Virus record (IMG/VR): IMGVR_UViG_3300033145_001237
Span: 1 to 47,127 of that record
Length of the DNA: 47,127 bases
DNA from: a virus
Strand: one strand, 5' to 3'
The notes beneath the pieces were generated by a model. It was not told where the DNA came from, did no database searches, and saw only the letters and a program-made list of their open reading frames with translations. Of the stretch, positions 1 through 47,127 are shown one piece after another. The stretch's first letter is position 1; each line of letters starts with the position of its first letter. Both the position numbers and the translations under genes were made by a program.

Positions 1-384
1 GCTTTTCTCAGCTACTTTTCTTTTTTTTTTTTTTCTTTTTTTTTTTATTTTTTTCAAATCATTCATTACTTTTTTATATTTTTCATAATTAGTTTGTAAT
101 GCTTTTGATTCTTTTCTAAGGAGCGTTAAGTTATCCATATTATAAGATAATTCTCTTATTATGAAATGATTAAAGAATCCAGAAATCTTAATATTCTTTA
201 TTTCATCTATTCTTTTCCATAAAGATGCTTCCTTTTTACTATTAACATTTTCGACAGAATCAACAATTAAATGATATTTATCACTATCGTAGCAGTTAAA
301 AGAGTGTACAGCTTGTTGTTTTAACGTCCCATGACTCCATTTACCCAATTCTCCAAAATCATACATTTTATCTACTTTTTTCAT
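1..384 (-). CDS. Lysine-rich protein, C-terminus cut by the window edge
   Basis: Open frame beginning at an ATG at 384 with GAGG upstream and running off the left edge, so the C-terminus is missing. The visible 128 residues begin MKKVDKMYDFGELGKW and end in a coiled-coil-like, almost pure Lys/Glu segment (the T-run at 19-55). I do not recognise the N-terminal part. It starts right behind the SH3-like gene at 386-643, which suggests one transcript. The Lys-rich tail could bind nucleic acid, but that is a guess. Confidence 0.7.
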   Translation of the reverse strand, partial: MKKVDKMYDFGELGKWSHGTLKQQAVHSFNCYDSDKYHLIVDSVENVNSKKEASLWKRIDEIKNIKISGFFNHFIIRELSYNMDNLTLLRKESKALQTNYEKYKKVMNDLKKIKKKRKKKKRKVAEKS

Positions 385-385
385 T

Positions 386-643
386 TTAAAAACCTCGCAT
401 CTTTATACCTGGCTTTGTTGCTCCGCCAACATCTTCTTTCTTAGGTTTTTTGTTTTTTGTAATTACTTTTAGACTTTGTTCATCAATTCCTATTTCTTCT
501 GGCATCTTATTATCTTTTCCTACTTTTGCCGCGACACTATATTGAACACAACCATTTAGAAATTCTGTTTTTGCAACAGCAATTCCTGTAAATCCAGTTA
601 CTTTATCTTTAACTTTATCTCCCAATTCTATTTCTTGTTCCAT
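386..643 (-). CDS. Small SH3-like barrel protein of phage type
   Basis: 85 residues. The first 60 have the pattern LGDKVKDKVTGFTGIA, then LNGCVQYSV and a final strand before SLKVI, which is the layout of a small SH3-like barrel seen in many phage hypothetical proteins. The C-terminus is basic and flexible and ends KMRGF. AGAAGGA lies just upstream of the ATG. Role unknown. It differs from the tagged SH3-like family further right because it lacks the NWxxR tail. Confidence 0.7.
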   Translation of the reverse strand: MEQEIELGDKVKDKVTGFTGIAVAKTEFLNGCVQYSVAAKVGKDNKMPEEIGIDEQSLKVITKNKKPKKEDVGGATKPGIKMRGF

Positions 644-744
644 TTTTGAGTCCTTCTATGCCCCCCTTTTTTGTATATCATATACTTTCTCTTCAACTTC
701 TTCTCTTTCTTAGTTTTCCTAAAAGTTGGGGTAATATTGTCCAT
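628..744 (-). CDS. Possible 38-residue basic peptide
   Basis: Short frame MDNITPTFRKTKKEKKLKRK... rich in Lys and Arg, filling the gap between the clamp gene and the SH3-like gene and overlapping the latter's start by 16 bases. Its position is gene-like, but the Shine-Dalgarno match is weak and there is no family match, so it may not be translated. Confidence 0.35.
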   Translation of the reverse strand: MDNITPTFRKTKKEKKLKRKYMIYKKGGHRRTQKWNKK

Positions 745-760
745 TTTCATTTGCTTACTT

Positions 761-1474
761 TTATTCATCCCCTTCTATAATAGGTGCTATATAAGTAGTT
801 ATTGTAGAATATTTAGTCACTTCATCTAATACTATTGGCATATCTGCTCCAAAACTTAGTGTAAATCCATCTGTTACTGATTCTATAAATGGAATTATTG
901 AGTCGCCAATTCCTACTTTAGCACTTCCTTCACCTGGACATTTTATCATATTTTTAGTATAGTCGTATTCGTCTTCCTTTCCAACTTGAAACATTATGTT
1001 TTCATTCTCTTTAGAAATATATACTATAGTTGTTCCAAGCAATTTCATATCCTTAATTGTTTTTGTCATAAATGCTTTAGTTAATCCTATTGAAACTGTT
1101 GTATCAATTTTTGGCTTGTCTTTTCTATAAATATTTTCGCATATCTTTTCATCTGCTAGTAAAGTATATGTTTCTCTTTTATCTGTTGCTAATTTAAGTG
1201 TGTAATCATTTATTTTATTAATATCAATAGTATCGTTAAACGTCTTTATTATATCTAAAAATAATTTAGAATTCTTTATAAATATCTCTCCAAAGGATTC
1301 GTACTCTTTAAATGCTTCTTTTTTTAATTCCCCTATTACCATTACTATGTTAGAGGGTCCGCTTACTGATGTTGTTAATCCTGTCTCACTAAAATTTAAA
1401 TTAAGCGTCATAATTGTTGAATTTAAACTAACTTTTTGTATATAATCTTGTAATATTTTTGCTTCTATCCTCAT
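761..1474 (-). CDS. PCNA-like DNA sliding clamp
   Basis: 237 residues, close to the 245-250 typical of archaeal PCNA. The N-terminus (MRIEAKILQDYIQKVSLN) and the closing segment MPIVLDEVTKYSTITTYIAP fit the clamp fold, whose last strand carries the peptide-binding face. Such clamps encircle DNA as trimers and tether polymerase, ligase and nucleases. GAGGTGAT before the ATG is a perfect archaeal Shine-Dalgarno. RadA lies in the same leftward run of genes. No clamp loader or polymerase is visible here, so a host loader or genes outside the window would be needed. Confidence 0.85.
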   Translation of the reverse strand: MRIEAKILQDYIQKVSLNSTIMTLNLNFSETGLTTSVSGPSNIVMVIGELKKEAFKEYESFGEIFIKNSKLFLDIIKTFNDTIDINKINDYTLKLATDKRETYTLLADEKICENIYRKDKPKIDTTVSIGLTKAFMTKTIKDMKLLGTTIVYISKENENIMFQVGKEDEYDYTKNMIKCPGEGSAKVGIGDSIIPFIESVTDGFTLSFGADMPIVLDEVTKYSTITTYIAPIIEGDE

Positions 1475-1478
1475 GGTA

Positions 1479-1757
1479 TCACCTCACCGAACTTGGAAAA
1501 TTAGATAATATTTCCCAAGCAAATTCTTTTCTTATTGTTTTTTTAGAACGATAGTAACCTCTGTAGAATCTTAATTTCTTATAATGCTTTAGCATATAGT
1601 TAACTAATCTATCTTGTTCTTCTTGTGGCATAAAATGCCTAGTTACATTTATTCTTCGTTTAGTTGTGTCTAAATTTAGACTAAATTGTAACCAAATATT
1701 ATATGTTAAAGACTTATTTAGATTTACTTTTCTTAAGTCTACTTTTTCACACTTCAT
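1479..1757 (-). CDS. Unknown basic 92-residue protein
   Basis: Starts MKCEKVDLRKVNLNKSLTYN and has a basic, aromatic middle (LKHYKKLRFYRGYYRSKKT). No recognisable motif. It sits four bases upstream of the clamp gene, so it is probably cotranscribed and translationally coupled. The high positive charge would fit nucleic-acid binding, but this is inference only. Confidence 0.65.
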   Translation of the reverse strand: MKCEKVDLRKVNLNKSLTYNIWLQFSLNLDTTKRRINVTRHFMPQEEQDRLVNYMLKHYKKLRFYRGYYRSKKTIRKEFAWEILSNFPSSVR

Positions 1758-1758
1758 T

Positions 1759-1881
1759 TTAATCGGGCCAGTAGCTTATAGCATTAGTAGCTATATTACG
1801 AACATCATCATAATCAAATTCATCTATATGCTCTTCAAGATATTCGTCTAATAGCTTTTTAATTTCTTTTTTTAGATTCAT
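1759..1881 (-). CDS. Small acidic 40-residue protein
   Basis: MNLKKEIKKLLDEYLEEHID then an acidic segment ending SYWPD. The ATG overlaps the stop of the zinc-ribbon gene upstream (shared ATGA at 1878-1881) and the stop lies next to the following start, a typical coupled arrangement. Probably helical. Function unknown. Confidence 0.6.
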   Translation of the reverse strand: MNLKKEIKKLLDEYLEEHIDEFDYDDVRNIATNAISYWPD

Positions 1882-2042
1882 TTTCCAACCATTCTTGTTC
1901 CGCATTTAGGGCATACCATACTACTGCAGGGATTTCCTCTAGGATGTGGTGCTTTGTATCCGCAATCCGGGCATATGCAAAAATTAGCACCGCCATCTCC
2001 TTGTCTAACTCCGCCTACTCCTTGACCTTGTCCTCTTACCAT
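1878..2042 (-). CDS. Small zinc-ribbon protein
   Basis: 54 residues: a Gly/Gln-rich start (MVRGQGQGVGGVRQGDGG), then CICPDCGYKAPH, a Pro-Arg-Gly turn, and MVCPKCGTRM. Two CPxCG knuckles about 26 residues apart make a rubredoxin-like zinc ribbon. Related Gly-rich zinc ribbons are common small proteins in archaea. The gene ends by overlapping the next ATG. It may bind nucleic acid or a protein partner; no specific function can be assigned. Confidence 0.75.
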   Translation of the reverse strand: MVRGQGQGVGGVRQGDGGANFCICPDCGYKAPHPRGNPCSSMVCPKCGTRMVGK

Positions 2043-2064
2043 TTATTTCACCTCTTTTATTATT

Positions 2065-2406
2065 TTATTCACTACCTGCTGTTTTACTTATGGTTTCAAT
2101 TCTTTCCATAGCTTTATCTATCTCTGCGATTTTTAAATCAAATGCATTTTCTCTTGCTTCTTTATTTGCTTCTAGGAAATCTATTTTTGCCTGTAATTTC
2201 ATTATATCAACTTCTTTTACATTCTTTTCTCTTGCAACATCTTCCTGAACTATCTTTTCCCAGGTATTAAACTCTTTTGTCTTTGCAATCAATTCTTGCT
2301 TTTTATCTTCTATATCTTTTGCAAGTTGTAACTTATCGTCTAGAATATCTAACTTGTTCTGTAGGCAACGCTCCACAATACTATATCTACTTTGACTTTC
2401 ACTCAT
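2065..2406 (-). CDS. Coiled-coil protein
   Basis: 113 residues that are almost continuously helical with heptad-like spacing (KLQLAKDIEDKKQELIAKTK, LQAKIDFLEANKEARENAF). No catalytic motif. GAGGTGAAA precedes the ATG, and a promoter lies about 60 bases upstream, so it probably opens the operon that runs through the zinc ribbon to the clamp. Likely a structural or scaffolding protein. Confidence 0.65.
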   Translation of the reverse strand: MSESQSRYSIVERCLQNKLDILDDKLQLAKDIEDKKQELIAKTKEFNTWEKIVQEDVAREKNVKEVDIMKLQAKIDFLEANKEARENAFDLKIAEIDKAMERIETISKTAGSE

Positions 2407-2461
2407 TTTGTTTCACCTCATTTAGAAATCTATCTTACTAAATATAGTAGATTGTTTTCTT

Positions 2462-2480
2462 TATTTAAATGTTTCGCTTT
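2462..2480 (-). promoter_or_regulatory. Archaeal promoter (BRE/TATA)
   Basis: Read on the minus strand: AAAGCGAAAC followed by ATTTAAATAA. Spacing puts the transcript start near 2440, about 34 bases before the ATG of the coiled-coil gene. Confidence 0.6.
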
Positions 2481-2528
2481 TTAATGCCTTATACTATTAG
2501 GATGTTTACTATGCATAATTATAAAGGT

Positions 2529-2543
2529 GGGGAATCGAACCCC
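2529..2543 (-). other. tRNA T-arm-like hairpin
   Basis: On the minus strand GGGG-TTCGATT-CCCC, which has the exact G-TTCRANN-C form of a tRNA T-arm. I could not build a full cloverleaf: no matching acceptor strand lies upstream, and the outer T-stem pair would be A-A. It may be a tRNA 3' fragment (archaeal viruses often carry these in attP sites), a hairpin terminator, or chance. Confidence 0.35.
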
Positions 2544-2595
2544 TTAAAGTCGGAGCATATAGCATTCCTTCTTTTCTTCCTGCATTACTTACGCC

Positions 2596-2715
2596 TTAGC
2601 ACACGGCATTTTTTGTTTTCTGCGTAATTATAATTTGTTTAATCAAAAAATATAATGTTATAAATATAAATACTCCTATATAACTAATAATGAAAGCATA
2701 TTCTACCCTTGTCAT
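2596..2715 (-). CDS. Single-span membrane peptide
   Basis: 39 residues with one hydrophobic span (YAFIISYIGVFIFITLYFLI) and a basic tail ending KNAVC. The ATG overlaps the stop of the gene upstream (2712-2715). Probably a small inner-membrane protein; function unknown. It occupies part of what would otherwise be a 300-base gap. Confidence 0.55.
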   Translation of the reverse strand: MTRVEYAFIISYIGVFIFITLYFLIKQIIITQKTKNAVC

Positions 2716-3068
2716 TCTACTAATCTCTTACCAGCTCTTTCCTTTATGAAATCCCAAACTTCTTTCATACTTTGAGTTCTGTTGACTTTACGAAGGATAT
2801 CTTTAATAAATTCTTTGATATCTTCTTTTTTATATATATCTTCTTCATATTCTTTTGCTTCAGGATGTTTACTATGAAAAATTAAAGATTTATCACTCAA
2901 TGTCTTTTTCTCTTTTGGTAATCCATTCCCTTTTTCTGGAAAAAAAGTTCTGGTTCTTATAAATGGTTCTTCTTCTGGCTTATTTAAAAAATCTATTACT
3001 TCATTGATTTTTTTTATTACATCATTTAAATCATACATTTGAATTCTTTCTTCCATTTTTTTAATCAT
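2712..3068 (-). CDS. Unknown protein with a C-terminal helical module
   Basis: 118 residues. The C-terminal 45 (from EEDIYKKEDIKEFIKDIL to GKRLVE) resemble the C-terminus of the neighbouring protein at 3065-3460 (EEHIYTKDVKEAVKRFI ... GKRLIK), so the two share a module. The N-terminus differs. The ATG overlaps the upstream stop. Function unknown; the shared ending suggests a common partner or an old partial duplication. Confidence 0.65.
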   Translation of the reverse strand: MIKKMEERIQMYDLNDVIKKINEVIDFLNKPEEEPFIRTRTFFPEKGNGLPKEKKTLSDKSLIFHSKHPEAKEYEEDIYKKEDIKEFIKDILRKVNRTQSMKEVWDFIKERAGKRLVE

Positions 3069-3460
3069 TTTATCAACCTCTTTCCAAATATTTCTTTTGC
3101 TTTTTGTCTAACTTTATTATCAAAATCTTCAACAGGTATTTTTATTACAAAAGCAATAAACCTTTTCACTGCTTCTTTGACATCTTTAGTATATATATGC
3201 TCTTCAACTGGTGCTATTATTGATTGAGGTCCTATATGTTCAGGAGAGATACGAGCATACAAGATATTTCTTATTTTAAAACTTAAGGTCTCTTTCTCTT
3301 CCTTCTTGTCAAGTGCATTCAAAATAGTCATTACATCTGTTCCTGTTGCATTTGCATATCCTGCTCCTTCTTCTCTTTGAAGGTCCCACTTTTTAATTGC
3401 TTTCCATACTTTTTTGAAATCTTCTCTTTCTAAATCTTTTTTAGTTGGATGATTATTCAT
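3065..3460 (-). CDS. Unknown protein, paralogous C-terminus with next gene
   Basis: 131 residues from the ATG at 3460, which sits seven bases after GGTGA; a GTG three codons earlier overlaps that Shine-Dalgarno and is less likely. The N-terminal part (KKDLEREDFKKVWKAIKKWD) is charged and helical. The C-terminal module matches the gene downstream. No family recognised. Overlaps its neighbours at both ends, so translation is coupled. Confidence 0.65.
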   Translation of the reverse strand: MNNHPTKKDLEREDFKKVWKAIKKWDLQREEGAGYANATGTDVMTILNALDKKEEKETLSFKIRNILYARISPEHIGPQSIIAPVEEHIYTKDVKEAVKRFIAFVIKIPVEDFDNKVRQKAKEIFGKRLIK

Positions 3461-3686
3461 TTTTTTCACCTAATTTATCTTCAACTATTTCCCAATCAGT
3501 TGCTTCAATATTTTTTATATTAATTGCACACGGATATTCTAATTCTGATATTACTAAATTACCATCATTTTCCCTTTTTGATAATTTCCAAAAAAGTGTA
3601 GGTCCTTTATTATTTGGCATAATCCAAGATTTTCTTCTAACCTTTTTCCCTTCTTTCATTTCTTTAATAGCTGATATAAAATCCAT
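3453..3686 (-). CDS. DUF2829/Tad2-like protein, possible Thoeris counter-defence
   Basis: 77 residues. MDFISAIKEMKEGKKVRRKSW at the start and INIKNIEATDWEIVE near the end match the family pattern (F..Al..lk.GkkvaRkgW ... DilA.DWeiv). Members of this family in phages include Tad2, which sequesters the signalling nucleotide of the Thoeris defence system. Other members have unknown roles, and the middle of this one diverges. The ATG at 3686 was chosen for GAGGTGAGACGA upstream. Family assignment is by motif memory; the anti-defence role is inference. Confidence 0.55.
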   Translation of the reverse strand: MDFISAIKEMKEGKKVRRKSWIMPNNKGPTLFWKLSKRENDGNLVISELEYPCAINIKNIEATDWEIVEDKLGEKNE

Positions 3687-3747
3687 TCGTCTCACCTCGT
3701 TTTAATTTTTGTTTAATCCTGCATTCGTTCTGTTATTCCTTAAGTAA

Positions 3748-3936
3748 CTATCCATATTTTTCCATCACTATAATACCTAATATCATAATTCCAGCAAACA
3801 AACACCCAGCTAATTCAAGAACAACTCCCCAAACAACCCCTACTAAAAAAGCATCAAATATTATAAGTCCTATTAAACCAGCACCTATTGGAATTGCTAA
3901 AATTAAAATTAGTATTCCTATAATTTTTTCTATCAT
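3748..3936 (-). CDS. Small membrane protein, two spans
   Basis: 62 residues, nearly all hydrophobic: a first span IIGILILILAIPIGAGLIGL and a second through VVLELAGCLFAGIMILGIIV, ending EKYG. Starts inside the end of radA (ATG overlap at 3933-3936). Function unknown. Confidence 0.65.
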   Translation of the reverse strand: MIEKIIGILILILAIPIGAGLIGLIIFDAFLVGVVWGVVLELAGCLFAGIMILGIIVMEKYG

Positions 3937-4862
3937 TTTACTTCATCAAACCCATTTTTAGCTAATATGAAACTGCATTCATTTCGTGGCATATTAGGAC
4001 TATCTACTAAATCAGCATGTATTGACCCTGCTTTTCCTCTTCTTAAATAAATTCTTATAGTAGATGCATGCCCAACAATGTTTCCACCAATAGGTTTTAT
4101 TGGATTACCAAACATTTGTCCGGGGTCACTCTGAACTTGATTACTAATTACTACAACTAAATTATATATATCTGCTATTTTAAGTAATTGATGAAGGTGT
4201 TTATTTAGCTTTTGTTGTCTGTTTGCTAATGTTCCTCTACCTATAAATTCTGCTCTAAAATGAGAAGTCAACGAATCCACTATTAGTATACGATAACTAT
4301 TATCTTTTTGTAACATTCGTTCTACTTCATCTATTAATAACATTTGATGGTCGGAATTATAAGCACGACTTATGTATATTCTATCTAATACATCATCTGG
4401 GTCTAATCCATTAGCTTTAGCAAAATCAAGTAATCTATCTTTTCTTACAGTATTTTCAGTATCAATAAATATTGCTTTACTAGTTTTATCATTCATTAAT
4501 GACCGAACAGCTAATAGGTGGCATAATTGTGTCTTTCCTGTTCCCCATTCACCATATACTTCATTCAATGCACCACTTTCAAATCCACCACCAAGCATAT
4601 CATCAAACGACTTGCATCCTGTTGTAATCCTTTTAATATCTTCTTTTGCTTTTGCAAAATCTTTTGCCTTTTCAAATCCTAATTTTAATGATTCCCTAGC
4701 ATTTCTAATAATTTTTCTTGCTACTGCTTCACTCATTCCAGCCACATTTGCTATTTCAGTTGGAGATGACGTGGCAATGCTCATCAATGTACCTAATCCG
4801 CTTTCTTCTAATTTTTTTTCTGTTTCAGGTCCCACTCCTTTTATTTCTGATAATTCAGACAT
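3933..4862 (-). CDS. radA: RadA-type recombinase
   Basis: 309 residues, near the usual archaeal RadA length. Residues 1-60 form a helix-hairpin-helix domain (IKGVGPETEKKLEESGLGTL). The ATPase core has Walker A GEWGTGKT at 104-111, Walker B ILIVDS at 192-197, the L2 region around GNPIKPIGGNIVGHASTIRI and the C-terminal ATP cap FILAKNGFDEVK. It would polymerise on ssDNA and catalyse strand exchange in recombination or replication restart. A viral copy could also drive recombination between the many repeated gene ends seen further right. It overlaps the start of the nuclease-like gene's end, so it is in one operon. Confidence 0.92.
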   Translation of the reverse strand: MSELSEIKGVGPETEKKLEESGLGTLMSIATSSPTEIANVAGMSEAVARKIIRNARESLKLGFEKAKDFAKAKEDIKRITTGCKSFDDMLGGGFESGALNEVYGEWGTGKTQLCHLLAVRSLMNDKTSKAIFIDTENTVRKDRLLDFAKANGLDPDDVLDRIYISRAYNSDHQMLLIDEVERMLQKDNSYRILIVDSLTSHFRAEFIGRGTLANRQQKLNKHLHQLLKIADIYNLVVVISNQVQSDPGQMFGNPIKPIGGNIVGHASTIRIYLRRGKAGSIHADLVDSPNMPRNECSFILAKNGFDEVK

Positions 4863-5568
4863 TTCTTAACACCTTCTTTACACAATTTTTAGCGTTGTTT
4901 TTAATTTCATACCCTGAAAACCGATAAACCACAACTCCCTCTGATTCTAAGTATTCATCTTGTTTTTTATCTCTTTCTATAGTCTTGGGCTTACTGTGCC
5001 AGTAATCACCATCACAATGAATTATGATGTTATCTTCTGGTAGCCAAAAGTCGGCCACTCCTAACTTGTAAGGATATTGTTTCACATACAATATCTCTCT
5101 AAATAACAATTGATTTTCTATCAATCTTTCAATTTTGGTTTCCTTACTTGGCATTTTTCCTTCAGATAATTGTTTAATTGTAGCATATCTTAATTTCTCT
5201 TTGCTCTCTTCTGAATGATAATGTCCTTTAAATGGAGGATTTTTAAGCATCGTCTTTCTTATCTTTTCTTTACGCTTATTTGGAATTTTTACTCCTTTCT
5301 TAGTTTTTGTGCCACTTATTACATATTGCTTAACTCTTTCATCAGTCTCTTTTGTTAAGCCTTTGTTCCATACAATTCTACCCTTTTTATATGATTCTAA
5401 TGCCGCCAATCGCATATTCTTTTTACCATTCTCTGATAATGTTATTCCTGTTTTAGTGAATTTATTACTACAAGATTTCGAGCAAAATTTTTGAAGACTC
5501 CATTTTGGAGCAAAAAACTTTTTGCCGCATAAACATGTTCCTTTTATTGAATTTAATTCTGATTCCAT
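4855..5568 (-). CDS. Homing-type endonuclease with NUMOD repeats and Vsr-like nuclease domain
   Basis: 237 residues. The N-terminus is a zinc knuckle (CLCGKKFFAPKWSLQKFCSKSC). The middle has NUMOD3-like DNA-binding repeats (GLTKETDERVKQ, HSEESKEKLRYATIKQ). The C-terminus has a Vsr/EDxHD-like core: GVADFWLPEDNIIIHCDGDYWH, then the closing strand VVVYRFSGYEI. Proteins of this build are mobile endonucleases in phages. It lies between the methyltransferase and radA, overlapping both, so it probably inserted there as a free-standing homing gene. It could instead be a repair nuclease paired with the neighbouring C5 methyltransferase, as Vsr is with Dcm. Confidence 0.75.
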   Translation of the reverse strand: MESELNSIKGTCLCGKKFFAPKWSLQKFCSKSCSNKFTKTGITLSENGKKNMRLAALESYKKGRIVWNKGLTKETDERVKQYVISGTKTKKGVKIPNKRKEKIRKTMLKNPPFKGHYHSEESKEKLRYATIKQLSEGKMPSKETKIERLIENQLLFREILYVKQYPYKLGVADFWLPEDNIIIHCDGDYWHSKPKTIERDKKQDEYLESEGVVVYRFSGYEIKNNAKNCVKKVLRNV

Positions 5569-6480
5569 TTTTTTATTATCTCCTCTATTACATTAACAGT
5601 TACAGCATTCCCTAATTGTTTATATCTTTGAGAATCACTTCCAATACTCCAATTATCAGGAAATCCTTGTAACCTTTCGCATTCTATTGGTGTAAGTTTT
5701 CTTATACCCAATTTTGTTTTGTATGAACCAGTTTTTGCTCCTAATCCACCCGCAGAACTTCTAATAGTTCTAGATATTCCTTTTGTTGAATATAGTCTAT
5801 CTGTTGAATGTTTTGGTTTGTTTAGTTGTATTATTCTTATTACATCTCCATGCCCTTCTCTAACAGTTGGAGATATTCCATTAATATTATAAACTGTTTT
5901 TTGAAATTTATCTTTTATATATGTTTTAATGTTCTTGCTACCGCTTTTTCTGATAGGAAATATTTCTTGTCCACTTGTTCCTCTAAGATATCCGATAATG
6001 AACACCCCTTTCCCTATTTTGTGGGACTCCAAAATGTTTGCTGTTAAGCACTTGCCATTCTGCATTATACCCCAATTCATCAAGTGTGGTAAGGATAGTG
6101 GTAAACGTTCTCCCGTTATCGTGATTGAGTAATCCTTTAACATTTTCAAGGAAAAGATATTGTGGTCTTTTGACTTTAACAATCCTTGCGATGTCAAAAA
6201 AGAGAGTTCCTCTTGTGTCTTCAAAGCCCATTCTCTTTCCTGCGATAGAGAACGATTGACAGGGGAATCCTCCACAGAGCATATCGAAGTCTGGAAGTTC
6301 TTTTGGATTGATTTTTGTGGCATCTCCATAGTTTTTATGGTTTGGGAAGTGCTTTTTGTAGGTTTGGATAGCATATTTGTCGATTTCTGAAAAACCAACA
6401 CATTTCCACTTTCCTTTTGTTGCTCTTTCAATTCCATTTTCAAAACCTCCTATCCCACTAAACATACTAAAATATTTCAT
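5553..6480 (-). pseudogene. C5 cytosine DNA methyltransferase, split by a frameshift
   Basis: The full motif set of a Dcm-type enzyme is present but in two frames. Frame one (6480 to about 6000): motif I FSGIGGFENG, motif IV GGFPCQSFS with the catalytic Cys, motif VI LFLENVKGLL, motif VIII QNRER. Frame two (about 6005 to 5553): VFIIGYLRGTSG, a target-recognition region, motif IX RKLTPIECERLQGFPDNW and motif X QLGNAVTVNVIE. One extra G in the run at about 6003-6006 (AGG GGT GTT instead of AGG GTG TTC) explains the break. It may be a sequence error, an inactivated gene or a phase-variable run. Nothing else is degraded. The ATG at 6480 is preferred over an upstream TTG because the family begins KYFSMFSGIGG. 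Confidence 0.85.
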
Positions 6481-6641
6481 TATTTCCAAAATGACCTTTT
6501 TCTATAGTGAAATGTATAACTCCATTTTTTAGCTATAGTAATACCCAAAAGTTTATATCTTGTAATAGTATTCCCTCCCATAGTATTATCATATTCCCAT
6601 ATATTGAATATTCCCAATATACTAAATCTTAATTGTTTCAT
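6480..6641 (-). CDS. Unknown small basic protein
   Basis: 53 residues, MKQLRFSILGIFNIWEYDNT ... ITIAKKWSYTFHYRKRSFWK. The stop codon directly abuts the methyltransferase start and the ATG is next to the upstream gene's end, so it fills an otherwise empty 160-base gap in an operon. No family recognised. Confidence 0.5.
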   Translation of the reverse strand: MKQLRFSILGIFNIWEYDNTMGGNTITRYKLLGITIAKKWSYTFHYRKRSFWK

Positions 6642-6642
6642 T

Positions 6643-6843
6643 TTATTTCATTATTATATTAACTATTGCTGTTACACATACTATTATTCCAAAAACTACT
6701 AATACTATAAGAACCAATGCTATTGGTATCCATATTGGAGATAAAACTAACCACCAAGACCATACTATAATATTACATAATTTTAGGGTTATAAATACTA
6801 TAGTTAATAATCCTAAAAAACTTATTCCAGATGAATCGCTCAC
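6643..6843 (-). CDS. Small membrane protein (phage transmembrane Fragile-X-F-like)
   Basis: 66 residues from a GTG at 6843, chosen because GAGGTGATTGAG precedes it and because it gives the natural start MSDSSG. Two hydrophobic spans flank a Trp-rich turn (IIVWSWWLVLSPIWIPIALV), the signature of small phage membrane proteins usually labelled transmembrane Fragile-X-F. Function unknown. Confidence 0.65.
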   Translation of the reverse strand: MSDSSGISFLGLLTIVFITLKLCNIIVWSWWLVLSPIWIPIALVLIVLVVFGIIVCVTAIVNIIMK

Positions 6844-6864
6844 CTCAATCACCTCGTTTTATTT

Positions 6865-7059
6865 TTATTCTAAATTTACTTTTTGTGCTTGTTTTCCTTT
6901 TTCTGTTTCAACTGCTTCAAAAGTTACTTTGTCATTATCTTTAATAACGACTCCCATATCTAGTGATGTATGATGAACAAAATAATCTTCACCATCTTCA
7001 CCTTCTATGAATCCGTAGCCTTTGGCTTGATTAAACCATTTTACTTTTCCTTTTTTCAT
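6865..7059 (-). CDS. Cold-shock-domain protein
   Basis: 64 residues, the whole length of a CspA-type OB fold: KGKVKWFNQAKGYGFIEGED with RNP1 (KGYGFI) and RNP2 (DYFVHH), then KVTFEAVETEKGKQAQKV. Binds single-stranded RNA or DNA and acts as an RNA chaperone. Cold-shock proteins are patchy in archaea, so a viral copy may be an acquired bacterial-type gene. Overlaps the end of the deoxyribosyltransferase-like gene. Confidence 0.92.
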   Translation of the reverse strand: MKKGKVKWFNQAKGYGFIEGEDGEDYFVHHTSLDMGVVIKDNDKVTFEAVETEKGKQAQKVNLE

Positions 7060-7511
7060 ATTTCTTTTTCCTCTTTCTTTTGTTTTAATAACATATTTTC
7101 TAAATCTTCCAATTTAGTAAATACATATGTTGAATGATATTGTAGCCACGGATGCTTTTCGTGACCATTTGTAATAATAGAATAAACTGGTTTTTTAAAG
7201 TTATATGCATATACCATTTCTTGTATTGTGCCATAGCTTAAATCTCCTGTTATAAATGCTATCAATCCATTACTTTTTTTAATGTATTTTAAATCTCCTT
7301 CTACTATTTTTTTTGGGTCTATTTCATATCTTGCCGCTCGTCCTGCATCTATATCCTTTGCATCTTGTCTCCCAGTATCATAAAAAGGATTTAAAATATT
7401 TATACCTAATTTTTTTTCAATGCCCAATTCCCAATTTCTTGCTTCTTTACGAAAATCGAAAGGATGTGCAAGATATAAAAAACTTTCATTTTTCTTTTTT
7501 AATATCTTCAT
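7056..7511 (-). CDS. Nucleoside 2-deoxyribosyltransferase-like protein
   Basis: 151 residues. YLAHPFDFRKEARNWE near the N-terminus, ILNPFYDTGRQD, and SNGLIAFITGDLSYGTIQEMVYA match the Rossmann-like deoxyribosyltransferase family, whose members move deoxyribose between bases or bind nucleotide ligands. The conserved Glu of the last motif (IQEMVYA) is in place. In viruses such proteins serve nucleotide salvage; nucleotide-sensing roles in defence systems are also known in this fold. The surrounding genes fit nucleotide metabolism. Confidence 0.75.
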   Translation of the reverse strand: MKILKKKNESFLYLAHPFDFRKEARNWELGIEKKLGINILNPFYDTGRQDAKDIDAGRAARYEIDPKKIVEGDLKYIKKSNGLIAFITGDLSYGTIQEMVYAYNFKKPVYSIITNGHEKHPWLQYHSTYVFTKLEDLENMLLKQKKEEKEI

Positions 7512-7803
7512 CGTGTTCCTCTTTTTTTAGCTTATGAAATCCACTTTTAAGCCACAATAAGTATGAATATGTTGCTATCTTTAATAAATCTTTTTCTCTA
7601 CCAAAGTTTTTAAATCTGCCAAGATATTTAGCCATTGTTCCTAATATCCATTCATTACCTGCTATTTCACATACCCAATCTGTAATTTCTTTACCTTCAG
7701 ATAACGCATACTTTTTCCCGCCAAACATAAATTGATTTTCTAAAAGCGTAGTAAATTCTTTCCAATGCTTCTTTTTTATTTTAATATCTGTATTTGTTGT
7801 CAT
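7486..7803 (-). CDS. Putative nucleotide-metabolism protein (DUF1599/DUF3310-like)
   Basis: 105 residues from the ATG at 7803, which overlaps the upstream stop (ATGA); a longer frame exists but lies wholly inside the upstream gene. The segment NEWILGTMAKYLGRFKNFGREKDLLKIATYSYLLWL has the helical pattern of phage MazG-like or nucleotide-modification-associated domains (KY..R......DL.K...Y). Assignment is tentative. The position next to the deoxyribosyltransferase-like gene supports a role around nucleotides. Confidence 0.5.
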   Translation of the reverse strand: MTTNTDIKIKKKHWKEFTTLLENQFMFGGKKYALSEGKEITDWVCEIAGNEWILGTMAKYLGRFKNFGREKDLLKIATYSYLLWLKSGFHKLKKEEHDEDIKKEK

Positions 7804-8063
7804 TTTAAAATCTTTGGATAAGCAGCTCTCATTAATAATGTCATACAATTATCCTTAATAAGCTTTTTTAAGTCTTTAACATCTAATAATGCTCGTTTTG
7901 TAAGCCCAATTGTGTCATAGAATTTAAATGTTACTTTAAAAGGCTGAACGTCTGTATTATATAGATAATCTCTTTCCAATGGCTTTAACATAAATTTACC
8001 ACTATCTAATTCAATAGTCAATGGTATTGTTCGTTCTATTTGTGTTTTCTTATTTTTTTTCAT
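7800..8063 (-). CDS. Unknown 87-residue protein
   Basis: Starts MKKNKKTQIERTIPLTIELD; beta-rich middle (VQPFKVTFKFYDTIGL), helical C-terminus. No motif recognised. Sits one base from the P-loop gene's stop and overlaps the next ATG, so it belongs to the same operon. Confidence 0.6.
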   Translation of the reverse strand: MKKNKKTQIERTIPLTIELDSGKFMLKPLERDYLYNTDVQPFKVTFKFYDTIGLTKRALLDVKDLKKLIKDNCMTLLMRAAYPKILK

Positions 8064-8064
8064 T

Positions 8065-9213
8065 TTAAAATAATGATTCGCTTTTTACTTTAGTTTTTGG
8101 CTTTTCGTTTTTATTTGTTTCTAACTTTGAATATGCGGTATAACATTTGTATAATTCCTTAGATAATATATCAAACTCTTCTTGGTCTTTAGAATATTCA
8201 CCTATATATTTAAGTATCGTATTAAAACTTCTTTCGTAACGTTTTAATGATGTTGAGAACGAAAGAGATGAATCTACTTTATACTTAATTGTATTTACAT
8301 TATTGGCTCTATAATAGTTAATTGTAGCGATTATGTCTTTATACATAGGTTCGTTGTCTTTTACTATTTTTTCAACATCTATTACTTTTCCAAAATTAGT
8401 AGTTAATTGTCCTTCGAATACAAATGGTATAAACCTATTAGTAACAGCCTTTGTAAATATTTGGTCAAAATATTCTTGTGCTTTGTTTATATAATAACTA
8501 GGTAGGTTGTAGAAAATTAATAAACTTAATTTACTTATATCATACTGTTCTTGAGTAGTCTTTGTTTTTCTAGTCCTCTTTGTATATACATTAAAATAAG
8601 CCCCCACTGCTAATAAAAATTCTTGCATATTAAACTTTTCTTCACTCTTTAAATTACCCATTTCATTTAATACCATTAGTTTATTTAGTAAACAATATTC
8701 TAATTTGGCAAAAGTAGCACCGTATATGTTTACAGTTGAATCTACTAACTGCCCTATTATATTTACTACTGAGTCCTTTCCAAATCCTGCATCCGTCGAC
8801 ACTCTGGCATTCAATCTATCTACAAATGATGCTAAACATATTATTTTAAATAATAAAAAATGCATAGGCTTACTATGTGAAAATGCAGGTAACATATCTA
8901 CTAATTTTCTAAAAGACATCTTTTTTTCTGCCGGGATATTAATAGATGTTACTTCTATAATTAATTTTATAACGTCACCTTTGTAGTCAACTTCTCTCCA
9001 TTTTGTTACCTTAAAAGGCAATGACTTTTTAAATTCATCTACCATATAATAAGTTTCTAATCCCTTTTCCATATAAAAGCCATAAAGTTTTTGGCTTTCA
9101 ATATTAACACACTTTTTTTTACTTGTTATATTATCTTCTGTAAATATGTCTTTATAAAGTATTTCATTGTATTTTCCGATTGCAGAATTATGCATCATAA
9201 AAGTAGATTCCAT
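8065..9213 (-). CDS. Putative P-loop ATPase of viral replication, -SLF C-terminus
   Basis: 382 residues. A Walker-A-like DAGFGKDS sits at 141-148 after STDAG. A hydrophobic strand ending in an acid (KLMVLNEMG, 178-186) could be Walker B, followed by KLSLLIFYNLP, which resembles a sensor strand. This is the order of a helicase or AAA-type core, but the match is loose and I cannot assign a superfamily. The C-terminus is charged and ends KSESLF, a terminal -LF shared with six other proteins here. Just downstream of the gene with the OB-like fold, so a role in replication is a reasonable inference. Confidence 0.5.
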   Translation of the reverse strand: MESTFMMHNSAIGKYNEILYKDIFTEDNITSKKKCVNIESQKLYGFYMEKGLETYYMVDEFKKSLPFKVTKWREVDYKGDVIKLIIEVTSINIPAEKKMSFRKLVDMLPAFSHSKPMHFLLFKIICLASFVDRLNARVSTDAGFGKDSVVNIIGQLVDSTVNIYGATFAKLEYCLLNKLMVLNEMGNLKSEEKFNMQEFLLAVGAYFNVYTKRTRKTKTTQEQYDISKLSLLIFYNLPSYYINKAQEYFDQIFTKAVTNRFIPFVFEGQLTTNFGKVIDVEKIVKDNEPMYKDIIATINYYRANNVNTIKYKVDSSLSFSTSLKRYERSFNTILKYIGEYSKDQEEFDILSKELYKCYTAYSKLETNKNEKPKTKVKSESLF

Positions 9214-9214
9214 T

Positions 9215-9448
9215 TTAAAATAAGTTCTCCTCTTTAGAAACTGTCTTGTTTATTCCCAAATCTATATGTTTCTTCTTTTCTTTCTTTAGAAACTTAATAG
9301 AAGATTCCTTTGCCGGTTTTGAAAACGTCCTTAAGATTTTAGCATTACCTGTTATATCATATTCAATAAGCATTGTTAACCATATTTTACCACCTATATT
9401 TTTTTGTGGTGTTTGTGCTTTTCGAATTTCATCAAATACTCCTGACAT
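9215..9448 (-). CDS. Unknown 77-residue protein ending -ENLF
   Basis: MSGVFDEIRKAQTPQKNIGG, a short beta-rich middle (IWLTMLIEYDITGNAKI) and a Lys-rich end finishing KEENLF. The Glu-Glu-Asn codons (GAGGAGAAC) also form the Shine-Dalgarno of the next gene. The -LF end is shared with the neighbouring P-loop protein and with genes at 37-42 kb. Confidence 0.6.
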   Translation of the reverse strand: MSGVFDEIRKAQTPQKNIGGKIWLTMLIEYDITGNAKILRTFSKPAKESSIKFLKKEKKKHIDLGINKTVSKEENLF

Positions 9449-9449
9449 T

Positions 9450-9998
9450 TTAAACTAACTTATATAGTTCTTTTGCTTTCTCAGGACTTATTTTCGACCC
9501 ATATTGGGGTTCAAGTGCTGCTTTTAAAAACAATTCTTCTGTTATCTTATATCCGTCGTCCTTTAATTCCTTAGAATCAGCAACTAATTTTGCTTCTGTT
9601 GGTGTTAATGTATTTGTTCCTTCAAATTTCTTTCCCATAGTTAATTTTGATAACACGTATCTGGTAAGTGGTTGTCCTCTTGCACCTGTTTCAACATTTT
9701 TAAATATTTCAATATCAACATCTACATTTCCATCTGTAGCCTTTTCCATTTCTTCATTTAATTTTTCTGTCGGAAAAAACAATGCTTTACCAGTATAATC
9801 TTTTATAACTTTTTCATTTGGTTTTCTTCCTTCTCTTACAATAGCATTATTAACATATCCAAACCACAAATACCAATTACCATATCTTGATTCTCCTGTT
9901 TTAACTGCCTTTGCACAATCTAACTTTATTCTTATACTTTTTCCAAATTCGACATCTTTCAATGCGACTAATGGAAGCCTTTCTTCATTTTCTGCCAT
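9450..9998 (-). CDS. Putative OB-fold single-stranded DNA-binding protein
   Basis: 182 residues. KSIRIKLDCAKAVKTGESRY followed by GNWYLWFGYVNNA and KALFFPTEKLNEEME looks like an OB fold with aromatic residues on the strands, as in RPA-type proteins. A helical domain at the C-terminus (LTPTEAKLVADSKELKDDGY ... EKAKELYKLV) resembles a small three-helix module. Context beside the P-loop protein fits ssDNA binding. Assignment by pattern only. Confidence 0.5.
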   Translation of the reverse strand: MAENEERLPLVALKDVEFGKSIRIKLDCAKAVKTGESRYGNWYLWFGYVNNAIVREGRKPNEKVIKDYTGKALFFPTEKLNEEMEKATDGNVDVDIEIFKNVETGARGQPLTRYVLSKLTMGKKFEGTNTLTPTEAKLVADSKELKDDGYKITEELFLKAALEPQYGSKISPEKAKELYKLV

Positions 9999-10287
9999 CT
10001 TTTACCTCACCTTTATTTTTTTCTATCATTTTATTAAGGCAACTTTGACATATACTTAGGAATACAATCATTCCCTTATCTTTAGTATTTGCCTCTATAA
10101 TTGATACTTTTTTTCCTTTAAGACTTTTTTTACATTCAAAACAAATATTATCTTTTTGAAATTTAGTCATTATTCTATTCCAAATATACCCCATTTCGTT
10201 TAATTCTTTTTCAACTGATGGGTCAATTGACTCTTCCTGAGATTCATCTTTCTTTAAATCCTTTTCTATCTCTTTTTCATCTACCAT
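9985..10287 (-). CDS. Zinc-binding protein, CxxC pair
   Basis: 100 residues with a very acidic N-terminus (EIEKDLKKDESQEESIDPSV) and a C4 knuckle, CFECKKSLKGKKVSI ... CQSCLNK. Its end overlaps the OB-like gene's start, so the two are translated together. Possibly a partner of that protein. No specific family recognised. Confidence 0.65.
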   Translation of the reverse strand: MVDEKEIEKDLKKDESQEESIDPSVEKELNEMGYIWNRIMTKFQKDNICFECKKSLKGKKVSIIEANTKDKGMIVFLSICQSCLNKMIEKNKGEVKDGRK

Positions 10288-10291
10288 TGTA

Positions 10292-10708
10292 TCACCTATT
10301 TTTTAAAATATTATATATATCTTTATCTACTTGTAACATTTTTGTATATGTTTCGGGATGAACTGTTATTATTACTTTACCTATAGGCATAGCAGTATCT
10401 ATATTATATTTGTTTTTTGTTCCTTGATTTTCTTTAATAATATCTGCATACCTTTTTTCATTAAGCACCCTTTCTAATTCATATGATATTTGTTTTTTTA
10501 CAAGTCTAAGTATTTCTTTATAATCCAATGCTGATATTAATGCCTCTTTGGTAATTTCATAACTATATCTAAAAGTGTGTATTCCTGCATATATTCTTAT
10601 ACTAATTAATTTGTGCCTAAAAATATTTGGTTCTACTCTAAAGGGAAATAAAAACTTATTATATTTATCAAATAAAGTTTTATCAGAAATATTTAATGTA
10701 TTTAACAT
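10292..10708 (-). CDS. Unknown 138-residue protein
   Basis: MLNTLNISDKTLFDKYNKFL ... ending KDIYNILKNR; alternating beta and helical stretches, no clear motif. First gene of the leftward run that contains the OB-like and P-loop genes. A long inverted repeat lies 54 bases upstream of its ATG. Confidence 0.6.
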   Translation of the reverse strand: MLNTLNISDKTLFDKYNKFLFPFRVEPNIFRHKLISIRIYAGIHTFRYSYEITKEALISALDYKEILRLVKKQISYELERVLNEKRYADIIKENQGTKNKYNIDTAMPIGKVIITVHPETYTKMLQVDKDIYNILKNR

Positions 10709-10761
10709 ATTTTCACTTCTTTATATTCTCTTTTTGTAAAATCAGTCATTTTAAGTTTAAA

Positions 10762-10817
10762 GATTCCTTGGGACTTTTAGGAGGCATTCATAATATTAAA
10801 AAATATCCCAAGGAATC
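10762..10817 (-). promoter_or_regulatory. 12-bp perfect inverted repeat in leader
   Basis: GATTCCTTGGGA at 10762-10773 pairs exactly with TCCCAAGGAATC at 10806-10817 across a 32-base loop. In the minus-strand RNA the loop carries GCCTCCTAAAAG, which could pair with a GGAGG ribosome site. It lies between a membrane-protein gene and the 10708 gene. It may be an attenuator, a processing site or a mobile-element scar. Confidence 0.5.
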
Positions 10818-10836
10818 ACATTATGGAGGGCAAATA

Positions 10837-11013
10837 TTATTTTAAATATAACCATTGTAATATGTTTGTTAATAGCCATAAAATAAATAAGATAATATAA
10901 CCACTTTTTTGCTTGTTATCATCATTAGTAATGGAGTGTATTATCGCTAATCCTATATAAAAAAATATGACAATCGATGAAATAGTTATTGATAAGTTAC
11001 TTATATATGACAT
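10837..11013 (-). CDS. Small membrane protein, two spans
   Basis: 58 residues: span one LSITISSIVIFFYIGLAII, a polar loop HSITNDDNKQKSG, span two YIILFILWLLTNILQWLYL. The leader GAGGCTTAAGAAATAAAATG is identical to that of the membrane gene just upstream (11036-11188), so the pair look like a duplicated unit. Function unknown. Confidence 0.6.
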   Translation of the reverse strand: MSYISNLSITISSIVIFFYIGLAIIHSITNDDNKQKSGYIILFILWLLTNILQWLYLK

Positions 11014-11035
11014 TTTATTTCTTAAGCCTCTATAC

Positions 11036-11188
11036 TTAATATTGATTCATTAAATTTATTATTATTATTATCGCAAACATAATTGCATAAATAATATAAA
11101 AAATATTGTTGTTTTTATTTAATATGAAATATATATTTGAACCCAATCCTAATCCTGCAATAAGTGAAATTATTGTTTTATATATCAT
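11036..11188 (-). CDS. Small membrane protein, two spans
   Basis: 50 residues from the ATG at 11188: MIYKTIISLIAGLGLGSNIY, a NKNNN turn, then YIIYAIMFAIIIIINLM. A longer frame upstream would run through the HNH gene and is rejected because GAGGCTTAAGAAATAAA sits directly before this ATG, as in its neighbour at 10837-11013. Confidence 0.6.
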   Translation of the reverse strand: MIYKTIISLIAGLGLGSNIYFILNKNNNIFYIIYAIMFAIIIIINLMNQY

Positions 11189-11189
11189 T

Positions 11190-11529
11190 TTATTTCTTAA
11201 GCCTCTTGGCCGTATATCCTCTTTTTGGCGTTTTACGTCCTTTAGACTTTTGATGAAAATTATTCTCACGGTTGTGAATTTTTTCATGTGCTGACCTTTG
11301 AGGACCTTTGTTTTTAAATACTTTTAAATTACTTCTTTTATTGTTTTTACTATCTCCTGATTTGTGGTGTACTGCCTTACCATCATTAGGTTTAAGTCCT
11401 GCTATACGCCGATAACTTCTCCTGCCGTCATTTATAGGCGGGATTTTTATCACCCATCAGAGCTTTTGCTATTTTAGATTTTGTTTTTGATGTCTGTTTT
11501 CTGCCTAATTCTTCTTCGCTCTTTGCCAT
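11190..11529 (-). pseudogene. HNH homing endonuclease, broken or recoded by a +1 shift
   Basis: Frame one (11529 to 11428, 33 codons) starts after a perfect GGAGGTGATAGCAA and encodes a NUMOD3-like piece, KTKSKIAKALMGDKNPAYK, then TGA. The next frame (open from 11453 to 11190) carries GRRSYRRIAG, then the HNH core VHHKSGDSKNNKRSNLKV and HEKIHNRENNF. Reading AAA then skipping one T at the TGA gives NPAYK-DGRRSYRRIAG, the normal junction of this phage HNH family. So this is either an indel or +1 recoding at a UGA-C stop. A GTG start at 11453 for a separate HNH protein is possible but has no ribosome site. Confidence 0.7.
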
Positions 11530-11535
11530 TTGCTA

Positions 11536-12297
11536 TCACCTCCGTGGAACTCCAAGATTATCTAATGTTTTTTCAGATATGATTTTAAAAACATATCCAT
11601 TCATTTTACACCATTTTTCTCCTGATTTTAGTTTTTTCCACACTTGTTTATCTTTTAATTTAAAAAGTGGTTTTACCTCATGTATCTCATTGCCATTAAC
11701 TAAAAAGTCAGGAACATAATTATGTATTATTCCTTCCCATTTATATGGTATTAAAATATTATGCTTTTTAGTCCACTTAATATTGTTGTTATCTAAATAC
11801 TTCATATAATTTAATTCCCATTGAGAATCATAATGCTCATTATTATAATAACCTCTATTTGTTGCTCTTGTATATCCTCTTCCTTCAGCAACAGCTTTAG
11901 CCATAGAACGACTCATTTTTTCCCTTACTTCTGGTCTTTTAGCAGGGTTTTTATCTCCTTTTAGTCCTTCTTTTCCCCACATTGGATTTAACTTTCCAGG
12001 TCTACCACATTTTTTTCTTGACTCTGGATTGTTCATTGGGTTATGATGTTGCATAAATTTTGACTGCTTTCTTGACCGTTCATTATTATGCTTTAAATAA
12101 AATTGTTGTGCATCTTTTTTATTTCTTGTTTTAATATTATTCTTTTGTAATAAAAAAATAATAGATGGTGAAGGAATATTATATAATAAAGAAATTTGTG
12201 TTGCCGATAATGTATTATATTTGTTAACAATATCTTTTATTTCTTTTTTTGTAAATATATATTTTACTATGCTTCTTTCTCTTATCTTTTTTACCAT
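11536..12297 (-). CDS. Homing-type endonuclease: HTH, NUMOD3 and PD-(D/E)XK nuclease
   Basis: 253 residues. The N-terminal helix-turn-helix is FTKKEIKDIVNKYNTLSATQ and on to IPSPSIIFLLQ. NUMOD3-like repeats lie around HHNPMNNPESRKK and GDKNPAKRPEVREKMSRSM. A nuclease domain starts at HYDSQWELNYMKYLD and contains VPDFLVNGNEIHEVKP, a good PD-(D/E)xK core. Its promoter is so close (12319-12336) that the transcript should be leaderless. It stands directly upstream of the HNH fragment, making a cluster of mobile endonucleases. Confidence 0.75.
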   Translation of the reverse strand: MVKKIRERSIVKYIFTKKEIKDIVNKYNTLSATQISLLYNIPSPSIIFLLQKNNIKTRNKKDAQQFYLKHNNERSRKQSKFMQHHNPMNNPESRKKCGRPGKLNPMWGKEGLKGDKNPAKRPEVREKMSRSMAKAVAEGRGYTRATNRGYYNNEHYDSQWELNYMKYLDNNNIKWTKKHNILIPYKWEGIIHNYVPDFLVNGNEIHEVKPLFKLKDKQVWKKLKSGEKWCKMNGYVFKIISEKTLDNLGVPRR

Positions 12298-12318
12298 ATA
12301 TAGTATTATAATACTTCT

Positions 12319-12336
12319 ACTATATAAAGTTTTCGG
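12319..12336 (-). promoter_or_regulatory. Archaeal promoter, TATATAGTAGAAGT class, leaderless
   Basis: Minus strand CCGAAAACTTTATATAGTAG: BRE then TATA, about 27 bases from the ATG at 12297. The TATATAGTAGAAGT string recurs at 13829 and (with two extra bases in the TATA box) at 19541. Confidence 0.65.
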
Positions 12337-12391
12337 TTTTTACACCAATCGCCACCCATCCATATATTTTCATTTTTATTCCCTCATTTTT

Positions 12392-12694
12392 TTAATCATA
12401 AAATATTATCTCTTTTGGTGATATACTTAATTTTTTTGGTTTCATTGGTAATTCCTTAAATTCCCACCATTCCGAACCATCATATTCGTGACGTTCTAAC
12501 CACCAATCTTTTCCAATTACCACTAATTCAGAATTTACTTCTTCTCCCCCAAATCCACTATCGTATTCTTTGTTTGCAACTTCTTTAAAACTTTTCCAAG
12601 AAAAGTAAAGTTCATAATCTCCAACCCATAAAACATCCTTTTCTTGTTTTCCGTTTTCTTCTAACGTTTCTAATGTTTCATTAAGTAGATTCAT
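12392..12694 (-). CDS. Conserved phage protein of unknown function
   Basis: 100 residues with DVLWVGDYELYFSWKSFKEV, then YDSGFGGEEV and VVIGKDWWLERHEYDGSEWW, ending in EFKELPMKPKKL. I recognise this Trp/Asp-rich pattern from uncharacterised proteins of many tailed phages, but no function is known to me. Acidic and probably a small soluble fold. Confidence 0.7.
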   Translation of the reverse strand: MNLLNETLETLEENGKQEKDVLWVGDYELYFSWKSFKEVANKEYDSGFGGEEVNSELVVIGKDWWLERHEYDGSEWWEFKELPMKPKKLSISPKEIIFYD

Positions 12695-12704
12695 TTTTAT
12701 TTCC

Positions 12705-12806
12705 TCACATTATTAAACTTATTATATTTGTTAAACAAAATATAAATCCTATTATAGCAAATATTAATATTATAAAAATCAACATTCCCCAACCAAATTT
12801 ATCCAT
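12705..12806 (-). CDS. Single-span membrane peptide
   Basis: 33 residues, MDKFGWGMLIFIILIFAIIG then FIFCLTNIISLIM. One membrane span. The ATG lies just past the stop of the upstream gene. Function unknown. Confidence 0.5.
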   Translation of the reverse strand: MDKFGWGMLIFIILIFAIIGFIFCLTNIISLIM

Positions 12807-12808
12807 TT

Positions 12809-13108
12809 TTAACCAAAAAGCTTTACCGTTGATTCCTCAATCATCTTATCTGCTTGTTCTTTAGTAATCGTTTTATTTTTAATCAACATAGTTATAAGTG
12901 TTTCAAATAAATAATGTGGTGACACTCTAAACTCTGGAATTTTATAAATCTTTTTAACTTCATATCTTTCTTTTTGTAACTTCTTAATTTTATTAATTTC
13001 TTTATTAAGCATTTTTTTATCATATATTGGAATGTCTTTTAGTCCTCTAATTAAAATATATAATAATGTTATACATATAAGTATCCCACCTACTGTTATT
13101 ATATTCAT
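12809..13108 (-). CDS. Membrane-anchored protein
   Basis: 99 residues: N-terminal span IITVGGILICITLLYILI, then a basic helical cytosolic part (KKMLNKEINKIKKLQKERYE) and a C-terminal helix region TITKEQADKMIEESTVKLFG. Directly follows the 13109 gene with no gap. Function unknown. Confidence 0.6.
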   Translation of the reverse strand: MNIITVGGILICITLLYILIRGLKDIPIYDKKMLNKEINKIKKLQKERYEVKKIYKIPEFRVSPHYLFETLITMLIKNKTITKEQADKMIEESTVKLFG

Positions 13109-13441
13109 TTATATACCTCTATATTTTAATTCTTTATACACATCTTCTTCTTCTAATTTTAATATTCTTCTAAGAATTTGTTTTTCATGTTCTAAATTAA
13201 ATTCTTTTTTATTTATTTTTTTTTCTAATGTAACTTTATCGTCACACCTCATTAATAGATAAGAATATCCGTGTTTAAACTTAATATCATCTTTTTTAAT
13301 TAGTTCGTCTGGCATAGTTACATAAATAGTATATGGATTATGATTGGTAAAAACATCTATTTCAATTTGCTTGAATAGTTTTTCTTTTTTACTTAATCTT
13401 GGTAAACCAAAGATATTTTGTTCAATCCACTTTTTTATCAT
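13109..13441 (-). CDS. Unknown 110-residue protein
   Basis: MIKKWIEQNIFGLPRLSKKE, a beta-rich middle (NPYTIYVTMPDELIKKDD) and a helical end (LEHEKQILRRILKLEEEDVY). ATG overlaps the stop of the small membrane gene upstream. No family recognised. Confidence 0.6.
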   Translation of the reverse strand: MIKKWIEQNIFGLPRLSKKEKLFKQIEIDVFTNHNPYTIYVTMPDELIKKDDIKFKHGYSYLLMRCDDKVTLEKKINKKEFNLEHEKQILRRILKLEEEDVYKELKYRGI

Positions 13442-13566
13442 TTTCTTTTAATATAAACTCTTGTAATGGTTGTTGTTACTTCATCTGGCCTTAATACTAT
13501 TCTATAAAACATATAAGACCATATTAACAATATACCAAGAATTAATATCACGTTTTCAAAACTCAT
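13438..13566 (-). CDS. Small membrane protein
   Basis: 42 residues: MSFENVILILGILLIWSYMF and a polar tail VLRPDEVTTTITRVYIKRK. One span with the tail probably cytosolic. Overlaps the next ATG (ATGA). Confidence 0.55.
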   Translation of the reverse strand: MSFENVILILGILLIWSYMFYRIVLRPDEVTTTITRVYIKRK

Positions 13567-13570
13567 TATC

Positions 13571-13792
13571 TTAACCTAAATTAATTAATCTTCTTTCTCT
13601 TCCTTCTCCAGTCATAGTATTATCAGGTTTCTCTGTCATTACTGGTTTAGGACTAGCAACTGACACAATTTTATCAGTTTGAATAATTGCTGTAATTTCT
13701 CCTTTCTTAGAATTAAATGTTACTTTTTCTGCATTTGTATAGTTCTTTTTTATTAGTTCTATTATATCTTTTTCATCAAGGATTATTTTCAA
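13571..13792 (-). CDS. Unknown 73-residue protein, TTG start
   Basis: Begins with TTG at 13792 seven bases after GAGGTG; no nearby ATG is in frame. Sequence MKIILDEKDIIELIKKNYTN, then a beta hairpin (KKGEITAIIQTDKIVSV) and a Pro-rich end with GEGRERRLINLG. First gene behind the promoter at 13836. Unknown role. Confidence 0.6.
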   Translation of the reverse strand: MKIILDEKDIIELIKKNYTNAEKVTFNSKKGEITAIIQTDKIVSVASPKPVMTEKPDNTMTGEGRERRLINLG

Positions 13793-13835
13793 CTAAAACA
13801 CCTCTTTTATTATATATATTATAATGAAACTTCTA

Positions 13836-13850
13836 CTATATAAGTCTTGT
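13836..13850 (-). promoter_or_regulatory. Archaeal promoter, TATATAGTAGAAGT class
   Basis: Minus strand ACAAGACTTATATAGTAGAAGT, with the transcript start expected near 13812, 20 bases before the TTG start of the next gene. Same extended box as at 12319 and 19548. Confidence 0.6.
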
Positions 13851-13858
13851 GATTTGAT

Positions 13859-13903
13859 TTACCTTAGAGTTTTAAACGCAGAAGTCAAGTATTCTGCTCC
13901 CAT
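13859..13903 (-). CDS. Possible 14-residue peptide in a folded RNA
   Basis: MGAEYLTSAFKTLR, preceded by AGGGGTGAACTAAAT, an excellent Shine-Dalgarno at good spacing. A 6-bp hairpin (13878-13883 with 13892-13897) lies inside the frame. It may be a leader peptide or the coding part of a dual-function RNA, or chance. Confidence 0.35.
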   Translation of the reverse strand: MGAEYLTSAFKTLR

Positions 13904-13991
13904 ATTTAGTTCACCCCTTTTTTATATGGACTACCACTCAACCTTGGTGAAGATTGCGTATCACGATTGTGGAACCGCTTATAAGAATAAA

Positions 13992-14135
13992 ACTCATTAG
14001 AACCAATCCTACAGTGTATAAACCACTTTATTGGGATTGGTTGTCGCCCTCAAGTCAGTTAAATATACGCGCACCCAATACTTAGACAACTTATCAGTAT
14101 TGGTAAAATATTACTTCAAATTGATTCTAATGAGT
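13992..14135 (-). ncRNA. Multi-branched structured RNA candidate
   Basis: Outer stem ACTCATTAGAA (13992-14002) with TTCTAATGAGT (14125-14135), 11 perfect pairs. Inside, AACCAATCC (14001-14009) pairs with GGATTGGTT (14034-14042), and an inner AGTG/CACT extends that arm. CCAATACT (14075-14082) pairs with AGTATTGG (14096-14103). The region 13904-14314 has no credible gene and lies behind an archaeal promoter at 14268. The strand is inferred from that promoter. No known RNA family recognised. Confidence 0.6.
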
Positions 14136-14267
14136 ATAAATACAGTTGGGATGGGTTATTAAATATATTCTTTTATGGTATTTATTAAATATAAATAAAG
14201 AAAAGCCAAGACACCCTATCTTTGTGTTATTGGTGTTTAACTGCGTATTAGTAGTATAGCATAAGTA

Positions 14268-14284
14268 GTATATATATCTTTCTA
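14268..14284 (-). promoter_or_regulatory. Archaeal promoter for the structured RNA
   Basis: Minus strand AGAAAGATATATATACTACT: BRE-like purines and a TATA box. The expected start, near 14242, is about 105 bases before the outer stem. Confidence 0.5.
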
Positions 14285-14314
14285 TAAATTAGTCCTCGTG
14301 CTTCAAGGAATATA

Positions 14315-14506
14315 TTATTTTTTTACTTCCTCTGTTTCAGTATATTCGTTATCTATTGTTTCTTTATTAAAAAACGTTACATCCTTTGTTTCTTCCCCGG
14401 TATCATAAAAGACATCAGAAGCTTTTTCATATGCCTCATTCTCATCTTTTGCTTCCACTTCAAGAGCGTGCCTTATTGTTTCATTAAAATATACTCTATA
14501 TTTCAT
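14315..14506 (-). CDS. DpnD/PcfM-like small protein
   Basis: 63 residues: MKYRVYFNETIRHALEVEAK, DENEAYEKASDVFYD, ending in an acidic tail. This is the short ferredoxin-like pattern (two strands, helix EAxEKA) of DpnD/PcfM-type phage and plasmid proteins of unknown role. A similar one sits in the Ubl module at 27586-27771. Confidence 0.6.
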   Translation of the reverse strand: MKYRVYFNETIRHALEVEAKDENEAYEKASDVFYDTGEETKDVTFFNKETIDNEYTETEEVKK

Positions 14507-14507
14507 T

Positions 14508-14780
14508 TTATTTCACCCCGCAATCTTTAAGGAATTGTTTTCTATCAAACTTTAAATTAATCCAATAAGTTTCAATACCCCCTAAATTATTTTCTCTTTG
14601 ACATTCTTTTCCTCTTTTATCTTCTTTCTCAAAATAGTCGGCTAATTCTTTAGCTATTTCATCACATGCCATTTTATAAGGAATACCGAACTCTTTTATT
14701 GGTAAATCTGGGCATGTTGCAAAGTGTTCTTTTCTTCTCTTGATTATTTCAATTATTGCATTATAATCTTTTTGTTCCAT
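14508..14780 (-). CDS. Unknown protein, paralogue of the gene at 22439
   Basis: 90 residues, MEQKDYNAIIEIIKRRKEH ... ELADYFEKED ... FDRKQFLKDCG. The gene at 22439-22675 begins MEQNDYTAIAEIIKKN and has ELADYFEENGF and FNKKQFLK, so the two are clear paralogues. Helical; function unknown. Its start overlaps the peptidase-like gene. Confidence 0.65.
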   Translation of the reverse strand: MEQKDYNAIIEIIKRRKEHFATCPDLPIKEFGIPYKMACDEIAKELADYFEKEDKRGKECQRENNLGGIETYWINLKFDRKQFLKDCGVK

Positions 14781-15073
14781 TTTTCACCTCCATCTTTTAT
14801 TTCTGATTGGTCCGCCATTAACTCGCATATTCGTTCTTCTACTTCTATTTTATTATAAATTCCTTTTTGTAAGTAATGCATTGTTTCGTGTATAATTGTA
14901 TTACTAACAGCATTTATAAAGGCAATTTCATTTAGGTCTTTCCACTGCCGTGCACTAAGATTTACAAATGCTATATCATTAAGCAAATAGCCTTTTACAT
15001 TTTTCTTTTTAATGCCCTTATTAAATCTTAATCCTTTCATATCTTTTAAATAACAAAAATCTGTTTCTATCAT
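14753..15073 (-). CDS. HExxH zinc metallopeptidase-like protein
   Basis: 106 residues with NAVSNTIIHETMHYLQKGI, the HExxH zincin motif, and a downstream acidic stretch (VEERICELMADQ) able to supply the third ligand. Small zincins of this kind occur in phages with unknown targets. A second small HExxH protein lies two genes upstream (15350-15772). Confidence 0.65.
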   Translation of the reverse strand: MIETDFCYLKDMKGLRFNKGIKKKNVKGYLLNDIAFVNLSARQWKDLNEIAFINAVSNTIIHETMHYLQKGIYNKIEVEERICELMADQSEIKDGGEKWNKKIIMQ

Positions 15074-15074
15074 T

Positions 15075-15338
15075 TTATATTATCCTCTCTTTCCAATTCG
15101 TTATTTTGGTTTTTTGTTCTCGGTTAAAGTTAATTTTTGTATCGATTATATATTTATTATTAAATAATGACATACTATCACATTTTATACCTATTGATAT
15201 TAGAAATACAGCAAATAAAATACCTGATAAAAACACACTAAATAATTTATTATAAATAATTCCCTTTATTAATAAAAATATTGTTAATAATTCTATAATA
15301 ATTATAAAAAAAGAATCATTTGTTATTTGAAGTTTCAT
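15075..15338 (-). CDS. Membrane protein with C-terminal NWxxR tag
   Basis: 87 residues: two hydrophobic spans (FFIIIIELLTIFLLIKGIIY and LFSVFLSGILFAVFLISIGI), a short polar link, then the tail KITNWKERII. A case where the tag follows membrane segments and not an SH3-like barrel, so the tag is separable from that domain. The tail would face the cytosol or the lumen depending on topology, which I cannot decide. Confidence 0.7.
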   Translation of the reverse strand: MKLQITNDSFFIIIIELLTIFLLIKGIIYNKLFSVFLSGILFAVFLISIGIKCDSMSLFNNKYIIDTKINFNREQKTKITNWKERII

Positions 15339-15349
15339 TTAATACCTCC

Positions 15350-15772
15350 TTAGTTTATTTTCCCCATATAAAAATTACCCAACATATCCATCCTTGGTTC
15401 TTTTCCCATTAATTTATGATTAATAATTGTTTCAACATAAGGATGTTCGGCTGAGTCCCCATTTCCTAAACACATATTTATTGCTGTGTGTAAATCTTCG
15501 TGTATTAAAGTGTTTATTATTAGTTCTTCTGTCATTTGCTTATGTAAATAAATATATGTGTTAGTATCAAATTTTTCTATGTGTGAATAGTTAAATCCAC
15601 TCCATATAATTTTTGTATTATTAAATCCTAATTGCAACTTTTTTATATGTCTTTTTTTAGGACATTTAAAAAAATAATTTGTTTTTATTTCTTTAACCAT
15701 ACTATTATATAATCCCCATTTCTTTTCACTTTTTCTTATTTTTCTATTTAATAGAAAGTTTCTAAATATCAT
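15350..15772 (-). CDS. HExxH zinc metallopeptidase-like protein
   Basis: 140 residues. IINTLIHEDLHTAINMCLG holds HExxH, with possible later ligands in EHPYVETIINH. The N-terminus is basic (RKIRKSEKKWGLYN). Related in general layout, though not clearly in sequence, to the protein at 14753. Starts inside the tail codons of the tagged gene upstream. Confidence 0.65.
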   Translation of the reverse strand: MIFRNFLLNRKIRKSEKKWGLYNSMVKEIKTNYFFKCPKKRHIKKLQLGFNNTKIIWSGFNYSHIEKFDTNTYIYLHKQMTEELIINTLIHEDLHTAINMCLGNGDSAEHPYVETIINHKLMGKEPRMDMLGNFYMGKIN

Positions 15773-15960
15773 ATTATCCTTTTTTTCCAGTTATCTATTC
15801 TTACCTTTTTGACATCTTTAAAATAAACATAACCATCTAAACCATCACTACTAATTATAGAAATACCTTCATTATCACATTCAGTAACTTTTCTTTTTCC
15901 GTTCCACATCTTTCCAAATCCTGTTATTTCAACAATTTCTCCTACTTTATATTTAGACAT
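15769..15960 (-). CDS. SH3-like small protein with NWxxR tag
   Basis: 63 residues: MSKYKVGEIVEITGFGKMWN, a compact beta-rich barrel with GYVYFKDVKKV as the last strand, then RIDNWKKRII. Tail residue four is Asp-Asn in place of Thr-Asn. Its last codons overlap the next ATG. Confidence 0.75.
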   Translation of the reverse strand: MSKYKVGEIVEITGFGKMWNGKRKVTECDNEGISIISSDGLDGYVYFKDVKKVRIDNWKKRII

Positions 15961-15961
15961 T

Positions 15962-16258
15962 TTATAACCCAGGTTCTAATACCTCTTTTAATTTTGTTTT
16001 TGGGTTTTTTGTTAATAAATCTACCCATTTATTATGCCCTATAGTAGCATTTTCTTTACTTGTTCCATATTGTTCTACTATTACCCAACTTTTTCCTTCT
16101 GGTTCTATACCTGTTTCCCATTCTCCTGTATCTATTGCAAAACAGGTATCTATTATATGTGTTCCTATGTCTTTTCTTAATGCATCCTTTCTTGCATTTT
16201 CTATTGAGCCGTCAAATTGACCCATCATACTTTTCATAAGACTTGTTGTATTACTCAT
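15962..16258 (-). CDS. Unknown 98-residue protein
   Basis: From the ATG at 16258 (GAGGGAGAAATATAAA upstream; an ATG six codons earlier would put the ribosome site inside the gene). MSNTTSLMKSMMGQFDGSIE, then IDTCFAIDTGEWETGI, EGKSWVIVEQYGTSKENA and a Lys-rich end. The middle might be a small beta-rich nuclease-like or binding domain; not recognised. Confidence 0.55.
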   Translation of the reverse strand: MSNTTSLMKSMMGQFDGSIENARKDALRKDIGTHIIDTCFAIDTGEWETGIEPEGKSWVIVEQYGTSKENATIGHNKWVDLLTKNPKTKLKEVLEPGL

Positions 16259-16275
16259 TTTATATTTCTCCCTCA

Positions 16276-16632
16276 TTATTTTATATGAGAATTAATTACA
16301 TCTTTTGCGTCTATTAGTTCTATATCAAGACAATCTGGGTATTTAGCAACCTTTTTAGTGGCTTTTTTAAGGGATTCGCTATATAGAACCTCTAGTACCC
16401 TGAAATCATCTATTACTAGGATATCAGCAATTCCTTTTCCTCCTTTAAAACGGGCCTCAATTACAACTTGCTTTCCTTTTTTAATCTCATTGTAAGCAAG
16501 TATTAATTTTGCTACCTCATGGGAAAGGAGATTGTGCGAGTTAATCCTCACACTATTAATGTCTATCCTAAATGAAGTATCAAGTAGCCTAAGACAATCG
16601 TTTCTCCTTGCTTGTTTTTTTGTATTTTTCAT
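16276..16632 (-). CDS. Restriction-endonuclease-like fold protein (PD-(D/E)XK type)
   Basis: 118 residues. HEVAKLILAYNEIKKGKQVV, then EARFKGGKGIADILVID and FRVLEVLYSESLKKA follow the E..., G..D..., E-x-L order of small PD-(D/E)XK proteins, although the usual Lys of ExK is replaced. It may be a nuclease or a non-catalytic relative. Downstream neighbours are zinc and nuclease proteins. Confidence 0.5.
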   Translation of the reverse strand: MKNTKKQARRNDCLRLLDTSFRIDINSVRINSHNLLSHEVAKLILAYNEIKKGKQVVIEARFKGGKGIADILVIDDFRVLEVLYSESLKKATKKVAKYPDCLDIELIDAKDVINSHIK

Positions 16633-16835
16633 TTTATCACATCTTTTCAGAACTCTTAATTTTAATACTCATATAAGCATTTAAAACAGATTTAAACTAT
16701 CAAATAGCCATTTCCAGCGATAATTTTTAAAATGTGGTAGTGTAGCATTAAAACTTTTTAAATGTCTTAAATTGCGTTAATTTAGTGCTCCTAGTATTGT
16801 TATTAGAACTATTAAAATGTAAAGGATAATAAGAA

Positions 16836-17057
16836 CTATCCTTTTAACAGCATTACAGCTAAAATATGGGAACATTTTAAATCCTTTATGTTTTTGCAGG
16901 AACAACTATATTCCTTATTAAATTTGTTATATATAATACTATATATTTTATTACTAAAGCTCCGACATATATAATATTCATAATTATTAGTCTCCGTTAA
17001 TAAGAATACTCTATCCTCTTTAACTAATTTTTTAGCTTTATCTTGAACCGATGTCAT
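16836..17057 (-). CDS. SWIM zinc-finger protein
   Basis: 73 residues ending in EYSCSCKNIKDLKCSHILAV, a textbook CxC...CxH SWIM finger, after a beta-rich stretch (YYICRSFSNKIYSIIYNKF). SWIM fingers bind DNA or partner proteins and occur with recombinases and helicases. The 200 bases downstream (16633-16835) hold no convincing gene. Confidence 0.8.
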   Translation of the reverse strand: MTSVQDKAKKLVKEDRVFLLTETNNYEYYICRSFSNKIYSIIYNKFNKEYSCSCKNIKDLKCSHILAVMLLKG

Positions 17058-17058
17058 T

Positions 17059-17517
17059 CTAACCTTTTAAACTTGCTAATCTTAATATTTGCTCCCAATT
17101 AAGATGCAATTTATCCATACAAAAATGAACTCCTTTATGGCACCCATAACATAAAATTACATATTTTCCAGATTTTAATTCCTTTTCATAATCTTTAATT
17201 TGATACCGCTGAAAATCTTTGTGTTTTTTTCCATCTTTCCTATGGGTTATTAATCTATTATTTGATTTTCCGCAAATATAACATTCCGTTCCTAACTCAT
17301 CTTTAATTTGTTTCTTTCTTTTCTTCCTCTTCTTGTAAGACACTCTTGCGGCTTGCCTTTTTCTCTCTACTTTCGTTTTTCCGTCATATAGTTTTGGTAT
17401 TTTCATATTAAATTTTTTCCTAATTTCATTAAGAATACTACCATTAAATCTTCCTATCTTTTTTAGATACCATAACCTTTCATATTCTTTATGTATATCT
17501 TTATTTTTATATGTCAT
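17059..17517 (-). CDS. HNH endonuclease
   Basis: 152 residues. The basic N-terminus (KRQAARVSYKKRKKRKKQI) is followed by a zinc HNH core: CYICGKSNNRLITHRKDGKK, then LCYGCHKGVHFCMDKLHL. Likely a nicking or homing enzyme. Ends two bases before the SWIM gene. Confidence 0.8.
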   Translation of the reverse strand: MTYKNKDIHKEYERLWYLKKIGRFNGSILNEIRKKFNMKIPKLYDGKTKVERKRQAARVSYKKRKKRKKQIKDELGTECYICGKSNNRLITHRKDGKKHKDFQRYQIKDYEKELKSGKYVILCYGCHKGVHFCMDKLHLNWEQILRLASLKG

Positions 17518-17542
17518 TTAACCCCCATTATACTATCGGTGC

Positions 17543-17812
17543 TTAATAATCATCATCAGAAACAGAAGTTCCTGAATATGCTTCATAATCAAACTCTTCC
17601 TCTTCATCATCAAAAAGAGTTAAATTGCCGTTTGCTATTTCGCCTACAACATTATAAGTTTCATAAGCATAACTCCTTTTACAATATTCCAATATAATTC
17701 CTGTTAATGTTTTACTTTCAACATCATATTCCTTGACTATAACAATAGAATTATCATCAGGATTGATAGTTTCTATTAAAACATCTATCTTATTTTCATT
17801 AATTTTTATCAC
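17543..17812 (-). CDS. Unknown acidic 89-residue protein
   Basis: Beta-rich first half (IDVLIETINPDDNSIVIVKE) and a strongly acidic end (FDDEEEEFDYEAYSG ... DDDY). Such tails often mimic DNA or recruit partners. No family recognised. Confidence 0.6.
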   Translation of the reverse strand: MIKINENKIDVLIETINPDDNSIVIVKEYDVESKTLTGIILEYCKRSYAYETYNVVGEIANGNLTLFDDEEEEFDYEAYSGTSVSDDDY

Positions 17813-17826
17813 CTTATTAGAACTCT

Positions 17827-18450
17827 TTATTTTTTATGCTCTTTACTATTAGGATTCTCATAGAACTCAGAAAACATATCAGTCCTAATTTTTGCCATCA
17901 TTCCTGTTGATGGTTGGACAAATACTATTCCTTCTGGCTTTTGTATTGTTCCATCTATCCTTCGCATAAATAAACTAAATATATCATCTTTAAACCAATT
18001 CCTTATTGTTTCATAATCTTTTGGATATTTTCCCCAAGATGTATATGATAAGTGTTTCCTTACATAACTACTAAAGGGAATCCATAAATGCTCTTTTAAC
18101 TTATATGGATTCCCTTGGACTTTTGGACCTATAACCTCTCCAAAGTATTGTCCGTCAGTAAAGTTACAATACCCCCTTTCGAAAGAATTTAAAACAGCTT
18201 CTATAATAAATTTTTTACCTTTATTAAAAAAAGGTATTTCAGCAGTTCTATTGAAAATTCTTGTTATTTTTCCTTTCTCTATAATAATTGAACAATTCGT
18301 CCCATCGAGCTTCTCTGTCGCCAAAACCGTATCATCATTAAATACCCATTCATAGCCAGGATTTATTTTGTTGATTACTATATAGTGATTATTTTTATCC
18401 ATTTCTCTAAGGAATGGACTTTCTATTTTGGGCATATCAGCTATAATCAT
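17827..18450 (-). CDS. RNA ligase (nucleotidyltransferase family)
   Basis: 207 residues. Motif I EKLDGTN with the adenylated Lys at 47, motif Ia-like IFNRTAEIPFF, motif III-like GQYFGEVIGPKVQG, motif IV EGIVFVQP and motif V AKIRTDMF, in the right order. This is the compact adenylation core of viral RNA ligases, without an extra C-terminal domain. It would seal RNA nicks, for example tRNAs cut by host defence, as T4 RNA ligase does. Its start overlaps the small gene upstream. Confidence 0.85.
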   Translation of the reverse strand: MIIADMPKIESPFLREMDKNNHYIVINKINPGYEWVFNDDTVLATEKLDGTNCSIIIEKGKITRIFNRTAEIPFFNKGKKFIIEAVLNSFERGYCNFTDGQYFGEVIGPKVQGNPYKLKEHLWIPFSSYVRKHLSYTSWGKYPKDYETIRNWFKDDIFSLFMRRIDGTIQKPEGIVFVQPSTGMMAKIRTDMFSEFYENPNSKEHKK

Positions 18451-18662
18451 TTTTTCTTTTCATACTCCTTTAGCCAAGCATTTAAATGAGCTTCTAAATC
18501 CTCATCAGAATATCTGAAAGGGTCTCTCACAGTTCCCAGCTTATCTCTTGTTCCTAATTGAGTATAATTATAAAGCAGTTGGAAAAATCTCTGTTGAGGA
18601 TTTAAAACCCATAATCTGCCTATCTTATACATAATTCTTTCTATTCGGTTTTCTTCCTTCAT
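18447..18662 (-). CDS. Small helical protein, YihD/DUF1040-like
   Basis: 71 residues: RIERIMYKIGRLWVLNPQQR ... FQLLYNYTQ ... DPFRYSDEDLEAHLNAWL. This matches phage proteins that look like YihD (helix, NP.lR, then D.F...D..LE..L). Function unknown. GAGGTGAAATATT precedes the ATG; its end overlaps the RNA ligase start. Confidence 0.65.
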   Translation of the reverse strand: MKEENRIERIMYKIGRLWVLNPQQRFFQLLYNYTQLGTRDKLGTVRDPFRYSDEDLEAHLNAWLKEYEKKK

Positions 18663-18673
18663 AATATTTCACC

Positions 18674-19021
18674 TCATTGCTCTTTATTTCCTTCTTTACA
18701 ACATTTTGGGCATTCCCAATATTCTAATTTCCCATTATGAAATAAGTTCCATAATTCATATACTATCCACCTTTGGAATTCTGTGAATCCTAGTATCTTA
18801 AAAAAAGTATTCTTGAAATGAATTGTCCTATTGTTTTTATTCCATATATCTTTCTTTTTAAGTGATTTAAATCCGTATGACCATCCCATAAAAAAGTGTT
18901 TTCTTATATAACTATGAAAACAGGGAGACATTATTTTACCGTCGTTTCTAATTCTTACCTTGAATTTCTTTCCACATATCCAACATCTGGGTTTAATAAT
19001 CTTATAATCTTTTAATATCAT
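18674..19021 (-). CDS. Zinc-binding protein of unknown function
   Basis: 115 residues from the ATG at 19021, chosen because GGGAGGACAAAAA precedes it; the frame remains open for 12 codons upstream inside the HNH gene. CWICGKKFKVR near the start and WECPKCCKEGN at the end are two knuckles that could bind one zinc. The middle is aromatic and basic. Confidence 0.65.
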   Translation of the reverse strand: MILKDYKIIKPRCWICGKKFKVRIRNDGKIMSPCFHSYIRKHFFMGWSYGFKSLKKKDIWNKNNRTIHFKNTFFKILGFTEFQRWIVYELWNLFHNGKLEYWECPKCCKEGNKEQ

Positions 19022-19512
19022 TTTTTGTCCTCCCTTAATTTTTGGCTTTTTTTCCAATGTAATTCCCTATGGCAATTAGCACATAGGAGCATACATTTAT
19101 CAGCCTCTTTTTTTAAATTGCTAAGTTTTTGTCCTACTTTTTGACTAATATTAAAACTTTTTTTCTTCTCGTCCCTATGATGAAAAACAAGGACCGCCAT
19201 ACATTTATTATACCCACATATTTCACATTTTCCCCCTTTATAATCTATTAATGCCTTTTTTTTTACATCCCTTCTTGAGTTATATCTTGCTCTAACATTA
19301 GGACTACTATAATATTCTTTTTGATACCCCATTATTTTTGTTTTGTTTTTATTAAAATATTCTTTTTTATGTTTTAATATTTTTTCTTTATTATTATTAA
19401 AATAAACTTTTCTTTCCTTTAGCAAATGTTTTTTATTTTTTTGATACCAATCCTTACAGTTTTGCCTTTTTTTCTCTTTTTCACTCTCGGGTAAATCTGT
19501 GTATTTACTCAT
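19018..19512 (-). CDS. HNH endonuclease with basic repeat region
   Basis: 164 residues from the ATG at 19512 (GAGGTGGTATAT upstream). The N-terminal half is a run of Lys/Tyr/Asn repeats (NKEKILKHKKEYFNKNKTK) typical of homing proteins that wrap DNA. The C-terminal half is a zinc HNH: CEICGYNKCMAVLVFHHRD, then CMLLCANCHRELHW. It has its own promoter at 19548. Confidence 0.85.
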   Translation of the reverse strand: MSKYTDLPESEKEKKRQNCKDWYQKNKKHLLKERKVYFNNNKEKILKHKKEYFNKNKTKIMGYQKEYYSSPNVRARYNSRRDVKKKALIDYKGGKCEICGYNKCMAVLVFHHRDEKKKSFNISQKVGQKLSNLKKEADKCMLLCANCHRELHWKKSQKLREDKK

Positions 19513-19547
19513 ATATACCACCTCTAATAGTATATATGGGACTTCTA

Positions 19548-19560
19548 CTATATATAACTT
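19548..19560 (-). promoter_or_regulatory. Archaeal promoter, TATATAGTAGAAGT class
   Basis: Minus strand GAAAGTTATATATAGTAGAA; start expected near 19526, 14 bases before the HNH ATG. Shares the box at 12319 and 13836. Confidence 0.65.
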
Positions 19561-19601
19561 TCTATTTTATAGTCTTTCATTTTAATTCACTACTTTGTAA
19601 T

Positions 19602-19625
19602 AATAACTTTTAATATAAAAAGTTA
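19602..19625 (-). terminator. Hairpin after the tagged-gene array
   Basis: ATAACTTTT and AAAAGTTAT pair over a six-base loop, about 25 bases past the stop of the last gene in the 19.6-20.9 kb block and before the next promoter. T-rich on both strands. Probably ends the array transcript. Confidence 0.4.
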
Positions 19626-19649
19626 TCTATTTTTTTTGCCTTATAGTTT

Positions 19650-19904
19650 TTACCTTATTCTTTCCTTCCAGTTTATAATTTTAGGATTAGTAATGTTTAT
19701 TACAGATATTTTACCTTCTCTTAATGCTTGTTCAAATTCATATATAGAACACTTATTATAAAAATCCTGGTCAATATCATCTAAGATACTTGTTTCACTT
19801 AATTTAAAGGTTATTAATTTATCAGTTATATTTATTATGACGGCACTTTCTATATAACCATAATCATCATTATTCCTTATTAAATCACCGACCTTATAGG
19901 TCAT
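19650..19904 (-). CDS. SH3-like small protein with NWxxR tag, last of its block
   Basis: 84 residues from the ATG at 19904 (GGAGAGAATAAA upstream; the frame stays open six codons further, but those codons are the tail of the previous gene). MTYKVGDLIRNNDDYGYIES, a barrel, a helix YEFEQALREGK, then KIINWKERIR. A promoter and an unrelated gene follow, so no downstream gene needs a ribosome site from the tail, yet the tail is intact. It differs from most copies in having Ile-Asn for Thr-Asn. Confidence 0.75.
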   Translation of the reverse strand: MTYKVGDLIRNNDDYGYIESAVIINITDKLITFKLSETSILDDIDQDFYNKCSIYEFEQALREGKISVINITNPKIINWKERIR

Positions 19905-20116
19905 TTTATTCTCTCCTTCCAATCAGTGATTTTATTATCACATTTTTTGAACCTAGACATAAGCCATCCTGAATGATTGAGTTTAGTCCTATCTAATCTT
20001 ATATTTACATATCCAGCCTCTACTTTTGTTATAGTTCCTTTTTCCCCCATTTGAAATGAGGAAAGTAGATTATCAATAACCTTTACATAGTCACCCACTT
20101 TAAGTTTGTGCTTCAT
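19901..20116 (-). CDS. SH3-like small protein with NWxxR tag
   Basis: 71 residues: MKHKLKVGDYVKVIDNLLSS, GEKGTITKVEAGYVNIRLDR as the central strands, then KITDWKERIK. The GTItkv...VnIrlD pattern is the usual core of an SH3/KOW barrel. Its tail codons TGG AAG GAG AGA overlap the next gene's ribosome site. Confidence 0.75.
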   Translation of the reverse strand: MKHKLKVGDYVKVIDNLLSSFQMGEKGTITKVEAGYVNIRLDRTKLNHSGWLMSRFKKCDNKITDWKERIK

Positions 20117-20355
20117 TTTATTCTTTGCCTCCAGTTAGTAATTTTTTTTGGAAAAACCTTATCAACTAATCTATATATAAAATACCAGTGGGATGCACTA
20201 TCTTTAAATTCATATTCTTTGCTATTAACTCCTCCAGTATGTATCTTTATTACCGTTACTATTTTTTCCATAAAAGTAGTGGGTAATGATATAAGGTCAA
20301 AATCATCCTCATTTTTGGTTAATTTAACCCTATCGCCTATTTTTATCTTAATCAT
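20113..20355 (-). CDS. SH3-like small protein with NWxxR tag
   Basis: 80 residues from the ATG at 20355 (TGGAGGCAACGATTAAG upstream). MIKIKIGDRVKLTKNEDDFD, then MEKIVTVIKIHTGGV and KDSASHWYFIYRLVDKVFPK, tail KITNWRQRIK. The barrel is larger than in the neighbours. Confidence 0.75.
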   Translation of the reverse strand: MIKIKIGDRVKLTKNEDDFDLISLPTTFMEKIVTVIKIHTGGVNSKEYEFKDSASHWYFIYRLVDKVFPKKITNWRQRIK

Positions 20356-20615
20356 CTTAATCGTTGCCTCCAATTCGTTATCTTAGCAGGATATAATTCT
20401 GCTCCCCACATATAACTTGATATACCTTCAAGTTTATATTGACTTTCTTCCTCTTTATCCTTTTTAATGTCTACTTCCTTAATAATTTTTATATGTGTTT
20501 TATTTAAGATAGCCAATTTTATATCACCGGGAGGAGTAGTATAATTTTTCTTTGTTCTTACATTTTCATAATAATGGGTAATTATTACTAAATCTCCGAC
20601 TTTAAAAAGTGTCAT
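20352..20615 (-). CDS. SH3-like small protein with NWxxR tag
   Basis: 87 residues: MTLFKVGDLVIITHYYENVR, a helix-poor beta region (THIKIIKEVDIKKDKEEESQ, MWGAELYPA), tail KITNWRQRLR. Tail codons differ from those of the neighbour by several synonymous changes (ACG, CGA). Confidence 0.75.
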   Translation of the reverse strand: MTLFKVGDLVIITHYYENVRTKKNYTTPPGDIKLAILNKTHIKIIKEVDIKKDKEEESQYKLEGISSYMWGAELYPAKITNWRQRLR

Positions 20616-20881
20616 ATTAATCTATCCCTCCAGTTAGTAATTTTAGCAAATTCAATTTCCTCATTACACAAATACCTAGTAGAGTTTTTATCTATTCTTA
20701 TTTCATAAGGAAATAATATATTATCACTTTTAATATATATAATTTTTACAGGTATTTTATTTTTAATCCTTATATATACTTCACTTTCATACATCTTTAA
20801 TTTATTCATAGGAATAAAATTGTTCTTTTTATCATCATAATATTTTTTTATAATAACCATATCTCCTATTTTATATGTCAT
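20612..20881 (-). CDS. SH3-like small protein with NWxxR tag
   Basis: 89 residues: MTYKIGDMVIIKKYYDDKKN, VYIRIKNKIPVKIIYIKSDN, NEEIEFAK, tail KITNWRDRLI. Resembles the next gene in its N-terminus, so probably a recent paralogue. ATG overlaps the stop of the Cas4-like nuclease gene, the first of this block. Confidence 0.75.
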   Translation of the reverse strand: MTYKIGDMVIIKKYYDDKKNNFIPMNKLKMYESEVYIRIKNKIPVKIIYIKSDNILFPYEIRIDKNSTRYLCNEEIEFAKITNWRDRLI

Positions 20882-21882
20882 CTGCCGTCACTCTCCTTCT
20901 TTTTATCATTAAGACTATCCATTACCTTATCATCCCTTGTTTCATCAGGGGGTAATGTATCTTTTTTAAATAACTTTTTTAACCTATCTTTACTTTTACT
21001 ATCCTTATAGTTCTTTTCATCATCACAAATACTCTTGAAAGAACACCACCTACACAGCTTACCCTCATGCATAGGGTAATCCGAAATTGATGTAGAACGA
21101 GTGCAGGACCAAACATTAGTTAGTGTGTTCCGTGCATACTTAAGGAGAGATGGTGTCACCTCCAAGATGTATTCCTCTCCGTATCTGAGGAAAATGATAG
21201 ATACATAGTCAGGCATAACTTTATAAACATTATTATAAAGCAAGGCATATATAGATAGTTGTCTTTTGAAACTATCAGGTAGTCCAATACCATATTTACT
21301 ACTTGTTTTATAATCTCCTAAAGTTATTGACCCGTCAAATCCTTTATGAACTCTGTCTATAAATCCTGCACAATGTAAATCTTTATCTTCAACCCATAAT
21401 TCTCTAAACTTAGGTCTTAATAAATAAAATGCGTGTCTTTCATTTTCTACTTTACCTGCTCTAATTAATGATTTTATCTGTCGGTCAAACTTATCACTAT
21501 AATCCATAATCATACCATAGGCATCGGCTTTCTCTGCCTTTAATTGTTCAGGAGTTAATTCTAACATTTTGATTTTCTTATCTTCCTTTTTCCATTCCTT
21601 TTCAAAAGTCTTTTTAAAATATTCAATATAGTCCTCTCTGTATTCTTTATAGAATAATTCTAATACCTTATGAACAACACTACCTTTTACCAATGCTATA
21701 TTAGGTGCTACAGGCTGTTTTTCCATATAACTATAATAAAACTCTCTTGGGCATTTACTCCAAGTATTAACTGATGTTGGACTTATCCTTTTTATAGGTA
21801 AAATTTTATCTCTCTCTATAGGAGGAGTCTTTTTTGTTGTTATACTTACATCTTTTTTAATAATTTCATTTTCATTTTTCAT
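20878..21882 (-). CDS. Cas4/RecB-like PD-(D/E)XK nuclease with Fe-S cysteines
   Basis: 334 residues. RISPTSVNTWSKCPREFYYS at 33-52 with the first cluster Cys (44), the conserved His in VKGSVVHKVLELF (71), then GFIDRVHKGFDGSITLGDYK with the catalytic Asp, Asp and Lys, the QLSIYALLY motif, and GKLCRWCSFKSICD with three more Cys for a 4Fe-4S cluster. A RecB/Cas4/AddB-type exonuclease. No Cas1, Cas2 or repeats are near, so a role in viral recombination or end processing is more likely than CRISPR adaptation. The last 60 residues are charged and probably disordered. Followed at once by tagged genes. Confidence 0.85.
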   Translation of the reverse strand: MKNENEIIKKDVSITTKKTPPIERDKILPIKRISPTSVNTWSKCPREFYYSYMEKQPVAPNIALVKGSVVHKVLELFYKEYREDYIEYFKKTFEKEWKKEDKKIKMLELTPEQLKAEKADAYGMIMDYSDKFDRQIKSLIRAGKVENERHAFYLLRPKFRELWVEDKDLHCAGFIDRVHKGFDGSITLGDYKTSSKYGIGLPDSFKRQLSIYALLYNNVYKVMPDYVSIIFLRYGEEYILEVTPSLLKYARNTLTNVWSCTRSTSISDYPMHEGKLCRWCSFKSICDDEKNYKDSKSKDRLKKLFKKDTLPPDETRDDKVMDSLNDKKKESDGR

Positions 21883-21904
21883 TTTATGTTTCCTCGTTTA
21901 TTAT

Positions 21905-22315
21905 TTATATTTTAATATGCACCCATTTAGATTTTCCATTATCTTTAATAGTTATTTTACACTTTCTTCCTAATTTTTTATTATAGTTGCACCCTGTATA
22001 ATATGTATAAAAAACATCAAACTTTCCTGTAAGTATATATTTGTGAATACAGCCTATATTTTGTTCTAATGTAATTATTACTTGTCCGTTATCTATTGTG
22101 TTATCTTTATAATCAAACCCTAATGAAAAGGTTAAGGAAAGCAATTCGTGTATCATACTTCCTTTACAATCCATAGGTATGTTTTTTATTCTTTTATAAA
22201 AGGCATCAAAAAACTTTTCTAAAATCCTTTTATATGATTTTAAATATTTATTATTATTGTGTAATCTATAAGGATGTTTTTTTACTTTTTCGTGAAGGTC
22301 CTTTAATTTTTTCAT
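21905..22315 (-). CDS. Unknown 136-residue protein
   Basis: Basic N-terminus (KKLKDLHEKVKKHPYRLHNN), helical middle, and a beta-rich C-terminus (YILTGKFDVFYTYYTGCNYN ... CKITIKDNGKSKWVHIKI). SMIHELLSLTFSLGF has one HE but no HExxH, so a peptidase call is not supported. Unknown role. Confidence 0.6.
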   Translation of the reverse strand: MKKLKDLHEKVKKHPYRLHNNNKYLKSYKRILEKFFDAFYKRIKNIPMDCKGSMIHELLSLTFSLGFDYKDNTIDNGQVIITLEQNIGCIHKYILTGKFDVFYTYYTGCNYNKKLGRKCKITIKDNGKSKWVHIKI

Positions 22316-22326
22316 TTTTCCCCTTA

Positions 22327-22442
22327 TTAATCATAATGTTCCATATTTTCCTGATTTTGAATATGCTGAATACAACTATGCCCATCATTTTCTTCCGCAT
22401 CTACTTTCCCGCAAATGGGCATATTGGTATTATTTGTTTCAT
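22327..22442 (-). pseudogene. Small zinc-finger frame split by a -1 shift
   Basis: Frame one starts ATG at 22442 and reads MKQIIPICP, then stops after 13 codons. The neighbouring frame reads ICGKVDAEENDGHSCIQHIQ and ends MEHYD. Joined by one base, the product contains CPICGKVDAEE...HSC, a normal small zinc knuckle, so one base appears to be missing. Alternatively the second frame is used alone from an internal ATG at 22422, without a good ribosome site. Confidence 0.45.
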
Positions 22443-22675
22443 TTTATTTCACCTAGCAATCTCTTTAAGAATTGCTTTTTATTAAAATCATTAATCACTT
22501 TTGGCCTTTTTGATTTTTTATCAAAGCCTTTAAATCCATTTTCCTCAAAATAATCAGCTAACTCATTAACTAAACCAGGATAATTTACGGTAACTAATAT
22601 ACCATTACTTGTTTTTTTAAAAATTGAATTTTTTTTAATAATTTCAGCTATTGCCGTATAGTCGTTTTGTTCCAT
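22439..22675 (-). CDS. Unknown protein, paralogue of the gene at 14508
   Basis: 78 residues: MEQNDYTAIAEIIKKNSIFK, VNYPGLVNELADYFEENGFK, FNKKQFLKRLLGEIK. Pairs with 14508-14780 over its whole length. It has its own GAGGTGAT ribosome site, independent of the tagged gene in front. Confidence 0.65.
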   Translation of the reverse strand: MEQNDYTAIAEIIKKNSIFKKTSNGILVTVNYPGLVNELADYFEENGFKGFDKKSKRPKVINDFNKKQFLKRLLGEIK

Positions 22676-22686
22676 TTTTTATCACC

Positions 22687-22896
22687 TCATTTAATTCTTT
22701 CTTTCCAATTTAATATTTTTCCAGGAACGATAGTCATACGCCTCTTTTTTATTTCGTATTTAATAATATCTACATCAAAACTATCCTTGTGATTATCTTT
22801 AAACTTTAAATATATTTTATCATCCTGTATTAATATAATTTCAGCGCCGTTAAAATCAGGGTAATAAGTAGATTTAAGTTTGTCGCCTACTCTCAT
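22687..22896 (-). CDS. SH3-like small protein with NWxxR tag
   Basis: 69 residues: MRVGDKLKSTYYPDFNGAEI, DDKIYLKFKDNHKDSFDVDI, helix YEIKKRRMTIVPG, tail KILNWKERIK. The tail is written TGG AAA GAA AGA, with no GGAGG, and the next gene supplies its own ribosome site. So the peptide is kept without the Shine-Dalgarno. Confidence 0.78.
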   Translation of the reverse strand: MRVGDKLKSTYYPDFNGAEIILIQDDKIYLKFKDNHKDSFDVDIIKYEIKKRRMTIVPGKILNWKERIK

Positions 22897-23111
22897 TTAA
22901 ACCTCTTCATCCAGTTTGTTATTTTACTAGGAATATATTTTATGTTGCCTTTTTTTATTTCCTCACAAATATTCCAATCGGAATAATGGTCCTCATAATT
23001 ATTTTTTCTTTTAAAATATAAGGTATTGCCAAATATTCTTATAATTGTTGCACCGTCAAACCAGTCATACTTTTTACTTTTTATAATACCACCTACTGAA
23101 AAGGTTATCAT
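22893..23111 (-). CDS. SH3-like small protein with NWxxR tag
   Basis: 72 residues: MITFSVGGIIKSKKYDWFDG, NTLYFKRKNNYEDHYSDWNI, helix EEIKKGNIKYIPS, tail KITNWMKRFK. Close paralogue of 22687-22896 (same YDWFDGATI/YPDFNGAEI turn and EIKK..I...P helix). The tail has Met-Lys in the variable positions. Confidence 0.78.
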   Translation of the reverse strand: MITFSVGGIIKSKKYDWFDGATIIRIFGNTLYFKRKNNYEDHYSDWNICEEIKKGNIKYIPSKITNWMKRFK

Positions 23112-23323
23112 CTTAATCGCTCCTTCCAGTTAGTAATCTTTCTGGGAACCAATGATATACGGTTGCGTTTTATTTCTCTTTCTATGATGTCTATAGGATA
23201 GTCATCGTTTTTCCCATTTAATTCTTTTAAATATATTCTGTCGGAAGTTAGTTTTGTAATTTTAGCACCCTCAATTTGACTATATTCTTTACTTTTTAAT
23301 ATATCACCTACATAAAATTTCAT
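23108..23323 (-). CDS. SH3-like small protein with NWxxR tag
   Basis: 71 residues from the ATG at 23323. MKFYVGDILKSKEYSQIEGA, KITKLTSDRIYLKELNGKND, helix EREIKRNRISLVPR, tail KITNWKERLR. Third member of the close subgroup with 22687 and 22893, so this part of the array grew by tandem duplication. Confidence 0.78.
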   Translation of the reverse strand: MKFYVGDILKSKEYSQIEGAKITKLTSDRIYLKELNGKNDDYPIDIIEREIKRNRISLVPRKITNWKERLR

Positions 23324-23574
23324 TTGAACCGTTTCCTCCAATTAGTAATTTTAGCATATTCTAATTCTTCCTCATAAAAGTTATACTTTTGCATTGGCCT
23401 ATAAGTAACCGTATACTTATTCCTTTCAATTAATTCTTTTATTATGAGAGTTGTCCTATTTTCAATAAGTGTTCTAAACAAGGGGCGTATATTATCTAAG
23501 GATTCTTCTACTCCTCCAAAGCCAACGAATTTAACCCATCTAACTTTGTCTCCTACTTTGTATTTGTGTGTCAT
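23320..23574 (-). CDS. SH3-like small protein with NWxxR tag
   Basis: 84 residues: MTHKYKVGDKVRWVKFVGFG, a middle with RTLIENRTTLIIKELIERN, YNFYEEELEYAK, tail KITNWRKRFK. Paralogue of the next gene (shared VRWVKF/VRWARYIDF and EEELEY/EGELEF). Confidence 0.78.
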   Translation of the reverse strand: MTHKYKVGDKVRWVKFVGFGGVEESLDNIRPLFRTLIENRTTLIIKELIERNKYTVTYRPMQKYNFYEEELEYAKITNWRKRFK

Positions 23575-23822
23575 TTAATCCTCTCAGTCCAGTTTGTAAT
23601 TTTTAAAAACTCTAATTCTCCTTCAAAAAAGTATTGTGAAATTGTTACGCCTTTAGTAGTTACTTTATATTTATTATTCTTTTCAACGCTCTTAATTTTT
23701 AAGGGAGTCCTATTTTTTATCATTTTTTTAATCTGAGGATTAAGTTTTTGAATGGGTATTAATTCTTTTTTAAAATCTATATACCTTGCCCATCTAACTT
23801 CATCGCCCACTTTAAATTTCAT
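23571..23822 (-). CDS. SH3-like small protein with NWxxR tag
   Basis: 83 residues: MKFKVGDEVRWARYIDFKKE, KNRTPLKIKSVEKNNKYKVT, YFFEGELEFLK, tail KITNWTERIK. Pairs with 23320-23574. Its start overlaps the end of the phosphoesterase gene by 11 bases, so the enzyme and this pair are one unit. Confidence 0.78.
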   Translation of the reverse strand: MKFKVGDEVRWARYIDFKKELIPIQKLNPQIKKMIKNRTPLKIKSVEKNNKYKVTTKGVTISQYFFEGELEFLKITNWTERIK

Positions 23823-24303
23823 TTTTTCCCTCTCGTTTAAATTTATCTATATTAGCATTAATGTCCTCAATTGAAATTGGCGTGTAATCCCATACATCTA
23901 CTCCCACATTTACTAATATTTTATTTCCTGCTCTTTTTATTTTCCACTTTTTATGAATATGTCCTACTAAATTATATTCACTACAGGCATCTTGAGGTCT
24001 ATGGACTAAATGAAAGTATCTACCTCCAAGTCTTATTGTCATATCCTCTATAATTGAATTCCCACTATCGTGATTTCCTTTAATTAAAATAAGTGTTCCG
24101 TTAAGTATTTTTCTAAAATCATTTACTTTATGTTTAAAACATAAGTCTCCTAAATGAAACACAACATCCTCTGGTTTTACCCTTTCATTCCATTTCCTTA
24201 TTAGTTCCATATTCATATGTTTTACGGATTTAAAAGGGCGATGAGTATAGCGGATTATGTTTGTATGAAAAAAATGTGTGTCTCCGGTAAAATAATATTT
24301 CAT
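23812..24303 (-). CDS. Calcineurin-like metallophosphoesterase
   Basis: 163 residues with the metal-site motifs in order: YFTGDTHFFH near the start, VVFHLGDLCF, LIKGNHDSGN, and GHIHKKWKIKRAGNKILVNV. Size and motifs fit the small phage phosphoesterase group that hydrolyses phosphodiesters or cyclic nucleotides. Untagged, but inside the tagged-gene array. Could counter nucleotide-signal defences; inference only. Confidence 0.85.
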   Translation of the reverse strand: MKYYFTGDTHFFHTNIIRYTHRPFKSVKHMNMELIRKWNERVKPEDVVFHLGDLCFKHKVNDFRKILNGTLILIKGNHDSGNSIIEDMTIRLGGRYFHLVHRPQDACSEYNLVGHIHKKWKIKRAGNKILVNVGVDVWDYTPISIEDINANIDKFKREGKNEI

Positions 24304-24500
24304 TTTATCCTATCTCTCCAATTAGTTATTTTAACAAATTCTAAATCCTGTTCGTGATAGTAATTTTTATATCCGGAATCCCATTTAACACGAAGCCAAC
24401 CAGGGTCATTACTTACAATCATAGTTCCCGGAACTTTACTTTGTTTATAGAAGCGTGAGGATTTTTTTAATTTAACTCTATCTCCCTTTTTAAATTTCAT
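24300..24500 (-). CDS. SH3-like small protein with NWxxR tag (MIB/HERC2-like pattern)
   Basis: 66 residues: MKFKKGDRVKLKKSSRFYKQ, then GTMIVSNDPGWLRVKWDSGY and NYYHEQDLEFV, tail KITNWRDRIK. GT-x(6-8)-VxWD-x-Y-x-DL is the SH3-like core also seen in MIB/HERC2 domains. Very similar to 34479-34679, 10 kb away, so one subfamily spans both halves of the array. Confidence 0.8.
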   Translation of the reverse strand: MKFKKGDRVKLKKSSRFYKQSKVPGTMIVSNDPGWLRVKWDSGYKNYYHEQDLEFVKITNWRDRIK

Positions 24501-24823
24501 ATTATTCTCTCCCTCCAGTTAGTTATTTTATTAGAAATTTTAATAAAGTAATTAGGATTTTCTATATAATCATCTTTCCATCCTACTTCTCTTAGCCCTT
24601 CAAAGTCATATGCATAAGGATATTTTCTACTTAATGTTACTATTAATATATCTCCCGCATTAAATTCATTACGCCCGTCACAAAGAACCTTTAACTTCGT
24701 TCCCGGTGAATATTTTAATTTATTCCTAGGTTCAATAATCCTTTCCCATGGTGGCTCGTCATAGGGTCCTTCAGATAAAGTTTCATCTCCCTCACCCATA
24801 AACATTTCATTAAATGATGTCAT
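24497..24823 (-). CDS. SH3-like small protein with acidic N-terminus and NWxxR tag
   Basis: 108 residues from the ATG at 24823. A 35-residue acidic lead (MTSFNEMFMGEGDETLSEGP) precedes the barrel (KYSPGTKLKVLCDGRNEFNA, DILIVTLSRKYPYAYDF, GWKDDYIENPNYF), tail KITNWRERII. The extra leader is unlike the other members and may carry a separate function. Confidence 0.72.
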   Translation of the reverse strand: MTSFNEMFMGEGDETLSEGPYDEPPWERIIEPRNKLKYSPGTKLKVLCDGRNEFNAGDILIVTLSRKYPYAYDFEGLREVGWKDDYIENPNYFIKISNKITNWRERII

Positions 24824-25089
24824 TATTTTATCCTCTTCCTCCAATTAGTTATTTTTTCTTTATACTCTCCTACTTTTGTAAGGTATCTACTATCTGTATT
24901 TAAATGTAATCCTTTTTCAGAGTTGATATATTCTTTATACCTTTTTATAGCAAGTTTTTTTGTTTTTCCCCAAACACCAAAAATCCTATTTCCCCATTCG
25001 TAATATTCAATTTTAGTTACAACGGCATAATCATTAAATTCCCGCCTATCATCATAAACAATGTCTCCTATTTTTAAAGTATTTTTCAT
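24823..25089 (-). CDS. SH3-like small protein with NWxxR tag
   Basis: 88 residues from the ATG at 25089. MKNTLKIGDIVYDDRREFND, YAVVTKIEYYEWGNRIFGVW, a helical segment KTKKLAIKRYKEYINSEKG, tail KITNWRKRIK. Resembles 34951-35226 (both have a short helix with a Lys-rich insertion after the barrel). Confidence 0.73.
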   Translation of the reverse strand: MKNTLKIGDIVYDDRREFNDYAVVTKIEYYEWGNRIFGVWGKTKKLAIKRYKEYINSEKGLHLNTDSRYLTKVGEYKEKITNWRKRIK

Positions 25090-25388
25090 TTTAACCTTTG
25101 TTTCCAATTATTAATCCTCTTTTTCTTTTCAATTCCTTCTAAAATTTCTCGTTGCGCCTCTTTAAATTCATCATCATCATCAATCCATATAACATCATCC
25201 GAACCACATTCCGAACATTCTATATTATCAATGTCCCCATTTGTTTCGGAATCATTAGTATCACTATCTCCGTAATCTGTTATTTCCCCTTCTCCGTCTA
25301 AATAAATAACTTGTGTTACATAATTAGTTTCTTCCTGTGTCGCATTAAATGTTTCTGAATTCCCGCATTTTTTACATAGATAAGTCAT
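25086..25388 (-). CDS. Zinc-ribbon protein with NWxxR tag
   Basis: 100 residues: MTYLCKKCGNSETFNATQEE, an acidic linker, then IECSECGSDDVIWIDDDDEF, helix EAQREILEGIEKK, tail RINNWKQRLK. The two CxxC knuckles form a zinc ribbon, not an SH3 barrel. So this is a clear case of the tag attached to an unrelated domain. Confidence 0.78.
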   Translation of the reverse strand: MTYLCKKCGNSETFNATQEETNYVTQVIYLDGEGEITDYGDSDTNDSETNGDIDNIECSECGSDDVIWIDDDDEFKEAQREILEGIEKKKRINNWKQRLK

Positions 25389-25389
25389 T

Positions 25390-25524
25390 TTAATACCTCC
25401 AACTCATATTCCATCCTTTTACACTGCCTATACAAATCCAACCTTTACTTATTAATTTGTCTTTTACATTATTACTATATGTATGGTAAAATTCATTGCC
25501 CTTTACTAATAACTTGGCTATCAT
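25390..25524 (-). CDS. Unknown 44-residue protein after the E1 gene
   Basis: MIAKLLVKGNEFYHTYSNNV ... KLISKGWICIGSVKGWNMSWRY. The ATG overlaps the E1 stop and the stop lies just before the tagged zinc-ribbon start with its own GGAGGT. Small alpha/beta; role unknown. Its position makes it a possible accessory of the conjugation module. Confidence 0.55.
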   Translation of the reverse strand: MIAKLLVKGNEFYHTYSNNVKDKLISKGWICIGSVKGWNMSWRY

Positions 25525-26219
25525 TTTGAACCGCCGCCACTCTGCCTTACATTTAGGATATGAATCCCCGTATTAGGCGTTTTAGCATTACCAATATACT
25601 TACGGTCATAATCATCTCCTTTAATATAGTTAATAATATTCATAACTATCATTCCTGCTATTTGAACATTAACAGGAGCACTTGCTTTTTCGCCACACGG
25701 TAGGTCACTTTCTTTTCCTGTAGATAAAGTCTTTTCATACTCCTCAATGTCCTTTTTTTCATCACAATTTACAAGATAATGCCTCATATCAAATCTACCA
25801 ATCCTACCATCTACAAATAGAATAGGAAAGTTTTTTAGTTTTTCAAATACTAATTTTCTCCCTTCAAAGGAATCAAAAAAACAGCAATAAAAAGTATCAC
25901 TTTCAGCAGAAATTTCAGTATCCTTATCTACAAATCCTCGATGTGTTATCAATTCTATACCCGCAGATTTCTTAATCATATCGGACATAGCTATTACTTT
26001 TTCTTTACCTATATCATCAAAGTCAAATGCCTGTGCAGCAATATTTTCTTCCTCTACTTTGTCCATATCATAGACCTCTATATTTTTAAATCCTGCTTTC
26101 GCTGCGGTCTTTACAAAATGACTACCAATACTTCCTACTCCAAATACTTTTAAAGTGTATTGATTAATCTTATCATACGGAACTAATTTTGCCTGTCTAC
26201 TTAGGTTTAAATTATTCAT
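25521..26219 (-). CDS. E1-like (ThiF/MoeB) ubiquitin-activating enzyme
   Basis: 232 residues. The nucleotide-binding loop VFGVGSIGS is at 25-33, followed by IEVYDMDKVEEENI (49-60) with the two metal/ATP acidic residues, IGKEKV and SDLPCGEK with the candidate catalytic Cys at 175. Length fits a minimal adenylation domain without the CxxC zinc pairs of ThiF. It should adenylate the Ubl C-terminus and pass it to the E2. AAGGAGGCAAACA precedes the ATG. Followed by a small gene and then tagged array genes. Confidence 0.85.
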   Translation of the reverse strand: MNNLNLSRQAKLVPYDKINQYTLKVFGVGSIGSHFVKTAAKAGFKNIEVYDMDKVEEENIAAQAFDFDDIGKEKVIAMSDMIKKSAGIELITHRGFVDKDTEISAESDTFYCCFFDSFEGRKLVFEKLKNFPILFVDGRIGRFDMRHYLVNCDEKKDIEEYEKTLSTGKESDLPCGEKASAPVNVQIAGMIVMNIINYIKGDDYDRKYIGNAKTPNTGIHILNVRQSGGGSK

Positions 26220-26237
26220 TGTTTGCCTCCTTAAGCT

Positions 26238-26355
26238 TTTATTAATAAAGTAATCTTGCGAGGCTTATCATTAGGGTGCGCACCCCGCCGAACATCTGTA
26301 TCCTATGGGAACGTAGCCCACTTTCTCAGTCTTACCTTTCGCATTACTTTAATAA
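26238..26355 (-). ncRNA. Structured RNA candidate before the E1 gene
   Basis: Closed by an outer stem: AAAGTAAT near 26246 with ATTACTTT near 26343, extended by GCGA pairs. Inside, the perfect 12-base palindrome GGGTGCGCACCC lies at about 26274-26285, and TGGG/CCCA form another arm. In the leader of the E1 gene it could be a riboswitch, ribozyme or translational control element. Far more GC-rich than its surroundings. No known family recognised. Confidence 0.55.
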
Positions 26356-26495
26356 CTAACATCATCTGTTAGGTAATTTTTTTCTATTGCCCTTACATCT
26401 TTTTGTTCTTCAAATAATTTACTTATGGCCTTTTCGTTTTGAAATGCCTCAGTATTTTTTATTATTGATATGAGATTATTTCCTAAAAATGTTAC
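26349..26495 (-). other. In-frame open extension after the JAB stop
   Basis: Directly after the TAA of the JAB gene the same frame stays open for 48 codons: VTFLGNNLISIIKNTEAFQN ... LFEEQKDVRAIEKNY ... DDVSY, then TAA. The composition looks coding, but there is no ATG, GTG or TTG start. Either the JAB protein was longer and is now truncated by a nonsense change, the stop is sometimes read through, or this is chance. Confidence 0.4.
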
Positions 26496-27599
26496 TTACT
26501 TATTTTCTTTATCCCTCCATATCTGTCCAATTACTACCTCTAATTTGGTATCATAAACAGTTCCTTCTGTGTTGTCCTCATTCCATTCTATTTTACCACC
26601 GTCGTCTATTGATTTAAATAATTTTGAAACTACATCTGGGGAATCAATTATATTTATTGTATCTCCGTAATCTTCTCCCTCTTCTTCCTCTAATCGTTCA
26701 TCTAAAATGGCCTCATAAACTGAAAACATTCCTATCAAAGTTTCTTTCAATAAGTTATAACTCTTTTTCTTGGGCTGTAATTTTATCTTTTGATACTTAT
26801 CCTCTTTTGTTATCTGCCATTTCCCTACTATTCCATTTAACTTTCCTGTCTTTTTAAGAGCATTTACAAGTAATTCCTTAAATGAAAGTCCTGTTAATAT
26901 AGTAGCTTGTCCATGTTCAAACTTAATACTTACTCTGTCCTTTTCATCCACTTCCCAAGCAGTTGAATAGTCATCTACCGTTTTAACTGATTTTTGAGTT
27001 GTATAATTTCTACCTGCAAGACTACCACGGCTCCAATCTATAACTTCAACATTTGGTGTTTCAATGATAGCGTCCTTAATAATTTGGTCGCAAATCCTTT
27101 CTATCTTTTTTTCATCAGGGTCTTCAAAGGTTACATCAATATCTTTATCTAAAATTGTAGCCCTTATTGGTTTTCTTATATCTATTCTTGCCTCATCATT
27201 CCAAGTATCATCTGTTCCTATCGCAGTTTGATAAAAGATAAAGAAGTTCCTATTAGCATCCTTATCCATAAAGGCATTAAATGTATTTTCCTCATCTGTT
27301 TCTGAATGTGCTGAATTGCCAGGATGTCTATGCCAATACCAAGCTATATCCTTTAGTTCCGCCAATCCATATTTTTTTACCAAACTTCCCCACATTGCAG
27401 GTGTAAAATGAACTGTTGCTCCTGTTACATTTTGTTGTGGAAATAGTAGCTTATATACATAAAAATACTTCTCCCCATTTTCTTGTCTTATGCTTACCTT
27501 TCCAACAGCACCTATTTCTGTATCAAGATTATTAGTTAGGTGTGTTATTATTTTATGGACTTCAGGAGCTAATACAACCCTTGCTTTATAGTCGGTCAT
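26496..27599 (-). CDS. JAB/JAMM-domain metallopeptidase, candidate deubiquitinase
   Basis: 367 residues. JAMM signature: Glu28 in DTEIGAVG, then WYWHRHPGNSAHSETD with His90, His92, Ser99 and Asp102, exactly HxHP-x6-S-x2-D. The domain covers about the first 135 residues; the remaining 230 are unlike JAB and unrecognised, with an acidic stretch DERLEEEEGEDYGDT. In bacterial and archaeal ubiquitin-like operons such a peptidase trims the Ubl precursor or removes it from targets. Lies between the E2-like and E1 genes. Possible readthrough extension at its end. Confidence 0.88.
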   Translation of the reverse strand: MTDYKARVVLAPEVHKIITHLTNNLDTEIGAVGKVSIRQENGEKYFYVYKLLFPQQNVTGATVHFTPAMWGSLVKKYGLAELKDIAWYWHRHPGNSAHSETDEENTFNAFMDKDANRNFFIFYQTAIGTDDTWNDEARIDIRKPIRATILDKDIDVTFEDPDEKKIERICDQIIKDAIIETPNVEVIDWSRGSLAGRNYTTQKSVKTVDDYSTAWEVDEKDRVSIKFEHGQATILTGLSFKELLVNALKKTGKLNGIVGKWQITKEDKYQKIKLQPKKKSYNLLKETLIGMFSVYEAILDERLEEEEGEDYGDTINIIDSPDVVSKLFKSIDDGGKIEWNEDNTEGTVYDTKLEVVIGQIWRDKENK

Positions 27600-27771
27600 C
27601 TTCTTCCTCTATATCAGCGGAATAGATGTATGTATTATTCCAAAATTCATTTTCTGCCGTTGTATTCTCTCTATCAAATTTTTCTCCCAATGCTATTTGT
27701 GCCTCGTCTCTATTTTCTGCCATAACCTCATACTCTACTTCTACCTTTATTTTATATTTTTTTGGTTTCAT
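27586..27771 (-). CDS. DpnD/PcfM-like small protein in the Ubl module
   Basis: 61 residues: MKPKKYKIKVEVEYEVMAEN, RDEAQIALGEKF, then an acidic end. Strand-helix pattern like 14315-14506. Sits between the E2-like and JAB genes, overlapping the latter's start. A role as accessory to the conjugation module is possible but unproven. Confidence 0.55.
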   Translation of the reverse strand: MKPKKYKIKVEVEYEVMAENRDEAQIALGEKFDRENTTAENEFWNNTYIYSADIEEEDDRL

Positions 27772-27783
27772 TTATTTGCCTCC

Positions 27784-29343
27784 TTATAGTTTTACTCCTT
27801 TATATTTTTTAATGTTATCATTATAGACAGATTCCTTTTTTAACTTAACTTGTTCTCCTGTCTTTATTCTTGCTGGGTCGTTGATTTTAATTCTCTTTCC
27901 TTTCTCGTCAAATACTGGTAATCCTTTCTTTAATCTATCATCATAGGTAGTCCATACTTTAATATATGCTCCTGAATTTCTATAGGTCTTAATCCAAAAC
28001 CACAACATTTTCGCTAATTCCGAAAACTTATATTCCGTTAATAGTTGATATATCTTTCTATGCCCATCTCCGTCTCCAAAGCAAGGACTTGAATTTTGTC
28101 CATTAGTTGATTCTCCTCCATGCGGGTGCGGATTTGTTCCCTTAATAGGGCAATTTCCATATACTCTAAACTCACCTGGACTAATTTTAAATCCAATTTC
28201 ACCCATATAAACATATCTTTTACCAACTCCTTTATCACTATCATTCCTTTTCATATTTGGTATTGGTATAGATGTTGCCTTATATAAAATATTTATTACT
28301 CCTGAGCCAATTTCTACATTCTTAATAAAGGGTAGTAATTTTATTTTATCTATTTCTTTAAACAATTTCTCTCCTGATGAATTCATTAATGATTTAATAA
28401 ATTCCAAGGATATACTATCAGAATGTATGTTTTCTACACACGTCCTTATACTTCTCCCATAATCAGTTATTCGTGTTTCATTACTTTTTATATTACTTTT
28501 TAGGCTTTTCTCTTTTTCCTTGGACTTCTTTGCGAAAGCTGATACTAATAATCTCCTTTGTATATCCGTTATATCATTTTTCTTAATAGTTATCTTTTTA
28601 AATAGTTTAAACAACTCCTTTAATGGAAGTGGAATATCCTTAGTAAATACACCTATCTTATTAAATGCGAACGGATTAAAAAATAAATGGATAAAATTTC
28701 TTTCAGGGAAGTATGTTCCTATCATTGTTTCGTCTATCTTTAAATCAACCTTCTTTTCTTTTTGCAATAAAGTAAAGAATGAAGGAGAAGCCAGTGTAAA
28801 GGACTCTTTATCGGATTCTACCATAGGATATTTCTTTAATAAAAATGTTTTAAGTCTTGAATAGAAACCACTTGAAGGTGATTCATATGACCCACCAGGA
28901 CGACATTCTATTCCTAATAAAACATTTTTTGAACTAAAACTTTCTTCCTCTGTTAAAGGTGCTTTAACTTTTATTTCTCCTATTCCAAATTTTCTTAATT
29001 CGGTTTCTATCTTTTTCAAAAGTATTTTATTATAAGGTAATCCATTAAAAGCACTTTCGGTATAAAACATATTTTTAAATACGGATTTAGTTAAATCACT
29101 TGGTTTTAATTTATTCTTTTCCGAATCAGTTACTAATGCTAATAACCTATTGAATTCCTTAATTAATCTTGTTCCTTTGATATCTAAATTAACATCATCA
29201 AAGGTTATTGTTCCTTCTACTTTCTTATTTGTAAATTTTAAAGTAGGTATTTTCTCGTTTTTGCCTGACCAAACTCCTTTATATAAAGTTTTCAATTCCT
29301 GACAAGCTATTTGAATTTGGTCGCCTTCTAATTTAAGTTTCAT
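27784..29343 (-). CDS. E2-like conjugating-enzyme protein with long N-terminal extension
   Basis: 519 residues. The C-terminal third carries the prokaryotic E2 pattern: EFRVYGNCPIKGTNPHPHGG, then NSSPCFGDGDGHRKIYQLL with a candidate catalytic Cys at 421 (the CxG position of the E2 motif), and helix LAKMLWFWIKTYRNSGAY. The conserved HPH before the active site is intact. The first 340 residues do not resemble a known domain to me; they are rich in Lys and may bind the Ubl or a substrate. AAGGAGGCAAAAAT precedes the ATG. Flanked by the Ubl and JAB genes. Confidence 0.72.
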   Translation of the reverse strand: MKLKLEGDQIQIACQELKTLYKGVWSGKNEKIPTLKFTNKKVEGTITFDDVNLDIKGTRLIKEFNRLLALVTDSEKNKLKPSDLTKSVFKNMFYTESAFNGLPYNKILLKKIETELRKFGIGEIKVKAPLTEEESFSSKNVLLGIECRPGGSYESPSSGFYSRLKTFLLKKYPMVESDKESFTLASPSFFTLLQKEKKVDLKIDETMIGTYFPERNFIHLFFNPFAFNKIGVFTKDIPLPLKELFKLFKKITIKKNDITDIQRRLLVSAFAKKSKEKEKSLKSNIKSNETRITDYGRSIRTCVENIHSDSISLEFIKSLMNSSGEKLFKEIDKIKLLPFIKNVEIGSGVINILYKATSIPIPNMKRNDSDKGVGKRYVYMGEIGFKISPGEFRVYGNCPIKGTNPHPHGGESTNGQNSSPCFGDGDGHRKIYQLLTEYKFSELAKMLWFWIKTYRNSGAYIKVWTTYDDRLKKGLPVFDEKGKRIKINDPARIKTGEQVKLKKESVYNDNIKKYKGVKL

Positions 29344-29369
29344 ATTTTTGCCTCCTTAAGCTTTGTTTA

Positions 29370-29435
29370 TGAGTATGAAAAAATTGGGGTAGAAAAAAAT
29401 GGGAAATACTACCCACAAAATAAAAAAATAACCTG
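29370..29435 (-). terminator. U-rich intergenic signal between Ubl and E2
   Basis: On the minus strand a TTATTTTTTTATTTTG run, then TGGGTAGTATTTCCCA followed by T7. A weak hairpin plus oligo-T after the Ubl gene could stop part of the transcripts and make Ubl more abundant than the enzymes. Confidence 0.4.
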
Positions 29436-29441
29436 CATCAA

Positions 29442-29804
29442 TTAAGCAGATTTTATTTCAGGTGCTATAGCGTAGGTCTCATTATGGACTAATAAGTCAT
29501 TAAGGTCAACTGAGTTTCCTGTGCTTTGTGCTACAATACCTTCTTTACCCTCGTCAAAACTATATTCACTCTGTTCAAGTAGGTCTTCAACTGTTGCTCC
29601 TTTGTTCAAGATGCAGGTCTTTGTTCCATTAACACCTACTCTTCCTATTGTAGCTGTTACACTTCCTCTTGGAACTGCTGTTTTCCTTACTCTACCTGTT
29701 GGTTGCTTGTTGTATCTTTTTGTAACGGCAGCTTTTTCTCCGCCAAAAAGTTCGTCGAAGTCCTCGCCATACATTTCCTGTGCTATGCTATTTTTGGATT
29801 TCAT
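29442..29804 (-). CDS. Ubiquitin-like beta-grasp protein
   Basis: 120 residues. The last 75 follow the beta-grasp plan: SVTATIGRVGVNGTKTCILN, then GATVEDLLEQSEYSFDEGK, GNSVDLNDLLVHNETYAIAP. The GaTVedLL motif and the final L...d.y.IaP strand are typical. It ends EIKSA, without the usual Gly-Gly, so either processing exposes a different end or it acts unprocessed. The first 45 residues are a charged tail with MYGEDFDELFGG. ACGGAGGCGTGTAA precedes the ATG. First gene of the conjugation module. Confidence 0.72.
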   Translation of the reverse strand: MKSKNSIAQEMYGEDFDELFGGEKAAVTKRYNKQPTGRVRKTAVPRGSVTATIGRVGVNGTKTCILNKGATVEDLLEQSEYSFDEGKEGIVAQSTGNSVDLNDLLVHNETYAIAPEIKSA

Positions 29805-29866
29805 TTACACGCCTCCGTGTTGTTTTGGTATTACGAGGTCGTAACCCCAGTCTTCCATATGGATAA

Positions 29867-30433
29867 CTATAATTTATGAATTTCATATAGGATAAAAAAC
29901 ATACCTGTATATGACCTATGATTTTGTTTAATAGCAACATAACCATTATTAAATGCTTCGGTTTGAATGCACCTTTCTGCTCTTATAAAATCCTCATTTG
30001 TATAATGAACTTTTGTTCCTTTACGATAACAGAAAGTAACTGCGAACGCTCCTTCATTTTGTAAGCCTAATTTGAAATATTCTTTAATATCTTCCTGTGG
30101 TTTTATATCTTTGTTTCCGTCAAATGAACAACAATAATCAAGCCAGGTTGAATTAAATGTTTTATTTGTTTCCTTAATAAATTTACCCAATAACATATTG
30201 AAAACATTATGCCTCTTTTTTCTTTTTATTTCTGAATATGAAAATGGATTAGGTATATATATGTTCCTTTCTTTGATTCGGCGTAACTCTAAGGACTTAC
30301 TTGTCCGTGTGTCTGGCCCATCTAATACTAAAACATTACCCTTATACTTTTCAGCCAACCTGCCAAATAAAGTATTACAAAAAGTTTTGGTATTATCTTT
30401 CCTTTTCTTTTTTTGCTTATATACTTCCTTCAT
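29867..30433 (-). CDS. Putative Rossmann methyltransferase-like protein
   Basis: 188 residues. NVLVLDGPDTRTSKSLELRR, YIPNPFSYSEIK, WLDYCCSFDGN and EGAFAVTFCYRKG suggest a SAM-dependent-methyltransferase-like sheet where LDGPD is motif I-like and WLDYCC the motif IV strand. The glycine-rich loop is not canonical, so catalysis is uncertain. It starts inside the stop of the tiny gene upstream and lies just before the Ubl gene. Confidence 0.45.
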   Translation of the reverse strand: MKEVYKQKKKRKDNTKTFCNTLFGRLAEKYKGNVLVLDGPDTRTSKSLELRRIKERNIYIPNPFSYSEIKRKKRHNVFNMLLGKFIKETNKTFNSTWLDYCCSFDGNKDIKPQEDIKEYFKLGLQNEGAFAVTFCYRKGTKVHYTNEDFIRAERCIQTEAFNNGYVAIKQNHRSYTGMFFILYEIHKL

Positions 30434-30537
30434 TTATTTTTCCTCCATAAATTTAAGTCTTTTTTTGATATTATAAGATTGTTTAATCTCTTTATAAAGC
30501 TATCGTTTTTGTAAGGTGTGAACTTCAAGGAATTCAT
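30430..30537 (-). CDS. Small basic 35-residue protein
   Basis: MNSLKFTPYKNDSFIKRLNN LIISKKD then LNLWRKNK. Starts within the tail codons of the tagged gene upstream (AAGAGGATACA ribosome site) and ends on the ATG of the next gene, so it is a coupled link in the operon. No family. Confidence 0.5.
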   Translation of the reverse strand: MNSLKFTPYKNDSFIKRLNNLIISKKDLNLWRKNK

Positions 30538-30797
30538 TGTATCCTCTTTTTCCAATTCTCTATTTTTTTCCTTTTTATAACCTTTAAATCCCTTTCATCA
30601 ACGGTGCAATTATTTGAGGAATTAATATCTTTAACACATATATTTCTATTTCCCACAGAATCATACCCATCATCATCAAAAACATTTATTGCCGTTACAA
30701 CAAGTGTAATCCCTTTAAAGCAATACCTACATTTAGTATTTCCACATCCTCCATACGTTCCTACTACGATAACTTCATCGCCTACTTGGACTTTCAT
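30534..30797 (-). CDS. SH3-like small protein with CxxC and NWxxR tag
   Basis: 87 residues from the ATG at 30797. MKVQVGDEVIVVGTYGGCGN, then TKCRYCFKGITLVVTAINVF, a long loop and CTVDERDLKVIK, tail KIENWKKRIQ. Three Cys in GGCGNTKCRYC could bind zinc inside the barrel. Confidence 0.75.
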   Translation of the reverse strand: MKVQVGDEVIVVGTYGGCGNTKCRYCFKGITLVVTAINVFDDDGYDSVGNRNICVKDINSSNNCTVDERDLKVIKRKKIENWKKRIQ

Positions 30798-31024
30798 ATT
30801 ATTCTTTCCCTCCAATTTGTTATTTTAATATTAACATGAATAAAGGCATTTGTATTCTCTATGAAAGCAACACTCCAGGCATCAACAGGATGGGCATCTT
30901 TTATACTATAATAGTTAGGCCAACTTTTAGGTTTAATAATTTCAATTATATCCCCCCTTTTAAACCCACAAAACTTCTCGTTTAATACTTTTAAATGTGT
31001 TCCTACTTTATATTTTTTTGTCAT
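30794..31024 (-). CDS. SH3-like small protein with NWxxR tag
   Basis: 76 residues: MTKKYKVGTHLKVLNEKFCG, FKRGDIIEIIKPKSWPNYYS, DAWSVAFIENTNAFIHV, tail KITNWRERII. GDIIEI then a strand pair is the usual barrel. Tail codons supply GGAGGGAAAG to the next gene. Confidence 0.75.
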   Translation of the reverse strand: MTKKYKVGTHLKVLNEKFCGFKRGDIIEIIKPKSWPNYYSIKDAHPVDAWSVAFIENTNAFIHVNIKITNWRERII

Positions 31025-31272
31025 TTTATCCTTTCCCTCCAGTTTGTAATCTTAAGGTTAACCAATTCAAACAAATATAAATCTCCACCTAGTTCATCAT
31101 CTATACACGCCGTATTATCCTCTATATCGGGATTTGTTAAATTGGTATAACAAAAAATACTTCCGCCATCAACTATTCCCGTTATTAAATATATATTGTC
31201 CTTTATTAAGTCATACCTAGTTACTAATGCCTTAATTTTTACACCTACTTTTATATCTTTTTTAGTTATCAT
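31021..31272 (-). CDS. SH3-like small protein with NWxxR tag
   Basis: 83 residues from the ATG at 31272, which overlaps the primase stop; an ATG four codons earlier lies inside the primase gene. MITKKDIKVGVKIKALVTRY, IYLITGIVDGGSIFCYTNL, LGGDLYLFELVN, tail KITNWRERIK. Neither start has a strong ribosome site, so it probably depends on coupling. Confidence 0.72.
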   Translation of the reverse strand: MITKKDIKVGVKIKALVTRYDLIKDNIYLITGIVDGGSIFCYTNLTNPDIEDNTACIDDELGGDLYLFELVNLKITNWRERIK

Positions 31273-31828
31273 TTTCAAACCCATCTATTTTTAATATCTT
31301 GCTAAATCTACCTGATTTTAAATGTTTTCCAAAAGGAATTTTAACGAGATTCCCATATTTTCGTGTCTCCGATAATGTGGTTTGCTTGGGAAATACTTCG
31401 TGCTTATTTAAATCCGGTCTATTTATTCTTGCCTTCACTACTAATTGAGCAAATTCTGCCGACACTCTTGGGAAAAAGAATATCCATATGTGGTATCCTC
31501 TTCTACCGGAGTCTTCCAACATTCTGGGAAAATCTATAAAGCAATTATAAATAATAAGTGCCTCAGGATATATTTTCCATACCTCGTGTTCATCAGTATC
31601 AATATCCACACAAGCCCACTTAACTTTATTATCAGGAGTTAAAGCATAAGTTCCTAATGTTATTTCTCCTTTCAAATGCTTCTTTATTAAATCTATCGTT
31701 AAAGGATGCTTTTGAATAAAGTATGCCCCACTTGGTTGTTGAACCGAATACACATCCTTTCTGTTTATAAATAACTCAAATATTTGTTCGGCACTTAATT
31801 TTGAACCGACGTGACTCAGCCTTATCAT
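31262..31828 (-). CDS. Archaeo-eukaryotic primase (small AEP, TOTE/LigD-like)
   Basis: 188 residues. GEITLGTYALTPDNKVKWAC then VDIDTDEHEVW gives the first metal aspartates (75 and 77). SGRRGYHIWIFFFPRVSAEF has the conserved His (113). KHEVFPKQTTLSETRKYGNL and KIPFGKHLKSGRF form the rest of the family signature. This is the compact AEP of TOTE/LigD type. It lacks the C-terminal helicase partner in this frame. It would prime replication or repair. Embedded in the tagged-gene array. Confidence 0.85.
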   Translation of the reverse strand: MIRLSHVGSKLSAEQIFELFINRKDVYSVQQPSGAYFIQKHPLTIDLIKKHLKGEITLGTYALTPDNKVKWACVDIDTDEHEVWKIYPEALIIYNCFIDFPRMLEDSGRRGYHIWIFFFPRVSAEFAQLVVKARINRPDLNKHEVFPKQTTLSETRKYGNLVKIPFGKHLKSGRFSKILKIDGFENDN

Positions 31829-32049
31829 TTTATTCTCTCCTTCCAGTTTGTAATTTTTATAGGTTCAAAATAGTTAGGTATATAATCACCATTACTTTGC
31901 CCTTGTGCATCTCCTATCCATTTTACATATAAATACGTATCTCTTTTTTTAAAATCCTTTGTAACTATTGCTTTTGAACCTATATCTGCCGCCATATTCT
32001 TATTTTTAATTAATCTAACTTCATCTCCTTTTTTAAATAAATATCTCAT
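31825..32049 (-). CDS. SH3-like small protein with NWxxR tag
   Basis: 74 residues: MRYLFKKGDEVRLIKNKNMA, GSKAIVTKDFKKRDTYLYVK WIGDAQG as central strands, NYFEPI, tail KITNWKERIK. Translation is coupled to the primase gene that follows. Confidence 0.75.
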   Translation of the reverse strand: MRYLFKKGDEVRLIKNKNMAADIGSKAIVTKDFKKRDTYLYVKWIGDAQGQSNGDYIPNYFEPIKITNWKERIK

Positions 32050-32324
32050 TTTATTCTCTCCTTCCAGTTTTCAATTTTTAAACTATATAATTTACCATTC
32101 CGTAATAATGAGGCACAAAAGTATTTTTTATATTTATTATAATCAGAAATCCATAGTGGTTTCCCTTTATATTCTTTTCCTCCTCCTTGTTGCCCATCGT
32201 CCCTCAATATGTGTAATCTTGTTCCTTCTTTGGTAATAAAAATAATTTTACCTGTGTATGAGGAAAATAATAATGTTCCTTTTACTCTTATTCCTATGTT
32301 AGGTGTTTCTCTTATTAGTTCCAT
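32046..32324 (-). CDS. SH3-like small protein with NWxxR tag
   Basis: 92 residues: MELIRETPNIGIRVKGTLLF, YTGKIIFITKEGTRLHILRD DGQQGGGKEYKGKPLWISD, then KKYFCASLLRNG, tail KIENWKERIK. The RDDGQxGxGxxxxGKxxW segment recurs in 34261-34482, so these two are a subfamily. Confidence 0.77.
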   Translation of the reverse strand: MELIRETPNIGIRVKGTLLFSSYTGKIIFITKEGTRLHILRDDGQQGGGKEYKGKPLWISDYNKYKKYFCASLLRNGKLYSLKIENWKERIK

Positions 32325-32325
32325 T

Positions 32326-32910
32326 TTAAAACACCGGTAAAAATGATGCCTCTCTTTCGTGTTTAATTCCCTGTTGTGCTATAAAAGTAACTATCTTATT
32401 TAGGTCATCAAAGTATTCTTTACCTTTGTAATTAATAGTTGCCTTATTACAAATAGGACAACTCTTTACTTGAAAAGTTCCTTCTGATGTTCTAAAAGGT
32501 CTGCTTGTTATCCATATATGCTTGTGCAGTCCGAAGTTGTCATAGGCATCCTTTTCTTTTATAATTTGTTTCCACATTTTTTTTGCCTCCTTATTTAATT
32601 CTTGTGTTATTTTTAGGATAAAATAACCATAGTTTTTGTTATTTAATACCTCTTTTTCAAAATCAAATTCATCAATAATATCCTCTGTTAAATCTTCTCC
32701 TTCACTATCTATATATAAATCCTTTATCTGTATTCTCGGAATTTTATATAAAGTAAGGCATTCTCCACATATATGGGTATCATAGTCATTACTAAATTCA
32801 TCCGTCTTATAAGTCTTTGGGTATTCTTTAAAAACAATCCCATTCTTACAAGTTGGACATATTGTTTCTGCCTTTGGTTTCTTTGTTTCATCTAATTTAT
32901 ACCTTTTCAT
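32326..32910 (-). CDS. Zinc-finger protein, untagged
   Basis: 194 residues from the ATG at 32910. ETICPTCKNGIVFKEYP, then THICGECLTLYKI make a first zinc site; a second knuckle FQVKSCPICNKATINYKG lies near the end. Acidic helical middle. No NWxxR tail, although array genes flank it on both sides. Function unknown. Confidence 0.65.
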   Translation of the reverse strand: MKRYKLDETKKPKAETICPTCKNGIVFKEYPKTYKTDEFSNDYDTHICGECLTLYKIPRIQIKDLYIDSEGEDLTEDIIDEFDFEKEVLNNKNYGYFILKITQELNKEAKKMWKQIIKEKDAYDNFGLHKHIWITSRPFRTSEGTFQVKSCPICNKATINYKGKEYFDDLNKIVTFIAQQGIKHEREASFLPVF

Positions 32911-33122
32911 TTTATTCTTTGCCTCCAATTTGTTATTTTTCTTTCATACTTTTTGAACCGTTTAGCATACCAATAACGATTAGGATTTGTATGAATTTTA
33001 TCCCATTTAATTATAAAGTGTGTGTATGGGTCAATTTCTTTTATTGTTCCAACATCTCCTATATCTATTTTATCTGTAATCCCCCTAACATCAATAACTA
33101 TTACACTATCTCCTACTTTCAT
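32907..33122 (-). CDS. SH3-like small protein with NWxxR tag
   Basis: 71 residues from the ATG at 33122. MKVGDSVIVIDVRGITDKID, GDVGTIKEIDPYTHFIIKWD, WYAKRFKKYE, tail KITNWRQRIK. Good GTIkeI...IIkWD barrel core. Confidence 0.77.
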   Translation of the reverse strand: MKVGDSVIVIDVRGITDKIDIGDVGTIKEIDPYTHFIIKWDKIHTNPNRYWYAKRFKKYERKITNWRQRIK

Positions 33123-33592
33123 TTTATCCTCTCCTTCCAATTATCTATCCTTGATAACTTTAACTCATCCTTTGAATAATATTCAGTATAATTATCTACC
33201 CACGTAACTACATAAGGTCGGCGGCACTTGAAGTTCCTAATTTCTACTATGTTTCCTCGTTTTCTACTTTCTCTTTCGTCCCCTATTTTATCAACTATGT
33301 CTCCTACATTAAATTTCCTAAATTTATTTCTTAATAAAATAAAGGGATTTTTAATTTCAAATTCGAACCCTTGAATTTTATATAATTCACAATTTTCATC
33401 CCTCAGTACATCTTTCCTTACAATAACGGTTAACATAAATATAGTGAATATAATTCCTATCCAAAAAAACATAAATGCTAATGTAAATATACTAAGGGCA
33501 TTTAATCCACCCATAAAAAATAAGATTAAAAGCCATAAAAGACTTATTTCAGATATTGTTATTCCCCTTAAATATAATTTAACCGTTGTCAT
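33119..33592 (-). CDS. Membrane plus SH3-like protein with NWxxR tag
   Basis: 157 residues in three parts: two membrane spans (LLWLLILFFMGGLNALSIFT and FMFFWIGIIFTIFMLTVIV), a linker, an SH3-like barrel (KFNVGDIVDKIGDERESRKR, GNIVEIRNFK, YVVTWVDNYTEYYSKDEL) and the tail RIDNWKERIK. It shows the barrel-plus-tag unit placed at a membrane, so the tail is likely on the cytosolic side with the barrel. Confidence 0.78.
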   Translation of the reverse strand: MTTVKLYLRGITISEISLLWLLILFFMGGLNALSIFTLAFMFFWIGIIFTIFMLTVIVRKDVLRDENCELYKIQGFEFEIKNPFILLRNKFRKFNVGDIVDKIGDERESRKRGNIVEIRNFKCRRPYVVTWVDNYTEYYSKDELKLSRIDNWKERIK

Positions 33593-33798
33593 TTTATCCT
33601 CTCCCTCCAGTTGATTATTTTTGCAGGTAATAAATCTGTATCATCATAAAATAATTCTTTCTTATCACTATCCCATTTAACTAATACATCCCATCCATCA
33701 TTCATAATTCTTATTATTGTTCCTGTCCCACTATTTTGGTTAGCAAAAAACGATTTCTTATTAAGCCTAATCTTATCTCCTATTTCAAACTTACTCAT
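33589..33798 (-). CDS. SH3-like small protein with NWxxR tag (MIB/HERC2-like pattern)
   Basis: 69 residues from the ATG at 33798. MSKFEIGDKIRLNKKSFFAN, GTGTIIRIMNDGWDVLVKWD, LFYDDTDLLPA, tail KIINWRERIK. Same GT-x-VKWD-x-Y-x-DL layout as 24300 and 34479. Confidence 0.78.
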   Translation of the reverse strand: MSKFEIGDKIRLNKKSFFANQNSGTGTIIRIMNDGWDVLVKWDSDKKELFYDDTDLLPAKIINWRERIK

Positions 33799-34028
33799 TT
33801 TATTCTCTCCTTCCAATCAGTTATCTTACCCGAAACAAGTTTTACTTCCTTATCTTTAACTATTATATTAGTTATTGCCCGAATACTACACCAATCTCGT
33901 TCCTGCCTTTCACGATTAGCAGGTTTAAATTCAATTCTATCTCCTATAATTTTTGTTATTACGGCATTATCTAAAAATTCATATCCGTCATTTTGCTTTA
34001 TAAATTTATCTCCTACTCTGAATTTCAT
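33795..34028 (-). CDS. SH3-like small protein with NWxxR tag
   Basis: 77 residues: MKFRVGDKFIKQNDGYEFLD, NAVITKIIGDRIEFKPANRE, helix CSIRAITNIIVKDKEVKLV, tail KITDWKERIK. The N-terminus (DGYEFLDNAVITKI) is like 19650-19904 (DYGYIESAVIINI), another pair across the array. Confidence 0.77.
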   Translation of the reverse strand: MKFRVGDKFIKQNDGYEFLDNAVITKIIGDRIEFKPANRERQERDWCSIRAITNIIVKDKEVKLVSGKITDWKERIK

Positions 34029-34264
34029 TTTATCACCTTAAATGTTTTTAATATTTGTGTTCTTAATTCATCAGGCAGTTTCTTTCGGATTTGTAATGGA
34101 ACTACCGAAAGAAACGAACCTAATATATTTGTTGCTTGGGTGGGATTTAGTCGCATTTGTTTTTCAAGGTCGGGATATGCTTTTTGAATTTCTATAATAA
34201 TAAAATGAGGCATTTTTATAATAGCAAAATCTCTTTCCTGATGTGTCATACCGCTTGGTTTCAT
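34025..34264 (-). CDS. Untagged helical protein inside the array
   Basis: 79 residues: MKPSGMTHQERDFAIIKMPH, FIIIEIQKAYPDLEKQMRLN, SFLSVVPLQIRKKLPDELRT, ending LKTFKVIK. No NWxxR tail and no barrel. Helical; function unknown. Coupled to genes on both sides. Confidence 0.6.
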   Translation of the reverse strand: MKPSGMTHQERDFAIIKMPHFIIIEIQKAYPDLEKQMRLNPTQATNILGSFLSVVPLQIRKKLPDELRTQILKTFKVIK

Positions 34265-34482
34265 TTTATTCTCTCCTTCCAGTTTTCTATCCTATCTAAT
34301 ATAGCATCCTCTGAAAAGGTATGCCAAGTGTATTTCCCATTTACTTTTATTCCTGAGCCAGTTTGCCCATCATCTCTAATAATATCTATGAACGGCCTAT
34401 TTATTAATACTATTTCTCCTGAAAAATTTAATTTCCCATCATAATATTTTTTTATTCTGTCACCTACTTTGAATTTAGTCAT
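34261..34482 (-). CDS. SH3-like small protein with NWxxR tag
   Basis: 73 residues from the ATG at 34482. MTKFKVGDRIKKYYDGKLNF, SGEIVLINRPFIDIIRDDGQ TGSGIKVNGKYTW, SEDAILD, tail RIENWKERIK. Shares RDDGQ-x-G-x-G with 32046-32324. Confidence 0.78.
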   Translation of the reverse strand: MTKFKVGDRIKKYYDGKLNFSGEIVLINRPFIDIIRDDGQTGSGIKVNGKYTWHTFSEDAILDRIENWKERIK

Positions 34483-34679
34483 CTTATCCTCTCCCTCCAA
34501 TTTTCAATTTTAGCATATTTTAAATCCTTATCCTCATAATAGTTATGTGATTCGTCATCCCAATTAACTTTATAACAATCCCCATCATCTTTAACTACGG
34601 TTCCCCGAACATTACTTTGGTAAGCATATTGAGAATCCTTTCTTAATTTAACTCTGTTCCCAACTTTAAATTTACTCAT
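34479..34679 (-). CDS. SH3-like small protein with NWxxR tag (MIB/HERC2-like pattern)
   Basis: 66 residues from the ATG at 34679. MSKFKVGNRVKLRKDSQYAY, GTVVKDDGDCYKVNWDDESH NYYEDKDLKYA, tail KIENWRERIR. Nearest relative is 24300-24500 (NYYHEQDLEFV). Subfamily members are thus on both sides of the Ubl module. Confidence 0.8.
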   Translation of the reverse strand: MSKFKVGNRVKLRKDSQYAYQSNVRGTVVKDDGDCYKVNWDDESHNYYEDKDLKYAKIENWRERIR

Positions 34680-34954
34680 TTGAACCGTTTCCTCCAATTT
34701 GTTATTTTAGCCTCTCTTAATTCATCATTACAAAACCATTCAAACGGTTCGTTTCTATCAGGCATTTGAACCGTATAAATAAATTTATGCCCTTTTTCTG
34801 ATATATCAAAATCTTCCTGTAATACCTTAACTATTGTTCCTATTTTTTTATTTTCAATATAAGGGTCCATACTGGTATCATACTCACATTCTCCTGTGAG
34901 ATAATTTAGGCACTTTACTACTATTATTTTATCTCCTACTTTAAATTTACTCAT
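34676..34954 (-). CDS. SH3-like small protein with NWxxR tag
   Basis: 92 residues: MSKFKVGDKIIVVKCLNYLT, IGTIVKVLQEDFDISEKGHK, FIYTVQMPDRNEPFEWFCND ELREA, tail KITNWRKRFK. GTIVKV core and a longer final loop than most. Confidence 0.77.
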   Translation of the reverse strand: MSKFKVGDKIIVVKCLNYLTGECEYDTSMDPYIENKKIGTIVKVLQEDFDISEKGHKFIYTVQMPDRNEPFEWFCNDELREAKITNWRKRFK

Positions 34955-35226
34955 TTTATACGCTCCTTCCAGTTAGTTATTTTATATGATACAAAGCCTA
35001 TTTTTTTTGCCGACAGTTCGTTTAAACAAGTCATTCCACATTGTTTAATACCTTCATTTCCAACAACCTTTTGTTTATGAATAGCTATTGCGTCCTCTTT
35101 GCTATTTTTAAAAAATCCCCAATAAGACGCCATACTTGGATATTGAGATTTTTCTATAAAAGATACAACGGCAAATCGTGAACTTCCTATATATGTTATA
35201 ATGTCTCCTAATTTTATATCACCCAT
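34951..35226 (-). CDS. SH3-like small protein with NWxxR tag, first of its block
   Basis: 91 residues: MGDIKLGDIITYIGSSRFAV, VSFIEKSQYPSMASYWGFFK, helix NSKEDAIAIHKQKVVGNEG, TCLNELSAKKIGFVSY, tail KITNWKERIK. First tagged gene in the transcript direction. The 47 bases upstream hold no promoter, so it is probably read from the operon starting near 36.4 kb. Confidence 0.75.
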   Translation of the reverse strand: MGDIKLGDIITYIGSSRFAVVSFIEKSQYPSMASYWGFFKNSKEDAIAIHKQKVVGNEGIKQCGMTCLNELSAKKIGFVSYKITNWKERIK

Positions 35227-35273
35227 ATCTAATCACCTCTTCAATTTCCTTTATCATTTTTTTACCCCCATAT

Positions 35274-35465
35274 TTAATACATACATTCTTCGGGAATGTA
35301 AAAATCAAATCCGCATTTTATACAATCCCCATCTTCATCTTGTTCTGTGCATCCGCAATTAGGACATATTGTTAGTTTATCCCACTCTCTTATTCTTTCA
35401 TCTTTGTTTTTTATCATCATTACACCTAAAGCTCGTGGGCATATTATATACGTTCCGTCTTTCAT
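35274..35465 (-). CDS. Small zinc-ribbon protein
   Basis: 63 residues from the ATG at 35465 (GAGGTGAAAAAA upstream). MKDGTYIICPRALGVMMIKN, then ICPNCGCTEQDEDGDCIKCG, ending IPEECMY. A CxxC pair for one zinc. Function unknown. Confidence 0.65.
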   Translation of the reverse strand: MKDGTYIICPRALGVMMIKNKDERIREWDKLTICPNCGCTEQDEDGDCIKCGFDFYIPEECMY

Positions 35466-35470
35466 TTTTT

Positions 35471-35686
35471 TCACCTCATAAAAAACACATACCATATAGA
35501 AAACTTAAATTTATCCCAATTATATAGGACCCAATTTTTAATCCTAAACTTTCTTGCTTTCCAGGTCTTATCTGTAAATGCCTTTTTATAACATTTATCG
35601 TGGGTTAGTAATCCACTACCTAAGATACCATAATAATCTTTTGCCCCTATTTTCTTTCCGCAATATGCACACACATCTCCTTTCAT
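35471..35686 (-). CDS. Small zinc-binding protein
   Basis: 71 residues: MKGDVCAYCGKKIGAKDYYG, LLTHDKCYKKAFT, then a basic aromatic end NWVLYNWDKFKFSIWYVFFM. CxxC plus HDKC could ligate zinc. Overlaps none of its neighbours; ATG has GGAGGTATAAAAAA upstream. Confidence 0.6.
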   Translation of the reverse strand: MKGDVCAYCGKKIGAKDYYGILGSGLLTHDKCYKKAFTDKTWKARKFRIKNWVLYNWDKFKFSIWYVFFMR

Positions 35687-35704
35687 TTTTTTATACCTCC
35701 ATAT

Positions 35705-36154
35705 TTAATTTCCTAATACTATTGTTTGAACCTGTGTTGAACTGCCGTCAGTCAGTCCTTGCCTTTTAACTATATTCATTATAGTCCCCATCTTGACTTT
35801 TTTAAGAACCTCAGCTAAATCTATAAATATGTCAGAAGGTATTTCTCTCTTAATAAACAAATCCTTTAAGTATAAGAATTTCTGTTTATCTGTTTTTAAC
35901 TTTCTGGGATAAGTCTTGTATTGGATTTTACGGTTACATCTAACTCTTGTGGGATTTATCTTTCCAACACTCATAGGATTTGGTCTGCCTTTTAAGCCAT
36001 CGGCAATAAGAATTCTGCTTATTTCTCTCCTAATATCGTGCCTCTCTTTTATATCATCAGGACTTTCTTTCAATCCTAAATTGGCTAAGGCTCTTTCTTT
36101 AATTCGTTGTTTATATTCGTAGGTAGTTTCTATATCCCCTCTATTGAATTTCAT
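35705..36154 (-). CDS. Unknown basic protein
   Basis: 149 residues: MKFNRGDIETTYEYKQRIKE, helices with SRILIADGLKGRPNPMSVG, then RVRCNRKIQYKTYPRKLKTD and a hydrophobic end SSTQVQTIVLGN. Possibly a nucleic-acid-binding or helical adaptor protein; no family recognised. Confidence 0.6.
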   Translation of the reverse strand: MKFNRGDIETTYEYKQRIKERALANLGLKESPDDIKERHDIRREISRILIADGLKGRPNPMSVGKINPTRVRCNRKIQYKTYPRKLKTDKQKFLYLKDLFIKREIPSDIFIDLAEVLKKVKMGTIMNIVKRQGLTDGSSTQVQTIVLGN

Positions 36155-36155
36155 A

Positions 36156-36353
36156 TTATCTACTCTCCCTTATATAGTCTTTCCTTAATTCTTTCTCTAA
36201 CTCACTTTCTTTCCCTTTGAATGGGTTCTCTAAAAGAACATTCCCATATCTGTCTATAAAGTATGCAAGTTCCTTTGGCTTTGGAACATATGCACCTTCT
36301 TTTCTTGTTTTGGGATTATACCATATTACAATCCCATCTTTTACGGCATACAT
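36156..36353 (-). CDS. Unknown 65-residue protein
   Basis: MYAVKDGIVIWYNPKTRKEG, YVPKPKELAYFIDRYGNVLL, ending RKDYIRESR. Small alpha/beta. First gene after the promoter and hairpin leader at 36390-36498. ATG preceded by GGAGGAATAAAAA. Confidence 0.6.
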   Translation of the reverse strand: MYAVKDGIVIWYNPKTRKEGAYVPKPKELAYFIDRYGNVLLENPFKGKESELEKELRKDYIRESR

Positions 36354-36389
36354 TTTTTATTCCTCCATTTTTAATTTATTTATTATATT

Positions 36390-36414
36390 GGGGAGAGTGG
36401 TTAAGTCTCTCCCC
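36390..36414 (-). promoter_or_regulatory. Perfect 8-bp hairpin in operon leader
   Basis: GGGGAGAG (36390-36397) pairs exactly with CTCTCCCC (36407-36414) over a nine-base loop, between the promoter at 36484 and the first ATG at 36353. No T-run follows on the minus strand, so it is more likely an RNA-stability or binding site than a terminator. Confidence 0.45.
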
Positions 36415-36483
36415 ATAGTTGGTTCGCTCTTTTTCCTGTTTAATAAAATTTTCACTTTATATATATAAAAAATAGTAATTACA

Positions 36484-36498
36484 TATATAAATGTTTTG
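36484..36498 (-). promoter_or_regulatory. Archaeal promoter of the zinc/SH3 operon
   Basis: Minus strand CCAAAACATTTATATATGTA, BRE then TATA, expected start near 36462. A second TATA-like box lies at 36456-36470. This could drive the long transcript through the tagged-gene array. Confidence 0.55.
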
Positions 36499-36551
36499 GT
36501 TTTTTGAACCCGTTGTATGTGTTATTACTATTAAGTAGTAAATTTATTTAG

Positions 36552-36573
36552 GTGTAAAAAAAAAAGAAAAAAA
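36552..36573 (-). terminator. Oligo-T terminator
   Basis: Minus-strand T-run (TTTTTTTCTTTTTTTTTT) immediately after the stop of the membrane-protein gene; archaeal termination signals are T-runs of this kind. Confidence 0.55.
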
Positions 36574-36933
36574 TTAGTCATATATATCTCCGTACCCCAA
36601 AAGCCAAGGACCGTTAAATAGTTGTAATAATAATCCTATAAATAGGGCAAGAAATAAATTTTCATACCAATATAGTTCAGGATGCTGTGTTTTCCAAGTC
36701 CTTTTCTCATAAGTTTCTACGGCATCATTTTTAGCAATTATTGCCTCTGTAAAATCTGTAAAGGTTTGTTCTGTTTTGTATCCCTCAACTAATGCCCTTT
36801 TGTTTATTGTTTTAACATAATGCCTTTCCCTACTAATTTCATAAGGAGTAAAAACTAAGGCATAAATTATTGGTATTAGGAATAATATTATCTGAACGGA
36901 TGCCCATAAAAACCTGTATTGTTTTTTATTCAT
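36574..36933 (-). CDS. Membrane protein, two spans
   Basis: 119 residues from the ATG at 36933 (GGAGGTGAAACAA upstream; a GTG three codons earlier overlaps that site). Span one FLWASVQIILFLIPIIYALV, a 55-residue charged loop or domain, span two LFLALFIGLLLQLFNGPWLL. Function unknown. Confidence 0.65.
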   Translation of the reverse strand: MNKKQYRFLWASVQIILFLIPIIYALVFTPYEISRERHYVKTINKRALVEGYKTEQTFTDFTEAIIAKNDAVETYEKRTWKTQHPELYWYENLFLALFIGLLLQLFNGPWLLGYGDIYD

Positions 36934-36984
36934 TTGTTTCACCTCCGTGAAGTTCTATCGTTGAACCGTTGATGCTCTGGCCGA

Positions 36985-36998
36985 ATAAAAAAAAAAGA
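36985..36998 (-). terminator. Oligo-T terminator
   Basis: Minus-strand TTCTTTTTTTTTT run directly behind the stop of the -DLF gene at 37005. Confidence 0.5.
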
Positions 36999-37004
36999 AC
37001 TTGT

Positions 37005-37592
37005 TTAAAACAAGTCCTTCTTTTGTGCTTCAATCTTTGGCCTTAATGCTTGTTCTATTAATGCCTCAGCTTGTGCCTGTGATATCTTTTTCATTAGTCC
37101 TTGTAGTATCTGCCCTTCTGCAAGTCCCTGTTTTTTGTATTCTACTATTTTTACTATTGCTCCTACACTATCAAAAGTAGTTTTTATTGCAGGTTCTGCT
37201 ATTACAGGTGTTGTATCTGCAGGTGTTACAACTGAAGGTTCTGCTACTGGGATAGTTGGTATTGCTCCCTGTGGAAATACAACATCGTCCCCCATTTTTA
37301 CCAACCATTCATCAGATCCTTCACTTGTGGCAGGATTAATTTTTCCAAGTGCCCCTATTCCGTCTGCTGAAATACCTAATTGTTGTATAATCCAAGCATC
37401 CCATACCTTCTGATTTACGGTTTGCTCTATCTTTCCTTGCTGTTGTAGTTCAGCAATTCCCTTTGGGTTCACTTTGAAATACAGATATGGTCCTGGTTCT
37501 GTCTTTCTTGGTGCCTGCTCACTTACCATACTATACTCTACATTGGCCTTTACATCTTTGACTACTATTGTAGTCCTTGGTATTTTTCCCAT
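37005..37592 (-). CDS. Unknown 195-residue protein ending -KKDLF
   Basis: N-terminal beta-rich region (MGKIPRTTIVVKDVKANVEY, PGPYLYFKVNPKG), an Ala/Pro-rich linker (PTIPVAEPSVVTPADTTPVI), then a two-helix C-terminal module (IVEYKKQGLAEGQILQGLMK, SQAQAEALIEQA) ending KKDLF. That module and ending also occur in 40686-41069 and 41560-41961. Own promoter and T-run terminator, so an independently expressed and perhaps abundant protein. A flexible linker plus a short acidic/aromatic tip is the layout of ssDNA-binding proteins, but the core is not a recognised OB fold. Confidence 0.65.
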   Translation of the reverse strand: MGKIPRTTIVVKDVKANVEYSMVSEQAPRKTEPGPYLYFKVNPKGIAELQQQGKIEQTVNQKVWDAWIIQQLGISADGIGALGKINPATSEGSDEWLVKMGDDVVFPQGAIPTIPVAEPSVVTPADTTPVIAEPAIKTTFDSVGAIVKIVEYKKQGLAEGQILQGLMKKISQAQAEALIEQALRPKIEAQKKDLF

Positions 37593-37677
37593 TTTTTACC
37601 TCTTACTCGTTGCCCTTTACTATAAACTATAGGACTATGAATTTGTTTGGTGTTCTGCTTTTAGTAATGAAAACTAC

Positions 37678-37696
37678 TATTTAAATCTTTCGTTTT
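37678..37696 (-). promoter_or_regulatory. Archaeal promoter of the -KKDLF gene
   Basis: Minus strand GAAAACGAAAGATTTAAATA; TATA about 90 bases before the ATG, so a leader of about 65 bases. Confidence 0.55.
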
Positions 37697-37748
37697 CTTG
37701 AACCTAAATTATTATATTCTAAATTCATTTAGTAGGCATAATCTTATT

Positions 37749-37850
37749 TTACCTCGCATATATTAAATATCTACCTATTGCATAACCAAGTATTCCACCT
37801 GATAAAAGACCTAATATAAATAACCCTGCTCCTACATAGTTTTCTATCAT
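37749..37850 (-). CDS. Single-span membrane peptide
   Basis: 33 residues: MIENYVGAGLFILGLLSGGI then LGYAIGRYLIYAR. Glycine-rich span with a positively charged end. GGAGGTAAAAAA before the ATG. Function unknown. Confidence 0.55.
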   Translation of the reverse strand: MIENYVGAGLFILGLLSGGILGYAIGRYLIYAR

Positions 37851-37854
37851 TTTT

Positions 37855-38094
37855 TTACCTCCATTCTTTTATTTTTACATAATATGGGCATTTTATACAT
37901 CTATTACTTTCTAACACCTGTATCTTATCAAATATATAGTTACCTCTGTTTAATTGTTTAGTATATTCATATAATTCTATCTTGTCGGCACTACAATCAT
38001 ATATACCTGTTTTACACTTACTAATAATATCTGTTAATTTACTTACTGCCTTTTCTGTTAATTTTCTCCGTTTAAACATAGTTTCATATTTCAT
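37855..38094 (-). CDS. Small Cys-containing protein
   Basis: 79 residues from the ATG at 38094 (GGAGGTAAATAAG upstream). MKYETMFKRRKLTEKAVSKL, CKTGIYDCSADKIELYEYTK, ending RCIKCPYYVKIKEWR. Four Cys could bind a metal. Unknown role. Confidence 0.6.
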   Translation of the reverse strand: MKYETMFKRRKLTEKAVSKLTDIISKCKTGIYDCSADKIELYEYTKQLNRGNYIFDKIQVLESNRCIKCPYYVKIKEWR

Positions 38095-38099
38095 CTTAT

Positions 38100-38228
38100 T
38101 TACCTCCATTCTTTTATTATTTCCTCTATCTCCTCCTTTGATACTAATCCTCGATTATGTAGTTCTGTTAATACTTCCTTTATTGTTGTTTCTTCATCTG
38201 AAAAATGTAACTTTCCTATAGATGTCAT
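38100..38228 (-). CDS. Unknown 42-residue protein
   Basis: MTSIGKLHFSDEETTIKEVL TELHNRGLVSKEEIEEIIKEWR. Helical, acidic. Start overlaps the upstream stop (TAATG); its last codons GGAGG form the next ribosome site. Confidence 0.55.
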   Translation of the reverse strand: MTSIGKLHFSDEETTIKEVLTELHNRGLVSKEEIEEIIKEWR

Positions 38229-38698
38229 TATTCCACCTCGTTTATAAGAGTTTCTATTGTTCCTAATGGATTGTCATACTTTAGGCAAAATAATTCATAA
38301 TCTGCCTCAGCAAATGTTTTCATTGTCCTAAGTATATTATCTATATTTACCTTATTACCAACCGGCGTTGGTCTGGCCTCATTTAAATACATTTTCGTTG
38401 CCTTCATAAACACATTAATATCCACATCTGACCCATCCGCCATTGACATTAATTTAACTCCTGCATCAAAGCAATTTGAATTATGAGTCCTTATCTTTAT
38501 AGGATTACCATTTTCATCAATATCTACAGGTTCTAATAAACTCGCATTTCCAAGACCGTGGGCTTTTATAGGCCTGAATTCTGTCTTTACAGGGATTCCT
38601 ACAAAATGCCACTTACAGAATTCCTCATTATGAACAAAGTTAATCCTATGACACTCACTACTAAACCCACATTTTGAACAATTATTTAAGGTTTTCAT
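38228..38698 (-). CDS. Cysteine-rich unknown protein
   Basis: 156 residues. The N-terminus has CSKCGFSSECHRINFVHNEE and FCKWHFVG, which could form a zinc or Fe-S site; then THNSNCFDAGVKLMSMADGS DVDINVF and a helical end. No family recognised. Confidence 0.6.
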   Translation of the reverse strand: MKTLNNCSKCGFSSECHRINFVHNEEFCKWHFVGIPVKTEFRPIKAHGLGNASLLEPVDIDENGNPIKIRTHNSNCFDAGVKLMSMADGSDVDINVFMKATKMYLNEARPTPVGNKVNIDNILRTMKTFAEADYELFCLKYDNPLGTIETLINEVE

Positions 38699-38919
38699 TT
38701 TCTCACCTCTGTAATAATTGTTTTAAAACTAATCTCCGTTGGATTAAACAATCTTGCCGAAATTTCATCTATTAAAGCTTTTGCTGCCTTTCTTGATAAC
38801 TGAATACCTATAGTATTGTCCTCATTATATATTTTTGGGTCTTTGATATATAATGTAACCCATTCAAGATTAAGTCCCGAGTCCATATACATCAAAGTTT
38901 TCCCCTGTATATATTTCAT
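38695..38919 (-). CDS. Unknown 74-residue protein
   Basis: Beta-rich first half (MYMDSGLNLEWVTLYIKDPK) and a helix LSRKAAKALIDEISARLF. Ends TEVRK, where the codons form the following ribosome site. Unknown. Confidence 0.6.
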   Translation of the reverse strand: MKYIQGKTLMYMDSGLNLEWVTLYIKDPKIYNEDNTIGIQLSRKAAKALIDEISARLFNPTEISFKTIITEVRK

Positions 38920-38921
38920 TT

Positions 38922-39062
38922 TTAGTTACCTCCAATAATAGGTTCTAATGTTATCCTTACTTTTGTCCCTAATGGAATTTTACTTTCAATAAATAAGTCA
39001 CCTATGTTCCAATCATCTATTAAGTCATCCGTAAATATTTCCTCTTTAACTACTTTTTTCAT
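38922..39062 (-). CDS. Unknown 46-residue protein
   Basis: MKKVVKEEIFTDDLIDDWNI GDLFIESKIPLGTKVRITLE PIIGGN. Its last codons are the same GGAGGTAACTAAAA string that ends two neighbouring genes, but read in a different frame. So here the shared DNA end is a ribosome site and not a protein tag. Confidence 0.55.
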   Translation of the reverse strand: MKKVVKEEIFTDDLIDDWNIGDLFIESKIPLGTKVRITLEPIIGGN

Positions 39063-39256
39063 CTTTTAGTTACCTCCATTACATCCTCAACTTTAATAAT
39101 ACATTGAACGGTTACTAAATCATTACTGCTTGCCTTATCTTTTTTTAGCATCCTTTTAAATGTATTAATTGCCCACTCTAATTTTAATTTGAAGGATATA
39201 AAATCTATTTCACTCGGTTTTCCTGCAGTCTTTATTCCTATTTCATTTAAGTTCAT
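39059..39256 (-). CDS. Unknown 65-residue helical protein
   Basis: MNLNEIGIKTAGKPSEIDFI, FKLKLEWAINTFKRMLKKDK, ending CIIKVEDVMEVTKR. Ends with the ribosome-site string in the MEVTKR frame. Unknown function. Confidence 0.6.
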   Translation of the reverse strand: MNLNEIGIKTAGKPSEIDFISFKLKLEWAINTFKRMLKKDKASSNDLVTVQCIIKVEDVMEVTKR

Positions 39257-39378
39257 CTTTTAGTTACCTCCATTAATACTATCTCCTCCTTTGACACATC
39301 TAACTCACATCCTGTTGTTATACAAAAGTTATTGACCCACCTCAAAGGCACATCATCTGTCGGTATTACTATTCTCAT
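39253..39378 (-). CDS. Unknown 41-residue protein
   Basis: MRIVIPTDDVPLRWVNNFCI TTGCELDVSKEEIVLMEVTKR. Overlaps the next ATG. C-terminal six residues match those of the next gene because both encode GGAGGTAACTAAAAG. Confidence 0.55.
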   Translation of the reverse strand: MRIVIPTDDVPLRWVNNFCITTGCELDVSKEEIVLMEVTKR

Positions 39379-39390
39379 TTTTTTCCATTT

Positions 39391-39576
39391 TTAAAAAGGT
39401 GCTCCTTTTGTTGCTCTGACCTCTGTGTTCTTTGCTACATAGGCTTTAAGTTCGTCTATATGCTCTACTATTGCCTGTGCTTTCTTTATACCCATCACAA
39501 ATGGATATGTGCTTCCGTCTTGTTTTTCCACAGAAACCTCAAACATTGGTTTTCCGTGTGCTTCTATTTCTCCCAT
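39391..39576 (-). CDS. Unknown 61-residue protein
   Basis: MGEIEAHGKPMFEVSVEKQD, GSTYPFVMGIKKAQAIVEHI, DELKAYVAKNTEVRATKGAPF. A small beta hairpin and helix; GGAGGTATAAAAA precedes the ATG. Function unknown. Confidence 0.6.
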   Translation of the reverse strand: MGEIEAHGKPMFEVSVEKQDGSTYPFVMGIKKAQAIVEHIDELKAYVAKNTEVRATKGAPF

Positions 39577-39625
39577 TTTTTATACCTCCTTCACCTATTA
39601 GTGAATATTAATCTTTTTACCTCCA

Positions 39626-39790
39626 TTAAAATAATGGCTTTATTTCAGCTACTTCCCTTTTGAATTTTCTCTTACAATCCCTGCACATCTTTCGTCCTGA
39701 GCCGTCGTCAGTCAAGGCCACAAGTTTCAGAACCGTTCTGTGACACACACTACATTTTAAACACTTTCCTTCCTCTATTAATCTTCCCAT
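39626..39790 (-). CDS. Zinc-ribbon protein ending -KPLF
   Basis: 54 residues: MGRLIEEGKCLKCSVCHRTV, LTDDGSGRKMCRDCKRKFKR, ending AEIKPLF. Four Cys in two CxxC knuckles, basic second half. Own promoter (39846), closely like that of the next zinc gene upstream. Shares the -LF end with it. Confidence 0.7.
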   Translation of the reverse strand: MGRLIEEGKCLKCSVCHRTVLKLVALTDDGSGRKMCRDCKRKFKREVAEIKPLF

Positions 39791-39845
39791 TTTTTTTGCC
39801 TCCATATATTTATTTATGCTCTTTATATTGGTTATAAGTCAATTT

Positions 39846-39862
39846 AGTATATAAATGTTGCT
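39846..39862 (-). promoter_or_regulatory. Archaeal promoter, TATATACTnnATTGACTT class
   Basis: Minus strand AGCAACATTTATATACTAAA, continuing TTGACTT; about 56 bases before the -KPLF gene's ATG. The promoter at 40092 has the same TATATACT..ATTGACTT string. Confidence 0.6.
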
Positions 39863-39863
39863 A

Positions 39864-40037
39864 TTAAAACAAAGGTATTATTGGCTCTGTTTTTATACCT
39901 AATGCTTTATCTATTTTTAAGATTTGTCCCCAGTTGTAACAACATTTTACTGCCTCGTCTCTTAACTCCTCACAATACGGACATATACTTATCCTTGATG
40001 CGTCGTTGCTCTGACCTGTTTGTCTTTCGTTTCCCAT
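39864..40037 (-). CDS. Zinc-knuckle protein ending -IPLF
   Basis: 57 residues: MGNERQTGQSNDASRISICP YCEELRDEAVKCCYNWGQIL, ending EPIIPLF. CPYC and CC could hold zinc. GGAGGAATAAAAA before the ATG. Expressed from its own promoter. Confidence 0.65.
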   Translation of the reverse strand: MGNERQTGQSNDASRISICPYCEELRDEAVKCCYNWGQILKIDKALGIKTEPIIPLF

Positions 40038-40091
40038 TTTTTATTCCTCCTTATTTTTATAAGTAATACTCTAATACTTAAAAGTCAATAG

Positions 40092-40107
40092 AGTATATAA
40101 ACTTTAC
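40092..40107 (-). promoter_or_regulatory. Archaeal promoter, TATATACTnnATTGACTT class
   Basis: Minus strand AATAGTAAAGTTTATATACT, continuing CTATTGACTT; start near 40071, 34 bases before the ATG. A further TATA-like box at 40131-40144 reads well on either strand. Confidence 0.6.
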
Positions 40108-40394
40108 TATTTTTGCTAAGGCATATAAAAACGAAAGTTATATAAATGTAAGAAACATTACTCATATTTTGGCCTATATAAATTACTATATCAAAGTGAT
40201 AACAGGTCACAAGGTAAGTATATGATTTATTACTTGTAAGTAGTAAAGAAAAAGCGGAACAATAAGTTTATTATTGTATAGTAACAACACCTGATTTATA
40301 TATAAATCGCGGGACAAGATATTAAGTTAGCAGTAAGGTATACCTTTATGTGTAACATAGGAAGAGCAGTGCCTCCCCGCCATATCCATATAGG

Positions 40395-40560
40395 CATATG
40401 GCTTTTGCTACAACACCTTACCTTACCTTCCTACCTTAAGGAATATAAAACACAACACCTTAGGCCTCCTACCTTACCTTCCTTACCTTACCTCCTTAAA
40501 GGAATATAAACCTCTACCTACTAGTAACCTACCTACCTTATATAAGGTGTTTAAAGGCCA
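40395..40560. repeat. Pyrimidine-rich ACCTT repeat region
   Basis: Within the gene-free stretch 40108-40685. About ten copies of ACCTT, several in tandem (ACCTTACCTTACCTT), with two copies of AAGGAATATAAA and of ACAACACCTTA. The strand asymmetry and iteration recall iterons or a replication origin; function untested. The rest of 40108-40394 holds only TATA-like strings. Confidence 0.55.
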
Positions 40561-40571
40561 TCCGTTGCCGC

Positions 40572-40651
40572 GCCGCACTACACCAGTTCGTCCCTGTTGA
40601 GTAGTAACCGAGCCGCACTGACGCCAGTTGTCCCTTATCGGTAGTGACCGC
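40572..40651. repeat. Two tandem 40-bp repeats
   Basis: GCCGCACTACACCAGTTCG... and GCCGCACTGACGCCAGTTG..., each ending (G)AGTAGTAACCGA or GGTAGTGACCGC; period 40 bp. Related to the dyad repeats at 41.2 and 42.1 kb. It lies just downstream of the -KDDLF gene, ending at an oligo-T terminator (minus strand, 40652-40680). Confidence 0.6.
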
Positions 40652-40685
40652 AAAAAAAGTTTAAAAAAAAAGAAAAAGCAGATGA

Positions 40686-41069
40686 TTAAAATAAATCATC
40701 CTTTTTAAAGACTAAATCTATTTCTGCTTGTGAAATTTTAGCACCCTTCATTATTGCTTTAATCTCCTCATCAGTTGTGCCCTTTTGTGTATATTTCCAA
40801 GCTGTCTGTTTTAGCTGTTCTATTCTTGTAGGCTCTTTTGTTGTGTCTGCTTTGATAGGTGCAACCGGTGTCAATCCGACTTTTTCATATATAAAGTTAT
40901 AAAAGTCCGTTTGGCTTGTAAATTCTCTCTTATTAAGTTCCTCAAGTTTCTCTATTCCATTAATTCCCAAATCCATTGGAATTTTCACTATTGTTGCCGT
41001 ATGCGTATAACTATCTATGTTATCCCTTTTGTTGTTTTTTTGTTTGGCGTTAAGCCATTTTCCTCCCAT
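40686..41069 (-). CDS. Unknown protein ending -KKDDLF, paralogue of the next gene
   Basis: 127 residues. MGGKWLNAKQKNNKRDNIDS YTHTATIVKI, SQTDFYNFIYEKVGLTPVAP, then a two-helix end (EEIKAIMKGAKISQAEIDLV) finishing FKKDDLF. It aligns along its whole length with 41560-41961. N-terminal KNN.R.NIDSYTH is a shared block. Each copy has its own promoter with AAAGACGCTTT in the leader, its own T-run terminator, and a long repeat-rich upstream block. DNA-binding or replication roles are plausible from the setting but not shown. Confidence 0.7.
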   Translation of the reverse strand: MGGKWLNAKQKNNKRDNIDSYTHTATIVKIPMDLGINGIEKLEELNKREFTSQTDFYNFIYEKVGLTPVAPIKADTTKEPTRIEQLKQTAWKYTQKGTTDEEIKAIMKGAKISQAEIDLVFKKDDLF

Positions 41070-41134
41070 TGTTTTTCACTTCCGGAATTAAATCTTGTTT
41101 TTTGTTTAATTCCATAAAGTATAAAGACGCTTTC

Positions 41135-41150
41135 CTTTATAAATGTTTGT
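41135..41150 (-). promoter_or_regulatory. Archaeal promoter of the -KKDDLF gene
   Basis: Minus strand CAAACATTTATAAAGG followed by AAAGCGTC, the same downstream string as in the paralogue's promoter at 42025. Confidence 0.55.
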
Positions 41151-41199
41151 ATTTCAAAACGGGACTTTTAAGTATTAATTAAAGGTTTTAGCTGTAATT

Positions 41200-41460
41200 A
41201 CGGGTGAGGAGTAACTTATATTTACTACTCTCAAGTGACGACAGGCCAGGTACTACTCTAAAGGAGTAAATCGTTATTACTACTGCGAAGGGACGACGTC
41301 AGGTCATCACTCAAAAGTAGTGAAACAAAGTTACACCTGTCACTGGATAGTAGTAAAAATCTGACTGACGCCGGTTGCTACTGAAAAGTAGTGACAGCCC
41401 GGTTGTCACCTAATAGTAGTGACCTGCCCGAGCGACGCCGCTTCGCGGCAGATACGGATA
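41200..41460. repeat. Dyad repeat block upstream of the -KKDDLF gene
   Basis: Fills most of the gene-free 41151-41559. Copies of an interrupted palindrome, (C/T)ACT-N4-6-AGTAGTGAC, for example CTACTGAAAAGTAG, GTCACCTAATAGTAGTGAC and TCACTCAAAAGTAGTGA, followed by a GC-rich string GCCCGAGCGACGCCGCTTC (41426-41444). Much richer in G and C than the genes. Likely protein-binding sites or an origin. Confidence 0.6.
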
Positions 41461-41559
41461 AGACCTCTAATATATATATAGGCCAGGCGCGGCACAGACA
41501 GACGCCACTTCATCACTTATGAGTAACAACATTAGTTTTAATCAAAAAAAAAAGAAAGA

Positions 41560-41961
41560 TTAAAATAAGTCTTTCTTAACTTCTGCTTTTGGTTCATCTT
41601 TCTTAAAAGTTTCTGTTATTTCTGCTTCACTTATTCCAGCTTTTTTCATAATTTCTTTTATTTCTGTGTCAGTTTTTCCAGCTCTCATATACTCGTTGCG
41701 TCTTTCTTTTAGCTGTTCTAATCGTGTTTTTTCTTTTAACGTATCATCTGCTGCTATTGGTTGAATTGGCGTCAATCCAATCTGTGTATATATAAAGTCG
41801 TTAAAATCGCTGTTGCTCTTAAATTCTATGTTGTTGTTTTTCTCTAAAGTTGATACGTCGTCAATCTTAAAAGCTGTCTTTAAAATACTCTTGCTGTGCG
41901 TGTAGCTGTCAATATTTTTTCTGTCGTTGTTTTTCTTTTTGGCTTCTAACCACTTACTCAT
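41560..41961 (-). CDS. Unknown protein ending -KKDLF, paralogue of the previous gene
   Basis: 133 residues. MSKWLEAKKKNNDRKNIDSY THSKSILKT, SNSDFNDFIYTQIGLTPIQP, EIKEIMKKAGISEAEITETF, an extra EPKAEV linker, end KKDLF. Duplicate of 40686-41069 with the same promoter type and terminator. GGAAGTGAAAAA precedes the ATG in both. Confidence 0.7.
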   Translation of the reverse strand: MSKWLEAKKKNNDRKNIDSYTHSKSILKTAFKIDDVSTLEKNNNIEFKSNSDFNDFIYTQIGLTPIQPIAADDTLKEKTRLEQLKERRNEYMRAGKTDTEIKEIMKKAGISEAEITETFKKDEPKAEVKKDLF

Positions 41962-42024
41962 TTTTTCACTTCCAGATTTAAGTGTGATAACTTAACTTAA
42001 ATCTATAAAGTTAAAAGACGCTTT

Positions 42025-42042
42025 ACTATATATAGTTTTCGC
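42025..42042 (-). promoter_or_regulatory. Archaeal promoter of the -KKDLF gene
   Basis: Minus strand GCGAAAACTATATATAGTAA, then AGCGTCTTTTAAC. Start near 42003, about 40 bases before the ATG. Confidence 0.6.
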
Positions 42043-42084
42043 TGTTCGGTTATATATATTCAAATATAGATATTCCAGAATATG

Positions 42085-42290
42085 AGTCCGTTGTTACCAA
42101 GAAGTAGTATTATGCTGTTGTTACTTATAAATTACAACGCTTATAAATGTGATGTTGTTACTGAAAAGCAATAAATCATTGTTACTATTGTAACTGGATA
42201 GTAGTGAATTTTTTTGCGGCCACCAGAAAGTAGTGAAATCAAGTTGTTACTATGGAGTAGTGACCGCCCGAGTCGCGCCGCTTCACTACT
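42085..42290. repeat. Dyad repeat block upstream of the -KKDLF gene
   Basis: Second copy of the block at 41.2 kb: GTTACTATGGAGTAGTGAC and relatives (GTTGTTACT, GATAGTAGTGAA, AAAGTAGTGAAATC), ending in AGTAGTGACCGCCCGAG with CGCGCCGCTTC (42256-42284), about 26 of 30 bases identical to 41415-41444. No gene in 42043-42324. Confidence 0.6.
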
Positions 42291-42324
42291 ATTAAAGAAT
42301 AAAATAAAAAAGAAATAGAAAAAC

Positions 42325-42651
42325 TTATTTAACTTCTATTATATCTTTTAAAGTCCGCGTATATTTATCGCTGAAATAATTAAATAGCTTAACTCTTTTA
42401 TTAATATCTTTCTCTAATCGCTTTATTATTTCATAAATAAGGTTTAAAGTCATCTTATCAATAGCTTTAATATGCTTACTATTGAATATATAGTCATTAG
42501 TATCGCTTACGTGTTCAACGTTGCAAGTAGTTAATACATCTTTAAATGTCATTTGTTTATCTCTTTTCTTATAACTCTTTAATGTCGTTACTTTAAATAA
42601 GTTCTTTCGTGCTTGCTCTTGCTGTCTTATATATTGTTCTTTATAACTCAT
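42325..42651 (-). CDS. Unknown basic helical protein
   Basis: 108 residues: MSYKEQYIRQQEQARKNLFK, TTLKSYKKRDKQMTFKDVLT, LIYEIIKRLEKDINKRVKLF, ending DIIEVK. Basic and helical. Next to the repeat block, so DNA binding is possible. No family recognised. Confidence 0.6.
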   Translation of the reverse strand: MSYKEQYIRQQEQARKNLFKVTTLKSYKKRDKQMTFKDVLTTCNVEHVSDTNDYIFNSKHIKAIDKMTLNLIYEIIKRLEKDINKRVKLFNYFSDKYTRTLKDIIEVK

Positions 42652-42652
42652 T

Positions 42653-42865
42653 TTATATCACTACTCCATATTTTTTATTATGTTCTATATGTGCTATGCT
42701 CATCAAATCATTACAATTTAAGCACACACTATCTTTAAAACTACTATCTATTTGTTTGTTACATAAAGCACACTTCTTAAAATGCTTAACAGCTCTAAAC
42801 ATCTTAAACTTATCTGTTCTTACTCTCTTAATCTGTTTTTGTTTTGTGTTAAATACATTATACAT
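42653..42865 (-). CDS. Small zinc-ribbon protein
   Basis: 70 residues: basic N-terminus (TKQKQIKRVRTDKFKMFRAV), then KKCALCNKQIDSSFKDSVCL NCNDLM, ending HNKKYGVVI. Two CxxC knuckles. GGTGATACAAA before the ATG; promoter 33 bases upstream. Confidence 0.7.
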   Translation of the reverse strand: MYNVFNTKQKQIKRVRTDKFKMFRAVKHFKKCALCNKQIDSSFKDSVCLNCNDLMSIAHIEHNKKYGVVI

Positions 42866-42897
42866 TTTGTATCACCAAAACATAAGAAGTATAACTA

Positions 42898-42915
42898 CTA
42901 TATAAATATATCGCA
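42898..42915 (-). promoter_or_regulatory. Archaeal promoter of the zinc-ribbon gene
   Basis: Minus strand GCGATATATTTATATAGTAG; start near 42877, leader about 12 bases. The TATATAGTAG part resembles the 12.3, 13.8 and 19.5 kb promoters. The rest of 42916-43097 holds isolated AGTAGTGA-type repeats and no credible gene. Confidence 0.6.
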
Positions 42916-43097
42916 TAAAGTTTATAAAGAACAAGTGGCGTCACTCTAACATAGTAACACGTATAAATGTATGTGTTCGGCTGTGTAGCATACATAGAAG
43001 GAATAGTTACATAAGAGTAGTGAAGTTGATATCTATGTCGCTCTAAAATTTGCAACTAATTTTTCGAAATAATAGTGTTACGATACACTATATATAC

Positions 43098-43247
43098 TCA
43101 TGCATTTTTTAAGAAGTAGGTTTTAATCTTGCTTAATCTAATTCGTTCCCTAGAGATGTCTGCTTTTAATGTTTCTACAGCTATCTCTAAGGACATAATT
43201 CTAGTTTCTTCTTCATCTAGAATCCTAAATAAAAGTTTTTTATCCAT
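43098..43247 (-). CDS. Small coiled-coil protein
   Basis: 49 residues: MDKKLLFRILDEEETRIMSL EIAVETLKADISRERIRLSK IKTYFLKNA. Helical heptads throughout. The ATG overlaps the stop of the peptidase-like gene upstream (TAATGG). Unknown. Confidence 0.6.
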   Translation of the reverse strand: MDKKLLFRILDEEETRIMSLEIAVETLKADISRERIRLSKIKTYFLKNA

Positions 43248-43603
43248 TATAACTCTTTATGTCTTTCGAAGCCTCTAACTATGTCATTTACTAAGTCTTC
43301 TTCTAAGTCATTTGTGACTTTTTCAATCCAGTCATTGTAAACACTAAGTCTTCCATGCCATAGTTCGTGTAATAGTATATTTTTTTGGCGTTTCCAGTCT
43401 TGTTTCCAGAACTTCTTTGTAGGTTGGATTTTGACAGTCTTTTCAAATATATTTACATCTACTTCAGCAAAGTCATCATCTGTAGAGTCTTCCAAAGCAA
43501 ATATAACAGAATAGTCACTCAAACCAGCTAAGTGTTTGTGAGACTCTAAAAAGTTCATACATTTTTTATGTTCTTTAGTTGCTTTTGATATTTTATTTTT
43601 CAT
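43247..43603 (-). CDS. HExxH zinc metallopeptidase-like protein
   Basis: 118 residues from the ATG at 43603 (AGGATTGATAAAA upstream; a TTG three codons earlier is less likely). QKNILLHELWHGRLSVYND has HExxH, followed by an acidic helix LEEDLVNDIVRGFERH that may supply the third ligand. N-terminus is basic and helical. Third small zincin of the window, not clearly related in sequence to the two at 14.7-15.8 kb. Confidence 0.65.
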   Translation of the reverse strand: MKNKISKATKEHKKCMNFLESHKHLAGLSDYSVIFALEDSTDDDFAEVDVNIFEKTVKIQPTKKFWKQDWKRQKNILLHELWHGRLSVYNDWIEKVTNDLEEDLVNDIVRGFERHKEL

Positions 43604-43709
43604 TTTTATCAATCCTGTCTAATAGACCTTGAATCTCTAGTTTCTTAAATACTCCTCTTCTAAGGAGTTTTTCTATTAACTCCTTTATTATTTTCATTTC
43701 GTCACTCAT
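43593..43709 (-). CDS. Small helical protein
   Basis: 38 residues: MSDEMKIIKELIEKLLRRGV FKKLEIQGLLDRIDKNEK. AGGAGGAAAAAAA before the ATG. Its last codons overlap the start of the peptidase-like gene. Unknown. Confidence 0.6.
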   Translation of the reverse strand: MSDEMKIIKELIEKLLRRGVFKKLEIQGLLDRIDKNEK

Positions 43710-43878
43710 TTTTTTTCCTCCTAACATGGATTGCTATGCTATATCCCTTTTCAGGCACTTGTTCATCGTTATGTATATGATACCAATGCATTTCTGATGT
43801 CTGTGATATAGCAATTACTCCTACTTTGTCAACCATTTCTTTTTTTATGAATTTATTTAGTATCTCTTTTGCTTTCAT
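43702..43878 (-). CDS. Unknown 58-residue protein
   Basis: From the ATG at 43878 (GGGGTGAGAAAAAAG upstream). MKAKEILNKFIKKEMVDKVG, VIAISQTSEMHWYHIHNDEQ, GYSIAIHVRRKKNE. Alpha/beta with His-rich loop. Unknown. Confidence 0.6.
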   Translation of the reverse strand: MKAKEILNKFIKKEMVDKVGVIAISQTSEMHWYHIHNDEQVPEKGYSIAIHVRRKKNE

Positions 43879-43960
43879 CTTTTTTCTCACCCCTTTTACT
43901 TTTTTTCAATATTTTTTGTTAAAGCTATAATAAGGTTTAGCATCACGATTGAATGTTTTC

Positions 43961-47127: not shown

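Follow-up and report, generated by a model that had tools for sequence, protein, structure and literature searches.

The tagged genes of the window

The stretch of DNA analysed here (the window) comprises the 47,127 nucleotides of record IMGVR_UViG_3300033145_001237, from a virus described as archaeal-type. As shown in Table 1, it carries 29 minus-strand genes, named here by their low-coordinate ends, whose products share a C-terminal decapeptide. Direct reading of all the C-termini revealed the pattern [KR]-I-x-[ND]-W-x-x-R-[ILF]-x in 29/29, with I, W and R(-3) invariant. The family of 29 tailed proteins proposed in the initial annotation was thereby confirmed; its exact pattern, ending in [KRI], fits 28/29 tails, since that of 30534 ends in Q, and the values that it listed as gene starts are in fact the stop-codon ends of minus-strand genes. 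In addition, several ORFs listed with TTG starts have their true start at an ATG that overlaps the preceding stop (AAAATGA).

Table 1. Position and C-terminal tail of the tagged genes, followed by the genes of the ubiquitin-like cassette. G001, G010, G014 and G016 are relatives of the window virus.
Feature	Position	Strand	Tail	Remarks
Tagged, two predicted membrane spans	15075..15338	(-)	KITNWKERII	
Tagged small barrel-type protein	15769..15960	(-)	RIDNWKKRII	
Tagged barrel-type protein	19650..19904	(-)	KIINWKERIR	Stop TAA, no gene start just downstream
Tagged barrel-type protein	19901..20116	(-)	KITDWKERIK	
Tagged barrel-type protein	20113..20355	(-)	KITNWRQRIK	
Tagged barrel-type protein	20352..20615	(-)	KITNWRQRLR	
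Tagged barrel-type protein	20612..20881	(-)	KITNWRDRLI	
Tagged barrel-type protein	22687..22896	(-)	KILNWKERIK	Separate Shine-Dalgarno for downstream gene
Tagged barrel-type protein	22893..23111	(-)	KITNWMKRFK	
Tagged barrel-type protein	23108..23323	(-)	KITNWKERLR	
Tagged barrel-type protein	23320..23574	(-)	KITNWRKRFK	
Tagged barrel-type protein	23571..23822	(-)	KITNWTERIK	Homolog end: G010 KIKNWKLKLEGRL
Tagged barrel protein (AlphaFold model)	24300..24500	(-)	KITNWRDRIK	Homolog ends: G001 RITNWKKELGG, G014 PQKLMDLVF
Tagged protein	24497..24823	(-)	KITNWRERII	Homolog ends: G001 KITNWKQELEE, G010 KVTSWRKLIE
Tagged protein	24823..25089	(-)	KITNWRKRIK	
Tagged zinc-ribbon protein	25086..25388	(-)	RINNWKQRLK	Homolog ends: G010 RKNWKNIIEGNEKS, G016 VNWKETYLRRRKE, G014 TLMSLEVKDDS
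Tagged, CxxC pairs	30534..30797	(-)	KIENWKKRIQ	Homolog ends: G016 PTNWRERYANK, G014 KKLFDLEIK (by eye)
Tagged protein	30794..31024	(-)	KITNWRERII	
Tagged protein	31021..31284	(-)	KITNWRERIK	
Tagged barrel-type protein	31825..32049	(-)	KITNWKERIK	
Tagged protein	32046..32324	(-)	KIENWKERIK	
Tagged barrel-type protein	32907..33122	(-)	KITNWRQRIK	
Tagged membrane + barrel protein	33119..33592	(-)	RIDNWKERIK	
Tagged barrel-type protein	33589..33798	(-)	KIINWRERIK	
Tagged barrel-type protein	33795..34028	(-)	KITDWKERIK	
Tagged barrel-type protein	34261..34482	(-)	RIENWKERIK	
Tagged barrel-type protein	34479..34679	(-)	KIENWRERIR	
Tagged barrel-type protein	34676..34954	(-)	KITNWRKRFK	
Tagged protein	34951..35226	(-)	KITNWKERIK	
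E1-like ThiF protein, candidate partner machinery	25521..26219	(-)		Pfam ThiF E=1e-20
JAB/MPN-like protein	26496..27599	(-)		By eye, no library match; kept in 4 relatives
Putative E2-like protein	27784..29343	(-)		Conserved HxH...C motif only, fold unconfirmed
Putative ubiquitin-like protein	29442..29804	(-)	EIKSA	By eye, no library match

In the nucleotide sequence of the window, 19 matches to the core AARATHWSNRAYTGG were counted, all on the minus strand and each coinciding with one of the in-frame tails of Table 1, while the reversed control gave none. The motif did not appear at the C-terminus of shuffled window proteins (0 in 200 shuffles), was never found at internal positions and was absent from 9 control virus records; untagged viruses show none. 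Its carriers are small: no tagged window protein exceeds 160 aa, vs 10/25 of the untagged neighbours (Fisher p=1.4e-4), and enzyme genes lying in the same overlapping operons (e.g., 20878 and 23812) have no tail.

The domains in front of the tag had been described as varied (SH3/KOW-like barrels, membrane spans and a zinc ribbon), and this description held. The AlphaFold model of 24300 displays a five-stranded barrel (pLDDT 85-94) and a tail of pLDDT 59 with only a short helix; from these confidence values, the tag is predicted to be an appended, flexible end. Foldseek matched this model to small phage proteins, some annotated as DUF4314 (E from 3e-5), and on the evidence of the model the bodies meet the small five-stranded barrel criterion of DUF4314/KOW-type phage SH3 barrels; direct matches of the bodies to Pfam DUF4314 were only weak (E=0.002-0.012). 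The zinc ribbon of 25086 matched A2L_zn_ribbon just short of the Pfam cut-off (E=1.4e-4), and membrane spans are predicted in 15075 and 33119. Tandem arrays of related barrels account for many of the bodies, and many bodies have diverged past detection with the tail kept. The majority of carriers are soluble barrels that lack a membrane span, and in most of the few membrane carriers charge places the tag on the inner side, which is a rule of thumb only. A C-terminal signal for secretion or surface anchoring was rejected on these two grounds, its criterion being unmet.

A tag constrained as protein and specific to each virus

The codon data show that the tag is constrained as protein and is not a copied DNA repeat. 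Entropy at the third codon position of the tails is twice that of positions 1 and 2, and the codons chosen for KITNW and for the invariant Arg are, among synonyms, a random draw from the virus's own usage. Accordingly, same-residue codon identity vs genome expectation was 0.47 vs 0.47 for I(-9), 0.40 vs 0.40 for T(-8), 0.48 vs 0.66 for N(-7) and 0.33 vs 0.41 for R(-3), the latter being encoded by AGG, AGA, CGA, CGG and CGT. Synonymous saturation was largely alike in G001, G014 and G016. Codons -5 and -4 are strongly biased (AGG in 12/13 Arg, GAG in 13/17 Glu, AAG in 9/14 Lys), the last two codons are biased to ATA AAA, and the next ATG lies within 4 nt of the stop in 26/29 window tails. The last five codons, and only these, are dual-coding, since they specify the peptide together with the Shine-Dalgarno and start overlap of the next gene.

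Relatives were retrieved by homology to the terminase or to W8065. Four large ones, which supply the decisive evidence, carry a tag of their own on 10-21 small proteins each, in the forms [IV]TNW[KR]KE[ILVM], K[IV]x[NS]W[KR]xx[IL], [ST]W[KR]ERY and, quite different, LMDL[KVE][IVF] in G014. In all 32 cross-virus homolog pairs (20/20 subjects) the homolog was tagged with the form of its own virus, vs about 10% of all proteins, and no untagged homologs of tagged proteins were found among these pairs. The zinc ribbon differs in tag by virus across four viruses, and both the barrel 24300 and 24497 do so across three. The tag sequence is thus virus-specific and has been exchanged across all carriers together. 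The initial annotation had named two observations that would refute it: absence of the tail in relatives of these genes, and an origin of the shared end only in recent tandem copying without amino-acid constraint. Neither held, since homologous genes were tailed in every cross-virus pair and recent copying is excluded by the saturation of synonymous sites in the tails.

The tag can also be placed at the N-terminus, as in two genes of G016 and also in G010 and G015; that of G015 lies on a membrane protein whose N-terminal side is rich in K/R and whose N-terminus is predicted to be cytoplasmic. In G001 the motif stands 0-9 residues before the stop and the Shine-Dalgarno often comes after it (ELGG, GGAGGG). 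At least eight tagged genes were found without a downstream gene start (e.g., 19650 in the window, 12045 and 97290 in G001, 89474 and 90093 in G014), and none of the lysine positions is kept in every virus. A W-centred tag, which may be one drifting motif, is common to four of the five large records, window included; for this reason, the only full replacement (LMDL) rests on one virus.

The initial annotation had called for a search for the tail in virus and host genomes, and the pattern searches found no credible carrier of the window's tail outside its own record. The exact tail pattern gave 0 matches in viral_contigs outside its own record, and the G001-type pattern gave multiple matches in G001 only, with chance-like singles elsewhere. 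Among 84,980 genomes, only 4 single matches were obtained, none a credible tagged gene, and therefore there is no evidence for the window's tag in cellular genomes. When compared to sequenced phages, window proteins showed terminase matches only, which were weak (26%), and W8065, the putative E2, the zinc ribbon and one tagged protein of G001 had no match. No W8065 homologs were found in genome_contigs, and the ThiF-only relatives G003-G009 (25-29% identity) have no tails in common. No described viral tag family was found in the literature searched, most subscription papers being outside its coverage, and within that literature the earlier statement that no such family is described held. Since dozens of different proteins share a virus-specific peptide, and the same protein is tagged differently elsewhere, the shared peptide likely represents a previously undescribed labelling system.

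A proposed docking motif and the alternatives to it

We hypothesize that the tag is a transplantable short linear motif docking small modules onto one intracellular partner. We consider this likely, with a probability of about 0.66, in the absence of an identified partner and of interaction data. In this model, the decapeptide would be selected as amino acids and joined by its flexible end to small modules without enzymatic activity, namely SH3-like barrels, a zinc ribbon and membrane proteins, each able to bind one common partner inside the cell. The whole set of each virus would be keyed to that virus's partner and, where the recognition surface changed, the tag would have changed on all carriers, the forms being TNW[KR]xR, TNW[KR]KE, [NS]W[KR]xx[IL], SWKERY and, in the most distant virus, LMDL. 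Both the existence of a single partner and a docking role, as opposed to a mark for destruction, are inferred. The earlier suggestion of a sorting, docking or degradation tag is supported; sequence cannot decide which of the three applies, and docking is favoured.

Small viral proteins are usually handled singly as orphans, whereas one peptide groups up to 29 of them into a functional set, which is recognisable in each relative through that relative's own peptide even when nothing is shared between the bodies. Since the tag is a ready bait for the shared partner, a single experiment could test what dozens of unknown proteins do. Replacement of a tag across a whole gene set is also unusual as an example of a short motif co-evolving in concert.

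Among the alternatives, the tail could be a degradation tag, read by a host or viral protease or by a ubiquitin-like system, that keeps early proteins short-lived. The small early-type carriers, the flexible terminal peptide and the ubiquitin-like cassette adjoining tagged genes in 5/5 viruses agree with it. Nevertheless, the motif, basic and with W at its centre, differs from the hydrophobic LAA type, it has no lysine kept across viruses, and carriers as different as zinc-ribbon, membrane and barrel proteins would all have to be selected for turnover, so that we regard this explanation as unlikely. An ssrA/LAA-type degron in particular was rejected, since in window tails R-[ILF] is followed by a final K, R, I or Q and a hydrophobic non-polar end is lacking.

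Also improbable is a virion-loading peptide that binds capsid or scaffold, as encapsulin targeting peptides do in an HK97-fold shell. Short peptides, C-terminal in most cases, recruit encapsulin cargo (PMC7925596), and tag and shell would co-diverge. However, tagged genes lie in the replication/early region and not among structural genes, the main tag clusters are separate from the terminase both in the window and in the relatives, some carriers are membrane proteins, and N-terminal tags are possible.

Little support remains for the conserved end being only a ribosome-binding or translation-coupling element, with the peptide as a by-product and TGGARGGAGAGRATAAAATGA as Shine-Dalgarno plus overlapping next ATG. 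The 26/29 tails closely followed by an ATG, and the codon bias at -5, -4 and the last two codons, speak for it. Against it, KITNW lies upstream of the Shine-Dalgarno with free synonymous sites, the G001 Shine-Dalgarno is often past a motif at variable distance from the stop, and neither the tagged genes without a found downstream start, nor the N-terminal tags, nor LMDL in G014 fit. Ribosome binding is refuted as the sole cause, but the last five codons retain it as an additional function that overlaps the first.

It is also very unlikely that the tail works in cis on the ribosome, as a nascent-peptide pause or termination-context signal that favours re-initiation at the following gene. Such a signal would agree with the C-terminal position, the amino-acid conservation, the mostly tightly overlapping operons and the virus-to-virus differences, but the fixed distance to the stop that it requires is unmet in G001, some tagged genes lack a downstream start, N-terminal copies exist, no untagged homologs were found, and enzyme genes of the same overlapping operons (20878, 23812) have no tail. 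For overlapping genes, some contribution in cis to translation coupling is not entirely ruled out. Finally, tails as functionless remnants of recent tandem duplication or recombination seams between cassettes, suggested by the many related barrels in tandem, are practically ruled out by the codon data, by persistence of the tail where many bodies diverged beyond detection, and by its presence on unrelated folds and replacement on homologs.

Candidate partners and comparable systems

Regarding the partner of the proposed docking motif, tagged genes flank or interleave a cassette of E1, JAB-like, putative E2 and ubiquitin-like genes in 5/5 viruses, and therefore the small modules could be target-choosing adaptors of this cassette. 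The neighbouring conjugation machinery is our best guess, which is possible but more probably wrong than right; a replication/transcription complex or a host hub protein is about as likely, and proximity to the cassette may merely mark a shared early region. For the putative E2, AlphaFold and Foldseek gave no structural match. PCNA (NCBIfam E=2.4e-9 in the window; also in G001, G010 and G016), the AEP primase-like 31262, the SWIM-like zinc protein 16836, 13571, 16276 and 43247 are present in all four W-tag viruses and were not found in the LMDL virus G014, a possibly incomplete record without a recognisable PCNA. Presence and absence cannot single out the partner, the candidates being too many, the contrast only one and G014 maybe incomplete.

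A reading of the tag as a conjugation acceptor (SUMO-like W-K-x-E) was rejected, since W is followed equally by K or R and G014 retains no lysine. A bolder reading, which we consider unlikely, is that the tag connects about 30 exchangeable recognition modules to a ubiquitin-like ligase encoded by the virus. If true, each module would bring a different host or viral target to the ligase, as a prokaryotic-virus counterpart of F-box/SOCS-box adaptors with plug and socket co-evolving in each virus. Those ubiquitin-ligase adaptors join different recognition domains to a common docking element of 40-50 residues. The varied modules and shared element beside ubiquitin-like machinery resemble them, whereas the viral tag has only about 6-10 residues and no interaction has been shown.

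Encapsulin targeting (cargo-loading) peptides, carried by dedicated cargo for one shared shell protein (PMC7925596), are likewise terminal peptides common to otherwise different proteins. Encapsulin systems have a few dedicated cargo proteins, in contrast to the 10-29 small tagged proteins per virus, which include membrane carriers and show no tag-linked shell gene, the capsid protein being unidentified. In the phage-nucleus import of Chimalliviridae, PicA likewise selects a viral protein set in a phage-specific manner, but recognition there relies on a surface, without any conserved signal sequence having been found (PMC11087766), while the tagged viruses have an explicit terminal peptide.

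Start-associated sequences (SAS) of cluster K mycobacteriophages are repeated elements that contain AGGAG and lie immediately before many non-structural genes (PMC3203893). Most window tails similarly have a Shine-Dalgarno directly before the start codon, in the last five codons only; unlike the SAS, a DNA/RNA-level 13-mer, the upstream half of the tag is amino-acid constrained with free synonymous sites. An SAS-type repeat was rejected, since conservation is codon-wise, with all 19 core matches in in-frame tails, and not frame-independent.

Sliding-clamp tails (PIP box, bacterial clamp motif, T4 gp45-binding C-termini) are short terminal motifs by which many proteins reach one hub. The window virus encodes PCNA and the LMDL/LFDL of G014 loosely, and only partly, resembles clamp motifs. 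By contrast, W-centred tags have no QxxLxxFF, QL[SD]LF or -LF/-FF end, and it is the LMDL virus that lacks a recognisable PCNA. Other proteins of the window virus, among them some replication proteins, end in -LF.

A constrained decapeptide on 29 window proteins

The initial annotation had credited 29 proteins with a shared C-terminal decapeptide (KITNWRERIK, for example). All 29 are present on the minus strand with the claimed C-termini, and Ile(-9), Trp(-6) and Arg(-3), counted from the C-terminus, are invariant in 29/29. The claim held with small corrections: the coordinates offered as gene starts are stop-codon ends, gene 30534 (genes are named here by their low-coordinate end) departs from the pattern with Q as last residue, and the true start of ORFs listed with TTG is the ATG overlapping the preceding stop. 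Gene calls were mechanical throughout, and the records are metagenomic and possibly incomplete. The window, 47,127 bases long (30% GC), corresponds to one entire virus record as stored and encodes a terminase, an archaeal-type RadA (top PDB matches archaeal-type Rad51/RadA, E=5e-94) and a PCNA-type clamp (NCBIfam E=2.4e-9; PDB E=1e-5). These replication genes point tentatively to an archaeal host, itself unidentified.

Shuffling the window proteins 200 times produced the motif at no C-terminus. It is also never internal, and was absent from nine control virus records. Third codon positions of the tails are about twice as variable (0.89 bits) as first and second positions (0.42 and 0.44), and same-residue codon identity at -9, -8, -7 and -3 does not exceed the expectation from the virus's own codon usage, which indicates that synonymous sites are saturated; Arg(-3) is written AGG, AGA, CGA, CGG and CGT. 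The peptide is thus kept by amino-acid selection and is not recently copied DNA.

Same bodies, different tags in related viruses

Relatives, all uncultivated, were found through the terminase and the conserved replication protein at 8065-9213. Every large relative has its own shared tail (see table), nearly missing from the other viruses save for overlap among the Trp-centred tags. The shorter fragments G012, G013 and G015 also hold a few tags (IDWRGELQ, INWKEELD; LTWKEKLGE; PSWKKRYEK). When bodies were compared across viruses with tails removed, 32/32 homolog pairs (20 distinct subjects) were tagged, against a tagged share of about 10% in the full protein sets of these viruses. The zinc-ribbon protein ends in RINNWKQRLK in the window, RKNWKNIIEGNEKS in G010, VNWKETYLRRRKE in G016 and TLMSLEVKDDS in G014; barrel 24300 ends in KITNWRDRIK and its homologs in RITNWKKELGG (G001) and PQKLMDLVF (G014); 24497 ends in KITNWRERII and its homologs in KITNWKQELEE and KVTSWRKLIE; G001_104921 ends in KITNWKKEMEVR and its G014 homolog in GKMNLMDLVIK. 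Tag identity goes with the virus, not the protein, with replacement by the LMDL tag shown in one virus only (G014). A by-eye homolog of 30534 in G014 carries a variant with LFDL for LMDL.

Some proteins have the tag N-terminally instead; on the G015 membrane protein this placement would leave the tag cytoplasmic, a rule-of-thumb inference from the basic N-terminal side, with start codons that lack experimental support. The AlphaFold model of 24300 shows a five-stranded barrel (pLDDT 85-94); its tail scores 59, with a short helix at 61-65. Because this barrel matches small SH3-like phage proteins (best E=3e-5), some of which bear the annotation DUF4314, we regard the bodies as ordinary phage modules and the tag as the unusual part. 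All tagged window proteins are 160 aa or shorter, as against 10/25 untagged neighbours in the same region that are longer (p=1.4e-4); these 10 include most of the recognisable enzymes.

Relatives, tagged features and other loci
Feature	Record and position	Strand	Details
Relative G001	IMGVR_UViG_3300033145_001087, 111 kb		terminase 66%; 20 proteins with [IV]xNW[KR]xE[ILVM] + 0-9 residues
Relative G010	3300021471_000006, 109 kb		terminase 57%; about 13 proteins with [KR][IV]x[NS]W[KR]xx[ILV]
Relative G016	3300035698_007355, 97 kb		terminase 42%; 11-13 proteins with W[KR]E[RHN]Y
Relative G014	3300031952_000008, 94 kb		terminase 35%; 20-21 proteins with L[MF]DLx[IVF]
N-terminal tag	G016 L086:5958-6176		MWKEHY, then barrel KVGDKV...
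N-terminal tag	G016 L086:6152-6481		MNWKERY from Met8
N-terminal tag	G010 L056:8055 (ORF L056:8034-8309)		MNKINWKKQLEL..., preceded by GGAGG Shine-Dalgarno
N-terminal tag	G015 L081:2518-2901		MNNQTWKRRYEGPP...; single-span membrane protein, basic N-terminal side
Variant tag	G014 79527-79784 (L080:1527-1784)		KKLFDLEIK
Ubiquitin-like cassette	window 25521-29804 (25.5-29.8 kb)	-	ThiF/E1; JAB-like; putative E2 (HxH...C); putative Ubl (C-terminal EIKSA)
Ubiquitin-like cassette	G001 5.7-9.7 kb		
Ubiquitin-like cassette	G010 60.4-64.7 kb		
Ubiquitin-like cassette	G016 65.5-69.3 kb		
Ubiquitin-like cassette	G014 82.5-88.1 kb		
Primase domain	window 31262-31828	-	AEP-TOTE, E=3.6e-23
-LF-ended genes	window 8065-9213, 9215-9448, 37005-37592, 39626-39805, 39864-40037, 40686-41069, 41560-41961	-	
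Terminase	G010 40990-45051 (L055:1990-6051)		1,353-aa ORF
C5 cytosine methyltransferase	window 5553-6489	-	two overlapping frames
Methyltransferase frame	window 5983-6489	-	MFSGIGGF
Methyltransferase frame	window 5553-6443	-	RLTPIECERLQGFPDNW

An overlapping ribosome-binding code and other explanations

The tails carry a second code in their nucleotides. Codons at -5 and -4 strongly favour AGG, AAG and GAG, the final two favour ATA AAA, and the next ATG lies at most 4 nt from the stop in 26/29 window tails, mostly as AAAATGA (the count took in ATG ORFs of 40 aa or more only). By this bias and proximity, the last five codons also provide the next gene with its Shine-Dalgarno and start overlap. 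That second use accounts for part of the [KR]-[EKQ]-R-I-K composition, not for K-I-T-N-W. Nor can it account for tagged genes with no following gene (among others 19650 in the window, 12045 and 97290 in G001, 89474 and 90093 in G014) or for G001 tags in which the motif comes before the Shine-Dalgarno (TNWKKELGG, GGAGGG). Start-associated ribosome-binding repeats (PMC3203893), a nascent-peptide signal and export signals as the identity of the tag, and recent duplication as the origin of the tails, each failed a tested feature and were rejected.

Docking as the likely reading, and candidate partners

We propose that the terminal peptide is a motif for docking to a single partner, the best explanation given amino-acid selection, unrelated small modules, tolerance of either end and concerted change between viruses. 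The tag's presence, constraint, virus-specific replacement and appended position are shown; docking and a single partner, both inferred, are likely, and the partner is unidentified. The closest working analogies are encapsulin targeting peptides (PMC7925596) and clamp-binding tails, without identity being shown. Phage-nucleus import, in contrast to a terminal peptide, relies on surface recognition and not a terminal signal (PMC11087766). No described tag family of this kind was found in the literature searched, whose coverage was partial.

In 5/5 large records, tagged genes lie on either side of, or among, the genes of a cassette (E1-like ThiF, JAB-like, putative E2 and putative ubiquitin-like) that is conserved in G001, G010, G014 and G016. 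Only the E1-like protein has significant library matches (Pfam E=1e-20), weak PADLOC E1-E2 and PRTRC ThiF among them; a structural match sought for the putative E2 was not found. That the tagged proteins are adaptors for this machinery is the most interesting option and a possible one, resting on gene neighbourhood alone. PCNA and a primase-like protein, among others, are present in the four viruses with Trp-centred tags and were not found in the LMDL virus, and this one contrast is insufficient to choose a partner among such genes. A stand-alone archaeo-eukaryotic primase domain was not found in G014; in the window, G001, G010 and G016 it is embedded in the tag cluster.

A second, separate set of window C-termini ends in -LF (SESLF, ENLF, KKDLF, KPLF, IPLF, KDDLF), and DFSF/DFTF ends occur in G001; given the viral PCNA, these may be sliding-clamp binding tails. 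Residues 236-514 of the window terminase, its C-terminal part, align to residues 661-940 of the G010 terminase, an offset that could reflect large in-frame insertions, conceivably an intein. The window's C5 cytosine methyltransferase is apparently split across two overlapping frames, which might be a frameshift or a sequence error.
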